From positions 9,081,501 through 9,145,500 of the forward strand of contig CM048850.1 of the NCBI GenBank assembly GCA_026545225.1: a DNA stretch of 64,000 nucleotides, read 5' to 3'. A program made the translations under genes and the position numbers. Shown here piece after piece: positions 1 through 64,000 of this stretch (position 1 is its first letter; the number at the start of each line of letters is the position of its first letter). The notes beneath the pieces are model-generated. The model worked only from the letters and a program-made list of their open reading frames with translations. It made no database searches and was not told the origin of the DNA. The DNA comes from Cornus controversa (lineage: Eukaryota; Streptophyta; Magnoliopsida; Cornales; Cornaceae).

Positions 1-260
1 TCCTCACTGATCATGAGGCCTAGCTGAGTAGACGGCATGCCAAGTGGGTGGCATACTTGCAAGAGTTCACATTTGCGCTAAGGCACCAGACAGGGAGTCT
101 GAACCGTGTTGCAGATGCAGTGAGCCATCGTACGCTGCTCCTCACCACCATGAGCACCAGAGTTGTAGGTTTCGATACATTCTCTGATATGTATGCTGCA
201 GATCTTTCCTTCGGGAGGATAATTTAGGAGGTAACTGATGGTCAACGCCATGATTTTATT

Positions 261-1525
261 TTGCACAATGGTTACCTGTTTCATGGATTAAAGTTGTGCA
301 ACCCAGATTGTTCATTAAGGCAACAGATTATTAGTGAACTTCATAACGAGGGTCATTTTGGGCGAGACAAGACGTTGGGTCTGATCTCTTCTAACTATTA
401 TTATCCCAAGTTGACCAGTGATGTGGCTCATTATATGGAGCGTTGTTATGTGTGTCAGCGGTCCAAGGGAGTTCTCATTAATGCGGGCCTGTACACACCT
501 TACCCGGTCCCTGAAGCTCCTTGGCTTGATGTCAGAATGGACTTTGTGTTGGGCTTACCTCGTACCCAATGGGCCGTGGATTCTATTTTGGTTGTGGTCG
601 ACCGATTTTGCAAGATGGCCCATTTTGTTGCTTGCAGGAAAACAATGGATGCTGCCCGGGTCGCCCATCTTTACTTCAAGGAGATTGTGCGTTTACATGG
701 TGTTCCTCAATCCATTACCTCAGATCGAGATACCAAGTTCATGAGTCAATTATGGAAGAGTCTATGGGAGAAACTGGGAACGAAGTTGAATTTTAGCAGC
801 GCCTACCAGCCTCAGACAGATGGTCAGACAGAGGTGGTGAACTGGAGTTTAGGGAACCTTTTGAGGAGTTTGGCAGGAACTAAACCAAAGTAGTGGGGTT
901 TGGCATTACCTCAAGCAGAATTTGCTTATAACAGGTCGAAGAACAGATCAACAGGAATGAGCCCATTTGAGATTGTCTATAGTCAGAACCCATCTGGGGT
1001 GCTTGACTTAGCCCCTATTCCACGCGTGGGTTGTTTCAATTGCAAGGCAGATGAGATGGCAGAACATCTTCGAGGTATCCATGAGCAGGTCAAGCTGGCC
1101 ATTCATGCGAGTAATACCAAGTACAAGGTTCAGGCTGACAGCCACCGTCTTCAAGTACTTTTTGACGTTGGTGATTTTTTTTGGGCGGTATTAACTCATG
1201 ATCGTTTCCCTGTTGGAGAGTATAACAAGCTAAAGGAGCGAAAGATTGGTCCTTGTGAGATCCTGTAGAAGATCAATGATAACGCCTACAGACTGCGCCT
1301 CCCCAGTCATTTGAGGACTTCTGATGTCTTTAATGTGAAACATCTGAGTCCTTGTTTTATGGATTCCGATGAAGCTGCTGTAAACTCGAGTACGAGTTCT
1401 TTCCAACCCGAGGTGACTGCTGTAGAGCATCCAAGTCAGATGATGCTGAGCTGTCAGACGACACGTTGATGACACTAAAATATCTTAAGTTGATAGATCA
1501 GCGTAAAGATGGCAGGAAACCGTGA
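261..1525 (+). pseudogene. Ty3/gypsy integrase, unit 1 (fossil)
   Basis: Integrase would insert retroelement cDNA into nuclear DNA. The reading shows an H-H-C-C zinc-binding region ending CYVCQRSKG, the core with MDFVLGLPRT, TSDRDTKF and PQTDGQTEVVN, and the C-terminal stretch GVLDLAPIPR to KIGPCEIL. All are typical of chromovirus integrase. The frame is broken, so no product is expected. It runs into the LTR without a visible chromodomain. Confidence 0.85.
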
Positions 1526-1590
1526 CCTTGTCACTAGTTAGGGTATTTTTGGATGCGCTTCAGTATTTTGGCCATAACTTTGGCTACAGG

Positions 1591-2050
1591 TGTCAGAATC
1601 GCCTTTATGACCACAATTCAGAAAGCTTGGTTCGGCGCACACGTCATGGGTGCCTAGCTAAAGCTGGGTGTGTATTTGTTTAGGCCAAAATCCACTATTT
1701 TCCCCTCCGAATCCCTAATTTTAGTTATTTCTTTCCTTTTTTAGTAATATTTACTTTGTTAATTAGGAAGAGAGTCTGGGCTTGATTTGGGCCAGATTTT
1801 TGGTAAATTCCTTCTTTTATTTCATATTTTATTTTTGCAAGAATATTAGGTTTTTTGCTATTTTTGGTAATGTAGATGAAGTTCAGCTATATAACCCGGC
1901 TTGTGGGTTGATTCGAAGGTACTTTTGATTTTGAATAATAATATTGAATACGAGAGACTTTTCTCTGAGTTTTTGGGCAATTCTCGTGCTTTCTTTCTGT
2001 TTATTTTCTGTTGCCCTTAGCCTACAGAATAATCACTATTCTGTCTGGCG
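1591..2050 (+). repeat. LTR between units 1 and 2
   Basis: The 3' edge is set by the primer-binding site TTGGTATCAGAGC at 2055. The 5' edge is unclear: TGTCAGAATC at 1591, or TGTGTATTTG at about 1669 just after a purine-rich AAAGCTGGG. It contains the TATA-like TATATAACCC at about 1889. LTR length is 380-460 bp. Confidence 0.7.
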
Positions 2051-2104
2051 TTAGTTGGTATCAGAGCTTTCAGCATCCTCTTGGTGAGATTTCATCAGTT
2101 TTCA

Positions 2105-2995
2105 TGGCTGGTGGTCGTGGTCGTCGTGGGCAGGTTCCAAACGAGGAAGTCCCACACCATGATCGTAGTGTTCAGGATTTGATCATTGAGGATTTACAGA
2201 GGCAAGTTGCAGAGTTAACCTAGCGTCTAACGGCGCAGACTATCAGTGATCGTGAGGTGGAAGATCACGAATCTGATTCCTGTTTCGATAACCCGTTTCA
2301 CAATCATGCTCGATTCTGGGGGCACCGTGGTCGGGAGGAATGTCATGGAGACCTCAGTTTCAGAGTGGATCTGCCCGAGTTTTTTGGTACGTTACAGGCC
2401 GAAGGATTTGTCGATTGGATGAACGAAGTGGAACGTATCTTTGAGTATAAAGAAGTCCCAAATCGTGTCAAGGTGAAACTGGTCGCCATCAAACTCAAAG
2501 GCAGAGCCTCTGCATGGTGGGAGCAGTTGAGGCGATCACTAGACAAGCAGGGCAAGGCAAAGATCACTGATTGGGAGAAGATGAAGAAGAAGATGAAGGG
2601 TCACTTCCTCCCTTTCGGCTACATTCAAACCCTGTTTCAGCGACTTCAGTCGTTGAGGCAAGGAACGAGATCGGTTGATGATTACACAGAGCAGTTCTAT
2701 CAATTGATAGCTTAGAATGATTTATCTTAGACAGAAGAGCAGACGGTGGCGCGGTATTTGGGAGGATTACGGCAGCCCCTACAAGATGTCCTCAGCCTTC
2801 ACTCGCTTTGGACTGTTTCTGAAGCATACTAACGCGCACTTGCAGTGGAAAAACAGCAGAATTGGAGGCATACTTGCAAGAGGGAATTATTCCACCTATG
2901 ATCTGGAGTTTTATGCCATCATTCAGTCCCTAAAGCATTGGCGTCACTACCTAATACAGAGGGAATTCATTCTCCTCACTGATCATGAGGCCTAG
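2105..2995 (+). pseudogene. gag start and RNase H piece, unit 1/2 junction
   Basis: Begins with MAGGRGRRGQ shortly after the primer-binding site and continues through a retrotransposon gag core (FFGTLQAEGFVDWMNEVERI, KLKGRASAWWEQLRRSL). An RNase H-like piece follows (YSTYDLEFYAIIQSLKHW, FILLTDHEA). In Ty3 elements gag forms the particle and RNase H removes the RNA template. The region between these two domains in a complete element is not represented. Broken. Confidence 0.8.
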
Positions 2996-3232
2996 CTGAG
3001 TAGACGGCATGCCAAGTGGGTGGCATACTTGCAAGAGTTCACATTTGCGCTAAGGCACCAGACAGGGAGTCTGAACCGTGTTGCAGATGCAGTGAGCCAT
3101 CGTACGCTGCTCCTCACCACCATGAGCACCAGAGTTGTAGGTTTCGATACATTCTCTGATATGTATGCTGCAGATCTTTCCTTCGGGAGGATAATTTAGG
3201 AGGTAACTGATGGTCAACGCCATGATTTTATT

Positions 3233-4497
3233 TTGCACAATGGTTACCTGTTTCATGGATTAAAGTTGTGCAACCCAGATTGTTCATTAAGGCAACAGAT
3301 TATTAGTGAACTTCATAACGAGGGTCATTTTGGGCGAGACAAGACGTTGGGTCTGATCTCTTCTAACTATTATTATCCCAAGTTGACCAGTGATGTGGCT
3401 CATTATATGGAGCGTTGTTATGTGTGTCAGCGGTCCAAGGGAGTTCTCATTAATGCGGGCCTGTACACACCTTACCCGGTCCCTGAAGCTCCTTGGCTTG
3501 ATGTCAGAATGGACTTTGTGTTGGGCTTACCTCGTACCCAATGGGCCGTGGATTCTATTTTGGTTGTGGTCGACCGATTTTGCAAGATGGCCCATTTTGT
3601 TGCTTGCAGGAAAACAATGGATGCTGCCCGGGTCGCCCATCTTTACTTCAAGGAGATTGTGCGTTTACATGGTGTTCCTCAATCCATTACCTCAGATCGA
3701 GATACCAAGTTCATGAGTCAATTATGGAAGAGTCTATGGGAGAAACTGGGAACGAAGTTGAATTTTAGCAGCGCCTACCAGCCTCAGACAGATGGTCAGA
3801 CAGAGGTGGTGAACTGGAGTTTAGGGAACCTTTTGAGGAGTTTGGCAGGAACTAAACCAAAGTAGTGGGGTTTGGCATTACCTCAAGCAGAATTTGCTTA
3901 TAACAGGTCGAAGAACAGATCAACAGGAATGAGCCCATTTGAGATTGTCTATAGTCAGAACCCATCTGGGGTGCTTGACTTAGCCCCTATTCCGCGCGTG
4001 GGTTGTTTCAATTGCAAGGCAGATGAGATGGCAGAACATCTTCGAGGTATCCATGAGCAGGTCAAGCTGGCCATTCATGCGAGTAATACCAAGTACAAGG
4101 TTCAGGCTGACAGCCACCGTCTTCAAGTACTTTTTGACGTTGGTGATTTTTTTTGGGCGGTATTAACTCATGATCGTTTCCCTGTTGGAGAGTATAACAA
4201 GCTAAAGGAGCGAAAGATTGGTCCTTGTGAGATCCTGTAGAAGATCAATGATAACGCCTACAGACTGCGCCTCCCCAGTCATTTGAGGACTTCTGATGTC
4301 TTTAATGTGAAACATCTGAGTCCTTGTTTTATGGATTCCGATGAAGCTGCTGTAAACTCGAGTACGAGTTCTTTCCAACCCGAGGTGACTGCTGTAGAGC
4401 ATCCAAGTCAGATGATGCTGAGCTGTCAGACGACACGTTGATGACACTAAAATATCTTAAGTTGATAGATCAGCGTAAAGATGGCAGGAAACCGTGA
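3233..4497 (+). pseudogene. Ty3/gypsy integrase, unit 2 (fossil)
   Basis: Same domain order and same broken state as the unit 1 copy, 2972 bp downstream, with virtually identical sequence. No function is expected. Confidence 0.85.
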
Positions 4498-4562
4498 CCT
4501 TGTCACTAGTTAGGGTATTTTTGGATGCGCTTCAGTATTTTGGCCATAACTTTGGCTACAGG

Positions 4563-5022
4563 TGTCAGAATCGCCTTTATGACCACAATTCAGAAAGCTT
4601 GGTTCGGTGCACACGTCATGGGTGCCTAGCTAAAGCTGGGTGTGTATTTGTTTAGGCCAAAATCCACTATTTTCCCCTCCGAATCCCTAATTTTAGTTAT
4701 TTCTTTCCTTTTTTAGTAATATTTACTTTGTTAATTGGGAAGAGAGTCTGGGCTTGATTTGGGCCAGATTTTTGGTAAATTCCTTCTTTTATTTCATATT
4801 TTATTTTTGCAAGAATATTAGGTTTTTTGCTATTTTTGGTAATGTAGATGAAGTTCAGCTATATAACCCGGCTTGTGGGTTGATTCGAAGGTACTTTTGA
4901 TTTTGAATAATAATATTGAATACGAGAGACTTTTCTCTGAGTTTTTGGGCAATTCTCGTGCTTTCTTTCTGTTTATTTTCTGTTGCCCTTAGCCTACAGA
5001 ATAATCACTATTCTGTCTGGCG
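4563..5022 (+). repeat. LTR between units 2 and 3
   Basis: Exact positional counterpart (+2972) of the LTR at 1591-2050, with two visible substitutions and the same primer-binding site downstream. The 5' edge carries the same uncertainty. Confidence 0.7.
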
Positions 5023-5076
5023 TTAGTTGGTATCAGAGCTTTCAGCATCCTCTTGGTGAGATTTCATCAGTTTTCA

Positions 5077-5967
5077 TGGCTGGTGGTCGTGGTCGTCGTG
5101 GGCAGGTTCCAAACGAGGAAGTCCCACACCATGATCGTAGTGTTCAGGATTTGATCATTGAGGATTTACAGAGGCAAGTTGCAGAGTTAACCTAGCGTCT
5201 AACGGCGCAGACTATCAGTGATCGTGAGGTGGAAGATCACGAATCTGATTCCTGTTTCGATAACCCGTTTCACAATCATGCTCGATTCTGGGGGCACCGT
5301 GGTCGGGAGGAATGTCATGGAGACCTCAGTTTCAGAGTGGATCTGCCCGAGTTTTTTGGTACGTTACAGGCCGAAGGATTTGTCGATTGGATGAACGAAG
5401 TGGAACGTATCTTTGAGTATAAAGAAGTCCCAAATCGTGTCAAGGTGAAACTGGTCGCCATCAAACTCAAAGGCAGAGCCTCTGCATGGTGGGAGCAGTT
5501 GAGGCGATCACTAGACAAGCAGGGCAAGGCAAAGATCACTGATTGGGAGAAGATGAAGAAGAAGATGAAGGGTCACTTCCTCCCTTTCGGCTACATTCAA
5601 ACCCTGTTTCAGCGACTTCAGTCGTTGAGGCAAGGAACGAGATCGGTTGATGATTACACAGAGCAGTTCTATCAATTGATAGCTTAGAATGATTTATCTT
5701 AGACAGAAGAGCAGACGGTGGCGCGGTATTTGGGAGGATTACGGCAGCCCCTACAAGATGTCCTCAGCCTTCACTCGCTTTGGACTGTTTCTGAAGCATA
5801 CTAACGCGCACTTGCAGTGGAAAAACAGCAGAATTGGAGGCATACTTGCAAGAGGGAATTATTCCACCTATGATCTGGAGTTTTATGCCATCATTCAGTC
5901 CCTAAAGCATTGGCGTCACTACCTAATACAGAGGGAATTCATTCTCCTCACTGATCATGAGGCCTAG
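5077..5967 (+). pseudogene. gag start and RNase H piece, unit 2/3 junction
   Basis: Identical layout and near-identical sequence to 2105-2995: gag start MAGGRGRRGQ, gag core, then the RNase H piece. Fossil. Confidence 0.8.
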
Positions 5968-6204
5968 CTGAGTAGACGGCATGCCAAGTGGGTGGCATAC
6001 TTGCAAGAGTTCACATTTGCGCTAAGGCACCAGACAGGGAGTCTGAACCGTGTTGCAGATGCAGTGAGCCATCGTACGCTGCTCCTCACCACCATGAGCA
6101 CCAGAGTTGTAGGTTTCGATACATTCTCTGATATGTATGCTGCAGATCTTTCCTTCGGGAGGATAATTTAGGAGGTAACTGATGGTCAACGCCATGATTT
6201 TATT

Positions 6205-7469
6205 TTGCACAATGGTTACCTGTTTCATGGATTAAAGTTGTGCAACCCAGATTGTTCATTAAGGCAACAGATTATTAGTGAACTTCATAACAAGGGTCAT
6301 TTTGGGCGAGACAAGACGTTGGGTCTGATCTCTTCTAACTATTATTATCCCAAGTTGACCAGTGATGTGGCTCATTATATGGAGCGTTGTTATGTGTGTC
6401 AGCGGTCCAAGGGAGTTCTCATTAATGCGGGCCTGTACACACCTTACCCGGTCCCTGAAGCTCCTTGGCTTGATGTCAGAATGGACTTTGTGTTGGGCTT
6501 ACCTCGTACCCAATGGGCCGTGGATTCTATTTTGGTTGTGGTCGACCGATTTTGCAAGATGGCCCATTTTGTTGCTTGCAAGAAAACAATGGATGCTGCC
6601 CGGGTCGCCCATCTTTACTTCAAGGAGATTGTGCGTTTACATGGTGTTCCTCAATCCATTACCTCAGATCGAGATACCAAGTTCATGAGTCAATTATGGA
6701 AGAGTCTATGGGAGAAACTGGGAACGAAGTTGAATTTTAGCAGCGCCTACCAGCCTCAGACAGATGGTCAGACAGAGGTGGTGAACTGGAGTTTAGGGAA
6801 CCTTTTGAGGAGTTTGGCAGGAACTAAACCAAAGTAGTGGGGTTTGGCATTACCTCAAGCAGAATTTGCTTATAACAGGTCGAAGAACAGATCAACAGGA
6901 ATGAGCCCATTTGAGATTGTCTATAGTCAGAACCCATCTGGGGTGCTTGACTTAGCCCCTATTCTGCGTGTGGGTTGTTTCAATTGCAAGGCAGATGAGA
7001 TGGCAGAACATCTTCGAGGTATCCATGAGCAGGTCAAGCTGGCCATTCATGCGAGTAATACCAAGTACAAGGTTCAGGCTGACAGCCACCGTCTTCAAGT
7101 ACTTTTTGACGTTGGTGATTTTTTTTGGGCGGTATTAACTCATGATCGTTTACCTGTTGGAGAGTATAACAAGCTAAAGGAGCGAAAGATTGGTCCTTGT
7201 GAGATCCTGTAGAAGATCAATGATAACGCCTACAGACTGCGCCTCCCCAGTCATTTGAGGACTTCTGATGTCTTTAATGTGAAACATCTGAGTCCTTATT
7301 TTATGGATTCCGATGAAGCTGCTATAAACTCGAGTACGAGTTCTTTCCAACCCGAGGTGACTGCTGTAGAGCATCCAAGTCAGATGATGCTGAGCTGTCA
7401 GACGACACGTTGATGACACTAAAATATCTTAAGTTGATAGATCAGCGTAAAGATGGCAGGAAACCGTGA
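6205..7469 (+). pseudogene. Ty3/gypsy integrase, unit 3 (fossil)
   Basis: Third copy, with a few amino-acid differences from units 1 and 2 but the same parts and the same broken state. Confidence 0.85.
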
Positions 7470-7534
7470 CCTTGTCACTAGTTAGGGTATTTTTGGATGC
7501 GCTTCAGTATTTTGGCCATAACTTTGGCTACAGG

Positions 7535-7994
7535 TGTCAGAATCGCCTTTATGACCACAATTCAGAAAGCTTGGTTCGGCGCACACGTTATGGGTGCCTA
7601 GCTAAAGCTGGGTGTGTATTTTTTTAGGCCAAAATCCACTATTTTCCCCTCCGAATCCCTAATTTTAGTTATTTCTTTCCTTTTTTAGTAATATTTACTT
7701 TGTTAATTAGGAAGAGATTCTGGGCTTGATTTGGGCCAGATTTTTGGTAAATTCCTTCTTTTATTTCATATTTTATTTTTGCAAGAATATTAGGTTTTTT
7801 GCTATTTTTGGTAATGTAGATGAAGTTCAGCTATATAACCCGGCTTGTGGGTTGATTCGAAGGTACTTTTGATTTTGAATAATAATATTGAATACGAGAG
7901 ACTTTTCTTTGAGTTTTTGGGCAATTCTCGTGCTTTCTTTCTGTTTATTTTCTGTTGCCCTTAGCCTACAGAATAATCACTATTCTGTTTGGCG
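7535..7994 (+). repeat. LTR between units 3 and 4
   Basis: Counterpart at +5944, with a handful of substitutions relative to the first copy, followed by the same primer-binding site and gag start. Confidence 0.7.
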
Positions 7995-8048
7995 TTAGTT
8001 GGTATCAGAGCTTTCAGCATCTTCTTGGTGAGATTTCATCAGTTTTCA

Positions 8049-8939
8049 TGGCTGGTGGTCGTGGTCGTCGTGGGCAGGTTCCAAACGAGGAAGTCCCACA
8101 CCATGATCGTAGTGTTCAGGATTTGATCATTGAGGATTTACAGAGGCAAGTTGCAGAGTTAACCTAGCGTCTAACGGCGCAGACTATCAGTGATCGTGAG
8201 GTGGAAGATCACGAATCTGATTCCTGTTTCGATAACCCGTTTCACAATCATGCTCGATTCTGTGGGCACCGTGGTCGGGAGGAATGTCATGGAGACCTCA
8301 GTTTCAGAGTGGATCTGCCCGAGTTTTTTGGTACGTTACAGGCCGAAGGATTTGTCGATTGGATGAACGAAGTGGAACGTATCTTTGAGTATAAAGAAGT
8401 CCCAAATCGTGTCAAGGTGAAACTGGTCGCCATCAAACTCAAAGGCAGAGCCTCTGCATGGTGGGAGCAGTTGAGGCGATCACTAGACAAGCAGGGCAAG
8501 GCAAAGATCACTGATTGGGAGAAGATGAAGAAGAAGATGAAGGGTCACTTCCTCCCTTTCGGCTACATTCAAACCCTGTTTCAGCGACTTCAGTCGTTGA
8601 GGCAAGGAACGAGATCGGTTGATGATTACACAGAGCAGTTCTATCAATTGATAGCTTAGAATGATTTATCTTAGACAGAAGAGCAGACGGTGGCGCGGTA
8701 TTTGGGAGGATTACGACAGCCCCTACAAGATGTCCTCAGCCTTCACTCGCTTTGGACTGTTTCTGAAGCATACTAACGCGCACTTGCAGTGGAAAAACAG
8801 CAGAATTGGAGGCATACTTGCAAGAGGGAATTATTCCACCTATGATCTGGAGTTTTATGCCATCATTCAGTCCCTAAAGCATTGGCGTCACTACCTAATA
8901 CAGAGGGAATTCATTCTCCTCACTGATCATGAGGCCTAG
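8049..8939 (+). pseudogene. gag start and RNase H piece, unit 3/4 junction
   Basis: Third copy of the gag/RNase H segment with a few substitutions. Same parts, same broken state. Confidence 0.8.
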
Positions 8940-9333
8940 CTGAGTAGACGGCATGCCAAGTGGGTGGCATACTTGCAAGAGTTCACATTTGCGCTAAGGC
9001 ACCAGACAGGGAGTCTGAACCGTGTTGCAGATGCAGTGAGCCATCGTACGTTGCTCCTCACCACCATGAGCACCAGAGTTGTAGGTTTCGATACATTCTC
9101 TGATATGTATGCTGCAGATCTTTCCTTCGGGAGGATAATTTAGGAGGTAACTGATGGTCAATGCCATGATTTTATTTTGCGCAATGGTTACCTTTTTTGT
9201 AGATTAAAGTTGTACATCCCAGATTGTTCATTAAGGCAACAGATTATTAGTGAACTTCATAACGAGGGTCATTTTGGGCAAGACAAGACGTTGGGTCTGA
9301 TCTCTTCCAACTATTATTAGCCTAAGTTGACCA

Positions 9334-10464
9334 GTGACGTGCCTTATTATGTGGAGTGACGTGGCTTATTATGTGGAGCGTTGTTATGTGTGTCAGCGGT
9401 CCAAGGGAGTTCTCACTAATGCGGGCGTGTACACACCTTTACCGGTCCCTGAAACTCCTTGGCTTGATATCAGTATGAACTTTGTGTTGGGCTTACCTCG
9501 TACCCAACGGGCCGTGGATTTTATTTTGGTTGTGGTCGACCAGTTTTCCAAGATGGCCCATTTTGTTGCTTGCAGGAAAACAATGGATGCTGCCTGGGTC
9601 ACCCATCTTTACTTCAAGGAGATTGTGCGTTTACATGGTGTTCCCCAATCCATTACCTCAGATCGAGATACCAAGTTCGTGAGTCAATTCTGGAAGAGTC
9701 TATGGGAGAAACTGGGAACGAAGTTGATTTTTAGCAGCGCCTACCATCCTCAGACAGATGGTCAGACAGAGGTGGTGAACCGGAGTTTGGGGAACCTTTT
9801 GAGGAGTTTAGTAGGAAGTAAACCAAAGCAGTGGGGTTTGGCATCACCTCAAGCAGAATTTACTTATAACAGGTCGAAGAACAGATCAACAGGAATGAGC
9901 CCATTTGAGATTGTGTATAGTCAGAACCCATCTAGGGTGCTTGACTTAGCCCCTATTCCGCGCATGGGTCGTTTCAATTGCAAGGTAGATGAGATGGCAG
10001 AACATCTTCGAGGTATCCAGGAGCAGGTCAAGCTGGCCATTCACGAGAGTAATACCAAGTACAAGGTTCAGGCTAACAACCACCGTCGTCAAGTACTTTT
10101 TGACGTTGGTGATTTTGTTTGGGCGGTATTAACTCATGATCATTTCCCTGTTAGAGAGTATAACAAGCTAAAGGAGCGAAAGATTGGTCCCTGTGAGATC
10201 CTACAGAAGATCAATGATAACGCCTATAGACTGCGCCTCCCCAGTCATTTGAGGACTTCTGACGTCTTTAATGTGAAACATCTGAGTCCTTGTTTTATGG
10301 ATTTCGATGAAGCTGCTGTAAACTCGAGGACGAGTTCTTTCCAACCCGAGGTGACTGATGTAGGAGCATCCGAGTCAGATGATGCTGAGCTATCAGACGA
10401 CATGTTGATGGAACTGAAATATCTTGAGTTGGCAGATCAGTGTAAAGATGGCAGAAAACCATGA
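9334..10464 (+). pseudogene. Ty3/gypsy integrase, unit 4 (longest frame)
   Basis: A 376-residue reading covers the end of the zinc-binding region (ERCYVCQRSKG), the catalytic core, the C-terminal domain (AVLTHDHFPVREYNKLKERK) and an acidic tail ending KDGRKP before the LTR. It is the least decayed integrase of the array. The reading starts within the zinc-binding region and there is no linked reverse transcriptase, so it is counted as a fossil. Motifs place it with CRM-like chromoviruses; no chromodomain is evident. Confidence 0.8.
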
Positions 10465-10530
10465 CCTTGTCACTAATTAGGGTATTTTTGGATGCACTTT
10501 AGTATTTTGGCCATAACTTTGGCTACAGGT

Positions 10531-10975
10531 GTCAGAATCGCCTTTATAACCACAATTCGGAAAGCTTGGTTCGGCGTGCATGTCATGGGTGCCTAGCTAA
10601 AGCTTGGTGTGTATTTTTTTGAGGCCAAAATCCACTATTTTCCCCTCTGAATCCCTATTTTAGTTATTTCTTTCCTTTTTTAGTAATATTTACTTTGTTA
10701 ATTAGGAAGAGATGGGCCAGATTTTTGGTAAATTCCTTCTTTTATTTCGTATTTTATTTTGGCAAGAATATTAGATTTTTTGCTATTTTTGGTAATGTTG
10801 ATGAAGTTCAGCTATATAACCCGGCTTGTGGGTTGATTCGAAGGTACTTTTGATTTTGAATAATAATATTGAATACGAGAGACTTTTCTCTGAGTTTTTG
10901 GGCAATTCTCGTGCTTTCTTTCTGTTTATTTTCTGTTGCCCTTAGCCTACAGAATAATCACTATTCTGTCCGGCA
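10531..10975 (+). repeat. Terminal 3' LTR of the array
   Basis: By eye about 3% substitutions plus small length differences from the inner LTRs. It ends in CA and is followed by non-element sequence, which fixes the LTR 3' boundary for the family. The TATA-like TATATAACCC is conserved. Confidence 0.75.
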
Positions 10976-11218
10976 TCAAGAGCTGTGGAAATAAGGTTTT
11001 GAAATTGTTCCAAGTTTTGTAATCTCAACAAGACAACTGATTTTGGCTTCTCTGTAATTTATAACCTTTTTTGTAATTTTGGGTTTCTCTCTTTTTGGAG
11101 GCAACCCAAATCTAATTTTGAGTTTCCAAAATGTTCCAAGAAATGAACTTTGGTTCTCTTCTTCAACACACTGTCCACAACTGATTTAGGGTTTGTTACT
11201 TTCATATTTATTGTTTAT
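10976..11218. other. Unassigned AT-rich spacer
   Basis: Non-coding sequence between the end of the gypsy array and the copia LTR. No coding frame, structural RNA or repeat recognised. It may be the original insertion target. Confidence 0.4.
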
Positions 11219-12447
11219 TGTTAAACCATATTAAATGTTTGACGTGTTATGTGTGAGATATTTTATTGTATGTTGAAAATTTTGATGTTAGAACTTGGAT
11301 TGATCAAGTTGTAATTTTTGTTTATTTTATTTCTCAATCTTTGGAGCTGACGAGAAAGAGCCTCGATGCCGTGGATTTGGATAAATACATGACTTGGTAC
11401 AAATATATGAGTGAGTACACTATGTTTGAAGTTTGGTGAAGTTAGAACTTAAAAAAATAAACTTTAAATGAAAAAATCTATTTTTTAAAAGTCTGACTTG
11501 TCGCATGTCCAACTTATCTTGGTTTGACAACATTTGTAAAACCTCTAAGTTTTTGGACTTGTTGTACTTTTATGAACCGGTCGTACTTGTCTTGATATGT
11601 ACGAAATTTCACATTTTAATCTGATTTTTGTTTCCTTTTTGACCCAAACTTCATGAGAAGTCGTAATAGGGTTTTAAACTTCTTTTCCAAGTATTTTAAG
11701 GACTTTGCGTCTTATAAATACCTCTTATAGCTTCAACCTATTGATCATATAGAGGAGAATATATTTTTACACCATTTTGGAGTTGAGGGAGAGATTTTTG
11801 AGTTGAAAAATCTCCTTTGATTTTTCTGTTTATATTTTTGAGAGCACACACACGAGTGTTTAAGTTATGATGCTCTTCTTCATCTAATCAACGAAATTGT
11901 CATGAAGAACATCAAGTTACTCAGTTTGATCAGAGCAGTAGTTTTTCTTCCTTGATTCTTATTGATTGAAAGGAAAGGAAATCTATCACTATGAAGGGGT
12001 CAGAGTGTTCGCAGAGCATTCGTATTCTTCCTGCAATTCATTCGTAAGGATTGACGAATAAGCCTAGAGTTTGCAGCAATTGGACAAGGCCTCGCACGAG
12101 TCAATCTAGGATGTTCAACAACTAGTTATTGGCAGAGTAGAGTGGGTATGAAACTGAGACTGAGTATGTTGTACTTTGTTTCGACGATAGTGAATTGATT
12201 TTTTTAAGGCTAGAGCCTCATCGTTGTTTTTCCCCATTTTAAATAAAAATTTTGGTGTCATCTCAACGTTCCTGTACTTGCATTTTTTTATGGTTATTTG
12301 TGATTGGTTTGGATTTAATTATAATTGTTGTGGGCAATCAATTAGTTATAAAAATTTAGCAAGAAGACCTATTCACCCCTATCTTAGTCTAAAGAATAAT
12401 ATCTCTCACTAAATTAACTAAGCCACTTCTACACCACACAACTCACA
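11219..12447 (+). repeat. copia LTR, 5'
   Basis: The 3' edge is fixed by the primer-binding site at 12449. The 5' edge was placed by weak alignment with the copia LTR start at 56955, so it is approximate. TATA-like TTATAAATACC lies near 11713. Confidence 0.6.
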
Positions 12448-12448
12448 C

Positions 12449-12461
12449 TTGGTATCAGAGC
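12449..12461 (+). promoter_or_regulatory. Primer-binding site (tRNA-iMet)
   Basis: TTGGTATCAGAGC, complementary to the initiator tRNA-Met 3' end, directly after the LTR end. Confidence 0.85.
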
Positions 12462-12513
12462 CAATTGCTCAGTGTATTGAGTTAGATTCTTTCTAGTTAA
12501 TTTAGCTCTAGAA

Positions 12514-13484
12514 TGTCTCACATTGGTTCTTCAAATGATGATATGGTAACACCTCAATTCTCCATGTCACAGGAATGCATTTAGAGTAGTCTAATTTGAA
12601 AAGAGATTATGAACTTTTTTTGGACAAATTGAAACTTATGAAACTTGATAGAGATATTTATAAATTAGAAGTTTTAGTTACTAATAAATTTAGAAGAACT
12701 TCAATGACAAAAATTGAGCCTTCCAGGTAAAGTTGAATTTTTGGAACAGGAAATTAAACAGATCAAAGGGTTTAATAATTCATTTGAGATGAAAATTAAT
12801 AAATTGAATAGTAAGTTAGTTAAATCTAATCAGTCTTTTCAAAAATTTAACTCTAATACTTGCAAATTTGATAAGTTGTTGAATGTTTTTAAAGAATTGA
12901 GTAATAAAGAAAAGTTGGCTTCAACTTTAAGGATTTTTCACTTCAAAAATCAAAAGATGGTTTTGTGAATGTTGAAACCAAACCTTCTGTTTTTACCTGT
13001 CCCTTAAACACGTTTCAATATGCCATTTTTGTGGAAAAGAAGACTATATTAAGTATAAGTGTCAAAAAAGGAAAATTGATCTGGGAAAACCACATAAGAC
13101 ATTAGATAGTCCAAAGTCTTTGCTTAATGAGATGAAAGAACTTGAAAGAAAGCAACAGGAATTGAAAGAAAAATTTAATAAGTTATTTTGCTTTAATTTT
13201 GTGATCTCATAAGGATAAGAAAAAGATCAAGAAGAAAGAACCCTCTGAGACTAATAATTTTATGCTTAAGATAGTTAGGAAATTACATGAGAGTAAATTT
13301 GAAACTCCTTGGGTTAAGAAAGATAGTCTAAAATTTTTGGTCATACACACTACACTTAGAGCAATTGGTTATAGTGGTTGATACTTTGATAGTGGTTGTT
13401 CTAGGCCTATGATTGGAGACAAAAGATTGTTTATCACTTTTAAGAATTATATAGGTGTCTGTTACTTTTGGTGACAGTAGGGGA
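12514..13484 (+). pseudogene. copia gag to protease start (first copy)
   Basis: Starts MSHIGSSNDDM after the primer-binding site. A lysine-rich coiled gag segment follows (EFLEQEIKQIKGFNNSFEMK), then a CCHC-type zinc knuckle and the start of the aspartic protease around WYFDSGCSRPMIGDKRLF. Gag packages the RNA and the protease matures the polyprotein. Decayed, with several breaks; not functional. Confidence 0.7.
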
Positions 13485-14800
13485 AAGAGTGTTCGCGAAG
13501 CATTCATATTCTTCTAACAACCCTTCCATAAGGATTGAGGAATAAGCATGGAGTCGAACAAAGCCTCGTAGGAGTCAATATGGGATGTTCAGCAACTAGT
13601 TCTTGGCAGAGTAGATTATGTGTGAGACTGAGACTGGGACTGAGACTGAGACTGAGTCTGTTGTACTTTGCTTCGACGACAGTGAATTGCTTTTTTGAGG
13701 CTATAGCCTTATCATGGTTTTTTCTCATTTGGGATAAAAAATTTGGTGCCATCTCTAACTTTCCTCTACTTACATTATTTTATGGTTATTTGTGATTGGT
13801 TTGGATTTAATTGTTAATTGTTATGGGTAATCGTTTAGTCACAAAAATTGAGCAAGAAGACCTATTCACCCATCTAAGTCTAAAGAATAATATCTCTCAC
13901 TAAATTAACTAAGCCACTTCTACACCACGCAACTCACACTTGGTATCAGAGCAGATTGTTCAGTGTATTGAGTTAGATTATTTCTAATTAATTTAGTCTC
14001 TATAATGTCTCACATTGGTTCTTCAAATGATGATATGGTAACACCTTAAGTCTCTGTGTCACAAGAATGCATTTAGAGTGGTCTAAGTTGAAAAGAGATG
14101 ATTTTTTTTGGGTACAAATTAAAACTTGCAGAACTTGATAGAGATATTTATAAATTAGAAGTTTTAGTTACTAATAAATTTAGAAGAACTTTGACAATAA
14201 AAATTGAGCCTTCTACGTAAAGTTGAATTTTTGGAACAAGAAGTTGAATAGATCAAAAGGTTTTATAATTCATTTGAGATGAAAATTAATAAATTTAATA
14301 GTAAGTTCATTAAATATAATTAGTCTTTCCAAAAATTTAACTCTCACATTTGAAAATTTGGTAAGTGGTTGAATGTTTTTAAAGAATTGAGTAATAAAGA
14401 AAAGTTGGCTTCAACTTAAAGATGGTTTTGTGAATGTTGAAACGAAACCTTCTATTTTTACCTATCCCTTAAACATGTTTCAACATGCCATTTTTGTGGA
14501 GAAAAAAGGCTATATTAAATATAAGTGTCAGAAAAGGAAAATTGAACTGGAAAAACAACATAAAACATTTGACAGTCCGAAGTCTTTGCTTAATGAGATT
14601 AAAGAACTTGAACAAAGTAACATGAATTGAAAGAAAAATTTAATAAGTTATTTTGCTTTAATTCTATGATCTTATAAGGATAAGAAAAAGATCAAGAAGA
14701 AAGAACCCTACACTTAGAGCACTTGGTTCTAGTGATTGGTACTTTGATAGTAGTTGCTCTAGGCCTATGATTGGAGACAAAACATTGTTTATCATTTTTA
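13482..14800 (+). repeat. Tandem second copy of LTR end, gag and protease start
   Basis: Aligns with 11996-13484, starting from the shared phrase GAGTGTTCGC. The second primer-binding site lies at about 13940, 1491 bp after the first. The copies differ by substitutions and small length changes, so the duplication is not recent. It is joined in mid-protease, so it is a segment duplication and not a second insertion. Confidence 0.8.
13620..13665 (+). repeat. CTGAGA hexanucleotide tract
   Basis: About six imperfect copies of a CTGAGA/CTGGGA unit in the second LTR copy. The first copy (near 12150) has only two, so the tract grew after duplication. Confidence 0.7.
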
Positions 14801-15595
14801 AGGATTATACAGGTGGGCCTATTACTTTTGGTGATAGCATTACATCTAGAGTAAGTGGTAACGGTAAAATTAATTTTTCAGGTGTTGGGGAGTTAAAAAA
14901 TGTTTCATATGTAGAAGGTTTAATTAGCTGCAAATTTGTTGACTATTAGTTAGATTTGTGATAATGGTTTTCAAGTAAATTTTACTCAACAAGGTTGTTT
15001 TGCAACCAATGAACAGGGTGAGTGTGTTATGAAAGGATCTAGAACTTTTGATAATTGTTATGTAATATATTCAAATGCTTCACGTGTTTGTTATTCTGTA
15101 GTTACAAATGATGTTATTTTGTGACAGAGGAGACTTGGTCAAGTGAACTACAATGATTTGGTAAGTCTTTCTAATCATGACCATGTTCGAGATTTGCCTA
15201 AGTTGAAAAGGCTAAAAGATGAGGTATGTGGATCGTGTTAATTAGAAAAACAATAATGATTGTCACATAAGCGACTTAAGTATTAAGTCACTTCTAGACC
15301 CTTAGAATGAATTCATATGGATTTGATGAGTCCTATAAGAACTCAAAGCATCAGTGATAAAAAGTATATGCTTGTAATGATAAAAGCATATACTTGTAAT
15401 GATTGATGATTTTTCATAATTTACCTTTATTGCTTTCTTGAGAGAAAATTTTGATACTTTTGTATTTTTAGATCTATTTGCTAAAGGATTTAATATGAGA
15501 AAGGGTATGCAATAACTTAAATTAGGAGCGACAGAGGAGGTGAATTTGAACCTAAACCATACATCAAGTATTGTGGTAGTCTTGGCATAGGACAC
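14700..15595 (+). pseudogene. copia protease, GAG-pre-integrase, integrase start
   Basis: Reads through a protease-like segment (WYFDSSCSRPMIGDKTLF, then GGPITFGDS), a GAG-pre-integrase block (RRLGQVNYNDLVSLSNHDHV) and the beginning of integrase (residues resembling LIHMDLMGPIRTQS). These are the expected copia domains in the expected order. It breaks off at about 15595. Many breaks; fossil. Confidence 0.7.
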
Positions 15596-15610
15596 AAATT
15601 TTTTTCACCA

Positions 15611-17032
15611 GTGACACTATCACGCCCCGTTTTCCACGGTTTGTGAGTTAACCACTAACATCAAATTTATGAAAATACCTCAGTGATATCTCAAAAAAAT
15701 TCCATTCTAATATCATTATAACAATAAAGGTATCCAAATTTTTATCACATCTCTCAAAATCTAAAGTCTCTATGACGTAAAAAAAAAAAAATACATAAAT
15801 CATATGTCCATATAATATTATGAGACAATGTACATTAGTCTGAAATAACTCAAAATTATAGCATTCCAATATTTACATAGTTGAAAATTCTATTTAATAC
15901 AATGACCATACAACATAAATTGTAACTACAGCTTAGGTGCCATGTTCCATAGATCAGTATAACCTAAGCCCCTTCCTCACTTGTCACTGTTCACCACACC
16001 ACGTTCTATTACAAAAGCCCAGTAGCTTTCCATTTCTTTCAAAAAGAAACAAAGAGTTTTTCTTCAAAAGTTAGAAAAGAGATTTTCTTATGGTAGTTGT
16101 GGAAAAGAACCTCTTTAGCAACTTCAGAAATGAACTAATCAATTGGAATTAGACACAATAATATATTAAAATATATAATGACATCTTATTTAACATATTA
16201 TCCCAAAATTCAATTTAAAACTCATATGCCACAAGTTATATCATCCACTCATAAAGATAAATAATTGAAATACTTGATTCATGACAAGAAATCTGAGAAA
16301 AATAACCAATCAATAAAATCGCTATAGTTCATGAATCATTTCATGTTTCTATCTTTCATTCCCAACAAGACGAGTGCATTTCATCAAACACTTGGTGATT
16401 CTCTGAGAGTTTCCACATAGGCTCACCCCTTTCATATCCGTGTGAACCAACTCTCAATATCCAAACAAGGGTCTAACGCCTCAGGTTTAGGGATTTTTAC
16501 CCATGGGTAACTCGTACCCAACTGTCTTTGTAAGGCTTCGCCCAAAGGACCTCGTAAATACCAATTCTGACTCAATGCATTCATCAATTTCAATTTAATT
16601 CATTCATTCCTAGCAAAACAATTTAAAGTGCGACTTTCCAAAACAAATTCTAATGGAAGAAACAATGTTCAATAATCATTGGAAAGAAATAATATTAAAA
16701 AATCATAACATTTAGTTAACTCAGTTTCCATAATTCACTAAAAATAAAATATTTCATATTTCTTAATGAAATAAATTATGGAGAAACTTTCAATATGTAT
16801 ACTTTCATTTCTCAAAATCTCACACTTGAAATGCATCAATAGATATGGAATAAAATTAACTAAAGTTACTGTTGTCCAAAACTCATGTAAATTTCCAGCA
16901 AAAATAGGTTTTCTTTAAAAATTCACCAAAAATAGAAATTAAAATCAATTTGGGTGAAACCATGACCAACTGAAGGCGAACAAACAATATTTTAATTTCA
17001 GTAATTTAATCTAGTCAAAACTAATATGAAAA
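15611..17032. repeat. LTR-like gypsy fragment, orientation uncertain
   Basis: TCACGCCCCGTTTTCC at its left edge is typical of a gypsy LTR terminus (an LTR end read on the minus strand, GGGGCGTGA). The body is AT-rich and non-coding with a CTCACCCCTTT block seen in Tekay-type LTRs. No primer-binding site adjoins it, so it may be a solo or truncated LTR. Confidence 0.45.
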
Positions 17033-17374
17033 TGTAGACTGACAAGAAGTCCAAAGCCAAAGAGGTCAAAGGATTAAATGGATAAGGATAACCACTACCC
17101 CTTGTATGAAAACTCTCCAATTATGTGGTGGAGAAGTTAAGGGAACTGGATTCATAAATAAACACTACTACTGACATTCTCCTATAAAAAGAAACGTTGG
17201 GGCACATCCAAAGGTACACCTAATTCACATACATAATTACTTTTTGCTTTATATCATTAAGCACTAACTTGATCGTTAGAGTGTACCCGATCGGCAACCA
17301 GCTGGTCTGGTCCTAACTATTTTGTTTTGTAGGTGGCTCATGCCAAACTGGGTCATGTAGATTTTGCTTCATCA
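17033..17374 (+). repeat. Tat-like gypsy LTR (3' part or short LTR)
   Basis: A TATA-like CTATAAAAAG at about 17182 is followed by an 'ACTTGATCGTTAGAGTG' block typical of the 3' part of Tat/Ogre/Retand LTRs. It ends in CA just before a Tat-type primer-binding site. The start at 17033 (TGTAGACTGA) is a guess. Confidence 0.5.
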
Positions 17375-17375
17375 G

Positions 17376-17394
17376 TTGGCATCGTTTATGGGAA
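17376..17394 (+). promoter_or_regulatory. Tat-type primer-binding site
   Basis: TTGGCATCGTTTATGGGAA, a variant of the TGGCGCCGTCTGTGGGAA site common in Tat-lineage elements, one base after the inferred LTR end. Confidence 0.55.
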
Positions 17395-17989
17395 ATGATT
17401 AGTTCTTGTGTTCCAATATGATTTGGTTTAGAGACAACCAAAAATTAATCGCTATGACTCTACGGCCTTGGGGGCATCTATGTCTCTAAAGGTTCCCCAT
17501 CGTTACACAATTCAGGGGCTTCTATATCAAGGTCCCCATACGATATATTATGTAGGAAAATCACTAAAGTTCGATTTGATCAACTATAATCTGCATTGCA
17601 TATCTTGCCTGATTCCAAGAGGCCGGACCTTGTACTAGCATGGCACACTTTGCCTTATTACATGAGGCACACATTGCTTTATTCCAGGAGGCATACCTTG
17701 TCTTGTACCAGTGTGGCACACTCTGCCTCACACTTGCTGAATCGGCCTAGTAGCTAGCTGGCAAGCAGAAACAAGTTTGTGATCTTGACTCCCTAATATC
17801 AATAAGAGAGATGATGGACTTCTTGTGAAAGACTACATCAGACAGCAACATAATTGCCCCAATTGGGGAATATTTTGAGGTCATTCAAACTAGGGGCATA
17901 CTACTTTGAGACAACAGAAAGGAAGCAACCACTCCACCCATGGAGTACCATGCACCTGGGCTCACAATGTTGGACACTTTCTCTTTCTC

Positions 17990-18150
17990 CCTCTCTCTCT
18001 CCTGCCAATGATAGGACTCTTTCCATCTCCTACCAAGGATGAGACTCTTTCTCTCTCCTACCAAGGACGAGACTTTTTGATCTCCTACCAAGGACGTGGC
18101 TCTTTCTCTCTCTTTCTAAGGACGATACTCTCTCTCCTACCAGAAGGGGT
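17990..18150 (+). repeat. CT-rich ~30-bp minisatellite
   Basis: About five degenerate copies of a unit like CTCCTACCAAGGACGAGACT followed by CT-rich sequence. The long open frames here on both strands are repeat artefacts. Confidence 0.75.
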
Positions 18151-18745
18151 AGTACGGTGTTATCCGTAAATTAAAGGCCAGCAATTGAGGCCAAGTGTCA
18201 AGACAAGAAGTCTCACGCAATAATTTAGTATTAAAGACAAATTCTTTTAACTTCAAAGGCTATTCAAGTTGACTGTTCATCATCCAAACATAGTCTATTG
18301 ATACCGCAAACCAGTGACACCAATAAGTATTCAGTTCATCATCCATTGCAGTGTCTCGTGAAGTCAGCGCAATTTATTGTTGAAGCCAATGTCGACTTGT
18401 TGTAGTGGACCGTCTTGAAATCACTTCCATTCATGCACAGTTCATCTTATCTCAATTTGTTCCTCTCAATTTCTAAGTACGATGAGGTATAAAATTAGGG
18501 AACATATCTTAAACTGTCATATATATATATATATATATACATATACATTAATATCTCATATGTTGTGAGATTCTAATGCACTAAATACACCATGATGCTA
18601 CTTAATCCAATAGATTATATACCTCTGAATTCAGAGTTTAGATATGGTATGGGTAGTGTTGATTTAGATATTTAATCCATGTTTCAATCATTTGGTCATT
18701 GACAATGCTTAAATATATATGAATATCCAACAACATAATCATCAT

Positions 18746-19210
18746 TGTATTGCCTAACCCCATTGGGGCACACCTCCATGAGAGGGCCTTTATTGAAAAA
18801 ATACGGGATGAATGAATTCCGAGAACATTGTCAGACCCCATTGGGGCACACCTCATCAAGAGGGCCTTTAATAGAAAAGGCGGGATGAATGAATTTTGAT
18901 AACATTGTCAGACCCTATTGGGGCACACCATATTAAGAGGGCCTTTAATGAAAATTGTAGGATGAATGAATTCCAAGAACATTATCATACCCCATTGGGG
19001 CACACCTCATCAAGAGGGCCTTTAATGAAAAATGCGAGATGAATGACTTTCGAGAACATTGTTAGACCCCATTAGGGTATACCTCATCAAAAGGGCCTTT
19101 AATGAAAAAGACAGGATGATTGAATTTTGAGAACATTGTTAGACCTATTGGGGCACACCTCATGAAAAGATTCTTTAATGAAAAAGGCAGGATGAAGGAA
19201 TACCAACAAC
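18746..19210 (+). repeat. ~78-bp minisatellite, six copies
   Basis: Units share CCCCATTGGGGCACACCTCA, then AGAGGGCCTTTAATGAAAAA and GGATGAATGAATTCC. Copies are mostly 75-83 bp and well diverged. CCCCATTGGGG is a perfect 11-base dyad in several units. Confidence 0.88.
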
Positions 19211-19439
19211 ATTATTAAGTCTTGTTAAATTTATCAGACACCTATGCTTAAAAGGTGTGGTGGATAAACTCCATTGAACTATATCTCAATGGGGGCAATG
19301 TCATAAGAAGCAATGTGGGATGAATCAACTCCAGTCTCATTGTAATTTTTTTTGTTAAAATGCATAACATAATTTTATAATAAGATTAGAAGTTCTGTTA
19401 CAAAGAAAGTGATGGAATTGCTTAGTTGCCCTTAAGTAA

Positions 19440-19682
19440 GCTTATGAGTTCTAGAAAATTCAATTACAAATGCTTAATTACAAAACGCTCAATTGCAAAT
19501 GCTTAATTGCAAATGCTAAATTACAATTGTGATGCACAAATGCTCGATTGCAATTACGAACGCGCAACCACTCAATTATAATTGTAACTGCTTCATTGCA
19601 AACGGTCAATTACAAATGCTCAATTACCATTGCAAAGGCTTAATTACCATTACAACTGCTAAATTGCAAATGCAAATGCAAG
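19440..19682 (+). repeat. CAAATGCTCAATTA-type short repeats
   Basis: Runs of a 12-14-base motif (CAAATGCTTAATTG and variants) with irregular spacing; degenerate. Confidence 0.65.
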
Positions 19683-19689
19683 GTATTCA

Positions 19690-19985
19690 AAAATAATACC
19701 CAAGTATTGTAAAAATGAGACCCAGGGTATTGCAAGACAATACCTAGGGATTACAAGAAAACACCCAGAGATGGCAGCAAGATGATACCTAGGGAATGCA
19801 AGATAACACCCAAGGTATTGTAAGACGATACCCAAGGAATGCAAGACAACACCTAAGGTATTGTAAGACGATACCCAGGGATTGCAAGAAAACATCTAGG
19901 GATTGCAGCAAGACGATACCTAGGGAATGCAAGACCACACCTAAGGTATCGCAAGATGATACCCAGGGTCTTCCAAAACTATACC
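19690..19985 (+). repeat. ~18/36-bp minisatellite
   Basis: Alternating blocks like GGTATTGTAAGACGATACCC and AGGAATGCAAGACAACACC repeat about eight times. Open frames on both strands (19659-20050) come from the repeat. Confidence 0.8.
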
Positions 19986-19992
19986 CCTTGTT

Positions 19993-20018
19993 AACATATA
20001 TATATATATATATATATA
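19993..20018. repeat. AT microsatellite, Helitron target
   Basis: An (AT)n run directly abutting the Helitron 3' end at 20019. Insertion in AT-rich DNA, between A and T, is usual for Helitrons. Confidence 0.8.
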
Positions 20019-20032
20019 CTAGGGTATTGCCC

Positions 20033-20045
20033 GTGCCTACGGCAC
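20033..20045 (-). terminator. Helitron H1 3' hairpin
   Basis: Perfect 5-bp stem GTGCC/GGCAC with a 3-base loop, ten bases from the terminal CTAG. This is the subterminal palindrome that marks Helitron 3' ends. Confidence 0.8.
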
Positions 20046-22430
20046 TATAAAAAATATTATTGGACTAAATAAAAGTTGATTTCATATAATCCAAGTATTG
20101 CTGAATCTCATCTACGCCGCCCAAATTATTGACGTGCGATTATTGCCCCCTCACATAATAAACGCAACCATCATTGCATCATCAATATAACATGTATCCA
20201 TCTCGGATCATATTTGTTTCTTTCTAAAATTGTTTAGGATACCTCATTGTGTATTTACCATTTTTCACTCTCCTTGTACTTCTCCTCCTTATTCTTTATT
20301 TCTTGAATAAAATGCAAAAAAAACCTTATACTTTATCCATTTTGTAAAAAAAAAATCCTGAAGTTAAAAAAAACCCATAAACTTTATAAATGTGCAACAA
20401 ATACAATTAAAAATAAAAAATTACAAAACTACCCATTGATGGAAATTCTCAAATTTTTTTTTCTTTTTACATGTACTCTAGTTATGTTATAGACAATGAA
20501 TTTTAATGCACTAATAAAAAACTTATGAAACATCAATAAACGTAACTTTTGTAGTTAAATGTAATTTTTTAAACTTCACTCTAAACATATTTTAGATGTG
20601 ATTTTTTTTTAATCATTTGATATATTTAATTTATAATTAAATTAAAATTTAACAAAAAAAATTATATAAAAAGAAAATAAATGCTATTGTTGGAAAATAA
20701 AAGCAATAAACATATATAAGTTCAAATATTAGATGTAATAGATTATGATTATAAAAAAACATGTAATTTACTATCAATTGGTAGAAGACTTGTTTGAATA
20801 TAAATTTAATTCTTTGTCAACAGTCTTGTAGTTTAGAGAATATTAATAATTTATTTTTTAATTTATAAATGTGTTAAAATGTATATAAAATATAAAACAT
20901 GTATACAATTTACTCAAATCTTAAGGACAAAGAGTATTTTTGAAAATTTTATTTGTTATTATGGGGAGGGGGGCTTTTGCACAAAATGTGATAGTTAAAT
21001 GGTTATTAAAAAAAAAAAGATTTAGAGGAATTTTTTTATAAAATGAGTAAAGTACACTAAATTTTTTGCATTAATTTACCCTTATTTTTTTGCAAGAGCA
21101 CTCCCACACTTCCTCTGTTTTTTTCTTCTCTTATTATTATTTTTATTTTACTCATGCCCTCTTCATTCTAACTCTTCTGACCACTCTCTTTTTCTCTCTC
21201 CTCTTTTTTTTCTTTAATTCTCTCTCTTCTATTCTTTTTTCTCTTCTTATTCTTTCTCCCACATTCCTCTCTCATAACTCCCTCTCTCTCCTCCTTTCAC
21301 CTATTCTCTTTCCTCCCACTTTCTTCTTTTCTTTATTCTCTCTCCTCCCAATTTGGAAATCAATTTGGAAATTGCAGGAGTTTAAGAAATTACAACTCTG
21401 TTTTCACCGATTTGGATTACAGAAGAAAGGAAAAGGGAATTATCTGGGCTTAGAACCATATAGAGCTTATACAAACACATTTACAATTATACTAATATCT
21501 ATATACATACATAGCATTGAACCAAGTACAATCTAACTAAGGATATGACCAACAATTACATAATACAAACATTGAACCGAAGTCTACAACTCAGTTTTCA
21601 GATTTTGGCCAGTCACATGTAATGTTGTGATTTTTCGTGGGAACACAAATTTGCTTACCCATCAATCATATAGCTAGATATAGTTTTATAATAGCATACT
21701 TTTATCTTAAATAATTAGTGTTCTATCTATCTAAAAATTAATTCAATGCTGTTCTGTTTTTTTCCTTTTTTTTAAAATCATAATGGTGTTGTGTATTGTT
21801 GGACCTATTAAAGTAATTCCAATAATCAATAACTTCACCGTTAGTTGCAGCATGGGTCAAAGTTAGTAACAATATATATATAATAGGTTTGCAAAGAATT
21901 AGATTAATCTTTGACCCATAAATGAGCTGACACGAACAAAAACCCAAGAAACATGTGATGATAACTGAATCAAAAAGGGAAGAGAGAGATAGAGCAGTTT
22001 AGAAAATTAAAGGTGTCGTATATTAATCTTGTATTGTACTGACAGATGAGATATGAATCAGCTTTATTGATCCATGGTAAAATCTCACCCCCTCCCCTTC
22101 TCTCTCTCTCTAAAACACCTCTCTCTCTCTTAAAATTACTTTCTGTTCCCTCCCTTTCATTTTCTTCACTGACAGAGGAATACCTGCACACTTGATCACG
22201 CACACACGCATACTCAAAACAGAACCAGAGCCCACTCCTCCCCCTTCTCTTCTTTCTCTCTCTAAACTACACATAGACTCTCTCTCTCTAGCAATATGGA
22301 TATGATAAGGACTGCAGCAGAGAGAGTGCAGAGAGATAAGAGAACAGAATAGGACAGGCCAAGCTCAACCTCACCACCTCGATGAAGACCCACTTCAAAA
22401 AACCGGACCAGTCCACCCGAACAATCTCAA
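20046..22430 (-). other. H1 body: AT-rich and CT-rich non-coding
   Basis: Contains poly-A/T-rich DNA (20300-21060), a strong CT tract (21090-21350) and CT/GA blocks at 22090-22290. The 148-residue frame at 21090-21536 is low complexity. A plus-strand ATG at 22296 follows a CT-rich leader-like stretch, but its frame is short and unrecognised. Confidence 0.5.
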
Positions 22431-22439
22431 CCCAGTTTC

Positions 22440-22800
22440 AACATGGAACCACCGTCACCTCTATTACTTCAACTGCCGGCCAAGGAGAAGCACCAGCCGA
22501 GAAAAGAAAAGGCAACTGGCAAGACAACCAACACCAGCATTGAGGTTGTGGAAAGCAGCATAATGGGCATTGCCGTTGCGAGACTCGGTGATGGGACGCC
22601 AAACGTCCTGAGGGTTGAGCTTCATCAGGTGACAAACCTCCTCCAAATACCTCTTCATCGGCATCCCTATTGGGCTCAGAAACCGTGGCGATATGAACGA
22701 AGTAGGCGTCCACGCCGTTGACGACTTCGCCTCCTTCCTTAGTGACCTTTGACCCGATGGCATTTTTATCTCCGGCGTCGAAGTTCGTGGCGTTGTCAGT
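22440..22800 (-). pseudogene. Captured fragment of LHT8/AATL1-type amino-acid transporter
   Basis: The parent family (lysine-histidine transporter-like 8, plasma-membrane amino-acid/auxin permease fold) imports amino acids. The minus-strand reading contains STPEI, SGQRSLR, TWTPTSFISPRFLSPIG-like residues, then MKRYLEEV, LMKLNPQD, PITESRNGNAHYAAFHNLNA. This is the conserved N-terminal tail and the lead-in to membrane helix 1. From memory of the Arabidopsis protein, about seven residues are missing after MKR. After NLNAGVG the frame shifts by a short deletion; helix 1 continues in another frame as VVLPVAFSFLGW. Only roughly the first 120 residues of a 500-residue protein are present, and transport function is impossible. 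It lies sense to Helitron H1, as captured genes often do. Confidence 0.85.
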
Positions 22801-22945
22801 ATCAATATCAACAACAAAAAATAACAAAATTTGCCAGTATCAATATCAACAACAAAAAATAACAAATTTTTCAACATTTAGACATTAATAGTTTCAGATA
22901 TACCTTTAATCGGCCCAAAAATATGAGTTGAAAGCTTTTACCTCT

Positions 22946-23018
22946 CCAATTTGGTCTCTCCTTCAGGTGGTCATCCAAGATAGACAACTTCAGTGGGCGG
23001 TCATGAAGCTTCAGATGT
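22946..23018 (-). pseudogene. Possible captured exon (unknown gene)
   Basis: Reads KLHDRPLKLSILDDHLKERP on the minus strand, after a possible AG acceptor and before an AG/GTAAAA donor. It is richer in G+C than its surroundings. I do not recognise the protein. It may come from the same source gene as the next entry. Confidence 0.4.
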
Positions 23019-23099
23019 AAAGTTGGAAAGAAAAAAACAGAAGTTGCACTTAAACACACATATGTACACCACACCTAGAGTGACTATATATATATCCAT

Positions 23100-23230
23100 A
23101 CATTGAAGACAGACCCGGTGAAGTAGCTGTGGGCTTCGGCTGGTAACCGGCAGTAGGTGGTCCGATCTTGGGTAGAAGCTGGTGGCTCATAGTTGAGCTT
23201 GAGCATCACAGGCTGCTCCAGCGGTGGCCC
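23100..23230 (-). pseudogene. Possible captured exon (unknown gene)
   Basis: Reads GPPLEQPVMLKLNYEPPAS, then TQDRTTYCRLPAEAHSYFTG on the minus strand, preceded by TTAATGCAG (acceptor-like). It is a coding-like, GC-richer island in AT-rich DNA. Protein not recognised. Confidence 0.4.
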
Positions 23231-23959
23231 TGCATTAAGACCAATTTGATACAAAATTATTTCTGCCACCCACATATATGATATATGATATGGATTGATT
23301 TCAAAGAAGTGCAAAAGCATAATATACATGCAAAATATAAACAGAGTATAATGCAAAAACAGAGTATACATGAAACAGAGAAAGACCCCCAAAATAACCA
23401 ACCAAACCACACAGAAGAAGAACCGAAATGAAACTGAGAGAGATATGAGGAGAGAGAAAAGAAATAAAAGAAATAAATGAGAGGGAGAGTGATATAGAGA
23501 TAGAGTGAGGGTAGGAAAAGTTTTAAATTTGAATTTAGGTGGGAGTGAATCATGACCGTTGATTGAAGATAGGGAGAATAATTTCAGACCGTAGATAGTC
23601 ATAGATATTTTGAACCGTCAGATGAGTTTTTTAAACATTTTTGACCGTTAGATGATGAATTTTTTTGGGCGGGAGATTCAAACAGCAACCTTAAATGTAA
23701 TATAGATATATATACACTAGGGTATTGCCCGTGCCTACAACACTATAAAATACAAAATTATTGGACTAAAATAGAAGTTAATTTCATATAATCAATGTGT
23801 CAATAAACAAATATTTACAAAACACCATTTGCATTAAATGAAACTCTTATACGTGTCATATACACATATTTTACAGTACATACGTATGGAGTCTTATAAA
23901 CTCGAAACATACCCAAAAGGTATTGACTCTTGATCCTTATAGTCAAGTAGTTGATTCCA

Positions 23960-24112
23960 CTATTTATCATCTCCTAACAGTTCTGACCAATTGAATAATA
24001 ACGGATCATCCGCATCCATACCAGCAAAAGACCCTTCTGGATTTCCAAAGTTATACAGTTCGACTAGATCTCCTAATTGTTCATCCTCTTCTAGATTCAG
24101 AATTTTTTTTAA
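23960..24112 (-). pseudogene. Captured acidic C-terminal fragment in H2
   Basis: The minus strand reads LNLEEDEQLGDLVELYNFG, then NPEGSFAGMDADDPLLFNWS and ELLGDDK followed by a stop. About fifty residues, acidic, without low complexity, and sense to the Helitron. It looks like the C-terminus of a host protein. The family is not recognised. Confidence 0.4.
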
Positions 24113-24999
24113 CTTAACTGGATTTACCCACTGTCATGGTTACCTAACTGGTTGGGTCCTATTATGGTACCATATTCTCTTCTCTGTATTGAACCCATCG
24201 CTGCTCCGGTGGATTCCGAGATGAACTTTCTCTAATTTCCCAATTAGGGTTAGATACCATATTTACATTACTATATTTTTTCTTTGTTATATGAAGTATT
24301 CTTTCTTTCTACACACGTGGATCTTCATCTTGTACTTACTCGAAATAATTAGTGTTCCGATCATACAATCAATTTGAAACCTAATCTTTTTAAGAATTTA
24401 ACACCAACAAATTACACAGCAATTCATATAAAAGTCATCTCTTCTTCTATCGTATCAGCCATAATAAATATAATATTTGTGCATAACATAATTGTTGAAT
24501 ATTATAACTAAGTACTACTTGTATAGACAATAGAATTTTAGAAACTAACAAAAATTTTGGCACTATATCTTAACAAAGTAGAAATAATAATCTATTTCTT
24601 TGGGTTTCTATATTCCCTTTTATCTTTCTACATTATTCTATCTTCTTTTAGATGGTACATAGTATCACTTTTATACCTTTCTCAAGCCTCCATGTGATAG
24701 TTAAATGAAGATTTTAGTTAGCAATGACAGATTTGTGTCATGAACCCCACACTTAAGTAGAGCAAAGCATTCAATCCAGTCCCCAAAAATCAATTCGAGT
24801 AGACAAAATGTGAACAAGCAGGCAACTTTAAAAAGCAAAAGCTGCAATTTACTCTCTCTCTCTCTAAAGTGACATTGGGCCTCATGTAATAAAATACCTC
24901 AAATTTTTAGTTCTTGTACTGATATTTTCAAACCATATACTGGATAAGCCATAACATTTACTTTTAGACATACAAAAGTTATCAAAATTAATAGAAAAT

Positions 25000-25560
25000 T
25001 ATACATCAAGTTCATAGTGGGTTTGGTGGAGTGTGGGTCAATTGAAGTGGCTGTGGTGGGTTGGTGATGGTGGCCTTGGCTGGTTTTGGTGGAGAAGTTT
25101 GGTGAAGTGGTTGTTGGGTGAATGATGTTGATGGTGTTGATGCTGGTGGCTCGTCTAGTGGTTGTTGCAAGGATATGGTGTTGAAGGTGGTAGCGTGTTC
25201 TCATGGTGGCGAGCTGTGGTTTTGTATGGTGGATTGGGTTCAGCTGAATTTGGTGGAGCTGGTGGTGTTTGTGGCTAAGTTGAGGTGATGATGGTGGCGG
25301 CTTGGTGAGCTGAAATGGTGAGCATGGGCTGTGAGTTTGGTGGCTGCCATGGTAGTAGTGGGTGTGGTGCTCGATTGTGTCATTACTTGTGGTAGAGGTG
25401 GTGAGGCAGATGATGGTGACTGTTGATGAAGGTGTCTTCGGTGGCAGCCATGGTAGGTGGTGGCTTGGTTGGAGCTTGTGGTGGAAGAAAGCGGTGTGGC
25501 TACTCTGTCATGGTGGCATCGAACCACCACAGAAGAGCACCTCAAGCACTCTGTGCTGGT
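25000..25560 (+). repeat. TGG/GGT low-complexity tract in H2
   Basis: Dense TGG, GGTGG and TGATGG runs. The His/Thr/Ser-rich open frames on the minus strand (24899-25545) are translations of this repeat and not genes. Confidence 0.75.
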
Positions 25561-26052
25561 CTTTGGTAGGTGAGGATATGACGAAGATTAGCTTTAATAT
25601 AAAAGTGAGAGTGGGTGGGTGAGTGATGATTTAAATTTTGAATTTAGGTGGTGTGAATGTAATTTTAGGTTGGAAAGTATGTGAGAGTTTAAATTTGAAT
25701 TTTGGTGGGAGAGAATGGTGAGCATTAGATCATAGATAGGAAGAGTGATTTTAGACCGTAGATAGCAAAGACATTTTGAACCGCATCATTGGTTTTTTAA
25801 CCAATAACAACCGTTGGATCGCGTTTTTTGGCATTATTATGTCAAGCTTAAATGTAATATAGATGTATACATATATATTTTTTCAAAAACACAAAAAAAT
25901 TATACTTCAATACATAGTGATATTGGTACTCAAATTGAAGCCCTTGGGATCTTCTTTTCATTAACTTTTTTTTCACTCAAAAAGTTCAATCACATTGAAT
26001 GTTAATGATTTTTGAATGGAAGATTCTAAAAAGCAAAAAGAAAAAAGCATTT

Positions 26053-26255
26053 TATATATAGTACCTTGTGCAAAAACCTTTTATTATATAGCCTCTTGTG
26101 CCATAAAAGTTTTATACATAGCACCTTGTGCCAGAAGCTTTTTATATATAGCCCATTGTGTGAAAGGTTTTTATATATAACACCTTGCGCAATTTATTTT
26201 TATTCTATAGCACTTTCTGCCAAAAGCTTTTTATATACCCTTATGTCCAAAACTT
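26053..26255 (+). repeat. ~32-bp minisatellite
   Basis: Six degenerate copies of a unit like TATATAGCACCTTGTGCCAA followed by AAGCTTTT. The 63-residue frame here is periodic for that reason. Confidence 0.85.
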
Positions 26256-26509
26256 AATATATGTGCAGGAAAAATTCTTCCCGTACAAAATTGCCACTTG
26301 TCCATAATAAGGGAGTTACCACGTGTATATAAAAATAAAGTATCATTACTGAGCTGGGTCAAGTCAAAGGATTGGGCCACTTGATGGTCCTAGAAGAATA
26401 TTGTTAAAGAGCATTGTAATTTAAGAGGAGTAAATTTCAAGGGCTTAACAGGCCCAAATGGGATTCAAATCCCAAATAGAAAAGGAAATAAGATAACTAT
26501 GGAAATACA
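26256..26509. other. Unassigned spacer
   Basis: No gene, LTR terminus or repeat recognised between the minisatellite and the family X LTR start. Confidence 0.4.
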
Positions 26510-26858
26510 TGTAGAGACCGGGTCCAATTTTGACCGGTTTTCTTTTAATTCCATTTATTACCATATAAATGATATGAAATGATATTACACGTGTTTTAAA
26601 TGTGAAATTCATGTTTGGGGATTAGTTTAGAGGTCCAGGAATATTTCTGAACCATTTGACTCATTTTGAGATTTTCAGACTGGTGGGGCCGGGACGCGGG
26701 TCGGGTGGGCCCAAAAAATTGAATTTTTTTGAAAGATATTTATATTGGTTTTAGACCATTTGAAATGTTTTAAGAGATTTGGAATGAATTTCGGGTCCAT
26801 AGCCGCTTCTGGAATTGAAACGGAGCTCGGGAAGTACATTAAGTGACTAAAGGGGCAA
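26510..26858 (+). repeat. Family X LTR, plus-strand 5' fragment
   Basis: Starts TGTAGAGACCGGGTCC, like the X LTR at 61529 (TGTAGAGACCGTGACC), and follows it up to the block GAAGTACATTAAGTG. It then meets the end of an oppositely oriented X LTR at 26859. Two copies of one family therefore face each other. Confidence 0.75.
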
Positions 26859-29141
26859 TGTCAGGCCCTGATTTTCGATTCCCAAAAACCAAAGGTGAAG
26901 CTGTCCATTAAGCCCTAATGAACCATCTTAGCCTTTCAATTACTACAGAAGCTTAACTCTAAACACAACATTATCTAAGCGTATACTCATTACCACTCAT
27001 CCCAATGGGCCCCACATTAGTCGATACACCCATATATGTTCACTCCTATTCCAAAAATCATGAAACTCCATCTCAGCCCAGTTTTGGTTGGTTGACACTA
27101 CCCTCCGGTCGGCTGAAACTTGGGTTCAGCTAACCTCCAGGTACCAATTCTGTCAGTCGACTGGAGAGCAGCTTTGGTCAATTGAAAGGATGTTTCAACC
27201 GGCTGAAGCCTTCCTCCAGTCGTCTGAAATTGGTCCCCAATTTACAATGTTAGGGATCTCACACTTTCGGTCAGCTGCCGCAGATAACTAGGCGACTGAA
27301 AGTGCCCAGAACTCCCAAAACTTGTATTTCTCATGTCTAATTTCAATCTAAAGCCTCATACAGTCATCCACAATTCTAAACATAGATGAAACTCATAAAA
27401 GTCCATACATTCATGCCTCATAGCTGCAAAATCTAAACATCCCATAAATATTATTCGAAAACATATACTTTAACATGTTTCCTTCAAGCCCTTAACCATT
27501 CAATTCAAGGAACAATATACATCTACATGAATGTATGTCGCTACACTGCATGTCACCTTTGACATTTACAAGTTCATTCAATGCCATTTTAAGTTAAGGA
27601 TAATACATTAAATCACATATCAAGCTTAGCAATTTAAAACACGTAAGCAACAAGATATGTATATGTTCTCATTCTTGGCCCTAATCCGATACCCTACATG
27701 ATTGGTCTGCTCCGAGGATCATGTGACCTTGGACACCTTTGATGGCAACCGTATGATCGGGACAACTCTGAAGGATCATACCACCTTGGCAGTGTGTTGG
27801 TTTGCTAAAATATGAGTAGACAACTCCGAGGGTCACTGGCTTTGGGCATACTCCGATTCTAGGCTTTATACTTGGTATGATGGGACCACTCCGAGGGTCA
27901 TACTTACTGGATGATTATATCACTTCTCGTGGCACGGTTGGACCACTCCGAAGTCCTGTGCACATTCCTTGTACCATTTCCCACAATGCCTCATATATTC
28001 ACTGTAAACATATATAATGTATATCATGTCGATTTCATGCTCCTTTCATGATCATCAAAGCTAAGAGAGTATCTAGCATGCATTTCATTATCTTACACCA
28101 CATATAATCACATACATGTCATAAAACTTGCATATCATTCACATATGTCCATAATTTCTAATTTAGCATATATTATTCGTGCTTCACCCAATCCATACAC
28201 TTGCTACATGTAATTAATATACATCTCACACTACATCATCTACACATAATCACATACATGTTCATTATTACACATAATCACATATGCACATAAAATTAGC
28301 ATATAGGTATTCATACTCTCAACTTCGCACATTGTACATACTAGCTCCAAATGTTACACATATCACAAGGTGCATCAGTTTTGAATAGAAAAAACTCAAT
28401 AGAAGTAGAAAACATCAAATCCCACCCTTCTCACCACTCTCATTCATGAAAACACATCATACACCTCACCATTTCACCCGAAACCCTAGAATCGACACTT
28501 AGAAAAGAAGGAGAACCTCTACTTCAAATTTGGAAGCTTTCAAGAAACTTTCAAGAATTTAACTGAGGTATATCTTTCTAAAACACAAGTTGGTTTAGTT
28601 CAAACCGAAGCCCTAGCCGCCCTCTACATGTTTTTCTTCTTCGATGAATCCCAAATCCAAGCCGAAAGCAACTGAAATGTAGAGCGAAGGTGGAGGGATG
28701 AAGATGGGAGAGATGAGAAAGAGAAACAGCCATGAGAAAATGGTTGAGATCTCTCAGCCCTTGATATATATAATATCTGGGGTGCGAAATGACTAAAATG
28801 CTCCCGAGCCACTTAACGTACCCTCTTGACCTCCGATTTTGAAAGTTCCTACGGATTCGAAATCACTTCCTTAACTCTCTAAACATTTTACTTAGGCCAA
28901 AATCAAAAATAATTATTTTCTAAAAAAATTTCAAATTTTCAGACCCACTTGGGCGCATATCGGGGCCCGTTGACCCAAAAAGTCAAACTTCCTAAATATT
29001 TTCAAAACTTCCTAAAACCTCTATTCAACTTCCCAAACATGTTTTCCGCATTCTAAACATGCCCAAACATCATTAAAATGTATTTAAGGTAGTTATGATG
29101 CATAAAAGGAAAACCGGCCAAAATTGGTTGCAGTCTCTAGA
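26859..29141 (-). repeat. Family X 3' LTR of element A
   Basis: About 2.28 kb. On the minus strand it follows a polypurine tract (AAAGGTGGGGAGG, about 29145-29157) and ends CTGACA at 26859. It includes a CT-rich leader, ACTCCGAGG-type internal repeats (27700-27960) and a palindromic word array near its 3' end. Start and end agree with other X LTRs in the window. Confidence 0.8.
27107..27300 (-). promoter_or_regulatory. Palindromic word array (TTCAGCCGGCTGAA type), LTR A
   Basis: Variants of one dyad: GTCGGCTGAA, TTCAGCTAA, CAGTCGACTG, GGTCAATTGAA, TTCAACCGGCTGAA, CAGTCGTCTGAA, GTCAGCTG, GCGACTGAA. Centres near 27110, 27129, 27158, 27181, 27200, 27221, 27274 and 27293. Steps are mostly 19-23 bp. 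Function unknown. Confidence 0.75.
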
Positions 29142-29479
29142 AACCTCCCCACCTTTAAGGAATTTCATACTCGAAATTAGAAATATACCTCAAGTGGTAA
29201 AAAACTCTGGGTATTTTGAGTGAACTTCTTGTTCCTACTCTCACGTAGCCTCCTCGACCCCGTGATGCCTCTAAAGCACCTTAACCAACAGAATGCTTTT
29301 GTTCCGAAACACTTGCTCCCTAGAATCCAAAACCTAGATCAGTCTCTCCTCATAAGACACATCATCCTCCACCTCAAGATTTGTTACATATAAAGGATCC
29401 AGCTCATACTTTCTCAACATTGAAGCGTGTAAAGTATTGTGCACACTAGACATTTGTGGTGGCAATGCCAAGAGTATGC

Positions 29480-30526
29480 AACCTCCCCTACCCAATCCAA
29501 TATCTCAAACAAATTTATAAAATACGGTGCTAGCTTCCCGCTATGACCAAATCTCATCAAACCTCATCAAGGTGAGACCTTTAGGAAGACATGGTCTCCC
29601 ACCCAAAATGCCAAAGGTCTTCGCCTTTCGTCGGCATAGTTTTTCTGACGACTCTAAGTCATAAGCAACCGTTACCTTATAATATTTATCTTTTTTGTAG
29701 TTTCTCGGACTATATCCAAGCCTAATGCCACTGTCTCCCCAGCCTCTATCTAACAAACCGGTGAACTATAAGGCCTATCGTACAAAGCCTAAAATGGAGC
29801 CATCTCTATACTAGCTTGATAGCTATTATTGTATGCAAACTCCTCCAATGGAAGGTAATCCTCCCAACTAAAATAGAAATCAAGTGCACATGCTCTAATC
29901 ATATGCTCCAAAATTTGTATGGTATGCTCTAACTGACTAACTATCTGAGAATGGAAGGTCGTACTGAAATGGAGGTCTGTATCAAGTGCAGCCTGAAAAC
30001 TCTGCAAAAATTAAGATGTAAACCGCGGATCTCTATCGAATATTATAGAAACTGGCACTCTGTGCAGCCTCAAAATCTAATCAATGTAGAGCCAACTAAA
30101 ATTATCCACGTCATCTATCACTCAAATCAAAATGAAATGAGCCACCTTAGTTAATCGGTCCACGATGACCCAAATTATGTCGTGACTCCTCATCTTGGGT
30201 AACTCCATCACAAAATCAATAGTGACGTGTTCTCACTTCCATATAGCCACAGGTAATAGCTATAATAAATTGGCCGGTCCTTGATGCTCGGCCTTCACTT
30301 GTTAACAAGTGAGGCACCTTGCTATAAACTGTGCGATGTCCCTTTTCATGCCCTTCCACCAATACTGTCTATGAAGGTTGTGGTACATTTTTGTACCACT
30401 GGGATGCACTGCAAGTCTAGAACTATGAAACTCTTTCATGACCTCATCCCTATAAACCAATGGAGCAACCATTTTGCCTCTGAACCTCAAACCTCTATCT
30501 GAATAGACAACCCAATCTTCCATCAC
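29480..30526 (-). pseudogene. Integrase of element A (fossil)
   Basis: Reads an H-H-C-C zinc-binding region (HSSRLAVHPSGTKMYHNL, ending IARCLTC), core remnants (FQAALDTDLHFSTTFH) and a C-terminal region (SYQASIEMAPF). Typical Tekay-type integrase, with several breaks; no product expected. Confidence 0.75.
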
Positions 30527-30677
30527 TTTGCCACCCGCAATCCGAGTGTGAATACTTTCTATCTCACTATTATGCCTCTACTCCTCAACTACCCTACTCA
30601 ATAATTGTGAACAAGGTAGCCGGTTCACCACCCTCACTAAAGTACAATCCCATTTTTGAGATGTCTTCCATTATTTT

Positions 30678-31686
30678 TCACTCTCGGATAGCAGTATTAG
30701 CTAAGGTACCATGTGATTTTCTGCTCAAGGCATCGGCAACCACATTAGCCTTCCCCAAGTGATACTGAAGATTGAAGTTGTAGCCTTCCATGTACTCTAC
30801 CAACCTCCTTTGCCTCATATTCAAATATTTTTGTGTAAAAAGGTAATTTAAGCTCTTATGATCGAAGAAAACCTCAAACTTCTCCCCGTACAAATAATGT
30901 CTCCACATTTTTAATGGAAAAATTACCGTTGCTAACTCTAAGTTGTGAGTTGGATAATTTTGCTTATGGATCTTCAATTGTCAGGAACTATATGCAACAA
31001 CCCTCTCGGTTTGCATTAGTACACATCCCAATCCATCCCGTCAAGTGTCATAGTAGATAAACCACATTTAGGAATAATCAATATAGGAGCACTAGTCAAT
31101 CTACTCTTCAGTTCCATAAAAGAATGCTTGCAAGTATCATTCCACACAACCTTAACTCATTTATAAGTAAGCTTGGTCATCGGCGCCGCTAAATTTGAAA
31201 AATCCTTTAAGAAACACTAGTAATATCTTGCTAATCCCAAGAAGCAACAAATTTCAAATACGTTCTTAGGCCTTTCCCAATTCATTATCGCTTCAATCTT
31301 CGAAAGGTCTACTGAAACTCCTCCTTCTAGCACCACGTGTCCTAGGAATTTCACTTCTCTTAGCTAAAATTTGCATTTTTCGTATTTGACATACAACGGT
31401 GCTCCCTCACAATCTGCAATATCGTTCTCAAGTGGATCTCATGTTCCTCTATAGAAGAAGAATACATAAGAATGTCATCCACAAATACCACCACGAACCT
31501 ATCCAAGTAGACACTAAAGACTCAGTTCATTAAGTCCATAAACGCCACCGGTGCGTTCGTCAAACTAAATGGTATCACTAGAAACTCATAGTGGCTATAT
31601 CTAGTCCGAAAAGTTATCTTCGGAGTGTCTTCATCCTTTACCCTTAGTTAATAATACCCTGCCCTCAAATCGATCTTCAAAAAGAA
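30678..31686 (-). pseudogene. RNase H and reverse transcriptase end, element A
   Basis: RNase H motifs [32 protein letters not shown] and [16 protein letters not shown] are clear. Reverse transcriptase remnants continue to about 31686, where a plus-strand LTR fragment lies. Broken. Confidence 0.75.
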
Positions 31687-32640
31687 AGTCGAATGCGGGG
31701 AACGTGTTTAGAAGGTTGGGATATGGTTTTTGGAAGTTTTGGGGACTTTTAGAAAAAGTTAACTTTTTGGTCAACGGGAGCTCCGGGATGAGGTCAAGTG
31801 AGTCCGAAAATTTTGAAAAAATTCTGGAAAATTTTATTTTTGATTATGGACTAAAAGAAATGTTTGGAGTGCCATGGAAGTGATTTCGAGTCCAACGGAG
31901 CTTTCGGGAATTAATTCAGAGGTCGGGAGGGTATTTTAAGGGACCGGGGGCAAAATGGTCTTTTCACACCCCAGGAGTGATATAAATATCAATTAGGTCT
32001 AAGATATATCACTTTTACAGATCTTCTTCTCTCTCTACCTCTCCCATTTCATCTCTCTCCCTTCTCTCTAGCTTTTGAGGGCCTTAAGGTGTGATTTTCA
32101 AGAGGCCAAAGAAGGGAAGTGTGTAGGGGACTCCAAGGGCATCGGTTTGAACCGAACAAAGTTGCGTTTTGGCAAGGTTGACATCGCTGGGATTTTGGTG
32201 AAGTGCTTGGAAAGCCTTCAATTTAGAGGTAGGGGTGCTAGACTCATTTCTACTTTGATCTTATAGGTCATTTTCTATGTAGTATGAAAGATAGCTTTGG
32301 ATTTCTTGAACCTAGGATTATGTATATGTGTATATATGTATCCAATTGTGAATTTATGCATATATAAATGTCTAGCATGTTGGTTATGATTTATATATTT
32401 TGTGTATGTGCAAATAAGACTATGAATACTTTTGATGAAAAATGTGCTCATTTGATTAAGGCATGAAAAATCTGAGTTTTCATAAACTATGCATGAAAGA
32501 TGTTATCTTTGCTTGTAAAATGCATAAGCATAATGACTTTCATGATGTGAGCGTGTTGACATTGTGAAAATCTTGAGGTGGAAGGAAAAATGCATTGATT
32601 TGATAAAATGCATAGCATTGATAAATTTTTGGTAGTCTAT
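31687..32640 (+). repeat. Family X LTR fragment embedded in element A pol
   Basis: Opposite in orientation to the surrounding pol. It aligns with the X LTR at 61529 from about +90 onward: GGTCAACGGGAGCTCCGGG, a CT-rich leader (32030-32070), and TTAGAGGTAGGGGTG at about 32223. Both flanks are reverse-transcriptase sequence of element A. Confidence 0.75.
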
Positions 32641-32659
32641 ACACAACCGCAAAGATTCG

Positions 32660-33130
32660 TCCTTCTTCTTGACAAAGAGTATCAGAAGTTACGATGCTAT
32701 AGAGATAGGCATAGTACCAGGAGCTAGATCAATGCTAAACACTACATCTCTCATCGGAGGTAACTCTGTCAAGTCCCTCGGAAACACATCTAAGAACTCA
32801 CAAACCACTGGTGGAAACCCTCTACAAGTCACATCCTCATCCTCCTTAGCTAATATGATAGCTGAGAAGTATCCAGCCCCATCCCAAATACCAAAATTAA
32901 GCAATGATGGAATGTAGAAATCATTCCGTTCTCTTACAAAATAGAAGCAATCACCCTCGGGTGTGTATCTTGTCACTCTCCTACGGAGACAATCAATCAT
33001 GGCTCTAAATGTAGACTGCCAATCCATACCTAGAATGACATCGAAAGCGGTCATATCTAGCACCACAAAGTTGAACACTAGTCGACGTCTCGCAACCTCG
33101 ATCTTGCAAGATCGACACACTATACCTAGT
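32660..33130 (-). pseudogene. Protease and start of reverse transcriptase, element A
   Basis: Reads LDMTAFDVILGMDW, the retropepsin C-terminal region of Tekay-type elements, then GFPPVVCEFLDVFP leading to the reverse transcriptase start (ELPPMRDVVFSIDLAPGT). Fossil. Confidence 0.75.
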
Positions 33131-33199
33131 GTAACTCTACCTCCAACACATGTATCAATGCTGACTCTAGTGATGACACCTCCAATTCTAAGGCAAGAG

Positions 33200-34519
33200 C
33201 AAATGTATCAGATATGAATGAACCTGAATCGATCAGTACCCTAGCCCATGAGCTAAAAACTAGGAAAATACTTCTGACTACTGATGGTCCTAGTACCTCC
33301 TTTGCCTAAACAAGTGTAAAAACACGACCCTGTGTCTACTGACCCCTCTGACTTATCCCCTGAAATTCTGACTGTTGACTAAAAGCAGGCGTAGACCCTC
33401 TCACTGCTCAAGATTCATGTAACGATTGAGCAGGCAAAGATGGTGGTAATACTTTAAAACCTGACTGAACTACAACTATCTGTCTAGTCCTCTACTGAGA
33501 CCCCGTATCACTTTGTGCCCCTGCCTCTATGGGTAGTTTTCCCTAACATGTCCGAGCTTCTTGCAATCAAATCATGCTTGACCCCCCACTGATATCACTG
33601 GCACTAGTGCCACTGTTTGCCTCTAAGGGCACTCATATCTATAATGGCTAATCTGGTGGCAATGATAGCATACTATCATAGATCGTGTAGATCTTGTAGG
33701 CAAGGTCACTGAAGGTACTGGGCGAGCTTGCTACTGCCCCAGAGAAATTGATATACTTTCTCTGTGCCTCTGCCTGCCCTGACTACCAGAAGAAGCCCTG
33801 ACACCCTTCACTTGTTGTTTAAAGTCCCATATCTTTTAGGTATCTCTATCATCTTCCTCTACCACTAAGGCTCTATCAACCACCTCATCATAGGTTTTCA
33901 AATCTAGGATGGACACTCTCTTTCTGATTGAGGTCTTCAGTCCCTTCACAAATTTCTTTACCCTTAGTTCCTCGTCATTAATCATCTCCAGGGCAAAGAG
34001 AGCCAAGGATGTGAACTTGGTCTCATACCCATGACATCCATGTCCCCCTGAACTAAGTCCATAAACTCCTGCCTCATTCAGTCCTTCATCGAAGCTGAAA
34101 ATAACTTATCAAAGAAAAGTCTTTTGAATGTCTCCCAATCTATAGTCTCGTTGTTGTGGGTATTCTCATTGAATTGCCACCACCAATCTGCTTCTCCTTA
34201 TAAGTGAAGCACTGCCACTTTAACCCTCAAGTCCTCATTGATTGCAAGAGCAACCAAAAGCTTGTAGGTTTGGTCTATCCAACCTTCCGCCGCTAATGGA
34301 TCCCATCTACTCGCAAATGTAGGCAGTTTAAACTTCACGTACTCTTTTATAGCAACCAATTTTTGGCTCAGCCAAGTATCGATTGTGCTTGAACTTCCAC
34401 TTCCTGAACCTCCCTTACTATTTGTTTCATGGTATCTACTATGTCGCGCATGAACTGAGCACCATCAATTGGCTCCTGTAGAGCATCAACGCATCTACCT
34501 TGCGCTCTTCTTGGTGTCA
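33200..34519 (-). pseudogene. gag of element A (fossil)
   Basis: Starts MTPRRAQGRCVDALQEPIDG at 34519. Remnants of the gag core (LRVKVAVLHL, GEADWWW near 34200) and of a CCHC knuckle (about 33650) follow. Gag would form the particle. Broken at several places. Confidence 0.7.
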
Positions 34520-34583
34520 TTTTACTATATACAAAACAAGAAAATTTAATACCAAGCACATTCATATATATGTCATTGATAAG

Positions 34584-35750
34584 TGTTGAATGTTAGACAT
34601 TCTCGTGCCTTTACTTATATATTTTGATCCCATAGCTTCACATATTGTATAGTTTTTACATGTTTTTATGTTTTTGATGATTTCAGGTTCAAACTTAGAA
34701 TGTGGCATAATTTGACTCCTTTATCAGTTCAACATTGCATTCCTATTTCCTATCATACTTCATGGAAAGTCTACATCAAAGAATAGTGAATGGCGTGTCA
34801 AGACTGGAGTCAGAAAGCTGAAGTTTTGAAGATCTGCAGAAGAAGGAGAGATCGATGCATCGAAGTGCCCACTTCGATTCATCGCAGCTTCGATGCATCG
34901 TCCAAGCTTACAGAAGATATTTTTCTATAGATATTTTCTTCACTTGCCACTTGTCCAATTTTGCTTGGATAAAGCCTTGAACGAAATTTCTGTGATATTT
35001 TGAGCCTTAAATCAGATATATAGCTAGAGAATATGTAATAAAGATATATAACAATTTTCTTGTAAGAGAGAGCATATATATAATTCTAGAGAGAGAAAGT
35101 GAAGTTTTAGAGAGGGAAAGCTTCAAAGAGGGTTTTGTAAGGCCTTGAAGACCATTTTGAGCATGGGACCACCTCTACATATGGAGTGCTTCCAGCCCAC
35201 CATGATCAACTAATCCTTCTCTAGGGTTTTGACAAACCCTAGCTTTGTAAATATATTCTAACTTCAATGAATTGGAGATTTTTATGTATTTTGTGTATAT
35301 GTCTTTTACCTTGAGCCTTATATGAATATAAGTTTATAAATTCTTCATTCTCATGTGTTGTGATTTATCTTCTTGTCTTAGAATGGTTAAATTCCTCACA
35401 TGATCTTCAAACACTTGTAAGTTTAACAAGGACTACAAGTGATGGCTTAAGACTAGTTTTCACTATAACATGCATAGCTAGATTTGCATAGTCCATCTTT
35501 AGAGACGGTGATTTACTACACTTAGGTAGTTAGATAATTAGGTAAGTAGGTAGGTAGGGAAATCACACTTATCGAAGATGGATTATAATATATTAAGGTG
35601 TGTGTATTCTCTTAGCGACGTCGTTGTATGTGGGACTTGTCAACGCGTCATTTAGTTTACAATTGCATGAATTCCCCCAATTTATTATAAGTGTGACATA
35701 CTACAAGGCTAGTGGTGAAGTCTAACCCTAGTCCTTTACTCTTCTCTCAA
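34584..35750 (+). repeat. Athila-like LTR fragment
   Basis: Starts TGTTGAATGTTAGACATTCT. Its downstream blocks (a 'GGTGAAGTCTAACCCTAGTC' phrase, repeated GTAGGTAG, leader-like CT and GA runs) parallel the Athila-type LTRs at 48398 and 55342. No gag/pol or primer-binding site of its own. It sits between the gag leader of element A and an X LTR, and the right edge is abrupt. Confidence 0.65.
34853..34900 (+). promoter_or_regulatory. Palindromic word array (CGATGCATCG), Athila-like LTR
   Basis: Perfect CGATGCATCG at 34853-34862 and 34891-34900, with the variant CGATTCATCG at 34875-34884 between them. Centre steps are 22 and 16 bp. An ATATATAG TATA-like box lies about 120 bp downstream. Confidence 0.75.
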
Positions 35751-37862
35751 ACACCGCAGAAGCATAGTTCACATGCATGCACGTATGTATGTACAATGTA
35801 GACCTAACCAACCTTAATGGGCCCCTCAATCACCCCCATTCACTTGTCTATCTACCAACCCTTATCTATGATTTACAATACATCATAATTCAGATTACGA
35901 TGTATCGAACATGTATCAAAATACAATGTTGAGCCCTCAGGAGTTTGAACCAAATTTTCTGCAAACATTACAATATATCTTCCTTAAGTATTATGATGCA
36001 TCGTAATGAGGATTACGGTACATCATAAATCCCCTACTGTCAATTCTACAAAAATTTTTGCAGTTGGACCTTTGATTCCTCTGTATCCCAACTTCATTCT
36101 AGTGACCTAGGGTCCACTATACAACATTCAAATTATAAATGAAAGGTATTCCATCATATGTGAGAAGGAGCTCCACTTGGATGCTCAAGTCCTATCCATC
36201 GTAGGTGTCTTATTTGTAAAAAGGTTTGGGGGAAAGGGGGTGAGTAACTTAACGACTCAGTAGGAATACTCCAACCCTCTTACGCATCGATTCCACACCG
36301 ACCTACGTAAATGTATGTCACTACATTACATGTCACATTCAACATTTACAAGTTCATTCAAAGCATTTCAAGTTAAGGATAATGCATTAAATCACATATC
36401 ATGATTAGCAATTTAAAACACATAAGCAACAAGATATGCATATGTTCTCACTCTCGGCCTTAATTCGGTACCCTACATGATTAGTCTATTTTGAGGATCA
36501 TGTGACCTTCGACACCTTCGATGGCAATTGTATGATCATGACAACTCTAAAGGATCATACCACCTTGGCAATGTGTTAGTTTGCCAAAATATGAGCGGAC
36601 AACTCTAAGGCTCACTAGCTTTAATGATACTCCAATTCTAGGCTTTACCCTTGGTATGACAGGACCACTCTGAGGGTCATACCTAATGGATAATTATATC
36701 ACTTCTCGTGGCACGGTTGGACACCATTTCGTGCAACCCCTCATATATGTAATGTAAACATATATAACATATAACATGTCATTTTCATGCTCCTTTTAGG
36801 CTCATTGATGCTAAGAGAGTATCTAGCATGCATTTCATCCTCTTACACCATATATAATCACACACATGTCATAAAATGTGCATATCAATCACATATGTCC
36901 ACAATTTCCAATTTAGTATATATTATTCATACTTCACCCAATGCATACACTTGCTACATGTAATTAACATACAATTTCACACTACATCATCGACACATAA
37001 TCACATACATGTTCATTATTGCATATAATCACATATGCACATAAAATTAGCATATAGGTATTCATGCTCTTAACTTCACACATTGCACATACTAGCTCCT
37101 CATGTTATACATATCACATGGTGGATCAATTTTGCATAGAAGAAACTTAAGAGAAGGAGAACCCCTACATCCTACACCTCACCATTTTATCCAAAACCCT
37201 AGAATCGACACTTAGAAGAGAAGGAGAACCCCTACATCAAATTTGGAAGGATTTCAAACAATTTTCAAGAGTTTTACCGAGGTCTATCTTTCTGAAATGA
37301 GAGTTTGTTTGGTTTAAAACGAAGCCCTAGCCGCCCGCTACGTATTATCCTTCTTTGGCGAATCCCAAATCCAAGCCGAAAGGAACCGGAATGTATAGAG
37401 AAGGTGAAAGGATGAAGATCGAAGAGCAGAGAGAGAGAAACCGCTGTTAGAAAATGACTGGAATCTCTTAGCCCTTGAGATTTATAATATCTGGGGCACG
37501 AAATGACTAAAACGCCCTCAGGCCACTTAACGTACCCTCCCAACCTCCATTTTTGATTTTGAAAGTTCTTACGAACTCGAAATCACTTCCTTAACTCTCT
37601 AAACATTTCATCTAGGCTAAAATCAAAAATAATTATTTTTTGAAAAATTTCCTAATTCACGGGCCCACCCGGCCACGTCTCAGGGCCCCGTTGACCCAAA
37701 AAGTCAAACTTTTCCAAATATTTCCAAAAATTTCCAAAACCTCTATTCAACTTTACAAACATGTTTCCCACACTCAAGACGTACCCAAACACCATTAAAA
37801 TGCATTTATGGCAATTATGATGCATAAAAAGAAACCAACCAAAGTTGGTCACAGTCTCTACA
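35751..37862 (-). repeat. Family X LTR copy C
   Basis: Begins on the minus strand TGTAGAGACTGTGACC at 37862. Its 5' two thirds match LTR A closely. Its last part (36300 down to 35870) is unrelated to A but shares a CTCACCCC block with the LTR at 61529. It is therefore a mosaic of two X LTR types. The 3' end is cut by the Athila-like piece. Confidence 0.7.
35870..36032 (-). promoter_or_regulatory. Palindromic word array (ATTATGATGCATCGTAAT type), LTR C
   Basis: Variants: ACAATACATCATAAT, ATTACGATGTATCGAA, ATTACAATATATC, ATTATGATGCATCGTAAT (35990-36007), ATTACGGTACATCATAA. Adjacent pairs are about 22 bp apart. It is in the same part of the LTR as the arrays in A and D but uses a different word. 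Confidence 0.75.
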
Positions 37863-39473
37863 GTGAGCATACAACTATGCCCAGAAAGAATGCCCCAACC
37901 CACCTAGGCATCGACCTAACACCGATCTACATTATATATATGTCGCTACACTATATGACACATTAAACATCCTCATGTTCAACCACTAATATGCAATTTA
38001 AGAATAAGTGGATTAAGTCCGTATATCATGCTTAACAATTTAAACACGTAAATAATAAGATATATGTATATATATGCACCTTCTTGGTCACAATCCGATA
38101 CCTAAACATGATTGGTCAACTTTGACGATCATGTGACTTTGGATACCTCCGATGACACCAGTATGATTTGGGCAACTCCGAATGATCATACAACCACGAC
38201 AATATGTTGCTTTGCCAAATATGAGTGGACAAGTCTGAAGTTCACAAGGTTTATGGACAATCTCCGATTGTCCCAGAAGTTCACAAGGTTTATGGACAAT
38301 ATCTGATTTCTAGGCCTTAACCTTGGTATGATGGGAAAATTTCAACGATCATACCTTGTGGATAATTGTATCACTCTCGTGACATGGTTGGGCAACTCTG
38401 AAACCCATGTACGACCCTCTTACACAATTTTTTTGGCAATTTCCTCATATATGCATGTTAAACATATATATCACATAGTATATCATCTTCATGCTTTTCA
38501 AATGCTCATTCTTGCCATATACATTTCTAGCATGCATTTCATCTATATAAATCCCATATAGTCACATATATGTTCAATTCATGCATAAAATTTACATATA
38601 CATACAATACATCACAGAGTCACATATGCTCTAATCTTATATACATTGCATATATACATTCAGAACATCACATATATCAATTTTTAAACCACACTAGCAA
38701 GTAAAAACATAAGAGAGAAGGAAATCATATTCCCATAGCCCCTCCCATCACTCTCATGCATGCCAACTCAACCTATATCTCTCCAAACCACCCGAAAACC
38801 TAGAATCAACAACTAGGAGAGAAAGAACACCCCTACCTCAAATTTGAAGGTTTTCCAAGCTATTTCCAAGAATTCCACCGAGGTCTACCTTGCCAAAATC
38901 AAATATTGTTTGGTTCAAAGCAAGCCCTTGACTCGTGTTACGAGTTGTCATTCACCTGTAACTCTCTAATCTAAACCGAAGGTTTCTAAAATAAAGAGAG
39001 AAGGAAGAGAAATGAAGTGGGAGAGAAGAGAGTGAGTTAGGCATGAGATTGGTTAAGAGAGAATGAGTGGTTGTTTGTACTTTTAGATATTTAAAATATA
39101 TAGGGCTGTGAAATGACCAAAATGCCCCCGAGCCACTTAACGTACCTTCCCGACCTCCGTTTTCGATTCTAAAAGTTCTTAAGGCCTCTAAATCACTTTC
39201 TTAACTCTTTAAACATTTCATTTGGTCTAAAACTAAAATAAATATTCCTCAAAAAAATTCTGGATTCCCGGGCACACCCGATCCACTTCGCGGGCCCCAC
39301 CGACCCAAAATTCTCAAACTTACCCAAGCGCTCCCAAAAATTCCTGAAACCTCTAAACAAGTTCCCAAACATGTTTTCCACACTCAACACATGCTAAACA
39401 TCATTTAAAATTCATTTATGGCAATATTTATGAATAAAATAAAAATCAACCAAATTTGGTCTCGATTTTTACA
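37863..39473 (-). repeat. Family X 3' LTR of element B, truncated
   Basis: Begins on the minus strand TGTAAAAATCGAGACC after a polypurine tract (AAGGTAGAGAGG). It follows X LTR sequence for 1.6 kb and is interrupted at 37863, exactly where LTR C starts. This suggests a later X insertion into this LTR. Confidence 0.75.
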
Positions 39474-39519
39474 ACCTCTCTACCTTCAAGAAATTTTTTC
39501 CTTGAAATTAGAAACATAC

Positions 39520-40600
39520 CTCAAGTGGTGAACAACTCGTGGTATTTTGAGTGGACTTCTTATTCCTGCTCCCACATAGCCTCCTCGTCTCTATGATTCC
39601 TCCAAAACATTTTAACCAAGGGGATGGTTTTGCCTCGAAACATTTGCTCTCTAGTATCCAAAACCTGAATCGGTTTCTCCTCATAAGAAATGTCCTCCTC
39701 CATCTCAAGATCTGTTTAATATAGCACATGTGAAGGATCCGACTCATACTTTCTCAATATAAAAATGTGGAAAGTATTGTCTACATTTGGCATTTGTGGT
39801 GGGAATGCCAAATAATAGGCAACTTCTTTTACTACACGACCCAATATCTCGAACGGACCAATAAACTGTGGTGCTACCTTACCGCTATGCCCGAATCTCA
39901 TTAAAACTCATTGTTGTGAGACTTTTAGAAAGCCATGGTCCCCCACCTCAAATTTTAAAGGCCACCACCTTCTATCGGCATAACTTTTCTATTGACTTTG
40001 AGTTGTAAGCAACCGTTGCCTTAAAACCTTTATCTTTTCTGTAGTCTCTTAGACTATATTTGGCCCCGAAGCCATTGTATCTCCAATATACGGGTGACCT
40101 ACAAGGTCTACCACACAAAGCCTCGAATGGAGCAATCTCAATATTAGCTTGATATCTGAGGATGGAAAGTCGTACTAAAATGGAGGTCTGTGTCCAGTGC
40201 AGCTTGAAAACTCTGCCAAAACTGTGAAGTGAACCTCAGATCTCTATTGGACACAATGGAAATTGGTACTCCATGTAGCCTCAGAATCTGGTCAATATAC
40301 AACCGACTAAGATTATCTAAGTCATCAGTCACTTGAATCGAAAAGAAATGAGCCACTTTAGTCAATTGGTCCATAATGACCCAAACTGCATCGTGACTCT
40401 TCCTCGTCCTTAGTAACTTTGTCACAAAGTCTATAGTGATGTGTTCCCATTTTCACATAGCCACTGATAATGGCTGTAATAAACTTTCCAGTCTCTGATG
40501 TTCGGCCTTCACTTGTTGACAAGTGAGGCACCTCGCCACAAACTGTGCAAAGTCCTTCTTCATACCCTTCCACCAATACTGTCCGCACAAGTTATGGTAC
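39520..40600 (-). pseudogene. Integrase of element B (fossil)
   Basis: Core phrases AVWVIMDQLTKVAHFF, LHGVPISIVSNRDLRFTSQF, FQAALDTDLHFSTTFHPQ and the C-terminal SGKVAPQFIGPFEIL are recognisable. Closely similar to element A; broken. Confidence 0.78.
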
Positions 40601-40906
40601 ATTTTGGTACCACCGGGATACACTACAAGTCTAGAGCAATGAAACTCTCTAAGAATCTCCCCTAAACACTAATGGTACAACCATTTTACCTTTGAACCTC
40701 AAGCTTCCATCAGAATGAACAGTCCAATTTTTCACCACTTCGTTACCTGAAACCCGAGTGCGAATACTTTCCATCTCACCATCATTTCTTTGCTCCTTAA
40801 CCACTCTACTCACTAGAGTAGGTTATACTATAACTGTAAACAAAGTCACCAGTTCACCACCCTCACTAAAGTACAATCCCATTTCAGAGATGTCTTCCAT
40901 CATCTT

Positions 40907-42140
40907 CTACTCTCGGATAGTAATACTAGCTAAGGTCCCATGTGATTTTCTGCTCAAAGCATCAGGAGGCTCATTAGCTTTCCCCAGGTGATACTGAAGA
41001 TCAAAGTTATAGTCTTCCATATACTCCACCCACCTCTTTTGCCTTATGTTTAAGTCATTTTGTGTGAAAAGGTATTTCAAGCTCTTGTAATTGGAGAAAA
41101 CTTCAAATTTCTCCTCGTACAAATAATGCCTCCACTTTTTTAAAGCAAAAATTACCGCCTCTAACTCCAATTCATGAGTCGGGTAATTTTGCTCATGGCT
41201 CTTCAACGGTCGAGAACCATATGCAACAACCCTCTCGATTTGCATTGGTACACGTCCTAATCCATCCCTTGAAGCATCACAGTAGATTACATAACCCAAA
41301 CCACATTCGGGAATTATCAAAATCGGAGCACTAGTAAGCCTACTTTTCAACTCCATAAAAGAATGCTCGCAAGCATCATTCCACACAAACTTAACTCATT
41401 TTCAAGTAAGTCTAGTCATCGGTGCTGCTAACTTTGAAAAGTATTTCACAAAGCGTCGGTAATAACCCACTAGCCCCAATAAGCTACGTATCTCAAATAC
41501 GTTCTTTAGCCTTTCCCAATTCATTACTGTCTCAATCTTAGAAGGGTCCACTAAAACTCCTCCTTTCAACACCACGTGTCCTAAGAACTTTACTTTCATT
41601 AGCCAAAATTCACATTTTTCATATTTGGCATATAAATAGTGCTCCCTTAAAATCTACAGTACTGTCCTCAAATGAATCTCATGCTCCTCTCCTCTATAGA
41701 AGAAGAATACACAAGAATGTCATCCACAAACACTACCACAAATATATCCAAGTATACATTGAATTCTAGGTTCATTAAGTCCATGAATGCCGCCGGTACG
41801 TTTATCAAACCAAATGGCATCACTACAAACTCGTAGTGGTCATATCTAGTCCGAAAGCTGTCTTCAGAATGTCCTCTTCCCTTACCCTTAACAAGTAATA
41901 CGCCGACCTCAAGTTGATCTTTGAAAAGTACATTGAACCATTAAGTTAATCAAACAAGTCATCTATCCATAGCAAAAGATACTTGTTCTTGATCATTACT
42001 TGGTTCAACTTTCGGTAGTCTATGTACAACAGCAAAGATCTATCTTTCTTTTTAGCAAAGAGGATCGGAGCTCCCCAAGGTGATGTACTAGGTCATACAA
42101 ACCCCTTATCTAATAATTCTTGCAATTGATCTTTCAACTT
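40907..42140 (-). pseudogene. RNase H and reverse transcriptase of element B
   Basis: A 159-residue stretch holds the end of reverse transcriptase and RNase [43 protein letters not shown]-like and [12 protein letters not shown]. Above it, KVKFLGHVV and [12 protein letters not shown] come from the reverse transcriptase thumb. Best-preserved pol segment of family X here, still broken. Confidence 0.8.
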
Positions 42141-42159
42141 CTTCAATTCTACTAGAGCC

Positions 42160-42837
42160 ATATAGTACGGTGCCATAGAGATAAGCATGGTACCAGGAGC
42201 AAAATCAATGTTAAATACTACATCTTACATCAGAGGTAACTCTGTCAAGTCTCCCAGAAACACATTTAGGAAATCACATACAACTGGTGGAAACCCTCCA
42301 TATATCATAACCTTATCATCCTCGGCTAATAAGCTAGATAGGAAACACCCAATCCCATTTTGAGTATCGAAACTAAGCAATGACAAAATGTAGAAATCAT
42401 CACACTCTCCCACAAAATAGAAACAATCACCCTTTGGTGTGGACGCTATCACTCTTCTACAGAGACAATCGATCATGGCTCTAAATGTAGATAGTCAATC
42501 CATACCTAGAATGACATCAAAGCTGGTCATATCTTGTAAAACAAAGTCAAACACTAGCCGACGCCCCGAAACCTTAATCTGGCAAGACTGACACACTCTA
42601 CCAAGTCTTCGATAGTGGATCCTGTCCACGTATGAATGTAGGTAGTTTGAACTTCACATACTCTTATACAACCATTTTTTGGCTCAAGCCAACCCTAGGT
42701 TGTGCTTGAACTTCCTCTTTTTGAGCTTCCCTTGCTATTTGCTACATGGTGTCTACCATATCGCGCATAAACTGTGCTCCGTCAATTGGCTCATGTGGAG
42801 AATCAACGCCTCTACCTCGTGCTCTTCTTGGAGGCAT
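42160..42837 (-). pseudogene. Protease remnant and gag start of element B
   Basis: Starts MPPRRARGRGVDSPHEPIDG at 42837, then a short gag remnant, protease-region sequence and GGFPPVVCDFLNVF at the start of pol. Fossil. Confidence 0.7.
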
Positions 42838-43083
42838 CTTGTTATACACATAACAATGTAATTCAACACCAAGTGTAAACATAAATCTGTAACTCTCTCT
42901 ATGTTTACTCAACGCAATGCCAATTCAACCCATAACTAGCAAGTTATAAAAGCGTAAGCAAACAATCATGTTACATGTAAGCAATTTATAAACTTCAAGT
43001 CTAAATCATTATATTTTAATCCTTAATCTCAAATGAACACTTAATCAAATTCTCATTGTTTGTCCTAGGTGTTCAAACCTACT

Positions 43084-43096
43084 GCTCTGATACCAA
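43084..43096 (-). promoter_or_regulatory. Primer-binding site (tRNA-iMet), element B
   Basis: TTGGTATCAGAGC on the minus strand, two bases inside the LTR end (TGACA at 43099). It fixes the orientation of element B. Confidence 0.88.
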
Positions 43097-43098
43097 GC

Positions 43099-43770
43099 TG
43101 TCACACCTCAATTTTTGACTCCCAAAAACCAAACATGAACCCATCAATTAAGCCCTAATGAACCCTCTCAGCCTTTCAATTACCGCGAAAGCTTAATTCT
43201 ATGCAATTATGTAAGCGCATATTCATCACCATTCATCCCAATGGGCCCCATATTAGTCTATACATCCATATATGTTCACTCATATTCCAAAAATCATGAA
43301 ACTCCATCCTAGCCTATTTTTAGTTAGCTCACACTAACCTCCGATCAGCTCAAATCTGGGTTCAGCTGACCTCCAGGTACCAATTATATCGGTCAATTGG
43401 AGAGTAGCTTCAGTCAGCTGAAAGGATGCTTTCAGCCGGCTGAAGCCTTCCTCCAATCATCCGAACCTAGTCCCCAATCTACAATATTCGGGATCTCACA
43501 CTTTCAGTTGGTTGCTGTAGAGAACTAGGTGACCAAAAGTGCCTAGAACTCCCAAGACTTCTATTTCTCATATCCAATTAGAATCTAAAGCCTCATACAC
43601 TCATCGACAATTCTAAACATAGATGAAACTCATAAAAGTCCATACATTCATGCCTCATAGATGAAAAATCTATACATCCCATAAATATAATCCAAAAACA
43701 TATACTTTAACATGTTTCCCTCAAACCCTCAACCATTCAATTCAACGAACAACATAAATATTTACATGCA
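43099..43770 (-). repeat. Family X 5' LTR of element B (3' part)
   Basis: Ends TGTGACA next to the primer-binding site and is closely similar to 26859-27530 of LTR A, including the same word array. Its outer part is missing beyond about 43770. Confidence 0.75.
43340..43520 (-). promoter_or_regulatory. Palindromic word array (TTCAGCCGGCTGAA), LTR D
   Basis: Contains the perfect 14-base palindrome TTCAGCCGGCTGAA at 43431-43444. Variants are centred near 43346, 43365, 43396, 43417 and 43458. Steps: 19, 31, 21, 20, 21 bp. Confidence 0.8.
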
Positions 43771-44154
43771 TACTTATAACAAGTCCTTGTCTCAAGTTTA
43801 CACCCCATTGAACACATTCTCAATATCCAAAATGTCATCCTCAATATTTATCCAAAATGGGACCCTTACGGGACTTGGTAGTACTGTCTGAAGAGGTAGC
43901 AGTGTGGGATCATTGGAATTTATTTTCTATTCAGGTTGTGAGATAGACTTGTAGTATTTTGAGAATTATAAGGAAGAACTATATTTAACATTATCTTCCA
44001 ATGTAATAGAATGCTGTATTGGACTTTATGTAATTAAAGGACTGTTTGGAACTTTAGAATTCTCTTTCTCTTATTTTTTTTAATTTTATTTTCTTTGTTT
44101 TTCACATCTTGGATTTCTCTTCGAAAATCTAGGGTATGACACTTACAATCAACA
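43771..44154. repeat. Unassigned LTR-like scrap
   Basis: Non-coding, ending AGGGTATGACAC, which resembles a gypsy LTR 3' end on the plus strand. No other parts seen. Confidence 0.4.
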
Positions 44155-44840
44155 TCAACCATCTAAGCATAAGTGGTATAAACTAGACTACCCATAATGA
44201 CCTATTGAATATGCCAAATCAAACCATTCACAAAGCACTTCATCTTTTTTTCTTCAGTGTTCACCTCCTCAGGTTCAAACAACGATAAATTGGTGAACTC
44301 CTACTCATACAATGCAACTGCCCTGTCCCCCCGCTGTAAGTCTAGGAATTTGCTCTTTTTGGCTGCCCTCACTGTATACGGTAAGTACTTAGCACCAAAA
44401 TGGATCTAAAACTTTGCATAAGTCAACGTACTTTGCTCCTCCACTGAAGTCACTAACTCCTACCACTGTAACCCATCCCCCACTAGTTTAAAAGTAGCTA
44501 GCATCTGTTTTTGCACTTCTGTGCACAAGATCATGCGAAGATGGAGTTCAATGTCTTTCTTCCACTGATATGTTTCGGTCACCTCCGTAGTTCCTAAAAA
44601 CTCTGATGGATTCCTTTTTGTGAAGAAATTCTGTACCCTCTCCTAAGTGTTGGGTTGCTCCACTGGTAATGGAACCTATGCAAACTACGGTGGCGGCTGA
44701 TTTTGAAGAGCAGTCGCCACTCCTGTAGCTACAGCCTGAGCAATAATGGCTCCCAAATTGGGAGGAATTTCAGTATTTCCACCCTGAGCATTATCCTGAC
44801 CCTGGGTTTGGTTCACACTCTTCCTCCTATGGGGTGGCAT
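44155..44840 (-). pseudogene. gag of a second Tekay-like element (minus)
   Basis: Starts MPPHRRKSVNQTQGQDNAQG at 44840. Within the gag core I read MILCTEVQKQMLATFKLVGD, YLPYTVRAAKKSKFLDLQRG and EPEEVNTEEKKMKCFVNGL. This is a Tekay/Del gag different from family X. The element stops at about 44155 and pol is absent. Broken. Confidence 0.78.
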
Positions 44841-47508
44841 CTGAAGATGAAACATGAAAGACATCAATACCCCAAAAATAAATTAGAGTACAATGAGTCC
44901 TATACTTTAGTTCTACTTATCATAATTTGTAATGCAGAAAATTTCACACATAAGGTGACCAGTCTCACACGTAAACATAAGGGATACTTACAACTGATAG
45001 CATACAAGCATAAAAGACAAGGATAAAAGAAAAATAATTTTAAATGCTGAAAGGAAAGTCCAAGAAATAATAAATATTGTTAAATAAACATAATACTAGT
45101 CTAAACAATATAACTTGGAAGTCCCGTAACTTAAGGACCCCACAACCAAAAATCACAAAAGTAAATACTGTTCTAGAAAAGTTCTAAGTCCCTACTATGA
45201 AGTCTGGTAAGGAATAAATGACTACCATGCTCTAGGAACTCCATGTTTTAACCTCGAGGTGGAAATTGCCTGGGACTTAAAATATCAACAAAGTGAGTTA
45301 AAGCCAGAGCAAGTTCCCTCTACTACAACCCAATCGGAGAACTGGTAAACATACCCCCTATAGGAGGACAATAAAATACATATATATACAGACATACCCA
45401 TTCTCATTTAACCTATAGTTCCAAATTAGGACGATCATATACCCTGTACCAACCTATATGTTATCACAAAATATAGAACACGTTTTCCTTAGTATAATCC
45501 AAAAGTAATCCATATATGCCCGATTACTTATTAAGTTCATACACTACTAGTATTTGGCAATCCTGACATGCCTCCCTTATCTACATATTATATACCTTAT
45601 TAGGTAATTGGCAATCCTCACATGCCCCGCCCTTATATAAATATATTAAATACCCTATTATGTAATTGGCAATCCTCACATGCCTCCTTTGCAAACTTAT
45701 TAAATACTTTATTAGGTATTGACAATCCTCACATGCCTCCATTATAAACCTATCAGATACCTTATTAGGTATTGGCAATCCTCACATGCATGCCTCCCAT
45801 ATTTCTTTAAATAATAATAAAAAAAACTCAACACACTTATAAGAACATTAATTAACCTAATGAAATTTCAATCACCATAATAAATAATACATAAAACAAT
45901 TAAACTAAATCCAACATACCATGTAAGCAAAAGAAAATGTGATTCCATAAACTGATTTAAACATTAACATTTAAACATGAGCAATTATGATTGCAAAGAA
46001 AACAATTAAGGAAGAAAAATAACAATTAAAAAAAAAGAAAACAAAACATAATCAAGTTTACAGTGTAACTTAAACATCAAGGGTATCTAAACCTAGCTCT
46101 AAACTAGGTTTTCGTGCATTGACTATCTTAAAAAGACTTAATTTAGTTTTTGGAATTTTTAAGGAATTTTTTGGTAATTTTAAAAAATATTTTTCCTAAT
46201 TTTCTATATTTAAAAATGATTTAAAATTAAAAAAAATATTTAAGTATTTCGGACTAACCCAAAACTAGGCCCAGTGGGTAAGCTCGGCAAGAGGGACCGG
46301 GCGGTCATTTTCTTGGTCCCCGCCAGTTGCAGAAATAGGGCCCATGTGCCCCAAACTCCGGTAGCACGCGTGGGTGCGTGGCGCGCCCTGTTCCTTCTTT
46401 TTCCCCAGCGCTTGTTAGGCGCTCCTTTCCCCAACCGCGCAATGCTCCTTTTCTGGCCACTTTCTGGCCTTATCCAGCCATCATTTCATGTATTTGTTTA
46501 TACCAAAATGCTCTCCATCATCTAAGCTACGTATTGGTACCAACTTTACCACCATTCATAGCCTAAATCAAAAAGGCACGAATTCAAGTTTTAGGGTTCT
46601 TAAATTTCAAACTCAAATTCCTGTCAAGCTACCCAATGATTCACTACCAAACTTACAAGGAACATTTGGGAGAGCAAGATCAACAATTTAATCGGAACAA
46701 AAACCTTCAAAAATAACGTTGACATTCAACACAAATCTCATGGTTATATATATATATATATATATATATATAGATATATATATATACACACCTGCCTATT
46801 TACCCATATATACACATATATACCAGTGAAAATTTACACCATAGCTATACCAAGTCCACAGATTACTCATTTTTAATCAAACAAAATCCCTTAACTTGTA
46901 TAATCATACTATCGCATAGATATATACCTATCACATAATTATATACATGTATATACGTATATGAAGCAACACTAAAATTAATCTATGTTTATAAATTCAA
47001 AGGGGAACAGATGAGATTGAACTTGCCTTGTGATTTTGAGCAAAATCACCTTCTCTCCCTTTTTTCGGCGTCTACCGTTCTCTCCTAGTTTGCGCGTAGA
47101 AACCCTCTATGCATAGAAACTACTGAACCTTAATTTCTTTTCTCTTATTTAATTTTCTTTCTAGAGAACTCAAAAAAAAATTGCTAAATAATTAAACTAA
47201 ATAATATAAAATATTTAGGCCACTTATATATAAATATGTATATAAATATATAGCCCAACCTGATAATAATTAAAAATAAGAACATGCAGCCTAAAAACTC
47301 ACATATTTTTATTTAAAAGAAAAACTACATTTAAAACAAATATTTCACACACAATTAAAATAAATCAACACTTCGCAACAATTCAAACATCCATGTTAAA
47401 CAAATAAAAGCAGGCATTGACCAAATTAACTAAAATATTTAAATAATTAAAACCCAATAAAATAATATAAACCCAATTTAAATATCCTCAAATTACGGGG
47501 TATAACAG
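44841..47508 (-). repeat. 5' LTR and leader of the second Tekay-like element
   Basis: On the minus strand it starts TGTTATACCCCGTAATTTG at 47508, a typical Tekay LTR start. The LTR/leader border was not found because no primer-binding site could be read. It includes a 59-bp minisatellite, a GC-rich island (46262-46460) and an AT microsatellite (46743-46795). Confidence 0.6.
45551..45796 (-). repeat. ~59-bp minisatellite inside the LTR/leader
   Basis: Five copies built on TTGGCAATCCTCACATGCCT plus an AT-rich part with CCTTATTAGGTA. Periodic reading frames here are artefacts. Confidence 0.85.
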
Positions 47509-48392
47509 AATGCATGTCTAGATTCTGGACTATATACATGTTATAAACTTATAACGACCATTTATGTTTTGAGAACATGTATCATTTATGCTTTATGGTT
47601 GTATACTCTTAAATACAGATTTTAGTGTATGTTGTTCATGACTTATGATTTTATACATTGTAAGCATGGTGTTGATCATGGTAGAATGCTAGATGTTTAA
47701 ATGATGATCTATTCATTTTTGTTAATTTCTACATGTATAAACCTGTGAGAATGGTTGTATTGATGTATATGTGAAGTATAATGCATAGGTGTGTTAATGT
47801 GGAACATTGGACCAAAAATGACCCAAGTGAGGAGTTGCAAGATTTTCTGTAGGGACAGGTTTGATTGTGCGAAATCCTTGTTTCACATGATTGAGATTTT
47901 TGATTGTGTGAAACATCAATTTCGATTGTACTAAAAATTACAAGGTTGTGGACTGTCAAAAGTCCCAAGAGTTCCGATAGTACTTCGCAAGTCATTCGAT
48001 AGAACCATAATTATGTGAACCATTTCGATTGTTCAAAAATATATTTTTGATTGTATGAAAAACTGATTTTGATCGTGTGAAACCAGCACAGACTGTATTT
48101 GTTCAAGGGACTTATATATGTATACTTCCAATGTAAAGTATGTGTAATAGACTTGAATTAATTAAGTGTGAATGATGATAATGGTGTAAAGAAGGCTTTT
48201 GCTAGACTTTGAGATCACAACTTAGTATGGTTGATCAATGTGACATATTTGGGAATGAATAGACATGTTGATAAATATAAAGAGTTCCATTATAGATGAT
48301 GATCTCGGTGTTCTGGGTAGGAACCGAGGAAGATGTTAGTAGTAATTTGTCATGGTTATCCGAGTTGTGGAGTGACAATCGAGCAACCGTAA
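47509..48392 (+). repeat. LTR F, left part (split by the Athila-type element)
   Basis: Non-coding. Reads into the Athila-type insertion at 48393 and resumes at 56719-56783, ending GCGTGACA as gypsy LTRs do. It contains a word array and the TATA-like TTATATATG near 48110. No coding part of its element is present. Confidence 0.55.
47859..48083 (+). promoter_or_regulatory. Word array (TTTTGATTGTGTGAAAC type), LTR F
   Basis: Copies start near 47860, 47898, 47920, 48023, 48045 and 48067, with one inverted at 47881. The last three are exactly 22 bp apart. A second pair (TTCCGATAG, ATTCGATAG) at 47972 and 47994 is also 22 bp apart. A TATA-like box lies about 25 bp downstream. Confidence 0.75.
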
Positions 48393-48397
48393 CACCT
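48393..48397 (+). repeat. Target-site duplication, left (CACCT)
   Basis: CACCT here and at 56719-56723 flank the Athila-type element exactly. Confidence 0.85.
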
Positions 48398-49875
48398 CGA
48401 TCAGCGATGAATGTTACACATTATAGCCTCTTGATTTGCATATTTTATTCTCTTAGTGATAGATTATTTTGTGATTTTACTTCGTTTTAGTATTTTCAGG
48501 GCCTTAATAATTATTTAAGTTAAAACCATGATTTTGGGCTTTTAAAGATGACATGCAAGATGGTTAGATGAAGTCTACTTCAAATGGATCCATTCACTTT
48601 TATATTTCAACTCAAATCAGTCTAAGGAAGAGGTCCAAGAGAAGTACAACTGCTTAAGGAGGTTACGGGCCTAAAGCCCAATTTTGTGCTTAATACAATT
48701 TTAATCCCATTTTGGAAAATAGGCCAGAAGTCATATTTTCGAGCTCAAATAGACTTAATTTCCTTTTGGTTGCACAAAATTCGATTCTGGACACTTTTGT
48801 ATTTCATAAAAAATTCATGAATCGGACTTTTAGTGGATCAAAATTCAGGCCGAATATTAGTAGAAAAACCTACCTGTTTAGTGCTGTGGGAAACCCTAAT
48901 TATTTCCTAATTGGATTAGGACTTTGGTATTCTCTTGGTACATAAAGTGGCGAATTGGAGGCTATTTTGAGAGAGCTTGGATAACCTTTGTATAGATTAA
49001 AAGACATACTTTGTATAGATTTGGAGTGGAGAACCATTAGTGAACGAAGTCTTACGCGTATTTCATGAAGATGATGCCTTCTTCCTCAACCGTTGAAGCT
49101 TTTTTTTCTATTATGAGCAGCTAGTTTATCCATTAGGGTTTTGATGTAGCCCTAACTAAGTATAAATGGTTTGATTATTTTAATTATTGGGGATTTTTGT
49201 ATACATGTATAGATTGTGTAATTTAGAAGATTCTTTTTACAGAATTGAGCTATAAAAGTCTTATAAATTTAGTTTCAATGATTTCTTATCTTGTCTTAGA
49301 TATATAGTTGTTATTGAACTCAATCCCTCTTATTTTTTGTGATTATGAGAGTGATTATTACACAATGGTAATCACTGAATATATCATTAAAAGCTTTGAT
49401 GGAGTATGCTTAGAGAAGATGGACCATACTGCACCCTAGAGTAGAGTAGTTAGGCAGATGGCCCATGCCAATCGAAAATAGTCCATGACTTAGACTCAAT
49501 CATATGTTATCTTCTTGATGGATGAAGGTGAGTTTGTAGCCACTGACACCACTTTTACATGATATAATTCCCCATAGTTAGTTCAATTGACTATTAATTG
49601 TGAAGTTAGTGGTGAAGTTAAACACCCTAGACTTATCTCATATTTTCTACACTCATTATTTTCTTTTGTTTTATTTTAATTTCTTCTTTAATTTTGTTAG
49701 ATATAAAAATCAGCAACCTATTCTTTCTAAATTTAATTAGAATTAATTTCGTATACCAACTTAGTTAGACCATAATCCTTGAGGTTCAACACCCCTTTTG
49801 ATAGCTCTATTCTACAAGGAATTCGTTCTATTGCGAAGTGTGGTAATTTTAATTGATACACTTACCAATGAATCA
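48398..49875 (+). repeat. Athila-type 5' LTR
   Basis: 1478 bp, ending AATCA just before the primer-binding site. It is about 100 bp longer than its partner at 55342-56718. Shared blocks include TATTTTATTCTCTTAGTGAT near the start and ACACTTACCAA at the end. Confidence 0.85.
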
Positions 49876-49877
49876 AT

Positions 49878-49897
49878 TTTTGGAGCCGTTGTCGAGG
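49878..49897 (+). promoter_or_regulatory. Athila-type primer-binding site
   Basis: TTTTTGGAGCCGTTGTCGAG, a variant of the TGGCGCCGTTGCCGGGGA site usual in Athila elements, directly after the LTR. Confidence 0.75.
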
Positions 49898-50143
49898 ACT
49901 GTCTATTTGATTGTTTGGATTTTTAGAATTAGTTCTAATTAGATTTTTAGTTTAGGATTTTTTTTCATATATATATTTTGCTTTCAATTTATTTTATTTT
50001 TGTTTTCTTTTCAAATACTAATTTTTTTATTTTATTTTAGAGTTTTTATATTTGCTACTAATTTGTATTATTTTATTTTTGTTTTCCTTTGAGGGACTTC
50101 AATCACCATACCATTCAGCAAGAGGAATAGACTATTGATGTCA

Positions 50144-51898
50144 TGGCTGGTGCGCATGATAATAATGAGGACAACAATATTGTGCCTAATGCTGTGGTGG
50201 AAAGGGTGAGATTGCTTAGAGACTATTATGTCCCAGAGACATATAAGTCACCAGCTGGTTTTCAATTGCCTAATGTTACTACATAGAACTATGAGATCAA
50301 GTCCAGTATCATTCAGATGTTACCATCTTACTTTGGGCTGAATCATAAGGATCCGTATAAGCACTTGGATGAATTTATAGAAGTTTGCTCATTAACGAAA
50401 ATTCACAACTTCTCTGAAGATGCTTTTCAGATGCGACTCTTTCCATTCTCTTTAAAGGAGAAGGCCAAGTAATGTTCATATCTTTATCGGCGAGCTCTAT
50501 CACTACATAGACTCAAATACAAAATGAGTTCTTAAAGAAATATTTTTTGATACGGAGGACCAGTTAATTCAGACGAGTTATCACTGGTTTCTCTCAATCT
50601 GAAGGGGAACAATTTTATGAGACATGGGAGAGATTCAAGGACCTTCTTAGGAAGTGTCCTCATCACCAAGTTCCAAAGGGGCAATTAGTGTAGTGTTTCT
50701 ATGAGGGGCTGACAGAAAGGAACAGACAAATGGTGGATGTATCATGTAGGGGTACTTTTATGTTAAAAAGTGAAGATGAAGCACGGACATTGTTCGAGAA
50801 CCTCAGTGACAATTCTTTGCAACATGTGTCTTCATCTTGTTCGAGCAGGCCATCTAATATACGGAGGACAAATGATATTCTTTAGATTGGTTCATTAGAT
50901 GCTATGTCTACCATTATAGATGTTGTGGCACAGAGAGTGGTGCAACTCATGGCAGCTGGTCAAGTTCCTAATCCACCTTCTTACCCTTCTATATTTGATC
51001 CATGTGATTTTTGCTCAAGTCCTATGCACTATGTGAATAATTGTCCTTCACTTGGGCAGTTTGTCGATCTTCCACAAGGACAAGGGGCAACAAATGAGCC
51101 TCCACAACCCTATCAAACTTAAGTTCCTATGCCACCGATGTATTCAGCTCTTGAGGACAAGATGATGATTTTCCTAGCAAAACCTGAGAAGCTTGACTAT
51201 ATTGCTGAAGTAGTTCAATCCACTGCTCAACTGGTTCATTCTCACTCTCAGTCGATTGCCAATGCCTTGAGTAAAAGAGAGGAGGGGAAACTACCAAGTC
51301 AACTAGTTACCAACCCAATGGGGGTTCATGTCATCAATAATATTTCTTCTTTAAACATCTCACACTATGAATAGGTTCAAACCATCACCACTTTTAGAAG
51401 TGGAGAAATAATTGACAACAAGGTGGGGGAGAAGAAGCTTGATGATGAAGAGGTGACAAAGAGTCCTAATGCTGAAATTTCTCATGAGCAGGTGAAATTG
51501 AATACTTCTAATGTCATTCAGTGTCCTCCAGATAAGAGTGATTATTTCTTTATGGATGTCTTTGATGATTATGTGGAAGAAGTTGATCCGATTACTCTAT
51601 CTCAAGATGTTGAGAAGTCCATTGCAAGGGTGAATGCTATGCTTGATGTAGTGGCCATGAAAGATAAACCAACTTGGAGGATTCCGATTAAGCCATCGCC
51701 TCTTCTTTTTAGCACTCCTCAAGTGCCATCATTAGAGTCTTCTCTATGGGTAGAATTGAAACATCTTCCGTCAAGGCAGAGAGATATGCTTTTCAAAGCT
51801 AATGAGACCATTCCGGTTACCTTGAGTTCGGTACAAGGAAGCAAGGATCATTGGGTGAACCTTGAATTGAAGTCGATGAACGTCGCCTACGGACGTTA
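50144..51898 (+). pseudogene. Athila-type ORF1 (gag and downstream linker)
   Basis: Starts MAGAHDNNEDNNIVPNAVVE. Gag core phrases follow (IIQMLPSYFGLNHKDPYKHL, FSEDAFQMRLFPFSLKEKAK), then a CCHC-like knuckle (CDFCSSPMHYVNNCPS at about 51000). Then comes a long acidic linker (LDDEEVTKSPNAEISHEQ, SDYFFMDVFDDYVEEVDP) ending VELKHLPSRQRDMLFKANE, which resembles the Athila linker ahead of reverse transcriptase. Broken at several places; no pol follows. Confidence 0.75.
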
Positions 51899-52099
51899 AT
51901 TGTAGGGGTTGTATGTATTTCTATCCTTTAATTGCTTTGGTTTTCTTTTATTTCAATTTTTGGTTTATGTTTTCTTACTTTTTCTTTCAATTTTAGTTAC
52001 GTTTTAATGAATTTTCTTTGAGTTTTTGATGTATAAGTTACTTTCAGAGGATGCCAAGAGGTGTACTAAGCTATTTAGACTCAAAATGGGTGAAAAAAT

Positions 52100-52320
52100 G
52101 AGCTCTCGGTCTACCTTGGACGATCACTAGGCCAAAAATACAAGTCTCGATCGACCTTGGGCGATAGAGGCTCTAATAGGCATCAGTAGGGGGATCGATT
52201 GCCCCTATTTTTTTTCTTACATGGCGAGGCCAGCAGGTGGGCGATCGATCACCCATTGCTGGGGGATTGATCGCCCAAGTGTAAATAGGGGCTGCTCGAA
52301 TTTTTCTTAGATATATATAA
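52100..52320 (+). promoter_or_regulatory. Word array and TATA box ahead of ORF2
   Basis: GGGGATCGATTGCCCC (centre 52196), GGGCGATCGATCACCC (centre 52246) and GGGGGATTGATCGCCC (centre 52268) are one near-palindromic word. Earlier CGATCGACC-like variants lie at 52117-52165. The last two centres are 22 bp apart. TATATATAACCCC follows at about 52311, and ORF2 begins some 340 bp downstream. This looks like an internal promoter. Confidence 0.65.
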
Positions 52321-52654
52321 CCCCCTCTCCAAATATGATGCACTTACTTGCTTCCTTGAGGACTTTGTGATCCAATTTGACTCCTATATCAACCGGGACT
52401 ATAATTTATTCAATTGGTGATTCTCATACAAGTATTTATCATTGATCATCATCATCAACAATATCAAAACCAGATTAATCATCTCTAAGTTCTCAAGAAA
52501 ACTCTTACTTTTTCAAGTTCTTCATCAAAGTAAGTAGAGTTTTTATTTTGCCAAATTGAGCCAACCTTTTTGAGGGCTTTTGAAGAGCAAGTTTGGGGAA
52601 CATATTTGGTGGATTGAATTGTTTAAATTGGGGTAAAAAAGTTACCAAAAGAAG

Positions 52655-53703
52655 ACGTTGAAGGAGATACTTTATTTGATGTTTCCCGAGACAAGGGTAT
52701 TTCTGACATCTATTGTCGTCGGGCGGCTTCGATTTTTGTTCCTTCTTTTACCACTATATACCTGAGGCTCATTAAAGTCTTTTATCAAAACTTAATGCCG
52801 AAACCTGATGAGCAGGTTTGGTGGATGGGACACAAGTTCGGATTGATATGTCATCCATTTCTATTACCATGGGCTATCCTCATGAATGCCTGGATGATTT
52901 GACCAACATCTACACTCCTTTACCCGATGATTAGTCGGTGGGTAATGTGGTTATACGGTTGTGTGCTAACCAATTCTCTGGGCCGAAGCATAATGCAGCT
53001 TCAAAGTCCTCTATGCCGAGTCATCTATGATTCCTTGATGCCGTTTTATACAAGAATGTGTCTTATTAGGCACAAAACTGAGAGGCATCAAGATTTCCTT
53101 TGAGCTTTATATGCCATACACTTTGGGCATTGGTTATCATTCCCACAGCTTATTTGGGGCCAAATTGAGAAGTTTTATTCAAAGGTTGTGGCCAAGGCAC
53201 CAGACAGTACAAGGGATTGGGAGTTTCCATTCCCTACTATCATTCACCAGTTACTCATTGCAAAGGGATATACAATTGAGGAGGACGAGCTTGTTTTTCC
53301 ATGAGATATTCACTATGGCACACATGACTGGAACAGATCTCATATGCATTAGAGAGTCATTGTTGTGCTAGGTGAAGTGTCGAGATTGGCCCAGGCAGGG
53401 GAAGCTATAGACGTACCACCACTGGTGGAGGATCCGAAGGAGATGGAAGCTGAGGGAGGATATGTCCCTGCACAAGTTGGTGGACATGATTATAGTTATT
53501 TAGAGGGACAGATTGCTGGGTTAACTGCCTAGTTTGGCACCTTACAAACTGAGGTCTCTGCACAGTTTGGAGCTATGCGGACAAAGATGGCGGATCACTA
53601 TCGTGAGACTCACCAGGATCAGAGAGAGATGAGGAGGATGTTGCGTGCATTGATATGCCAAGCGAACCTGGAACCAGATGCTCAGTCACCACCACATCCT
53701 TGA
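52655..53703 (+). pseudogene. Athila-type ORF2, 'putative plant transposon protein' domain
   Basis: Reads DVSRDKGISDIYCRRAASIF, VIYDSLMPFYTRMCLIRHKT, ALYAIHFGHWLSFPQLIWGQ and EFPFPTIIHQLLIAKGYTIE, the pattern of the plant-specific 'putative plant transposon protein' family. A coiled tail follows (GQIAGLTA, QDQREMRRMLRALICQANLE). Function unknown in the family. It sits where Athila elements carry an env-like gene. Broken at a few places. An ORF of the same family occurs on the minus strand at 58850-60140. Confidence 0.65.
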
Positions 53704-55330
53704 TTTGGAGGTACTTATCTTGTGTATTTTGTTTTATTTTTAGTGTCTGTTTTTTTTTATTATTTTTTTTATTTTCCTTTTCAGTATTTTGTTTTTTTTA
53801 ATTATTTTCCAGTTATAAAAAAAAATTGAAACAAAAAAGAAAGGAAATTTTTTTCTATTTTTTATTTTTCTATTTCATATTTATTTTCACCTATATTATT
53901 TCACTTGGTTGGTGGGGTATAGTAGGTTTTTTTTGCAAGTTGTCGCATCCAAGTTTGGGGGTCCTTGCATTGCCTTCATGCAACTGGTTTGCTCTATTCT
54001 CTTGCCACTACTCCAGATTTCTGGTAACATTGTTATTACTCTTCTATATGCTTTTATTAAGTGTACATTGAGGACAATGTGCCGTTTAAGTTTTGGGGTG
54101 AGGCGATGCCTTTTTATGTGCTTTATTGCAACAATGGGGGAAATTTTTGTGAAATTCTTCTTGTTTTAGAACTTTTTGGTTATTTTTTTTCTAATTTCTT
54201 TTTATTTTCTTTTGTAATGTTTTTAGTTAGAATGTTTTTACATTTTTCAATGGATTAATTTTTTATATCGGTGCTTAATTTGCAATTCTTGGGTATGTTT
54301 TGAATTTTTAGAAAATGTGGTTTAAATTAAGTGGTTTTAATCATTGTTTGCATTGACATGCCTTGGGGTAATTGGTTTTAGTTTCCTCACATGCACAGAC
54401 ACACTAGTATAATCTTGTGAGGTATAAACTTTGGCTCTAAGTTATTGCGTTACATATGCTTGAGATTAATTAGTATCTCTTGAGAATGAGTATCGATGAT
54501 GTGTTTTACTTGACTTCAATGGAAAAAAAAGAGAAAAAAAATGATGAATAGCAAATAAATTTGATCTTTTTCATGAGTAACCGGGCCTCTATGCCTCAGG
54601 AAGCACAGAGTGTTCGCGTCAAAAGTGAAAGGGTGAGAAAAGATGAGCATTGGTTGTCTTGCTTTGTAGCATGACTGATTCGAGTAATTAGGTTCTTTGG
54701 GGTGTCTTAACACCTAGTGCCCTAATGCCATCTTGTTTGGGAGTCATTGACTGAAAGCTTGCTACATGGATCTTTCAGAAAGCTTAATAGATCAAGACAT
54801 TGCACAACCAATAAAGCAATGAGAAAAAATTAGAAAAAGTCATGTATTCATGTTTGGAAGTATGATTTCAATAAGGGGAGCTAGTGAGTTGAAGGGGTAT
54901 GTGCCTTAATAATTTGGAGCTGGATTATGCTACATGAGATGATTGCTAGTTCATTTTTCATGAGGGGACTAGAGTTGGTTGTTTTGAGGTATGTTGATGT
55001 GAACTATGTGTGGGGACCATTGCTTTGAATTATGGAATTTAAGAGTTTGAAATTATTCTTGAATGCAAGTTTGTAACTAAGTATTATAATCTTCTTCTTG
55101 ATTAATGTTTAAATAGAAATTTTGAATGTTTGTGGGTATCATTTCTAGAAACCTTCACGAGATTATAACTCATCCATTAGGGGGAACATAGGGGTTTAAA
55201 GGCTTGTTGTATATGCTAAATGCAATCGTTTCTCCCACGAAAGAGGAGTTGGGTAGTTTAGTTAGTGTTAGTTAGTTTCCTTTGTTTTAGTTTTGTTTTA
55301 TTCTTTTGCTAAGGGACTAGCAATATGTAA
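53704..55330 (+). other. 3' non-coding region of the Athila-type element
   Basis: About 1.6 kb, T-rich with A and T runs (53740-53900). The small frames here are composition effects. It ends at the polypurine tract before the 3' LTR. Confidence 0.6.
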
Positions 55331-55341
55331 GTTTGGGGGTG

Positions 55342-56718
55342 TGATCGACGATGAATGTTATGCACTCTAGCCTTTTAATTTGCATATTTTATTCTCTTAG
55401 TGATAGATTATTTTGTGATTTTACTTCGTTTTAGTATTTTCTATATTTTCAGGGCCTTAATAATTATTTCAATTAAAATTATGATTTTAGGCTTTTAAAG
55501 ATGACATGCAAGATGGTTAGATGAAGTCTACATCAAATGGATCCATTCAAATTTATATTTCAACTCAAATAAGCCCAAGGAAGAGGTACAAGAGAATTCC
55601 AACTGCTTAAGGAGGTTACGGGCCTAAAGCCCAGTTCTGTGCTTAATATAATTTTAATACCGTTTTGGAAAACAGGCCAGAAGTCATATTTTTGAGCCTC
55701 AAATCGACTTAATTTTCATTAAACTTGAATGAAATTCGATTGTGGACACTTTGTATTTCATGAAAAATCCATGAATCGGACTTCTAGTGGGTCAAAATTT
55801 AGGCCGAATATCAGTAGAAAAACCCACCTGTTTAGTGCTGTGGGAAACCCTAATTATTTCCTAATTGGATTAGGACTTTGATGTATTCTCTTGGTGCATA
55901 AAGTGGTGAATTGGAGGCTGTTTTGAGAGAGCTTGGGGAGCCTTTGAACAGATTAGAAGACATACTTTGCAGAGCTTTGGAGTGGAGAACCATTGGAGAA
56001 CGAAGTTTTAAACCATTGGTTTGATTGTTTTAATTATTGGGGATTTTTGTATACATGCATAGATTGTGTAATTTAGAAGATTCTTCTTATAGAATTGAGC
56101 TATAAAAGTCTTATAAATTCAGTTTCAATGATTTCTTATCTTGTCTTAGATATTTAGTTGTTGTTATTGAACTCAATCCATCTTATTTTCTGTGATTATG
56201 AGAGTGATTATTACACAATGATAATCATTGAATATATCTTTAAAAGCTTTGATGGAGTATACCTAGAGAAGATGGACCATACTACACCCTCGAGTAGAGT
56301 AATTAGGCAGATGGCCCATGCTAATCGAAGATAGTCCATAACTTAGGCTTAATCATATGTTATTTTCTTGACGGATGAAGGTGAGCTTGTAGCCACCGAC
56401 ACCACTTATGCATGATATAATTCCCCATAGTTAGTTCAATTAACCATTGATTGTGAAGTTAGTGGTGAAGTCAAACACCCTAGACTTATCTCATTTTTTC
56501 TACACTCACTATTTTTTTTTAATTACTTCTTTAATTTAGTTAGATATAGAAATCATCAATCTATTCTTTCTAAATTTAATTAGAATTAATTCCGTATACC
56601 AACTCATTCAGACCATAATCTCTGAGGTTCGACACCCTTTTTGATAGCCCTATTTTGCAAGGAATTAATTCTATTGCAAAGTGTGGTAATTTTAAATGAT
56701 ACACTTACCAACGAATCA
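55342..56718 (+). repeat. Athila-type 3' LTR
   Basis: 1377 bp, starting TGATCGACGATGAATG directly after the polypurine tract and ending CGAATCA before the CACCT duplication. Confidence 0.87.
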
Positions 56719-56783
56719 CACCTCACTATCTGGGATTCGGGCTTGGACTGGGGGAGTCCTGGCGGTCTGAATTTCAGAGCGTG
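56719..56783 (+). repeat. LTR F, right part, with right target duplication
   Basis: CACCT (56719-56723) repeats 48393-48397. The sequence then continues the interrupted LTR and ends GCGTGACA. Confidence 0.6.
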
Positions 56784-57112
56784 ACATGTTGTTTAGGAGA
56801 TATGCAGATACAAATTTAAACACACAAGGGAAGCTTCGTTGGATTAGCTCTGTATTTCTGTGTATTTTTGGGCTACATTGTAATCTAATTTTTTCAATGG
56901 GTTTGGTTATAATTGTCTAGGTGGTTTTGTCACGAATTGCCAAATGGGGAGATTGTAATATATAATTTTGTAATTGGCATATTTCGATGATCAAAACTTG
57001 ATTGATCGAGTTGTAATTTTTTGTTTTATTTTATGTATCGATCATTAGCATCTTCAAGTTGACACTTAAGTGCATTAAAATAGTTCAATCTAATCAATTT
57101 CTATAGACCTTA
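56784..57112 (+). mobile_element. copia 3' end and LTR start, plus strand
   Basis: A short 3' internal piece, polypurine tract (GCCAAATGGGGAGATTG, 56939-56955) and about 155 bp of LTR starting TGTAATATATAATTTTG. It aligns in inverted orientation with 58195-58460. Confidence 0.7.
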
Positions 57113-58307
57113 ACTTGTGAGTTGCGCGGTGCGGAAGTGGTTGCGAAAGTAATTTAAAACCTAGAGGGGGGTGAATAGGTTCGCTAGATCGTTTGCTTAA
57201 TTTTTTAAATAAATTCAATTTTATGCCCAATTAATAGTTAATCAAACGAATAAAGTAAGTAAATAAAAGAAAGTGCAAGTAATATAAAGAAGGCACCAGA
57301 TATATGTGGAAAACCAAAATTGGAAAAAAACCACAGGAGAGGCAAAAAGCCTCAGGAAACTAATTCATTATAATGAAGCAAAGTACAGTAGCCTCTGTCT
57401 CAGACTCATACCCATCTTCATTCTGTTAATAATCTAATACGGAACACCTCAGGCTTACAATTGTGACTTCAGGTCCAACTGCTGCAGACTTTCAGCTAAC
57501 GTCACGATCCTAACAGAAAGGTTGGTAGAAGAACAAAAATACTCAACAAGTATCTTGTTCCCTTCGTAGTGCGATATGGGTCACCTTTCTTCTTCAGCAA
57601 GTAATAGAAGAACCACAAATCCAATGCTCTAATCAGCCAGATAGTTTGATGCAGTCTCTGAATAGCCAATTAATAGAAGAACACCATCCTAAATATCACT
57701 CGTGAATAATAGATTTGTGCTTTTAGAATATAAAAAAATATTTTGCCCTAATTATACTGAATATACTTTCTCTCTCTAAAAATATTAATTCTTCAGGCAT
57801 ATCTGTAAAGAAAACATATATACATATGTATAGACAAGGGAGTCCTAATCCTACTTGAAAAATAAGTTAAAGACCACTATAGAACTGTCCTAGAAGTTTC
57901 AAACCCAATAGGAATCAGAATTTTTGTCAAAAATAATTTCTTAGCTGGAACAGGCAAAATAGGATCGATGCCCAAATACTAGGACCGTGGGACTTTGTGA
58001 ACACCTGCAGAAACAAAAGTACCAAACAAAGTTGGCCCGGTCCCGCAAAATGGGGACCGGTCCTATTTTCAAAAATCCTATGTTTTCCAAGAAACCCTAG
58101 TTTTCCAAAAGAGGCTTAGAAATAAAGTGTAATGTGTCACCCCCATACTTACCTGTACTATATGATGTTCTTCTTGACATAATTACTTCTATGCACATGT
58201 GTATCAGCTCGAAGATGTTAATGTTCGACACTGAAAAATAAATAGAAAATTATAACTCAATTAATCTAGTTTTGAACACCGGCCAATTATAAAATTACAT
58301 CTCACAA
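57113..58307 (-). repeat. copia 3' LTR, minus strand
   Basis: About 1.2 kb. On the minus strand it follows the tract TTGCCAAGGGGGGATTGTG and contains the phrase CCTATTCACCCCCC. It ends GCGCAACTCA, like the copia LTR at 12420-12445. TATA-like TATACATATGTATATATG lies near 57825. Confidence 0.78.
57962..58064 (-). promoter_or_regulatory. Palindromic word array (GGACCGGTCC), copia LTR
   Basis: GGATCGATGCC (centre 57966), AGGACCGTGGG (57986), GGCCCGGTCCC (58038) and GGACCGGTCC (58058, perfect). The two pairs are each spaced 20 bp. A TATA-like box lies roughly 120 bp downstream on the minus strand. Confidence 0.75.
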
Positions 58308-58849
58308 TCCCCCCCTTGGCAATTTCGTGACAAAACCACCTAGACAGCTATAACCTAACCCATTGGAAAAATTATATTATAATTTGCCAAAAAATACACA
58401 AAAATAAAGAGTTGATCCAATGAAGTTTCACATACGTGTTTAAGACTGTTAGAAGTAAAACATTTATATTCACATCACTTAAACAACATAACCTGTGAAA
58501 AGCTTAATAAAGAAATATAATAATAATATCAATGCTCCCCCCTAAATAGAAATATCCTATAAAGATATCTCCCTTGTTTTGTAACAAATTGACAACTGAA
58601 AACCAAAGAGAGTAATATAAATAAGATTAGCAATTAATCATACAGAGAGAATAAGATAATATCATAGCAAAAATATCATCATCATTGATTAAATAAAATT
58701 GCAAAACATAGTAATAACATCAGTTGATGAAATAAACAAAACATAAAAAAAAAATCTGGACATCATCGCTAAACAAGTCATAACAAGTCTAGAACAAAAC
58801 AAAACAAGGCCTACAACCTGTCTAATCCTCATCATCACTATCATCAGCA

Positions 58850-60140
58850 TCATCAGCAACAGTAGGGTCGATCTTATCTATACAAGCATGAACTCTATCA
58901 AACCCTTGCTGCATGAACCTCAAAACTTGGTTCATCTGATTTGCTGTCACTGGTTTGTCAGTCGCAAGAAGCTAAAAAACTTCACAACCTCCCAACATAG
59001 CCTATCCAGCTCCTTCACTGAGCTCATAAGTCATCTTATCATTTTCCTTCTTGTTCATCGAACGAGTAATCGAAGTAGAATTAATTACTCTTTTCGATCT
59101 CTCGATGTCTGCTATTTGGAATAGGAACCCTAGCAGCCTTCAGAATAGCCATCACAATATGTGAGAAAGGCAAGGTAGATGACAACCTAGAATGAAAAGT
59201 AACTAGTATCATGGTACACATGATTGTAGCGGGAAAGTTGATGGGATCCTCCCGAACAATGTGGTATAGCATCTCAGCATGACTCTTGATCAAATTCCTT
59301 TGTGGTCTTGAGGGTCAAGATTATATGAGACCATCAAGTTCAGTATCGAGACATTGTGTGTGAGGTAGAGGAAAGGCAACCTATTTACTAGTCTTGGGAC
59401 ATTGGGTATGCATAAGTCCCTAATCATATCATCCATGGCCGGTCGGTTTGGATCCTCAATTTGATAGGGTAAGTCTATGCATCCTCAATCTTCGCTACAC
59501 CTAGTATATTTGAAATGATGTCCTTGGTAACCTCAATTTGAAGGCCATAACACTTGGTTACAAAGGTTAGGTGATCCATGTTTGATGTGATCACATTACC
59601 ATAGAAATATCTCACCATATCCTACTTGACTATCTCCCGAAGATCACACAATGACTCCCAACCATTATCTTCAAAGTACTTGAGAAACTCTAATTGTCAC
59701 CCTTGTTTGATTGCCACGAGATTAACCTTCCATTCTATCCTCATAGCCCAGCAAGCAATGACATTTAGGAGATTGTTGAAGTTGAAGTTGTATTCAAACA
59801 TATCCCAGGTAAAGATAATGCAGTTCTCCGCACTTACCAAAGAAATATCTCATTATATCTGGCTTTATTATCTCCCGAAGATCACACAATGACTCCTAAC
59901 CATTATCTTCAAAGTACTTGAAAAACTCCAATTGTCACTCTTATTTGATTGCCACGAGATTAACCTTACATTCTATCATCATAGCCCGACAACCAATGAC
60001 ATTTAGGAGATTGTTGAAGTTAAAGTCGTATTCAAACATGTTCCAGGTAAAGACAATGCAGTTCTTCGCACTAGTTGATGCCTCAGTGTGTCCCCGTTTG
60101 CGTGCCATAAGAACCACGATGAACGGAACCAAGAAAAGTG
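58850..60140 (-). pseudogene. ORF of the 'putative plant transposon protein' type
   Basis: Starts MARKRGHTEASTSAKNCIVF near 60111 on the minus strand. The domain shows further on as SHAEMLYHIVREDPINFPAT, LPFSHIVMAILKAARVPIP. The end is acidic (Asp-rich, near 58850). A CT-rich leader (60300-60440) precedes the start. Function unknown; position suggests the third ORF seen in SIRE-like elements. A 240-bp direct duplication lies within it. Broken. Confidence 0.6.
59598..60077 (-). repeat. Direct duplication, 2 x ~240 bp
   Basis: 59598-59837 and 59838-60077 are adjacent direct copies, by eye about 90% identical, both containing ATCTCCCGAAGATCACACAA and TTTAGGAGATTGTTGAAGTT. Confidence 0.85.
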
Positions 60141-60470
60141 TCAAAAGTTCCATTGAGTCAATTTATCGAACACTTGGTGTGGAAAGCAAAAATCCCCAAA
60201 TTTCAAAGAACTTTGTTTGTTCAAATCACCATAAATATCAACAAATCAACCACAATCCTCCAAACACTTCAATCCCAACCTCCAACAATCAATCAACCAC
60301 AAGAAAATAGAGAAGAAGAAGAGTATGTGAGATTTTGAGTGTTTAGGTATATGAGTGTGTATGGAGAGCTTGAGAGCTTGAGTGAGAGTAAAGTGTGTGC
60401 GAGAGAGTGAATAAGATTACAAGCCAAAACACAGGCGCACAAAAATGCTTAGTTTTGGGCATCCGCTAAG

Positions 60471-60567
60471 TGCGATCGATGCTCATATATGAGGACTGGT
60501 CCAACATTTTTTAGGATCTCAGAAACTGTAGAAGTGCGATCGGTCCTGATATTTGGGGACTGATCAT
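60471..60567 (-). promoter_or_regulatory. Palindromic word array (GGACTGGTCC/GCGATCGGTCC), copia internal
   Basis: GCGATCGATGC (centre 60477), GGACTGGTCC (60497), GCGATCGGTCC (60541) and GGGACTGATC (60561). Both pairs are exactly 20 bp apart. The word family is the one in this element's own LTR (57962-58064). It lies just upstream of the leader of the ORF. Confidence 0.75.
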
Positions 60568-62785
60568 ACTTTGTGAATTTTGAAAAATTTCACTTTGTAC
60601 CTCAATTCACCAAAAACATCATCTCAACCTATTTTAGCAATTAAGCACCTAAAATGTTAAAAATAAACAACATAAAATTCAACTAAAACAAAATAACACA
60701 AAAAATATTCATAAATGCAGAATTTAAAACCCATAATTTGTCAATAAAATTCATCCTCAAATGCATGATCATGACACAACTTCAAATGCACAAATATTTT
60801 TAAAAATTTAGAAATTCATCTAACAAATCCATGTGTGTGTGCAATCGAAAATCATAAAAAATTAATCAAATTTCTTTGATTCATCTTTTAAAACATATTG
60901 GATGATAAGTAAATAGAACTACACATGATCAACTTAATTTTCACTGAATTTCACACTTTATTTTTTATTTCTAAGACGGTAGCTTTCACGCTTATGGGCA
61001 ACCAGATATTTCCTCAAAACAACTTCTTTTTAAAGATATCTCAGTGGAGATTTATGTTGTAGTGTTAGCTTTGAACAAATCCCGAACATAGCCTTTTCCT
61101 TTTGTCTTAGATTTTCAGCAATTTTTCATTTTTTTTTCTTTTTCTTTTCATGCTGAATAAAAATAGAATATTTTCTTTTTATTTTATTTTATGATCATTT
61201 AAGCTTTCAATGGTACTCATATAATATACTCTAGTCAACTTCACAATAGTTTTCAATCAATTTTCTCAAAGTTGAACTAGTGCACAAATTGTATGAATTC
61301 AAAAAATTCACCTCTAAAAATAAATAAATACAGTATATTAGTCATCAATACTTAGATCATAAAATCAAGCATTTCATCCAATGACAAATTAAGTGTCTCA
61401 ATCATACATTCACAAATCATAGTGAAATAAAAATAAATATAGAGAATTCACATTATTTTTTAGAAAAACATGATTCTCATCATCTCATATGATTATAACA
61501 AATAAACAAAACCAAAACTAAAAGATATTGTAGAGACCGTGACCAACTTTGGCCGATTTTGCATTTTTCGCATTATAATTGCCATAAATGCATTTTGAGT
61601 GGTGTTTAACATGTTTTGAGTGTGGGAAACATGTTTGGGAAGTGTTTTTAACATTTTGGGAAGTTTTCAAGAGAATTGGAGAAGTTTGACTTTTTGGTCA
61701 AACCGGGGCCCGGGGTGCGACTTAAGTGGGCCCGGAAATCCGAAAAATTCTTGAAAATATTTATTTTTGAGAATGGCTGAGATGAAATGTTTAAAGAGTA
61801 GAGGAAGTGATTTCGAGACTGTAGGAGTTTTCAGAATCGAAAAAGGAGTCCGGGAAGGTACGTTAAGTGGCCCGGGGGTATTTTGGTCTTTTTGCAAACC
61901 CTAGATATTTTAAATATCAGTGGATGAGATTCCCAGCCATATCTCATGCCTCTTTCTCTCTCTAAAGCTCTCCATCTTCAAAGCTCTCCCTTCTCTCTAC
62001 ATTTCGGACCCGTTAGGCTTGGATTCAAGACTCGCCGAAGGAGGGAGATATGTAGGGGACGGCTAGGGCTTCCCTTTGAACCGAAAAAAGTGGTGATTCG
62101 GCAAGGTAGACTCCGCTGGAAAATTGGTGAAGTGCTTGGAAGGCCTTCATTTTCGAGGTAGGGGTTCTTCTTCTCTTCTAATTGTCGATTCTAGGGTTTC
62201 GGGTGAAGAAGAGAGGTGTAGGTTATGTTTCACATGCTTTAAGATGGTGAGAGGTGTGGAAAGTTGTATTTTCTTCTTCTCTAGAGTCCTATCTTTTCAC
62301 AATTGTGTATATTGTGTTGGTGGTAGCATGTGGGTTTGAAGCATGTGAGTGTAAGAAATTGATACATAGGCTTTATGTGTTCAATTTGGTGTATATGTGG
62401 AAAAATGTGTACCAAGTGTCATATATGTGATTATATGTAAAAATGTGGTTGTTGAATGCATGTTAGTTCTATGTGCTAAAATTTATGCATTGAGTGTAGC
62501 ATGAGTAAAATATGCTAATTTTGAAGTTGTATGCATATGAGATGATATATGCATGTGTTATACATATATGTGCTATATGTGGTGTGTGGTGGTGGAAAAT
62601 ATGCTTATTACTTCTTTTTAGTATAAATGAGCATGAGTTGAGCATGAAAATAAAATGCCATGTGTTTATGCATTCATATTGCATATGTGGGAAATTACGG
62701 AAAAATGACGCAAAAGAGATGCACGGGGCTTCAGAGTGGTCCAACCGTGTTGTGAGATGTGGTAAAATTACCCACTAGGTATGGC

Positions 62786-63055
62786 CTCGGAGGGGACCCG
62801 CCATACCAAGGCTTAATTCCTAAGATCGGAGTATGTCCAATACTAATGACCCCTCGGAGTTGTCCCGGTCATAGGATGGTTATCGAAAAATGTCCAAGAT
62901 TTGTGAGCCTCGGAGTTGCCCCCTCACTCCATGGCAATCCCATATATTGCTATGGTAGAATGACCTCTCGGAGTTGTCCCGGTCATTGGATGGTTATCGG
63001 AGGTGTCCAAGGTTACATGATCCTCGGAGCGTACCAATCATGTAGGGTATCGGAT
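62786..63055 (+). repeat. CTCGGAG internal repeats of LTR E
   Basis: CTCGGAG occurs at 62786, 62853, 62909, 62967 and 63023, plus ATCGGAG at 62825. The last four are 56-58 bp apart, within a repeated phrase CTCGGAGTTGTCCCGGTCAT. Equivalent CTCCGAGG blocks occur in LTRs A and C. Confidence 0.8.
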
Positions 63056-63881
63056 GAGGACCGAGAGAGAGAGCATTTACTTCCTTAATGCTTGTATGTT
63101 TGAACATGTTATACATGATTTGTGATATGTTCAATTCTCTTAAATTGCTATTATTGATGTGTTTGTGAGATTGTGGACGTGGCATGTAGTGTATTCATAT
63201 GCATTTCATGTCGGGTCGGCACTTAGAAGGGTTGGAGAACCTTTACTGAGCTGCAGTGGTGCTCACCCCTTTATTATAAACTCTTTTACAGATAAAGCGC
63301 CGATGACGGATGGGACATGAGTGTCCAAGTGGAGCTCTAGTGGTGTTTATGCTATCTTTTGGATGTTGAGCATTTTGTGGCTATCCATGCCGGCTTGTGG
63401 CATGGGACTTATGTTTTGAGTTGTGGTTGTACTTTGGACATATGTACTTTTGATGTATGTATTGGATTATAAACTTGTTGGATGTGAAAGGACAATGGTA
63501 TAATATGTGTAGCGCCCATGGTGGCATTTTATTCATTTTGATGATGTTTCCATTTTGAATGGGTTGTGTGCGTGAAAGAAATGATTCATTTTGGTGTATG
63601 AATTCAATTATGAAAGTGATTTGAGTGTGATATTGGTGTTATGGAAATGAATTTGGGAATTAAGGATGGTTTATACACTTGAGTTTTGGGTGTATTGTGA
63701 ACCTAGGGAAATTTCTATGATTATGCAAGATTTGAGATTCAAATGTATAGGTTGATGTGCGAGTATGATTTTATATCAATGGTAGATGATTTATATGAAA
63801 TATGAATGATCTAAGGTGGTTTGGTTGAGATTTGGGTTCAATTTGATCTTGTATAGGTGTTTGGGAATTTCCGGGCAGTGC

Positions 63882-63992
63882 ATTTCGATCAATCGAAATG
63901 CCCATTTCGATTAATCGAGATGCCCATCTCGATTGATCGAAATGGTTGCGAGATTTTATGTATTTTTAAGCTTTATTTCAATTAATCGAAGT
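63882..63992 (+). promoter_or_regulatory. Palindromic word array (ATTTCGATCAATCGAAAT), LTR E
   Basis: ATTTCGATCAATCGAAAT (63882), ATTTCGATTAATCGAGAT (63904), ATCTCGATTGATCGAAAT (63926) and ATTTCAATTAATCGAAGT (63975). The first three are set exactly 22 bp apart, with the 4-bp spacer GCCC. It may continue past the window end. Confidence 0.88.
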
Positions 63993-64000
63993 CCCAATTT

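Follow-up and report, generated by a model that had tools for sequence, protein, structure and literature searches.

This stretch of Cornus controversa DNA (64,000 nucleotides, hereafter the window) raises the question of what the rows of short palindromic words in its retrotransposons are, and how related elements come to carry different words. The initial annotation described at least nine clusters of near-palindromes. A blind scan was carried out, in which a cluster was defined by one 12-bp palindromic word with at least three matches per 180 bp and a score of at least 3. All nine listed clusters recur at the places given and five of them were flagged by the scan (27105, 34852, 35875, 52191, and 63885), but those at 43340, 47859, 57962, and 60471 were missed, and thus their support comes from relatives, unevenly. 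To this extent the observation is partly confirmed. At a score of at least 4, the window contained 16 palindromic clusters (several within satellites) versus 13 mirror-word clusters, with 4, 5, and 6 clusters in three composition-matched controls and none in shuffles. At score 3, there were 34 mirror-word versus 25 palindromic clusters. Since mirror-word clusters are nearly as common as palindromic ones, we set the window-only statistics aside as proof.

The scan was then taken beyond the window to 190 kb at places chosen without looking, in 19 readable pieces of 10 kb each; the 20th, L020, was all N. At a score of at least 4, there were 18 palindromic versus 34 mirror-word clusters, and the matched controls gave 8, 14, and 10. 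At a score of at least 8, there were eight palindromic clusters versus nine mirror-word clusters, the latter in telomere-like and satellite repeats, and the controls gave 0, 3, and 0, two of the three being shadows of the same arrays. Across 25 shuffles of the 190 kb, the mean was 0.48 clusters at score 4, and no cluster reached a score of 6 or 8. Exact copies of six window words were counted against the reversed word (67/1, 147/0, 636/0, 678/0, 1550/0, and 1396/0), and when one exact word was used as a probe, 20 out of 20 further loci had at least three copies at quantized steps. The arrays are real and widespread in this genome.

The arrays at 27107, 35870, 43340, and 63882 lie within related chromovirus-like LTRs. 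The class 1 array at 27105–27300 (minus strand) contains decayed words with the arms TTTCRGYC and GRCYGAAA; the scan score was 4.5 at 27105–27227, and further words were found by eye. Its LTR (26871–27532) matches a copy at 43111–43771 with 84.8% identity over 665 bp. The other class 1 array (43340–43530, minus strand), made of TTTCAGCCGGCTGAAA words with matches at 43408 and 43430, was unflagged by the blind scan, and a Met-type primer site, the exact string TGGTATCAGAGC, is found past the LTR end (43084–43095, minus strand). Of the 27107/43340 type, 22 LTR sequences were scanned; a cluster of that word type (score 2.0–5.7) was present in 14 and absent from eight. The class 3 array (35873–36028, minus strand, score 4.5) has TTACGATGCATCGTAA words at steps of 22, 96, and 22 bp. 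It adjoins an LTR backbone (36303–37860, minus strand) that is 81.6% identical over 1627 bp to 27523–29139, which itself adjoins the class 1 array; this match spans one side of the arrays only. The class 4 array (63882–64000, plus strand) has TTTCGATTAATCGAAA words at steps of 22, 22, and 49 bp with a score of 11.9. It runs past the window end and continues in L046, and a young full-length relative, L045, was identified. In L045, the reverse transcriptase (RT) precedes the integrase, which is the Ty3/gypsy order, and a Met-type primer site is present; its chromodomain match, which bears on the earlier Tekay label, reached 16.7 bits and fell short of the cut-off (25.1). The class 5 array (47859–48083, plus strand) has five matches to TTTCGATCGTGCGAAA-type words with at most three mismatches. 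It is probably also within a chromovirus-like LTR, but its word is an imperfect dyad only and formed a cluster in none of six relatives (L054–L059) at score 4.

The array at 34853 resides in an LTR-like insert (34576–35371, no strand assigned), whose relatives have 85–100% identity among the best 40 of 1362 candidates. It is a class 2 array (34850–34905, no strand assigned, score 7.1) of three TTTCGATGCATCGAAA-type words at steps of 22 and 16 bp. A relative of the insert sits directly after a class 3 array in L062 (L062 and L060 alignments). Class 2 words are present in chromovirus-like LTRs and also on the downstream side of the integrase in a further RT-integrase element, L016. A reading in which L060/L061 form a single element, with one word shared by its LTR and internal arrays, was dropped because the internal part seems to be oriented oppositely to the LTR-like units.

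The arrays at 52117, 57962, and 60471 group with relatives bearing a PF20167 open reading frame (ORF). The class 6 array (52189–52276, plus strand, score 4.3) has GGGCGATCGATCGCCC words at 52189, 52239, and 52261 (steps of 50 and 22 bp) and is internal to an element with paired LTRs at 48399–49875 and 55343–56718 (both plus strand; matches of 88.8% and 90.4%). The class 7 array at 57962–58066 (minus strand) has GGACCGGTCC words at 58033 and 58053, and its relative L006 scored 4.3 with the same word. The class 7 array at 60471–60570 (minus strand) is from the same element type; one 60471-type copy, L053, scored 6.8 with steps of 20, 44, and 20 bp, while L052, in which the 57962 and 60471 stretches are both present, had no cluster at score 4. 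The word GGACCGGTCC, seen in L053 and L006, is common to both arrays of this one element type, with four pairs about 2.3 kb apart.

The array-bearing elements are thus of fewer kinds than the many unrelated retroelements, copia included, of the initial annotation. They consist mainly of related chromovirus-like LTRs of Ty3/gypsy type, together with elements that carry a PF20167 ORF, and a general survey, not specific to copia, saw no copia element among them. The arrays lie about 240–620 bp before the LTR 3' end in the chromovirus-like elements, and upstream of the second ORF in the PF20167 lineage, by 487 bp in L053 and by 425 bp in L011, where the PF20167 score (41.5 bits) is slightly below the Pfam cut-off of 45. 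Judging from its position, the PF20167 ORF may be env-like.

A pitch of 19–23 bp had been proposed. There is an excess at 22 bp, but this is not the sole class, as steps of 15–18 bp are also frequent. In 23 chosen arrays, 64 of the 109 steps were 19–23 bp (46 exactly 22) and 19 were 15–18 bp; at 20 further loci the corresponding numbers were 45 of 89 (40 exactly 22) and 23. The steps are quantized at several pitches, with exactly 22 bp dominant, 16–18 bp second, and longer gaps between sub-arrays. A pattern of 22/16–18/22 plus a long gap is common to arrays with different words. Since 16–18 bp steps are the second commonest class, the suggestion that all sites face one side of the helix is unsupported, and a simple helical-phase model is broken.

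The claim that words turn over while the layout is kept was borne out, as homologous backbones carry different words. We observed directly that homologous arrays align base by base and that the word differs coherently on both arms at several sites. In L074 and L048, for example, the spacers align and the words differ. Words have been switched in place, which we regard as our strongest result. Conservation between classes was 83/112 in words vs 139/182 in spacers, 91/110 vs 129/166, 83/104 vs 158/197, and 81/98 vs 137/176 in four comparisons, and the words were not clearly better conserved. The class purity of half-sites inside arrays was 0.893 vs 0.71 permuted, although this figure is partly circular because the words were located using the class word. 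L048 and L051 were dropped as a switching pair, since the segment over which they align lacks collinearity with the arrays.

The arrays are probably cis-regulatory modules for a putative dimeric sequence-specific DNA-binding factor. Each module would be a cluster of about 3–8 palindromic sites. A site would consist of a pair of half-sites, each about 8 bp long and inverted relative to the other, to which a dimer binds at the DNA level. Dimer-type DNA sites, one of the options raised initially, are the best reading, given the constant dyad middle, the same word in two separate arrays of one element type, and the arrays upstream of a second ORF. Consensus is 96% at positions 6–11 of the word versus 79% at its remaining ten positions, and this counts for DNA because a single-word RNA hairpin would place its loop there. 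Given their positions before the LTR 3' end and upstream of the second ORF, the arrays most likely control transcription from these places, although they may lie within transcripts. Pairing in transcripts, with adjacent words forming 16-bp stems and 6-nt loops (a 22-bp step being 16 + 6) for packaging, dimerization, or small-RNA-producing hairpins, is a less likely explanation. A similar argument has been made for maize Sirevirus palindromes, at which a small-RNA excess is mentioned in the accessible part of PMC10760457, citing Bousios 2016. Folded as RNA, the L045 array (sense strand) gave −113.4 kcal/mol (z −11.2), but strong folding is expected of any palindrome array. Spacer-centered pairing was rejected: compensated changes in adjacent arms numbered 27 vs 15.8 expected with families mixed and 15 vs 8.9 (0 of 2000 permutations) with families split, six of the 15 coming from locus L019, but at 19 independent loci there were 3 vs 5.8 in adjacent arms and 5 vs 6.1 in outer arms. 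The hairpin alternative thus retains one very strongly folding array and loses its covariation.

It is unlikely that the arrays arose by neutral homogenization, in which one unit is propagated along the array by slippage, unequal exchange, or template switching, so that palindromy and word change require no binding factor. A 22-bp tandem repeat was called at 63881–63944 and in L011 a module is duplicated together with its spacer (95.9% over 123 bp), but duplication would keep one period and makes no dyads. The step pattern common to arrays with different words and the aligned spacers of L074 and L048 also argue against it, as does CpG: at 10 out of 10 loci the array was denser in CpG than the remainder, and at nine out of 10 it also had the higher CpG observed/expected ratio. 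More improbable still is anti-silencing of the VANC type, in which an element-encoded protein would bind the array and lift silencing, motif and protein changing together. As here, VANDAL elements have arrays of short motifs in their non-coding DNA, and the motifs vary in concert from one family to the next (PMC5735166, accessible part). However, the same text gives VANDAL as DNA transposons with an element-encoded binding protein and VANC21 motifs in one orientation, not reported there as palindromes, while our words are dyads. In the young L045, three further sense ORFs (80–106 aa) had no Pfam match to a known domain outside gag-pol, although a fast-evolving binding protein could escape detection.

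Under the preferred reading of dimeric DNA sites, the site grid is inherited and the word replaced at many sites on both arms, so that families would differ in the factor they use or in its specificity. More tentatively, gypsy-type plant retrotransposons might share a common inherited dimer-site grid and re-key it without moving it, by swapping the word through the array both in the LTR and ahead of the second ORF, as families evade a host repressor or gain new activators. Word class would then act as a family's recognition key, and different lineages could have a key in common. Host conflict, invoked in the initial annotation, may lie behind the turnover, and the interpretation offered there is partly supported as a whole.

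Repeated cis-regulatory boxes are known from the Ty1/copia elements Tnt1 and Tto1, whose LTRs contain tandem activator boxes, with fewer copies and other words than the arrays here. Retroviral dimer-initiation palindromes are short self-complementary words in a non-coding part of the RNA; each is a single site, whereas our arrays are multi-site and also far from the leader. The closest known system is the palindromic repeated motifs of Sireviruses. As described in the accessible part of PMC2829016, which compares Ty1/copia elements only, these are family-specific, CpG-rich words in at least eight LTR-clustered copies, with extra copies upstream of the env-like gene. The Vitis word in that text, CGGTCGACCG, is the core of our class 1, and the L045 LTR carries eight words (at most 5 of 16 mismatches), while other arrays here have 3–8. 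In L053 and L011, the arrays that precede a PF20167 ORF may correspond to the extra copies, if such ORFs are env-like. In contrast to Sireviruses, our elements are Ty3/gypsy and L045 lacks the Ty1/copia order of integrase before RT, the steps are fixed at 22 and 16–18 bp, and words switch on homologous backbones. A CGG-CCG core is found only in class 1 (CGGTC and GACCG arms) and is absent from classes 2–7; Tnd-1 also lacks it in the accessible part of PMC2829016. No report of palindrome arrays in Ty3/gypsy elements was among the matches listed from titles and abstract openings of the open-licence literature.

These results widen the range of palindromic motif arrays from a single copia genus to Ty3/gypsy elements. 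Among related elements the row keeps its layout and the word is exchanged, much as a lock can be fitted with a new key. The words can serve directly as baits, and the matched LTR pairs as reporters. With homologous arrays now available whose main difference is the word, it becomes testable which factor reads retrotransposon LTRs and whether its site evolves by conflict.

Clusters of a single 12-bp palindromic word were scanned for with the 4096 possible words minus low-complexity and GC-poor ones. The controls were mirror words, three composition-matched types of non-palindromic word and dinucleotide shuffles. The window by itself gave a weak signal, with mirror-word clusters nearly as frequent as palindromic ones. 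The initial annotation had listed nine clusters there; five were flagged at score 3, while the scan missed the other four. Outside the window, 19 readable 10-kb pieces from hand-picked places (one further piece was all N) gave 18 palindromic clusters at score 4, versus 34 for mirror words and 8, 14 and 10 for the matched controls. At score 8 there were 8 palindromic clusters (GCGATCGATCGC, GGGATCGATCCC, TCGGTCGACCGA, ACGATGCATCGT, TCGATGCATCGA twice, TTGATGCATCAA and TCAGCCGGCTGA), versus 9 for mirror words and 0, 3 and 0 for the matched controls. The score-8 mirror clusters were telomere-like or satellite words, and two of the three matched-control clusters were shadows of the palindromic arrays themselves. 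The shuffles (n = 25) gave no cluster at score 6 or 8. In the 771.7-Mb genome (window at C6:9081501-9145500), exact words were counted against their letters in reversed order: 67 versus 1 for TTCAGCCGGCTGAA, 147 versus 0 for TTTCGATGCATCGAAA, 636 versus 0 for TTACGATGCATCGTAA, 678 versus 0 for GGGGACCGGTCCAAC (both strands), 1550 versus 0 for GGGCGATCGATCGCCC and 1396 versus 0 for TTTCGATTAATCGAAA. These counts are driven by element copy number, and what they show is that exact copies of the words are shared. The arrays are real, widespread and more orderly than was first seen.

Steps between words were measured in 23 chosen arrays, three from the window and some mutually related, with the word supplied beforehand. 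Exactly 22 bp was found in 46 of 109 steps; 64 lay at 19-23 bp, 19 at 15-18 bp, 9 at 40-52 bp, 12 at 60-80 bp and 5 elsewhere. For the check set, distinct TTTCGATGCATCGAAA places on C1 were taken by ascending coordinate until there were 20 (20 of 147), with the place in L050 omitted (L numbers denote stretches of the same genome outside the window). All 20 loci carried at least three words. The word was hit 109 times there, whereas 200 scrambled words averaged 3.6 hits and reached 51 at most. The 89 steps of this set included 40 of 22 bp, 17 of 16 bp, 5 of 18 bp, 4 of 20 bp, 9 of 71-75 bp and 9 of 82-83 bp. Two sub-arrays of 22- and 16-18-bp steps with one longer gap between them were a frequent pattern. 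The proposed 19-23-bp pitch describes most steps of the first set, with a mode of 22 bp, but 16-18-bp and longer steps are also present. Since a 16-bp step is about 1.5 turns, not every site faces the same direction, which contradicts the suggested single helix face.

The 63882 family is young, with LTRs of L045 and L047 99.4% identical over at least 2805 bp. It has a Met-type primer site, and adjacent ORFs encode gag, protease, RT and RNase H, then integrase domains. The family is Ty3/gypsy and chromovirus-like; its chromodomain match is sub-threshold. In this family the array is found about 375-620 bp ahead of the end of the LTR, and the 27107, 35870 and 43340 LTRs are its relatives. The 47859 array probably groups with the chromovirus-like LTRs, a placement that comes only from a forced alignment and from what may be two paired LTRs separated by 7.6 kb. 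The 34853 array is within an insert that resembles an LTR and is at least 0.8 kb long; L016 also has its words (class 2), downstream of RT and integrase ORFs. In a second element group the arrays are internal. The 52117 array is located between two paired LTRs. Its relative L011 carries the array 425 bp upstream of an ORF whose PF20167 match falls slightly short of the cut-off. The 57962 and 60471 arrays belong to one element type; among 40 listed hits each, paired copies about 2.3 kb apart occur at C1:22.84, C1:98.80, C2:85.66 and C6:40.43 Mb. In L053 a PF20167 ORF (87.1 bits, cut-off 45) lies 487 bp downstream of the 60471 array. The initial annotation placed arrays in many unrelated elements including copia. 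More than one group does carry them, but the kinds are fewer, and no copia domain was found among the ORFs scanned.

Between the 57962 and 60471 arrays is a 238-bp tandem duplication (59596-60072, 90% identical), and same-strand 57962-type hits 11.1 kb apart (C9:9003154 and C9:9014270) may mark the LTR pair of a single element. At window positions 1-11900 a 2972-bp unit is present in four copies, head to tail, with 97-100% identity across their first 300 bp. Three of the copies contain an exact Met-type primer-site string (2056, 5028, 8000), and the four are possibly an LTR element in tandem array. Two direct repeats at 11995-14837 (84.9% over 1274 bp) each contain the exact primer-site string (12450, 13941). 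In L012, the stretch 799-2797 contains ORFs with DUF659, a hAT dimerisation domain and a weak BED finger; gag and RT ORFs belonging to a gypsy element follow after about 2.3 kb.

LTRs with a homologous backbone bear different words. The 27107 (class 1) and 35870 (class 3) LTRs are 81.6% identical over 1627 bp, matching on one side of the arrays only. For the L045 LTR (class 4, the 63882 word) and the class 2 stretch L050, a match is found on both flanks, at 78.3% across 217 bp and 69.2% across 412 bp. The 20 class 2 loci of the check set comprise 18 that match references from chromovirus-like LTRs, one that matches the 34853 unit and one that matches no reference compared; a class 3 LTR (L048 or L022a) is the best match for four. 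These four (L071, L074, L084 and L085) align to L048 with 76-80% identity outside the words. At the five words where L048 carries diagnostic A and T, both arms have T and A instead in 4/5 (L071), 3/5 (L074), 3/5 (L084) and 2/5 (L085). The remaining eight comprise one unchanged word, three with one arm hidden by a gap and four differing in one arm only. In L074 the last two words are separated by the spacer CCAACA, as they are in L048. The switching events may be few, because L074 shares 93% identity with L085 and L071 is a relative. The switch may have gone in either direction, by point change or a short conversion tract. L050 itself holds two arrays of different words within 0.9 kb, TCGATGCATCGA at 1170-1352 and a TCGATTAATCGA type with TCTC...GAGA ends at 1964-2071. 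L062 has a class 3 array (311-456) followed by a class 2 array (814-869), the latter in a 34853-type insert starting near 538.

The words could be recognised as DNA or as RNA. Conservation was read from 103 words at 19 of the 20 TTTCGATGCATCGAAA loci (near-duplicate L085 omitted), a biased set in that a perfect copy led to each locus and as many as five mismatches were tolerated in a hit. The consensus held in 96% at positions 6-11 and 79% at the other ten, and changes at CpG positions were mostly to TG or CA. Adjacent-arm compensation was in excess in the first set (15 versus 8.9 expected), but this excess was absent from independent loci (3 versus 5.8 expected). Within-word compensation there was 22 versus 17.3 expected, a value reached in 201 of 2000 permutations. 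One array folds strongly as RNA (z -11.2), which is an ordinary outcome for palindromes. Predicted recognition of the words as DNA is favoured, though not proven.

PMC2829016 describes 13 Sireviruses with family-specific palindromic motifs in LTRs and upstream of env, missing from the other Ty1/copia elements it compares; its Vitis word, CGGTCGACCG, forms the core of the class 1 words. The arrays here probably work like the Sirevirus motifs. They are not Sirevirus members, because the gene order is Ty3/gypsy and CGG-CCG is absent from most words. Other papers relate a small-RNA excess at Sirevirus palindromes (PMC10760457), motif arrays changing together with a protein encoded by the element (PMC5735166) and an extra ORF in sunflower Tekay elements (PMC12844716). 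In L045, the ORFs scanned included no extra one with a known domain. The matches listed from the open-licence literature included no report of such arrays in Ty3/gypsy elements. The array principle is already known from Sireviruses, and what looks new is the gypsy setting and the switching of words in place.
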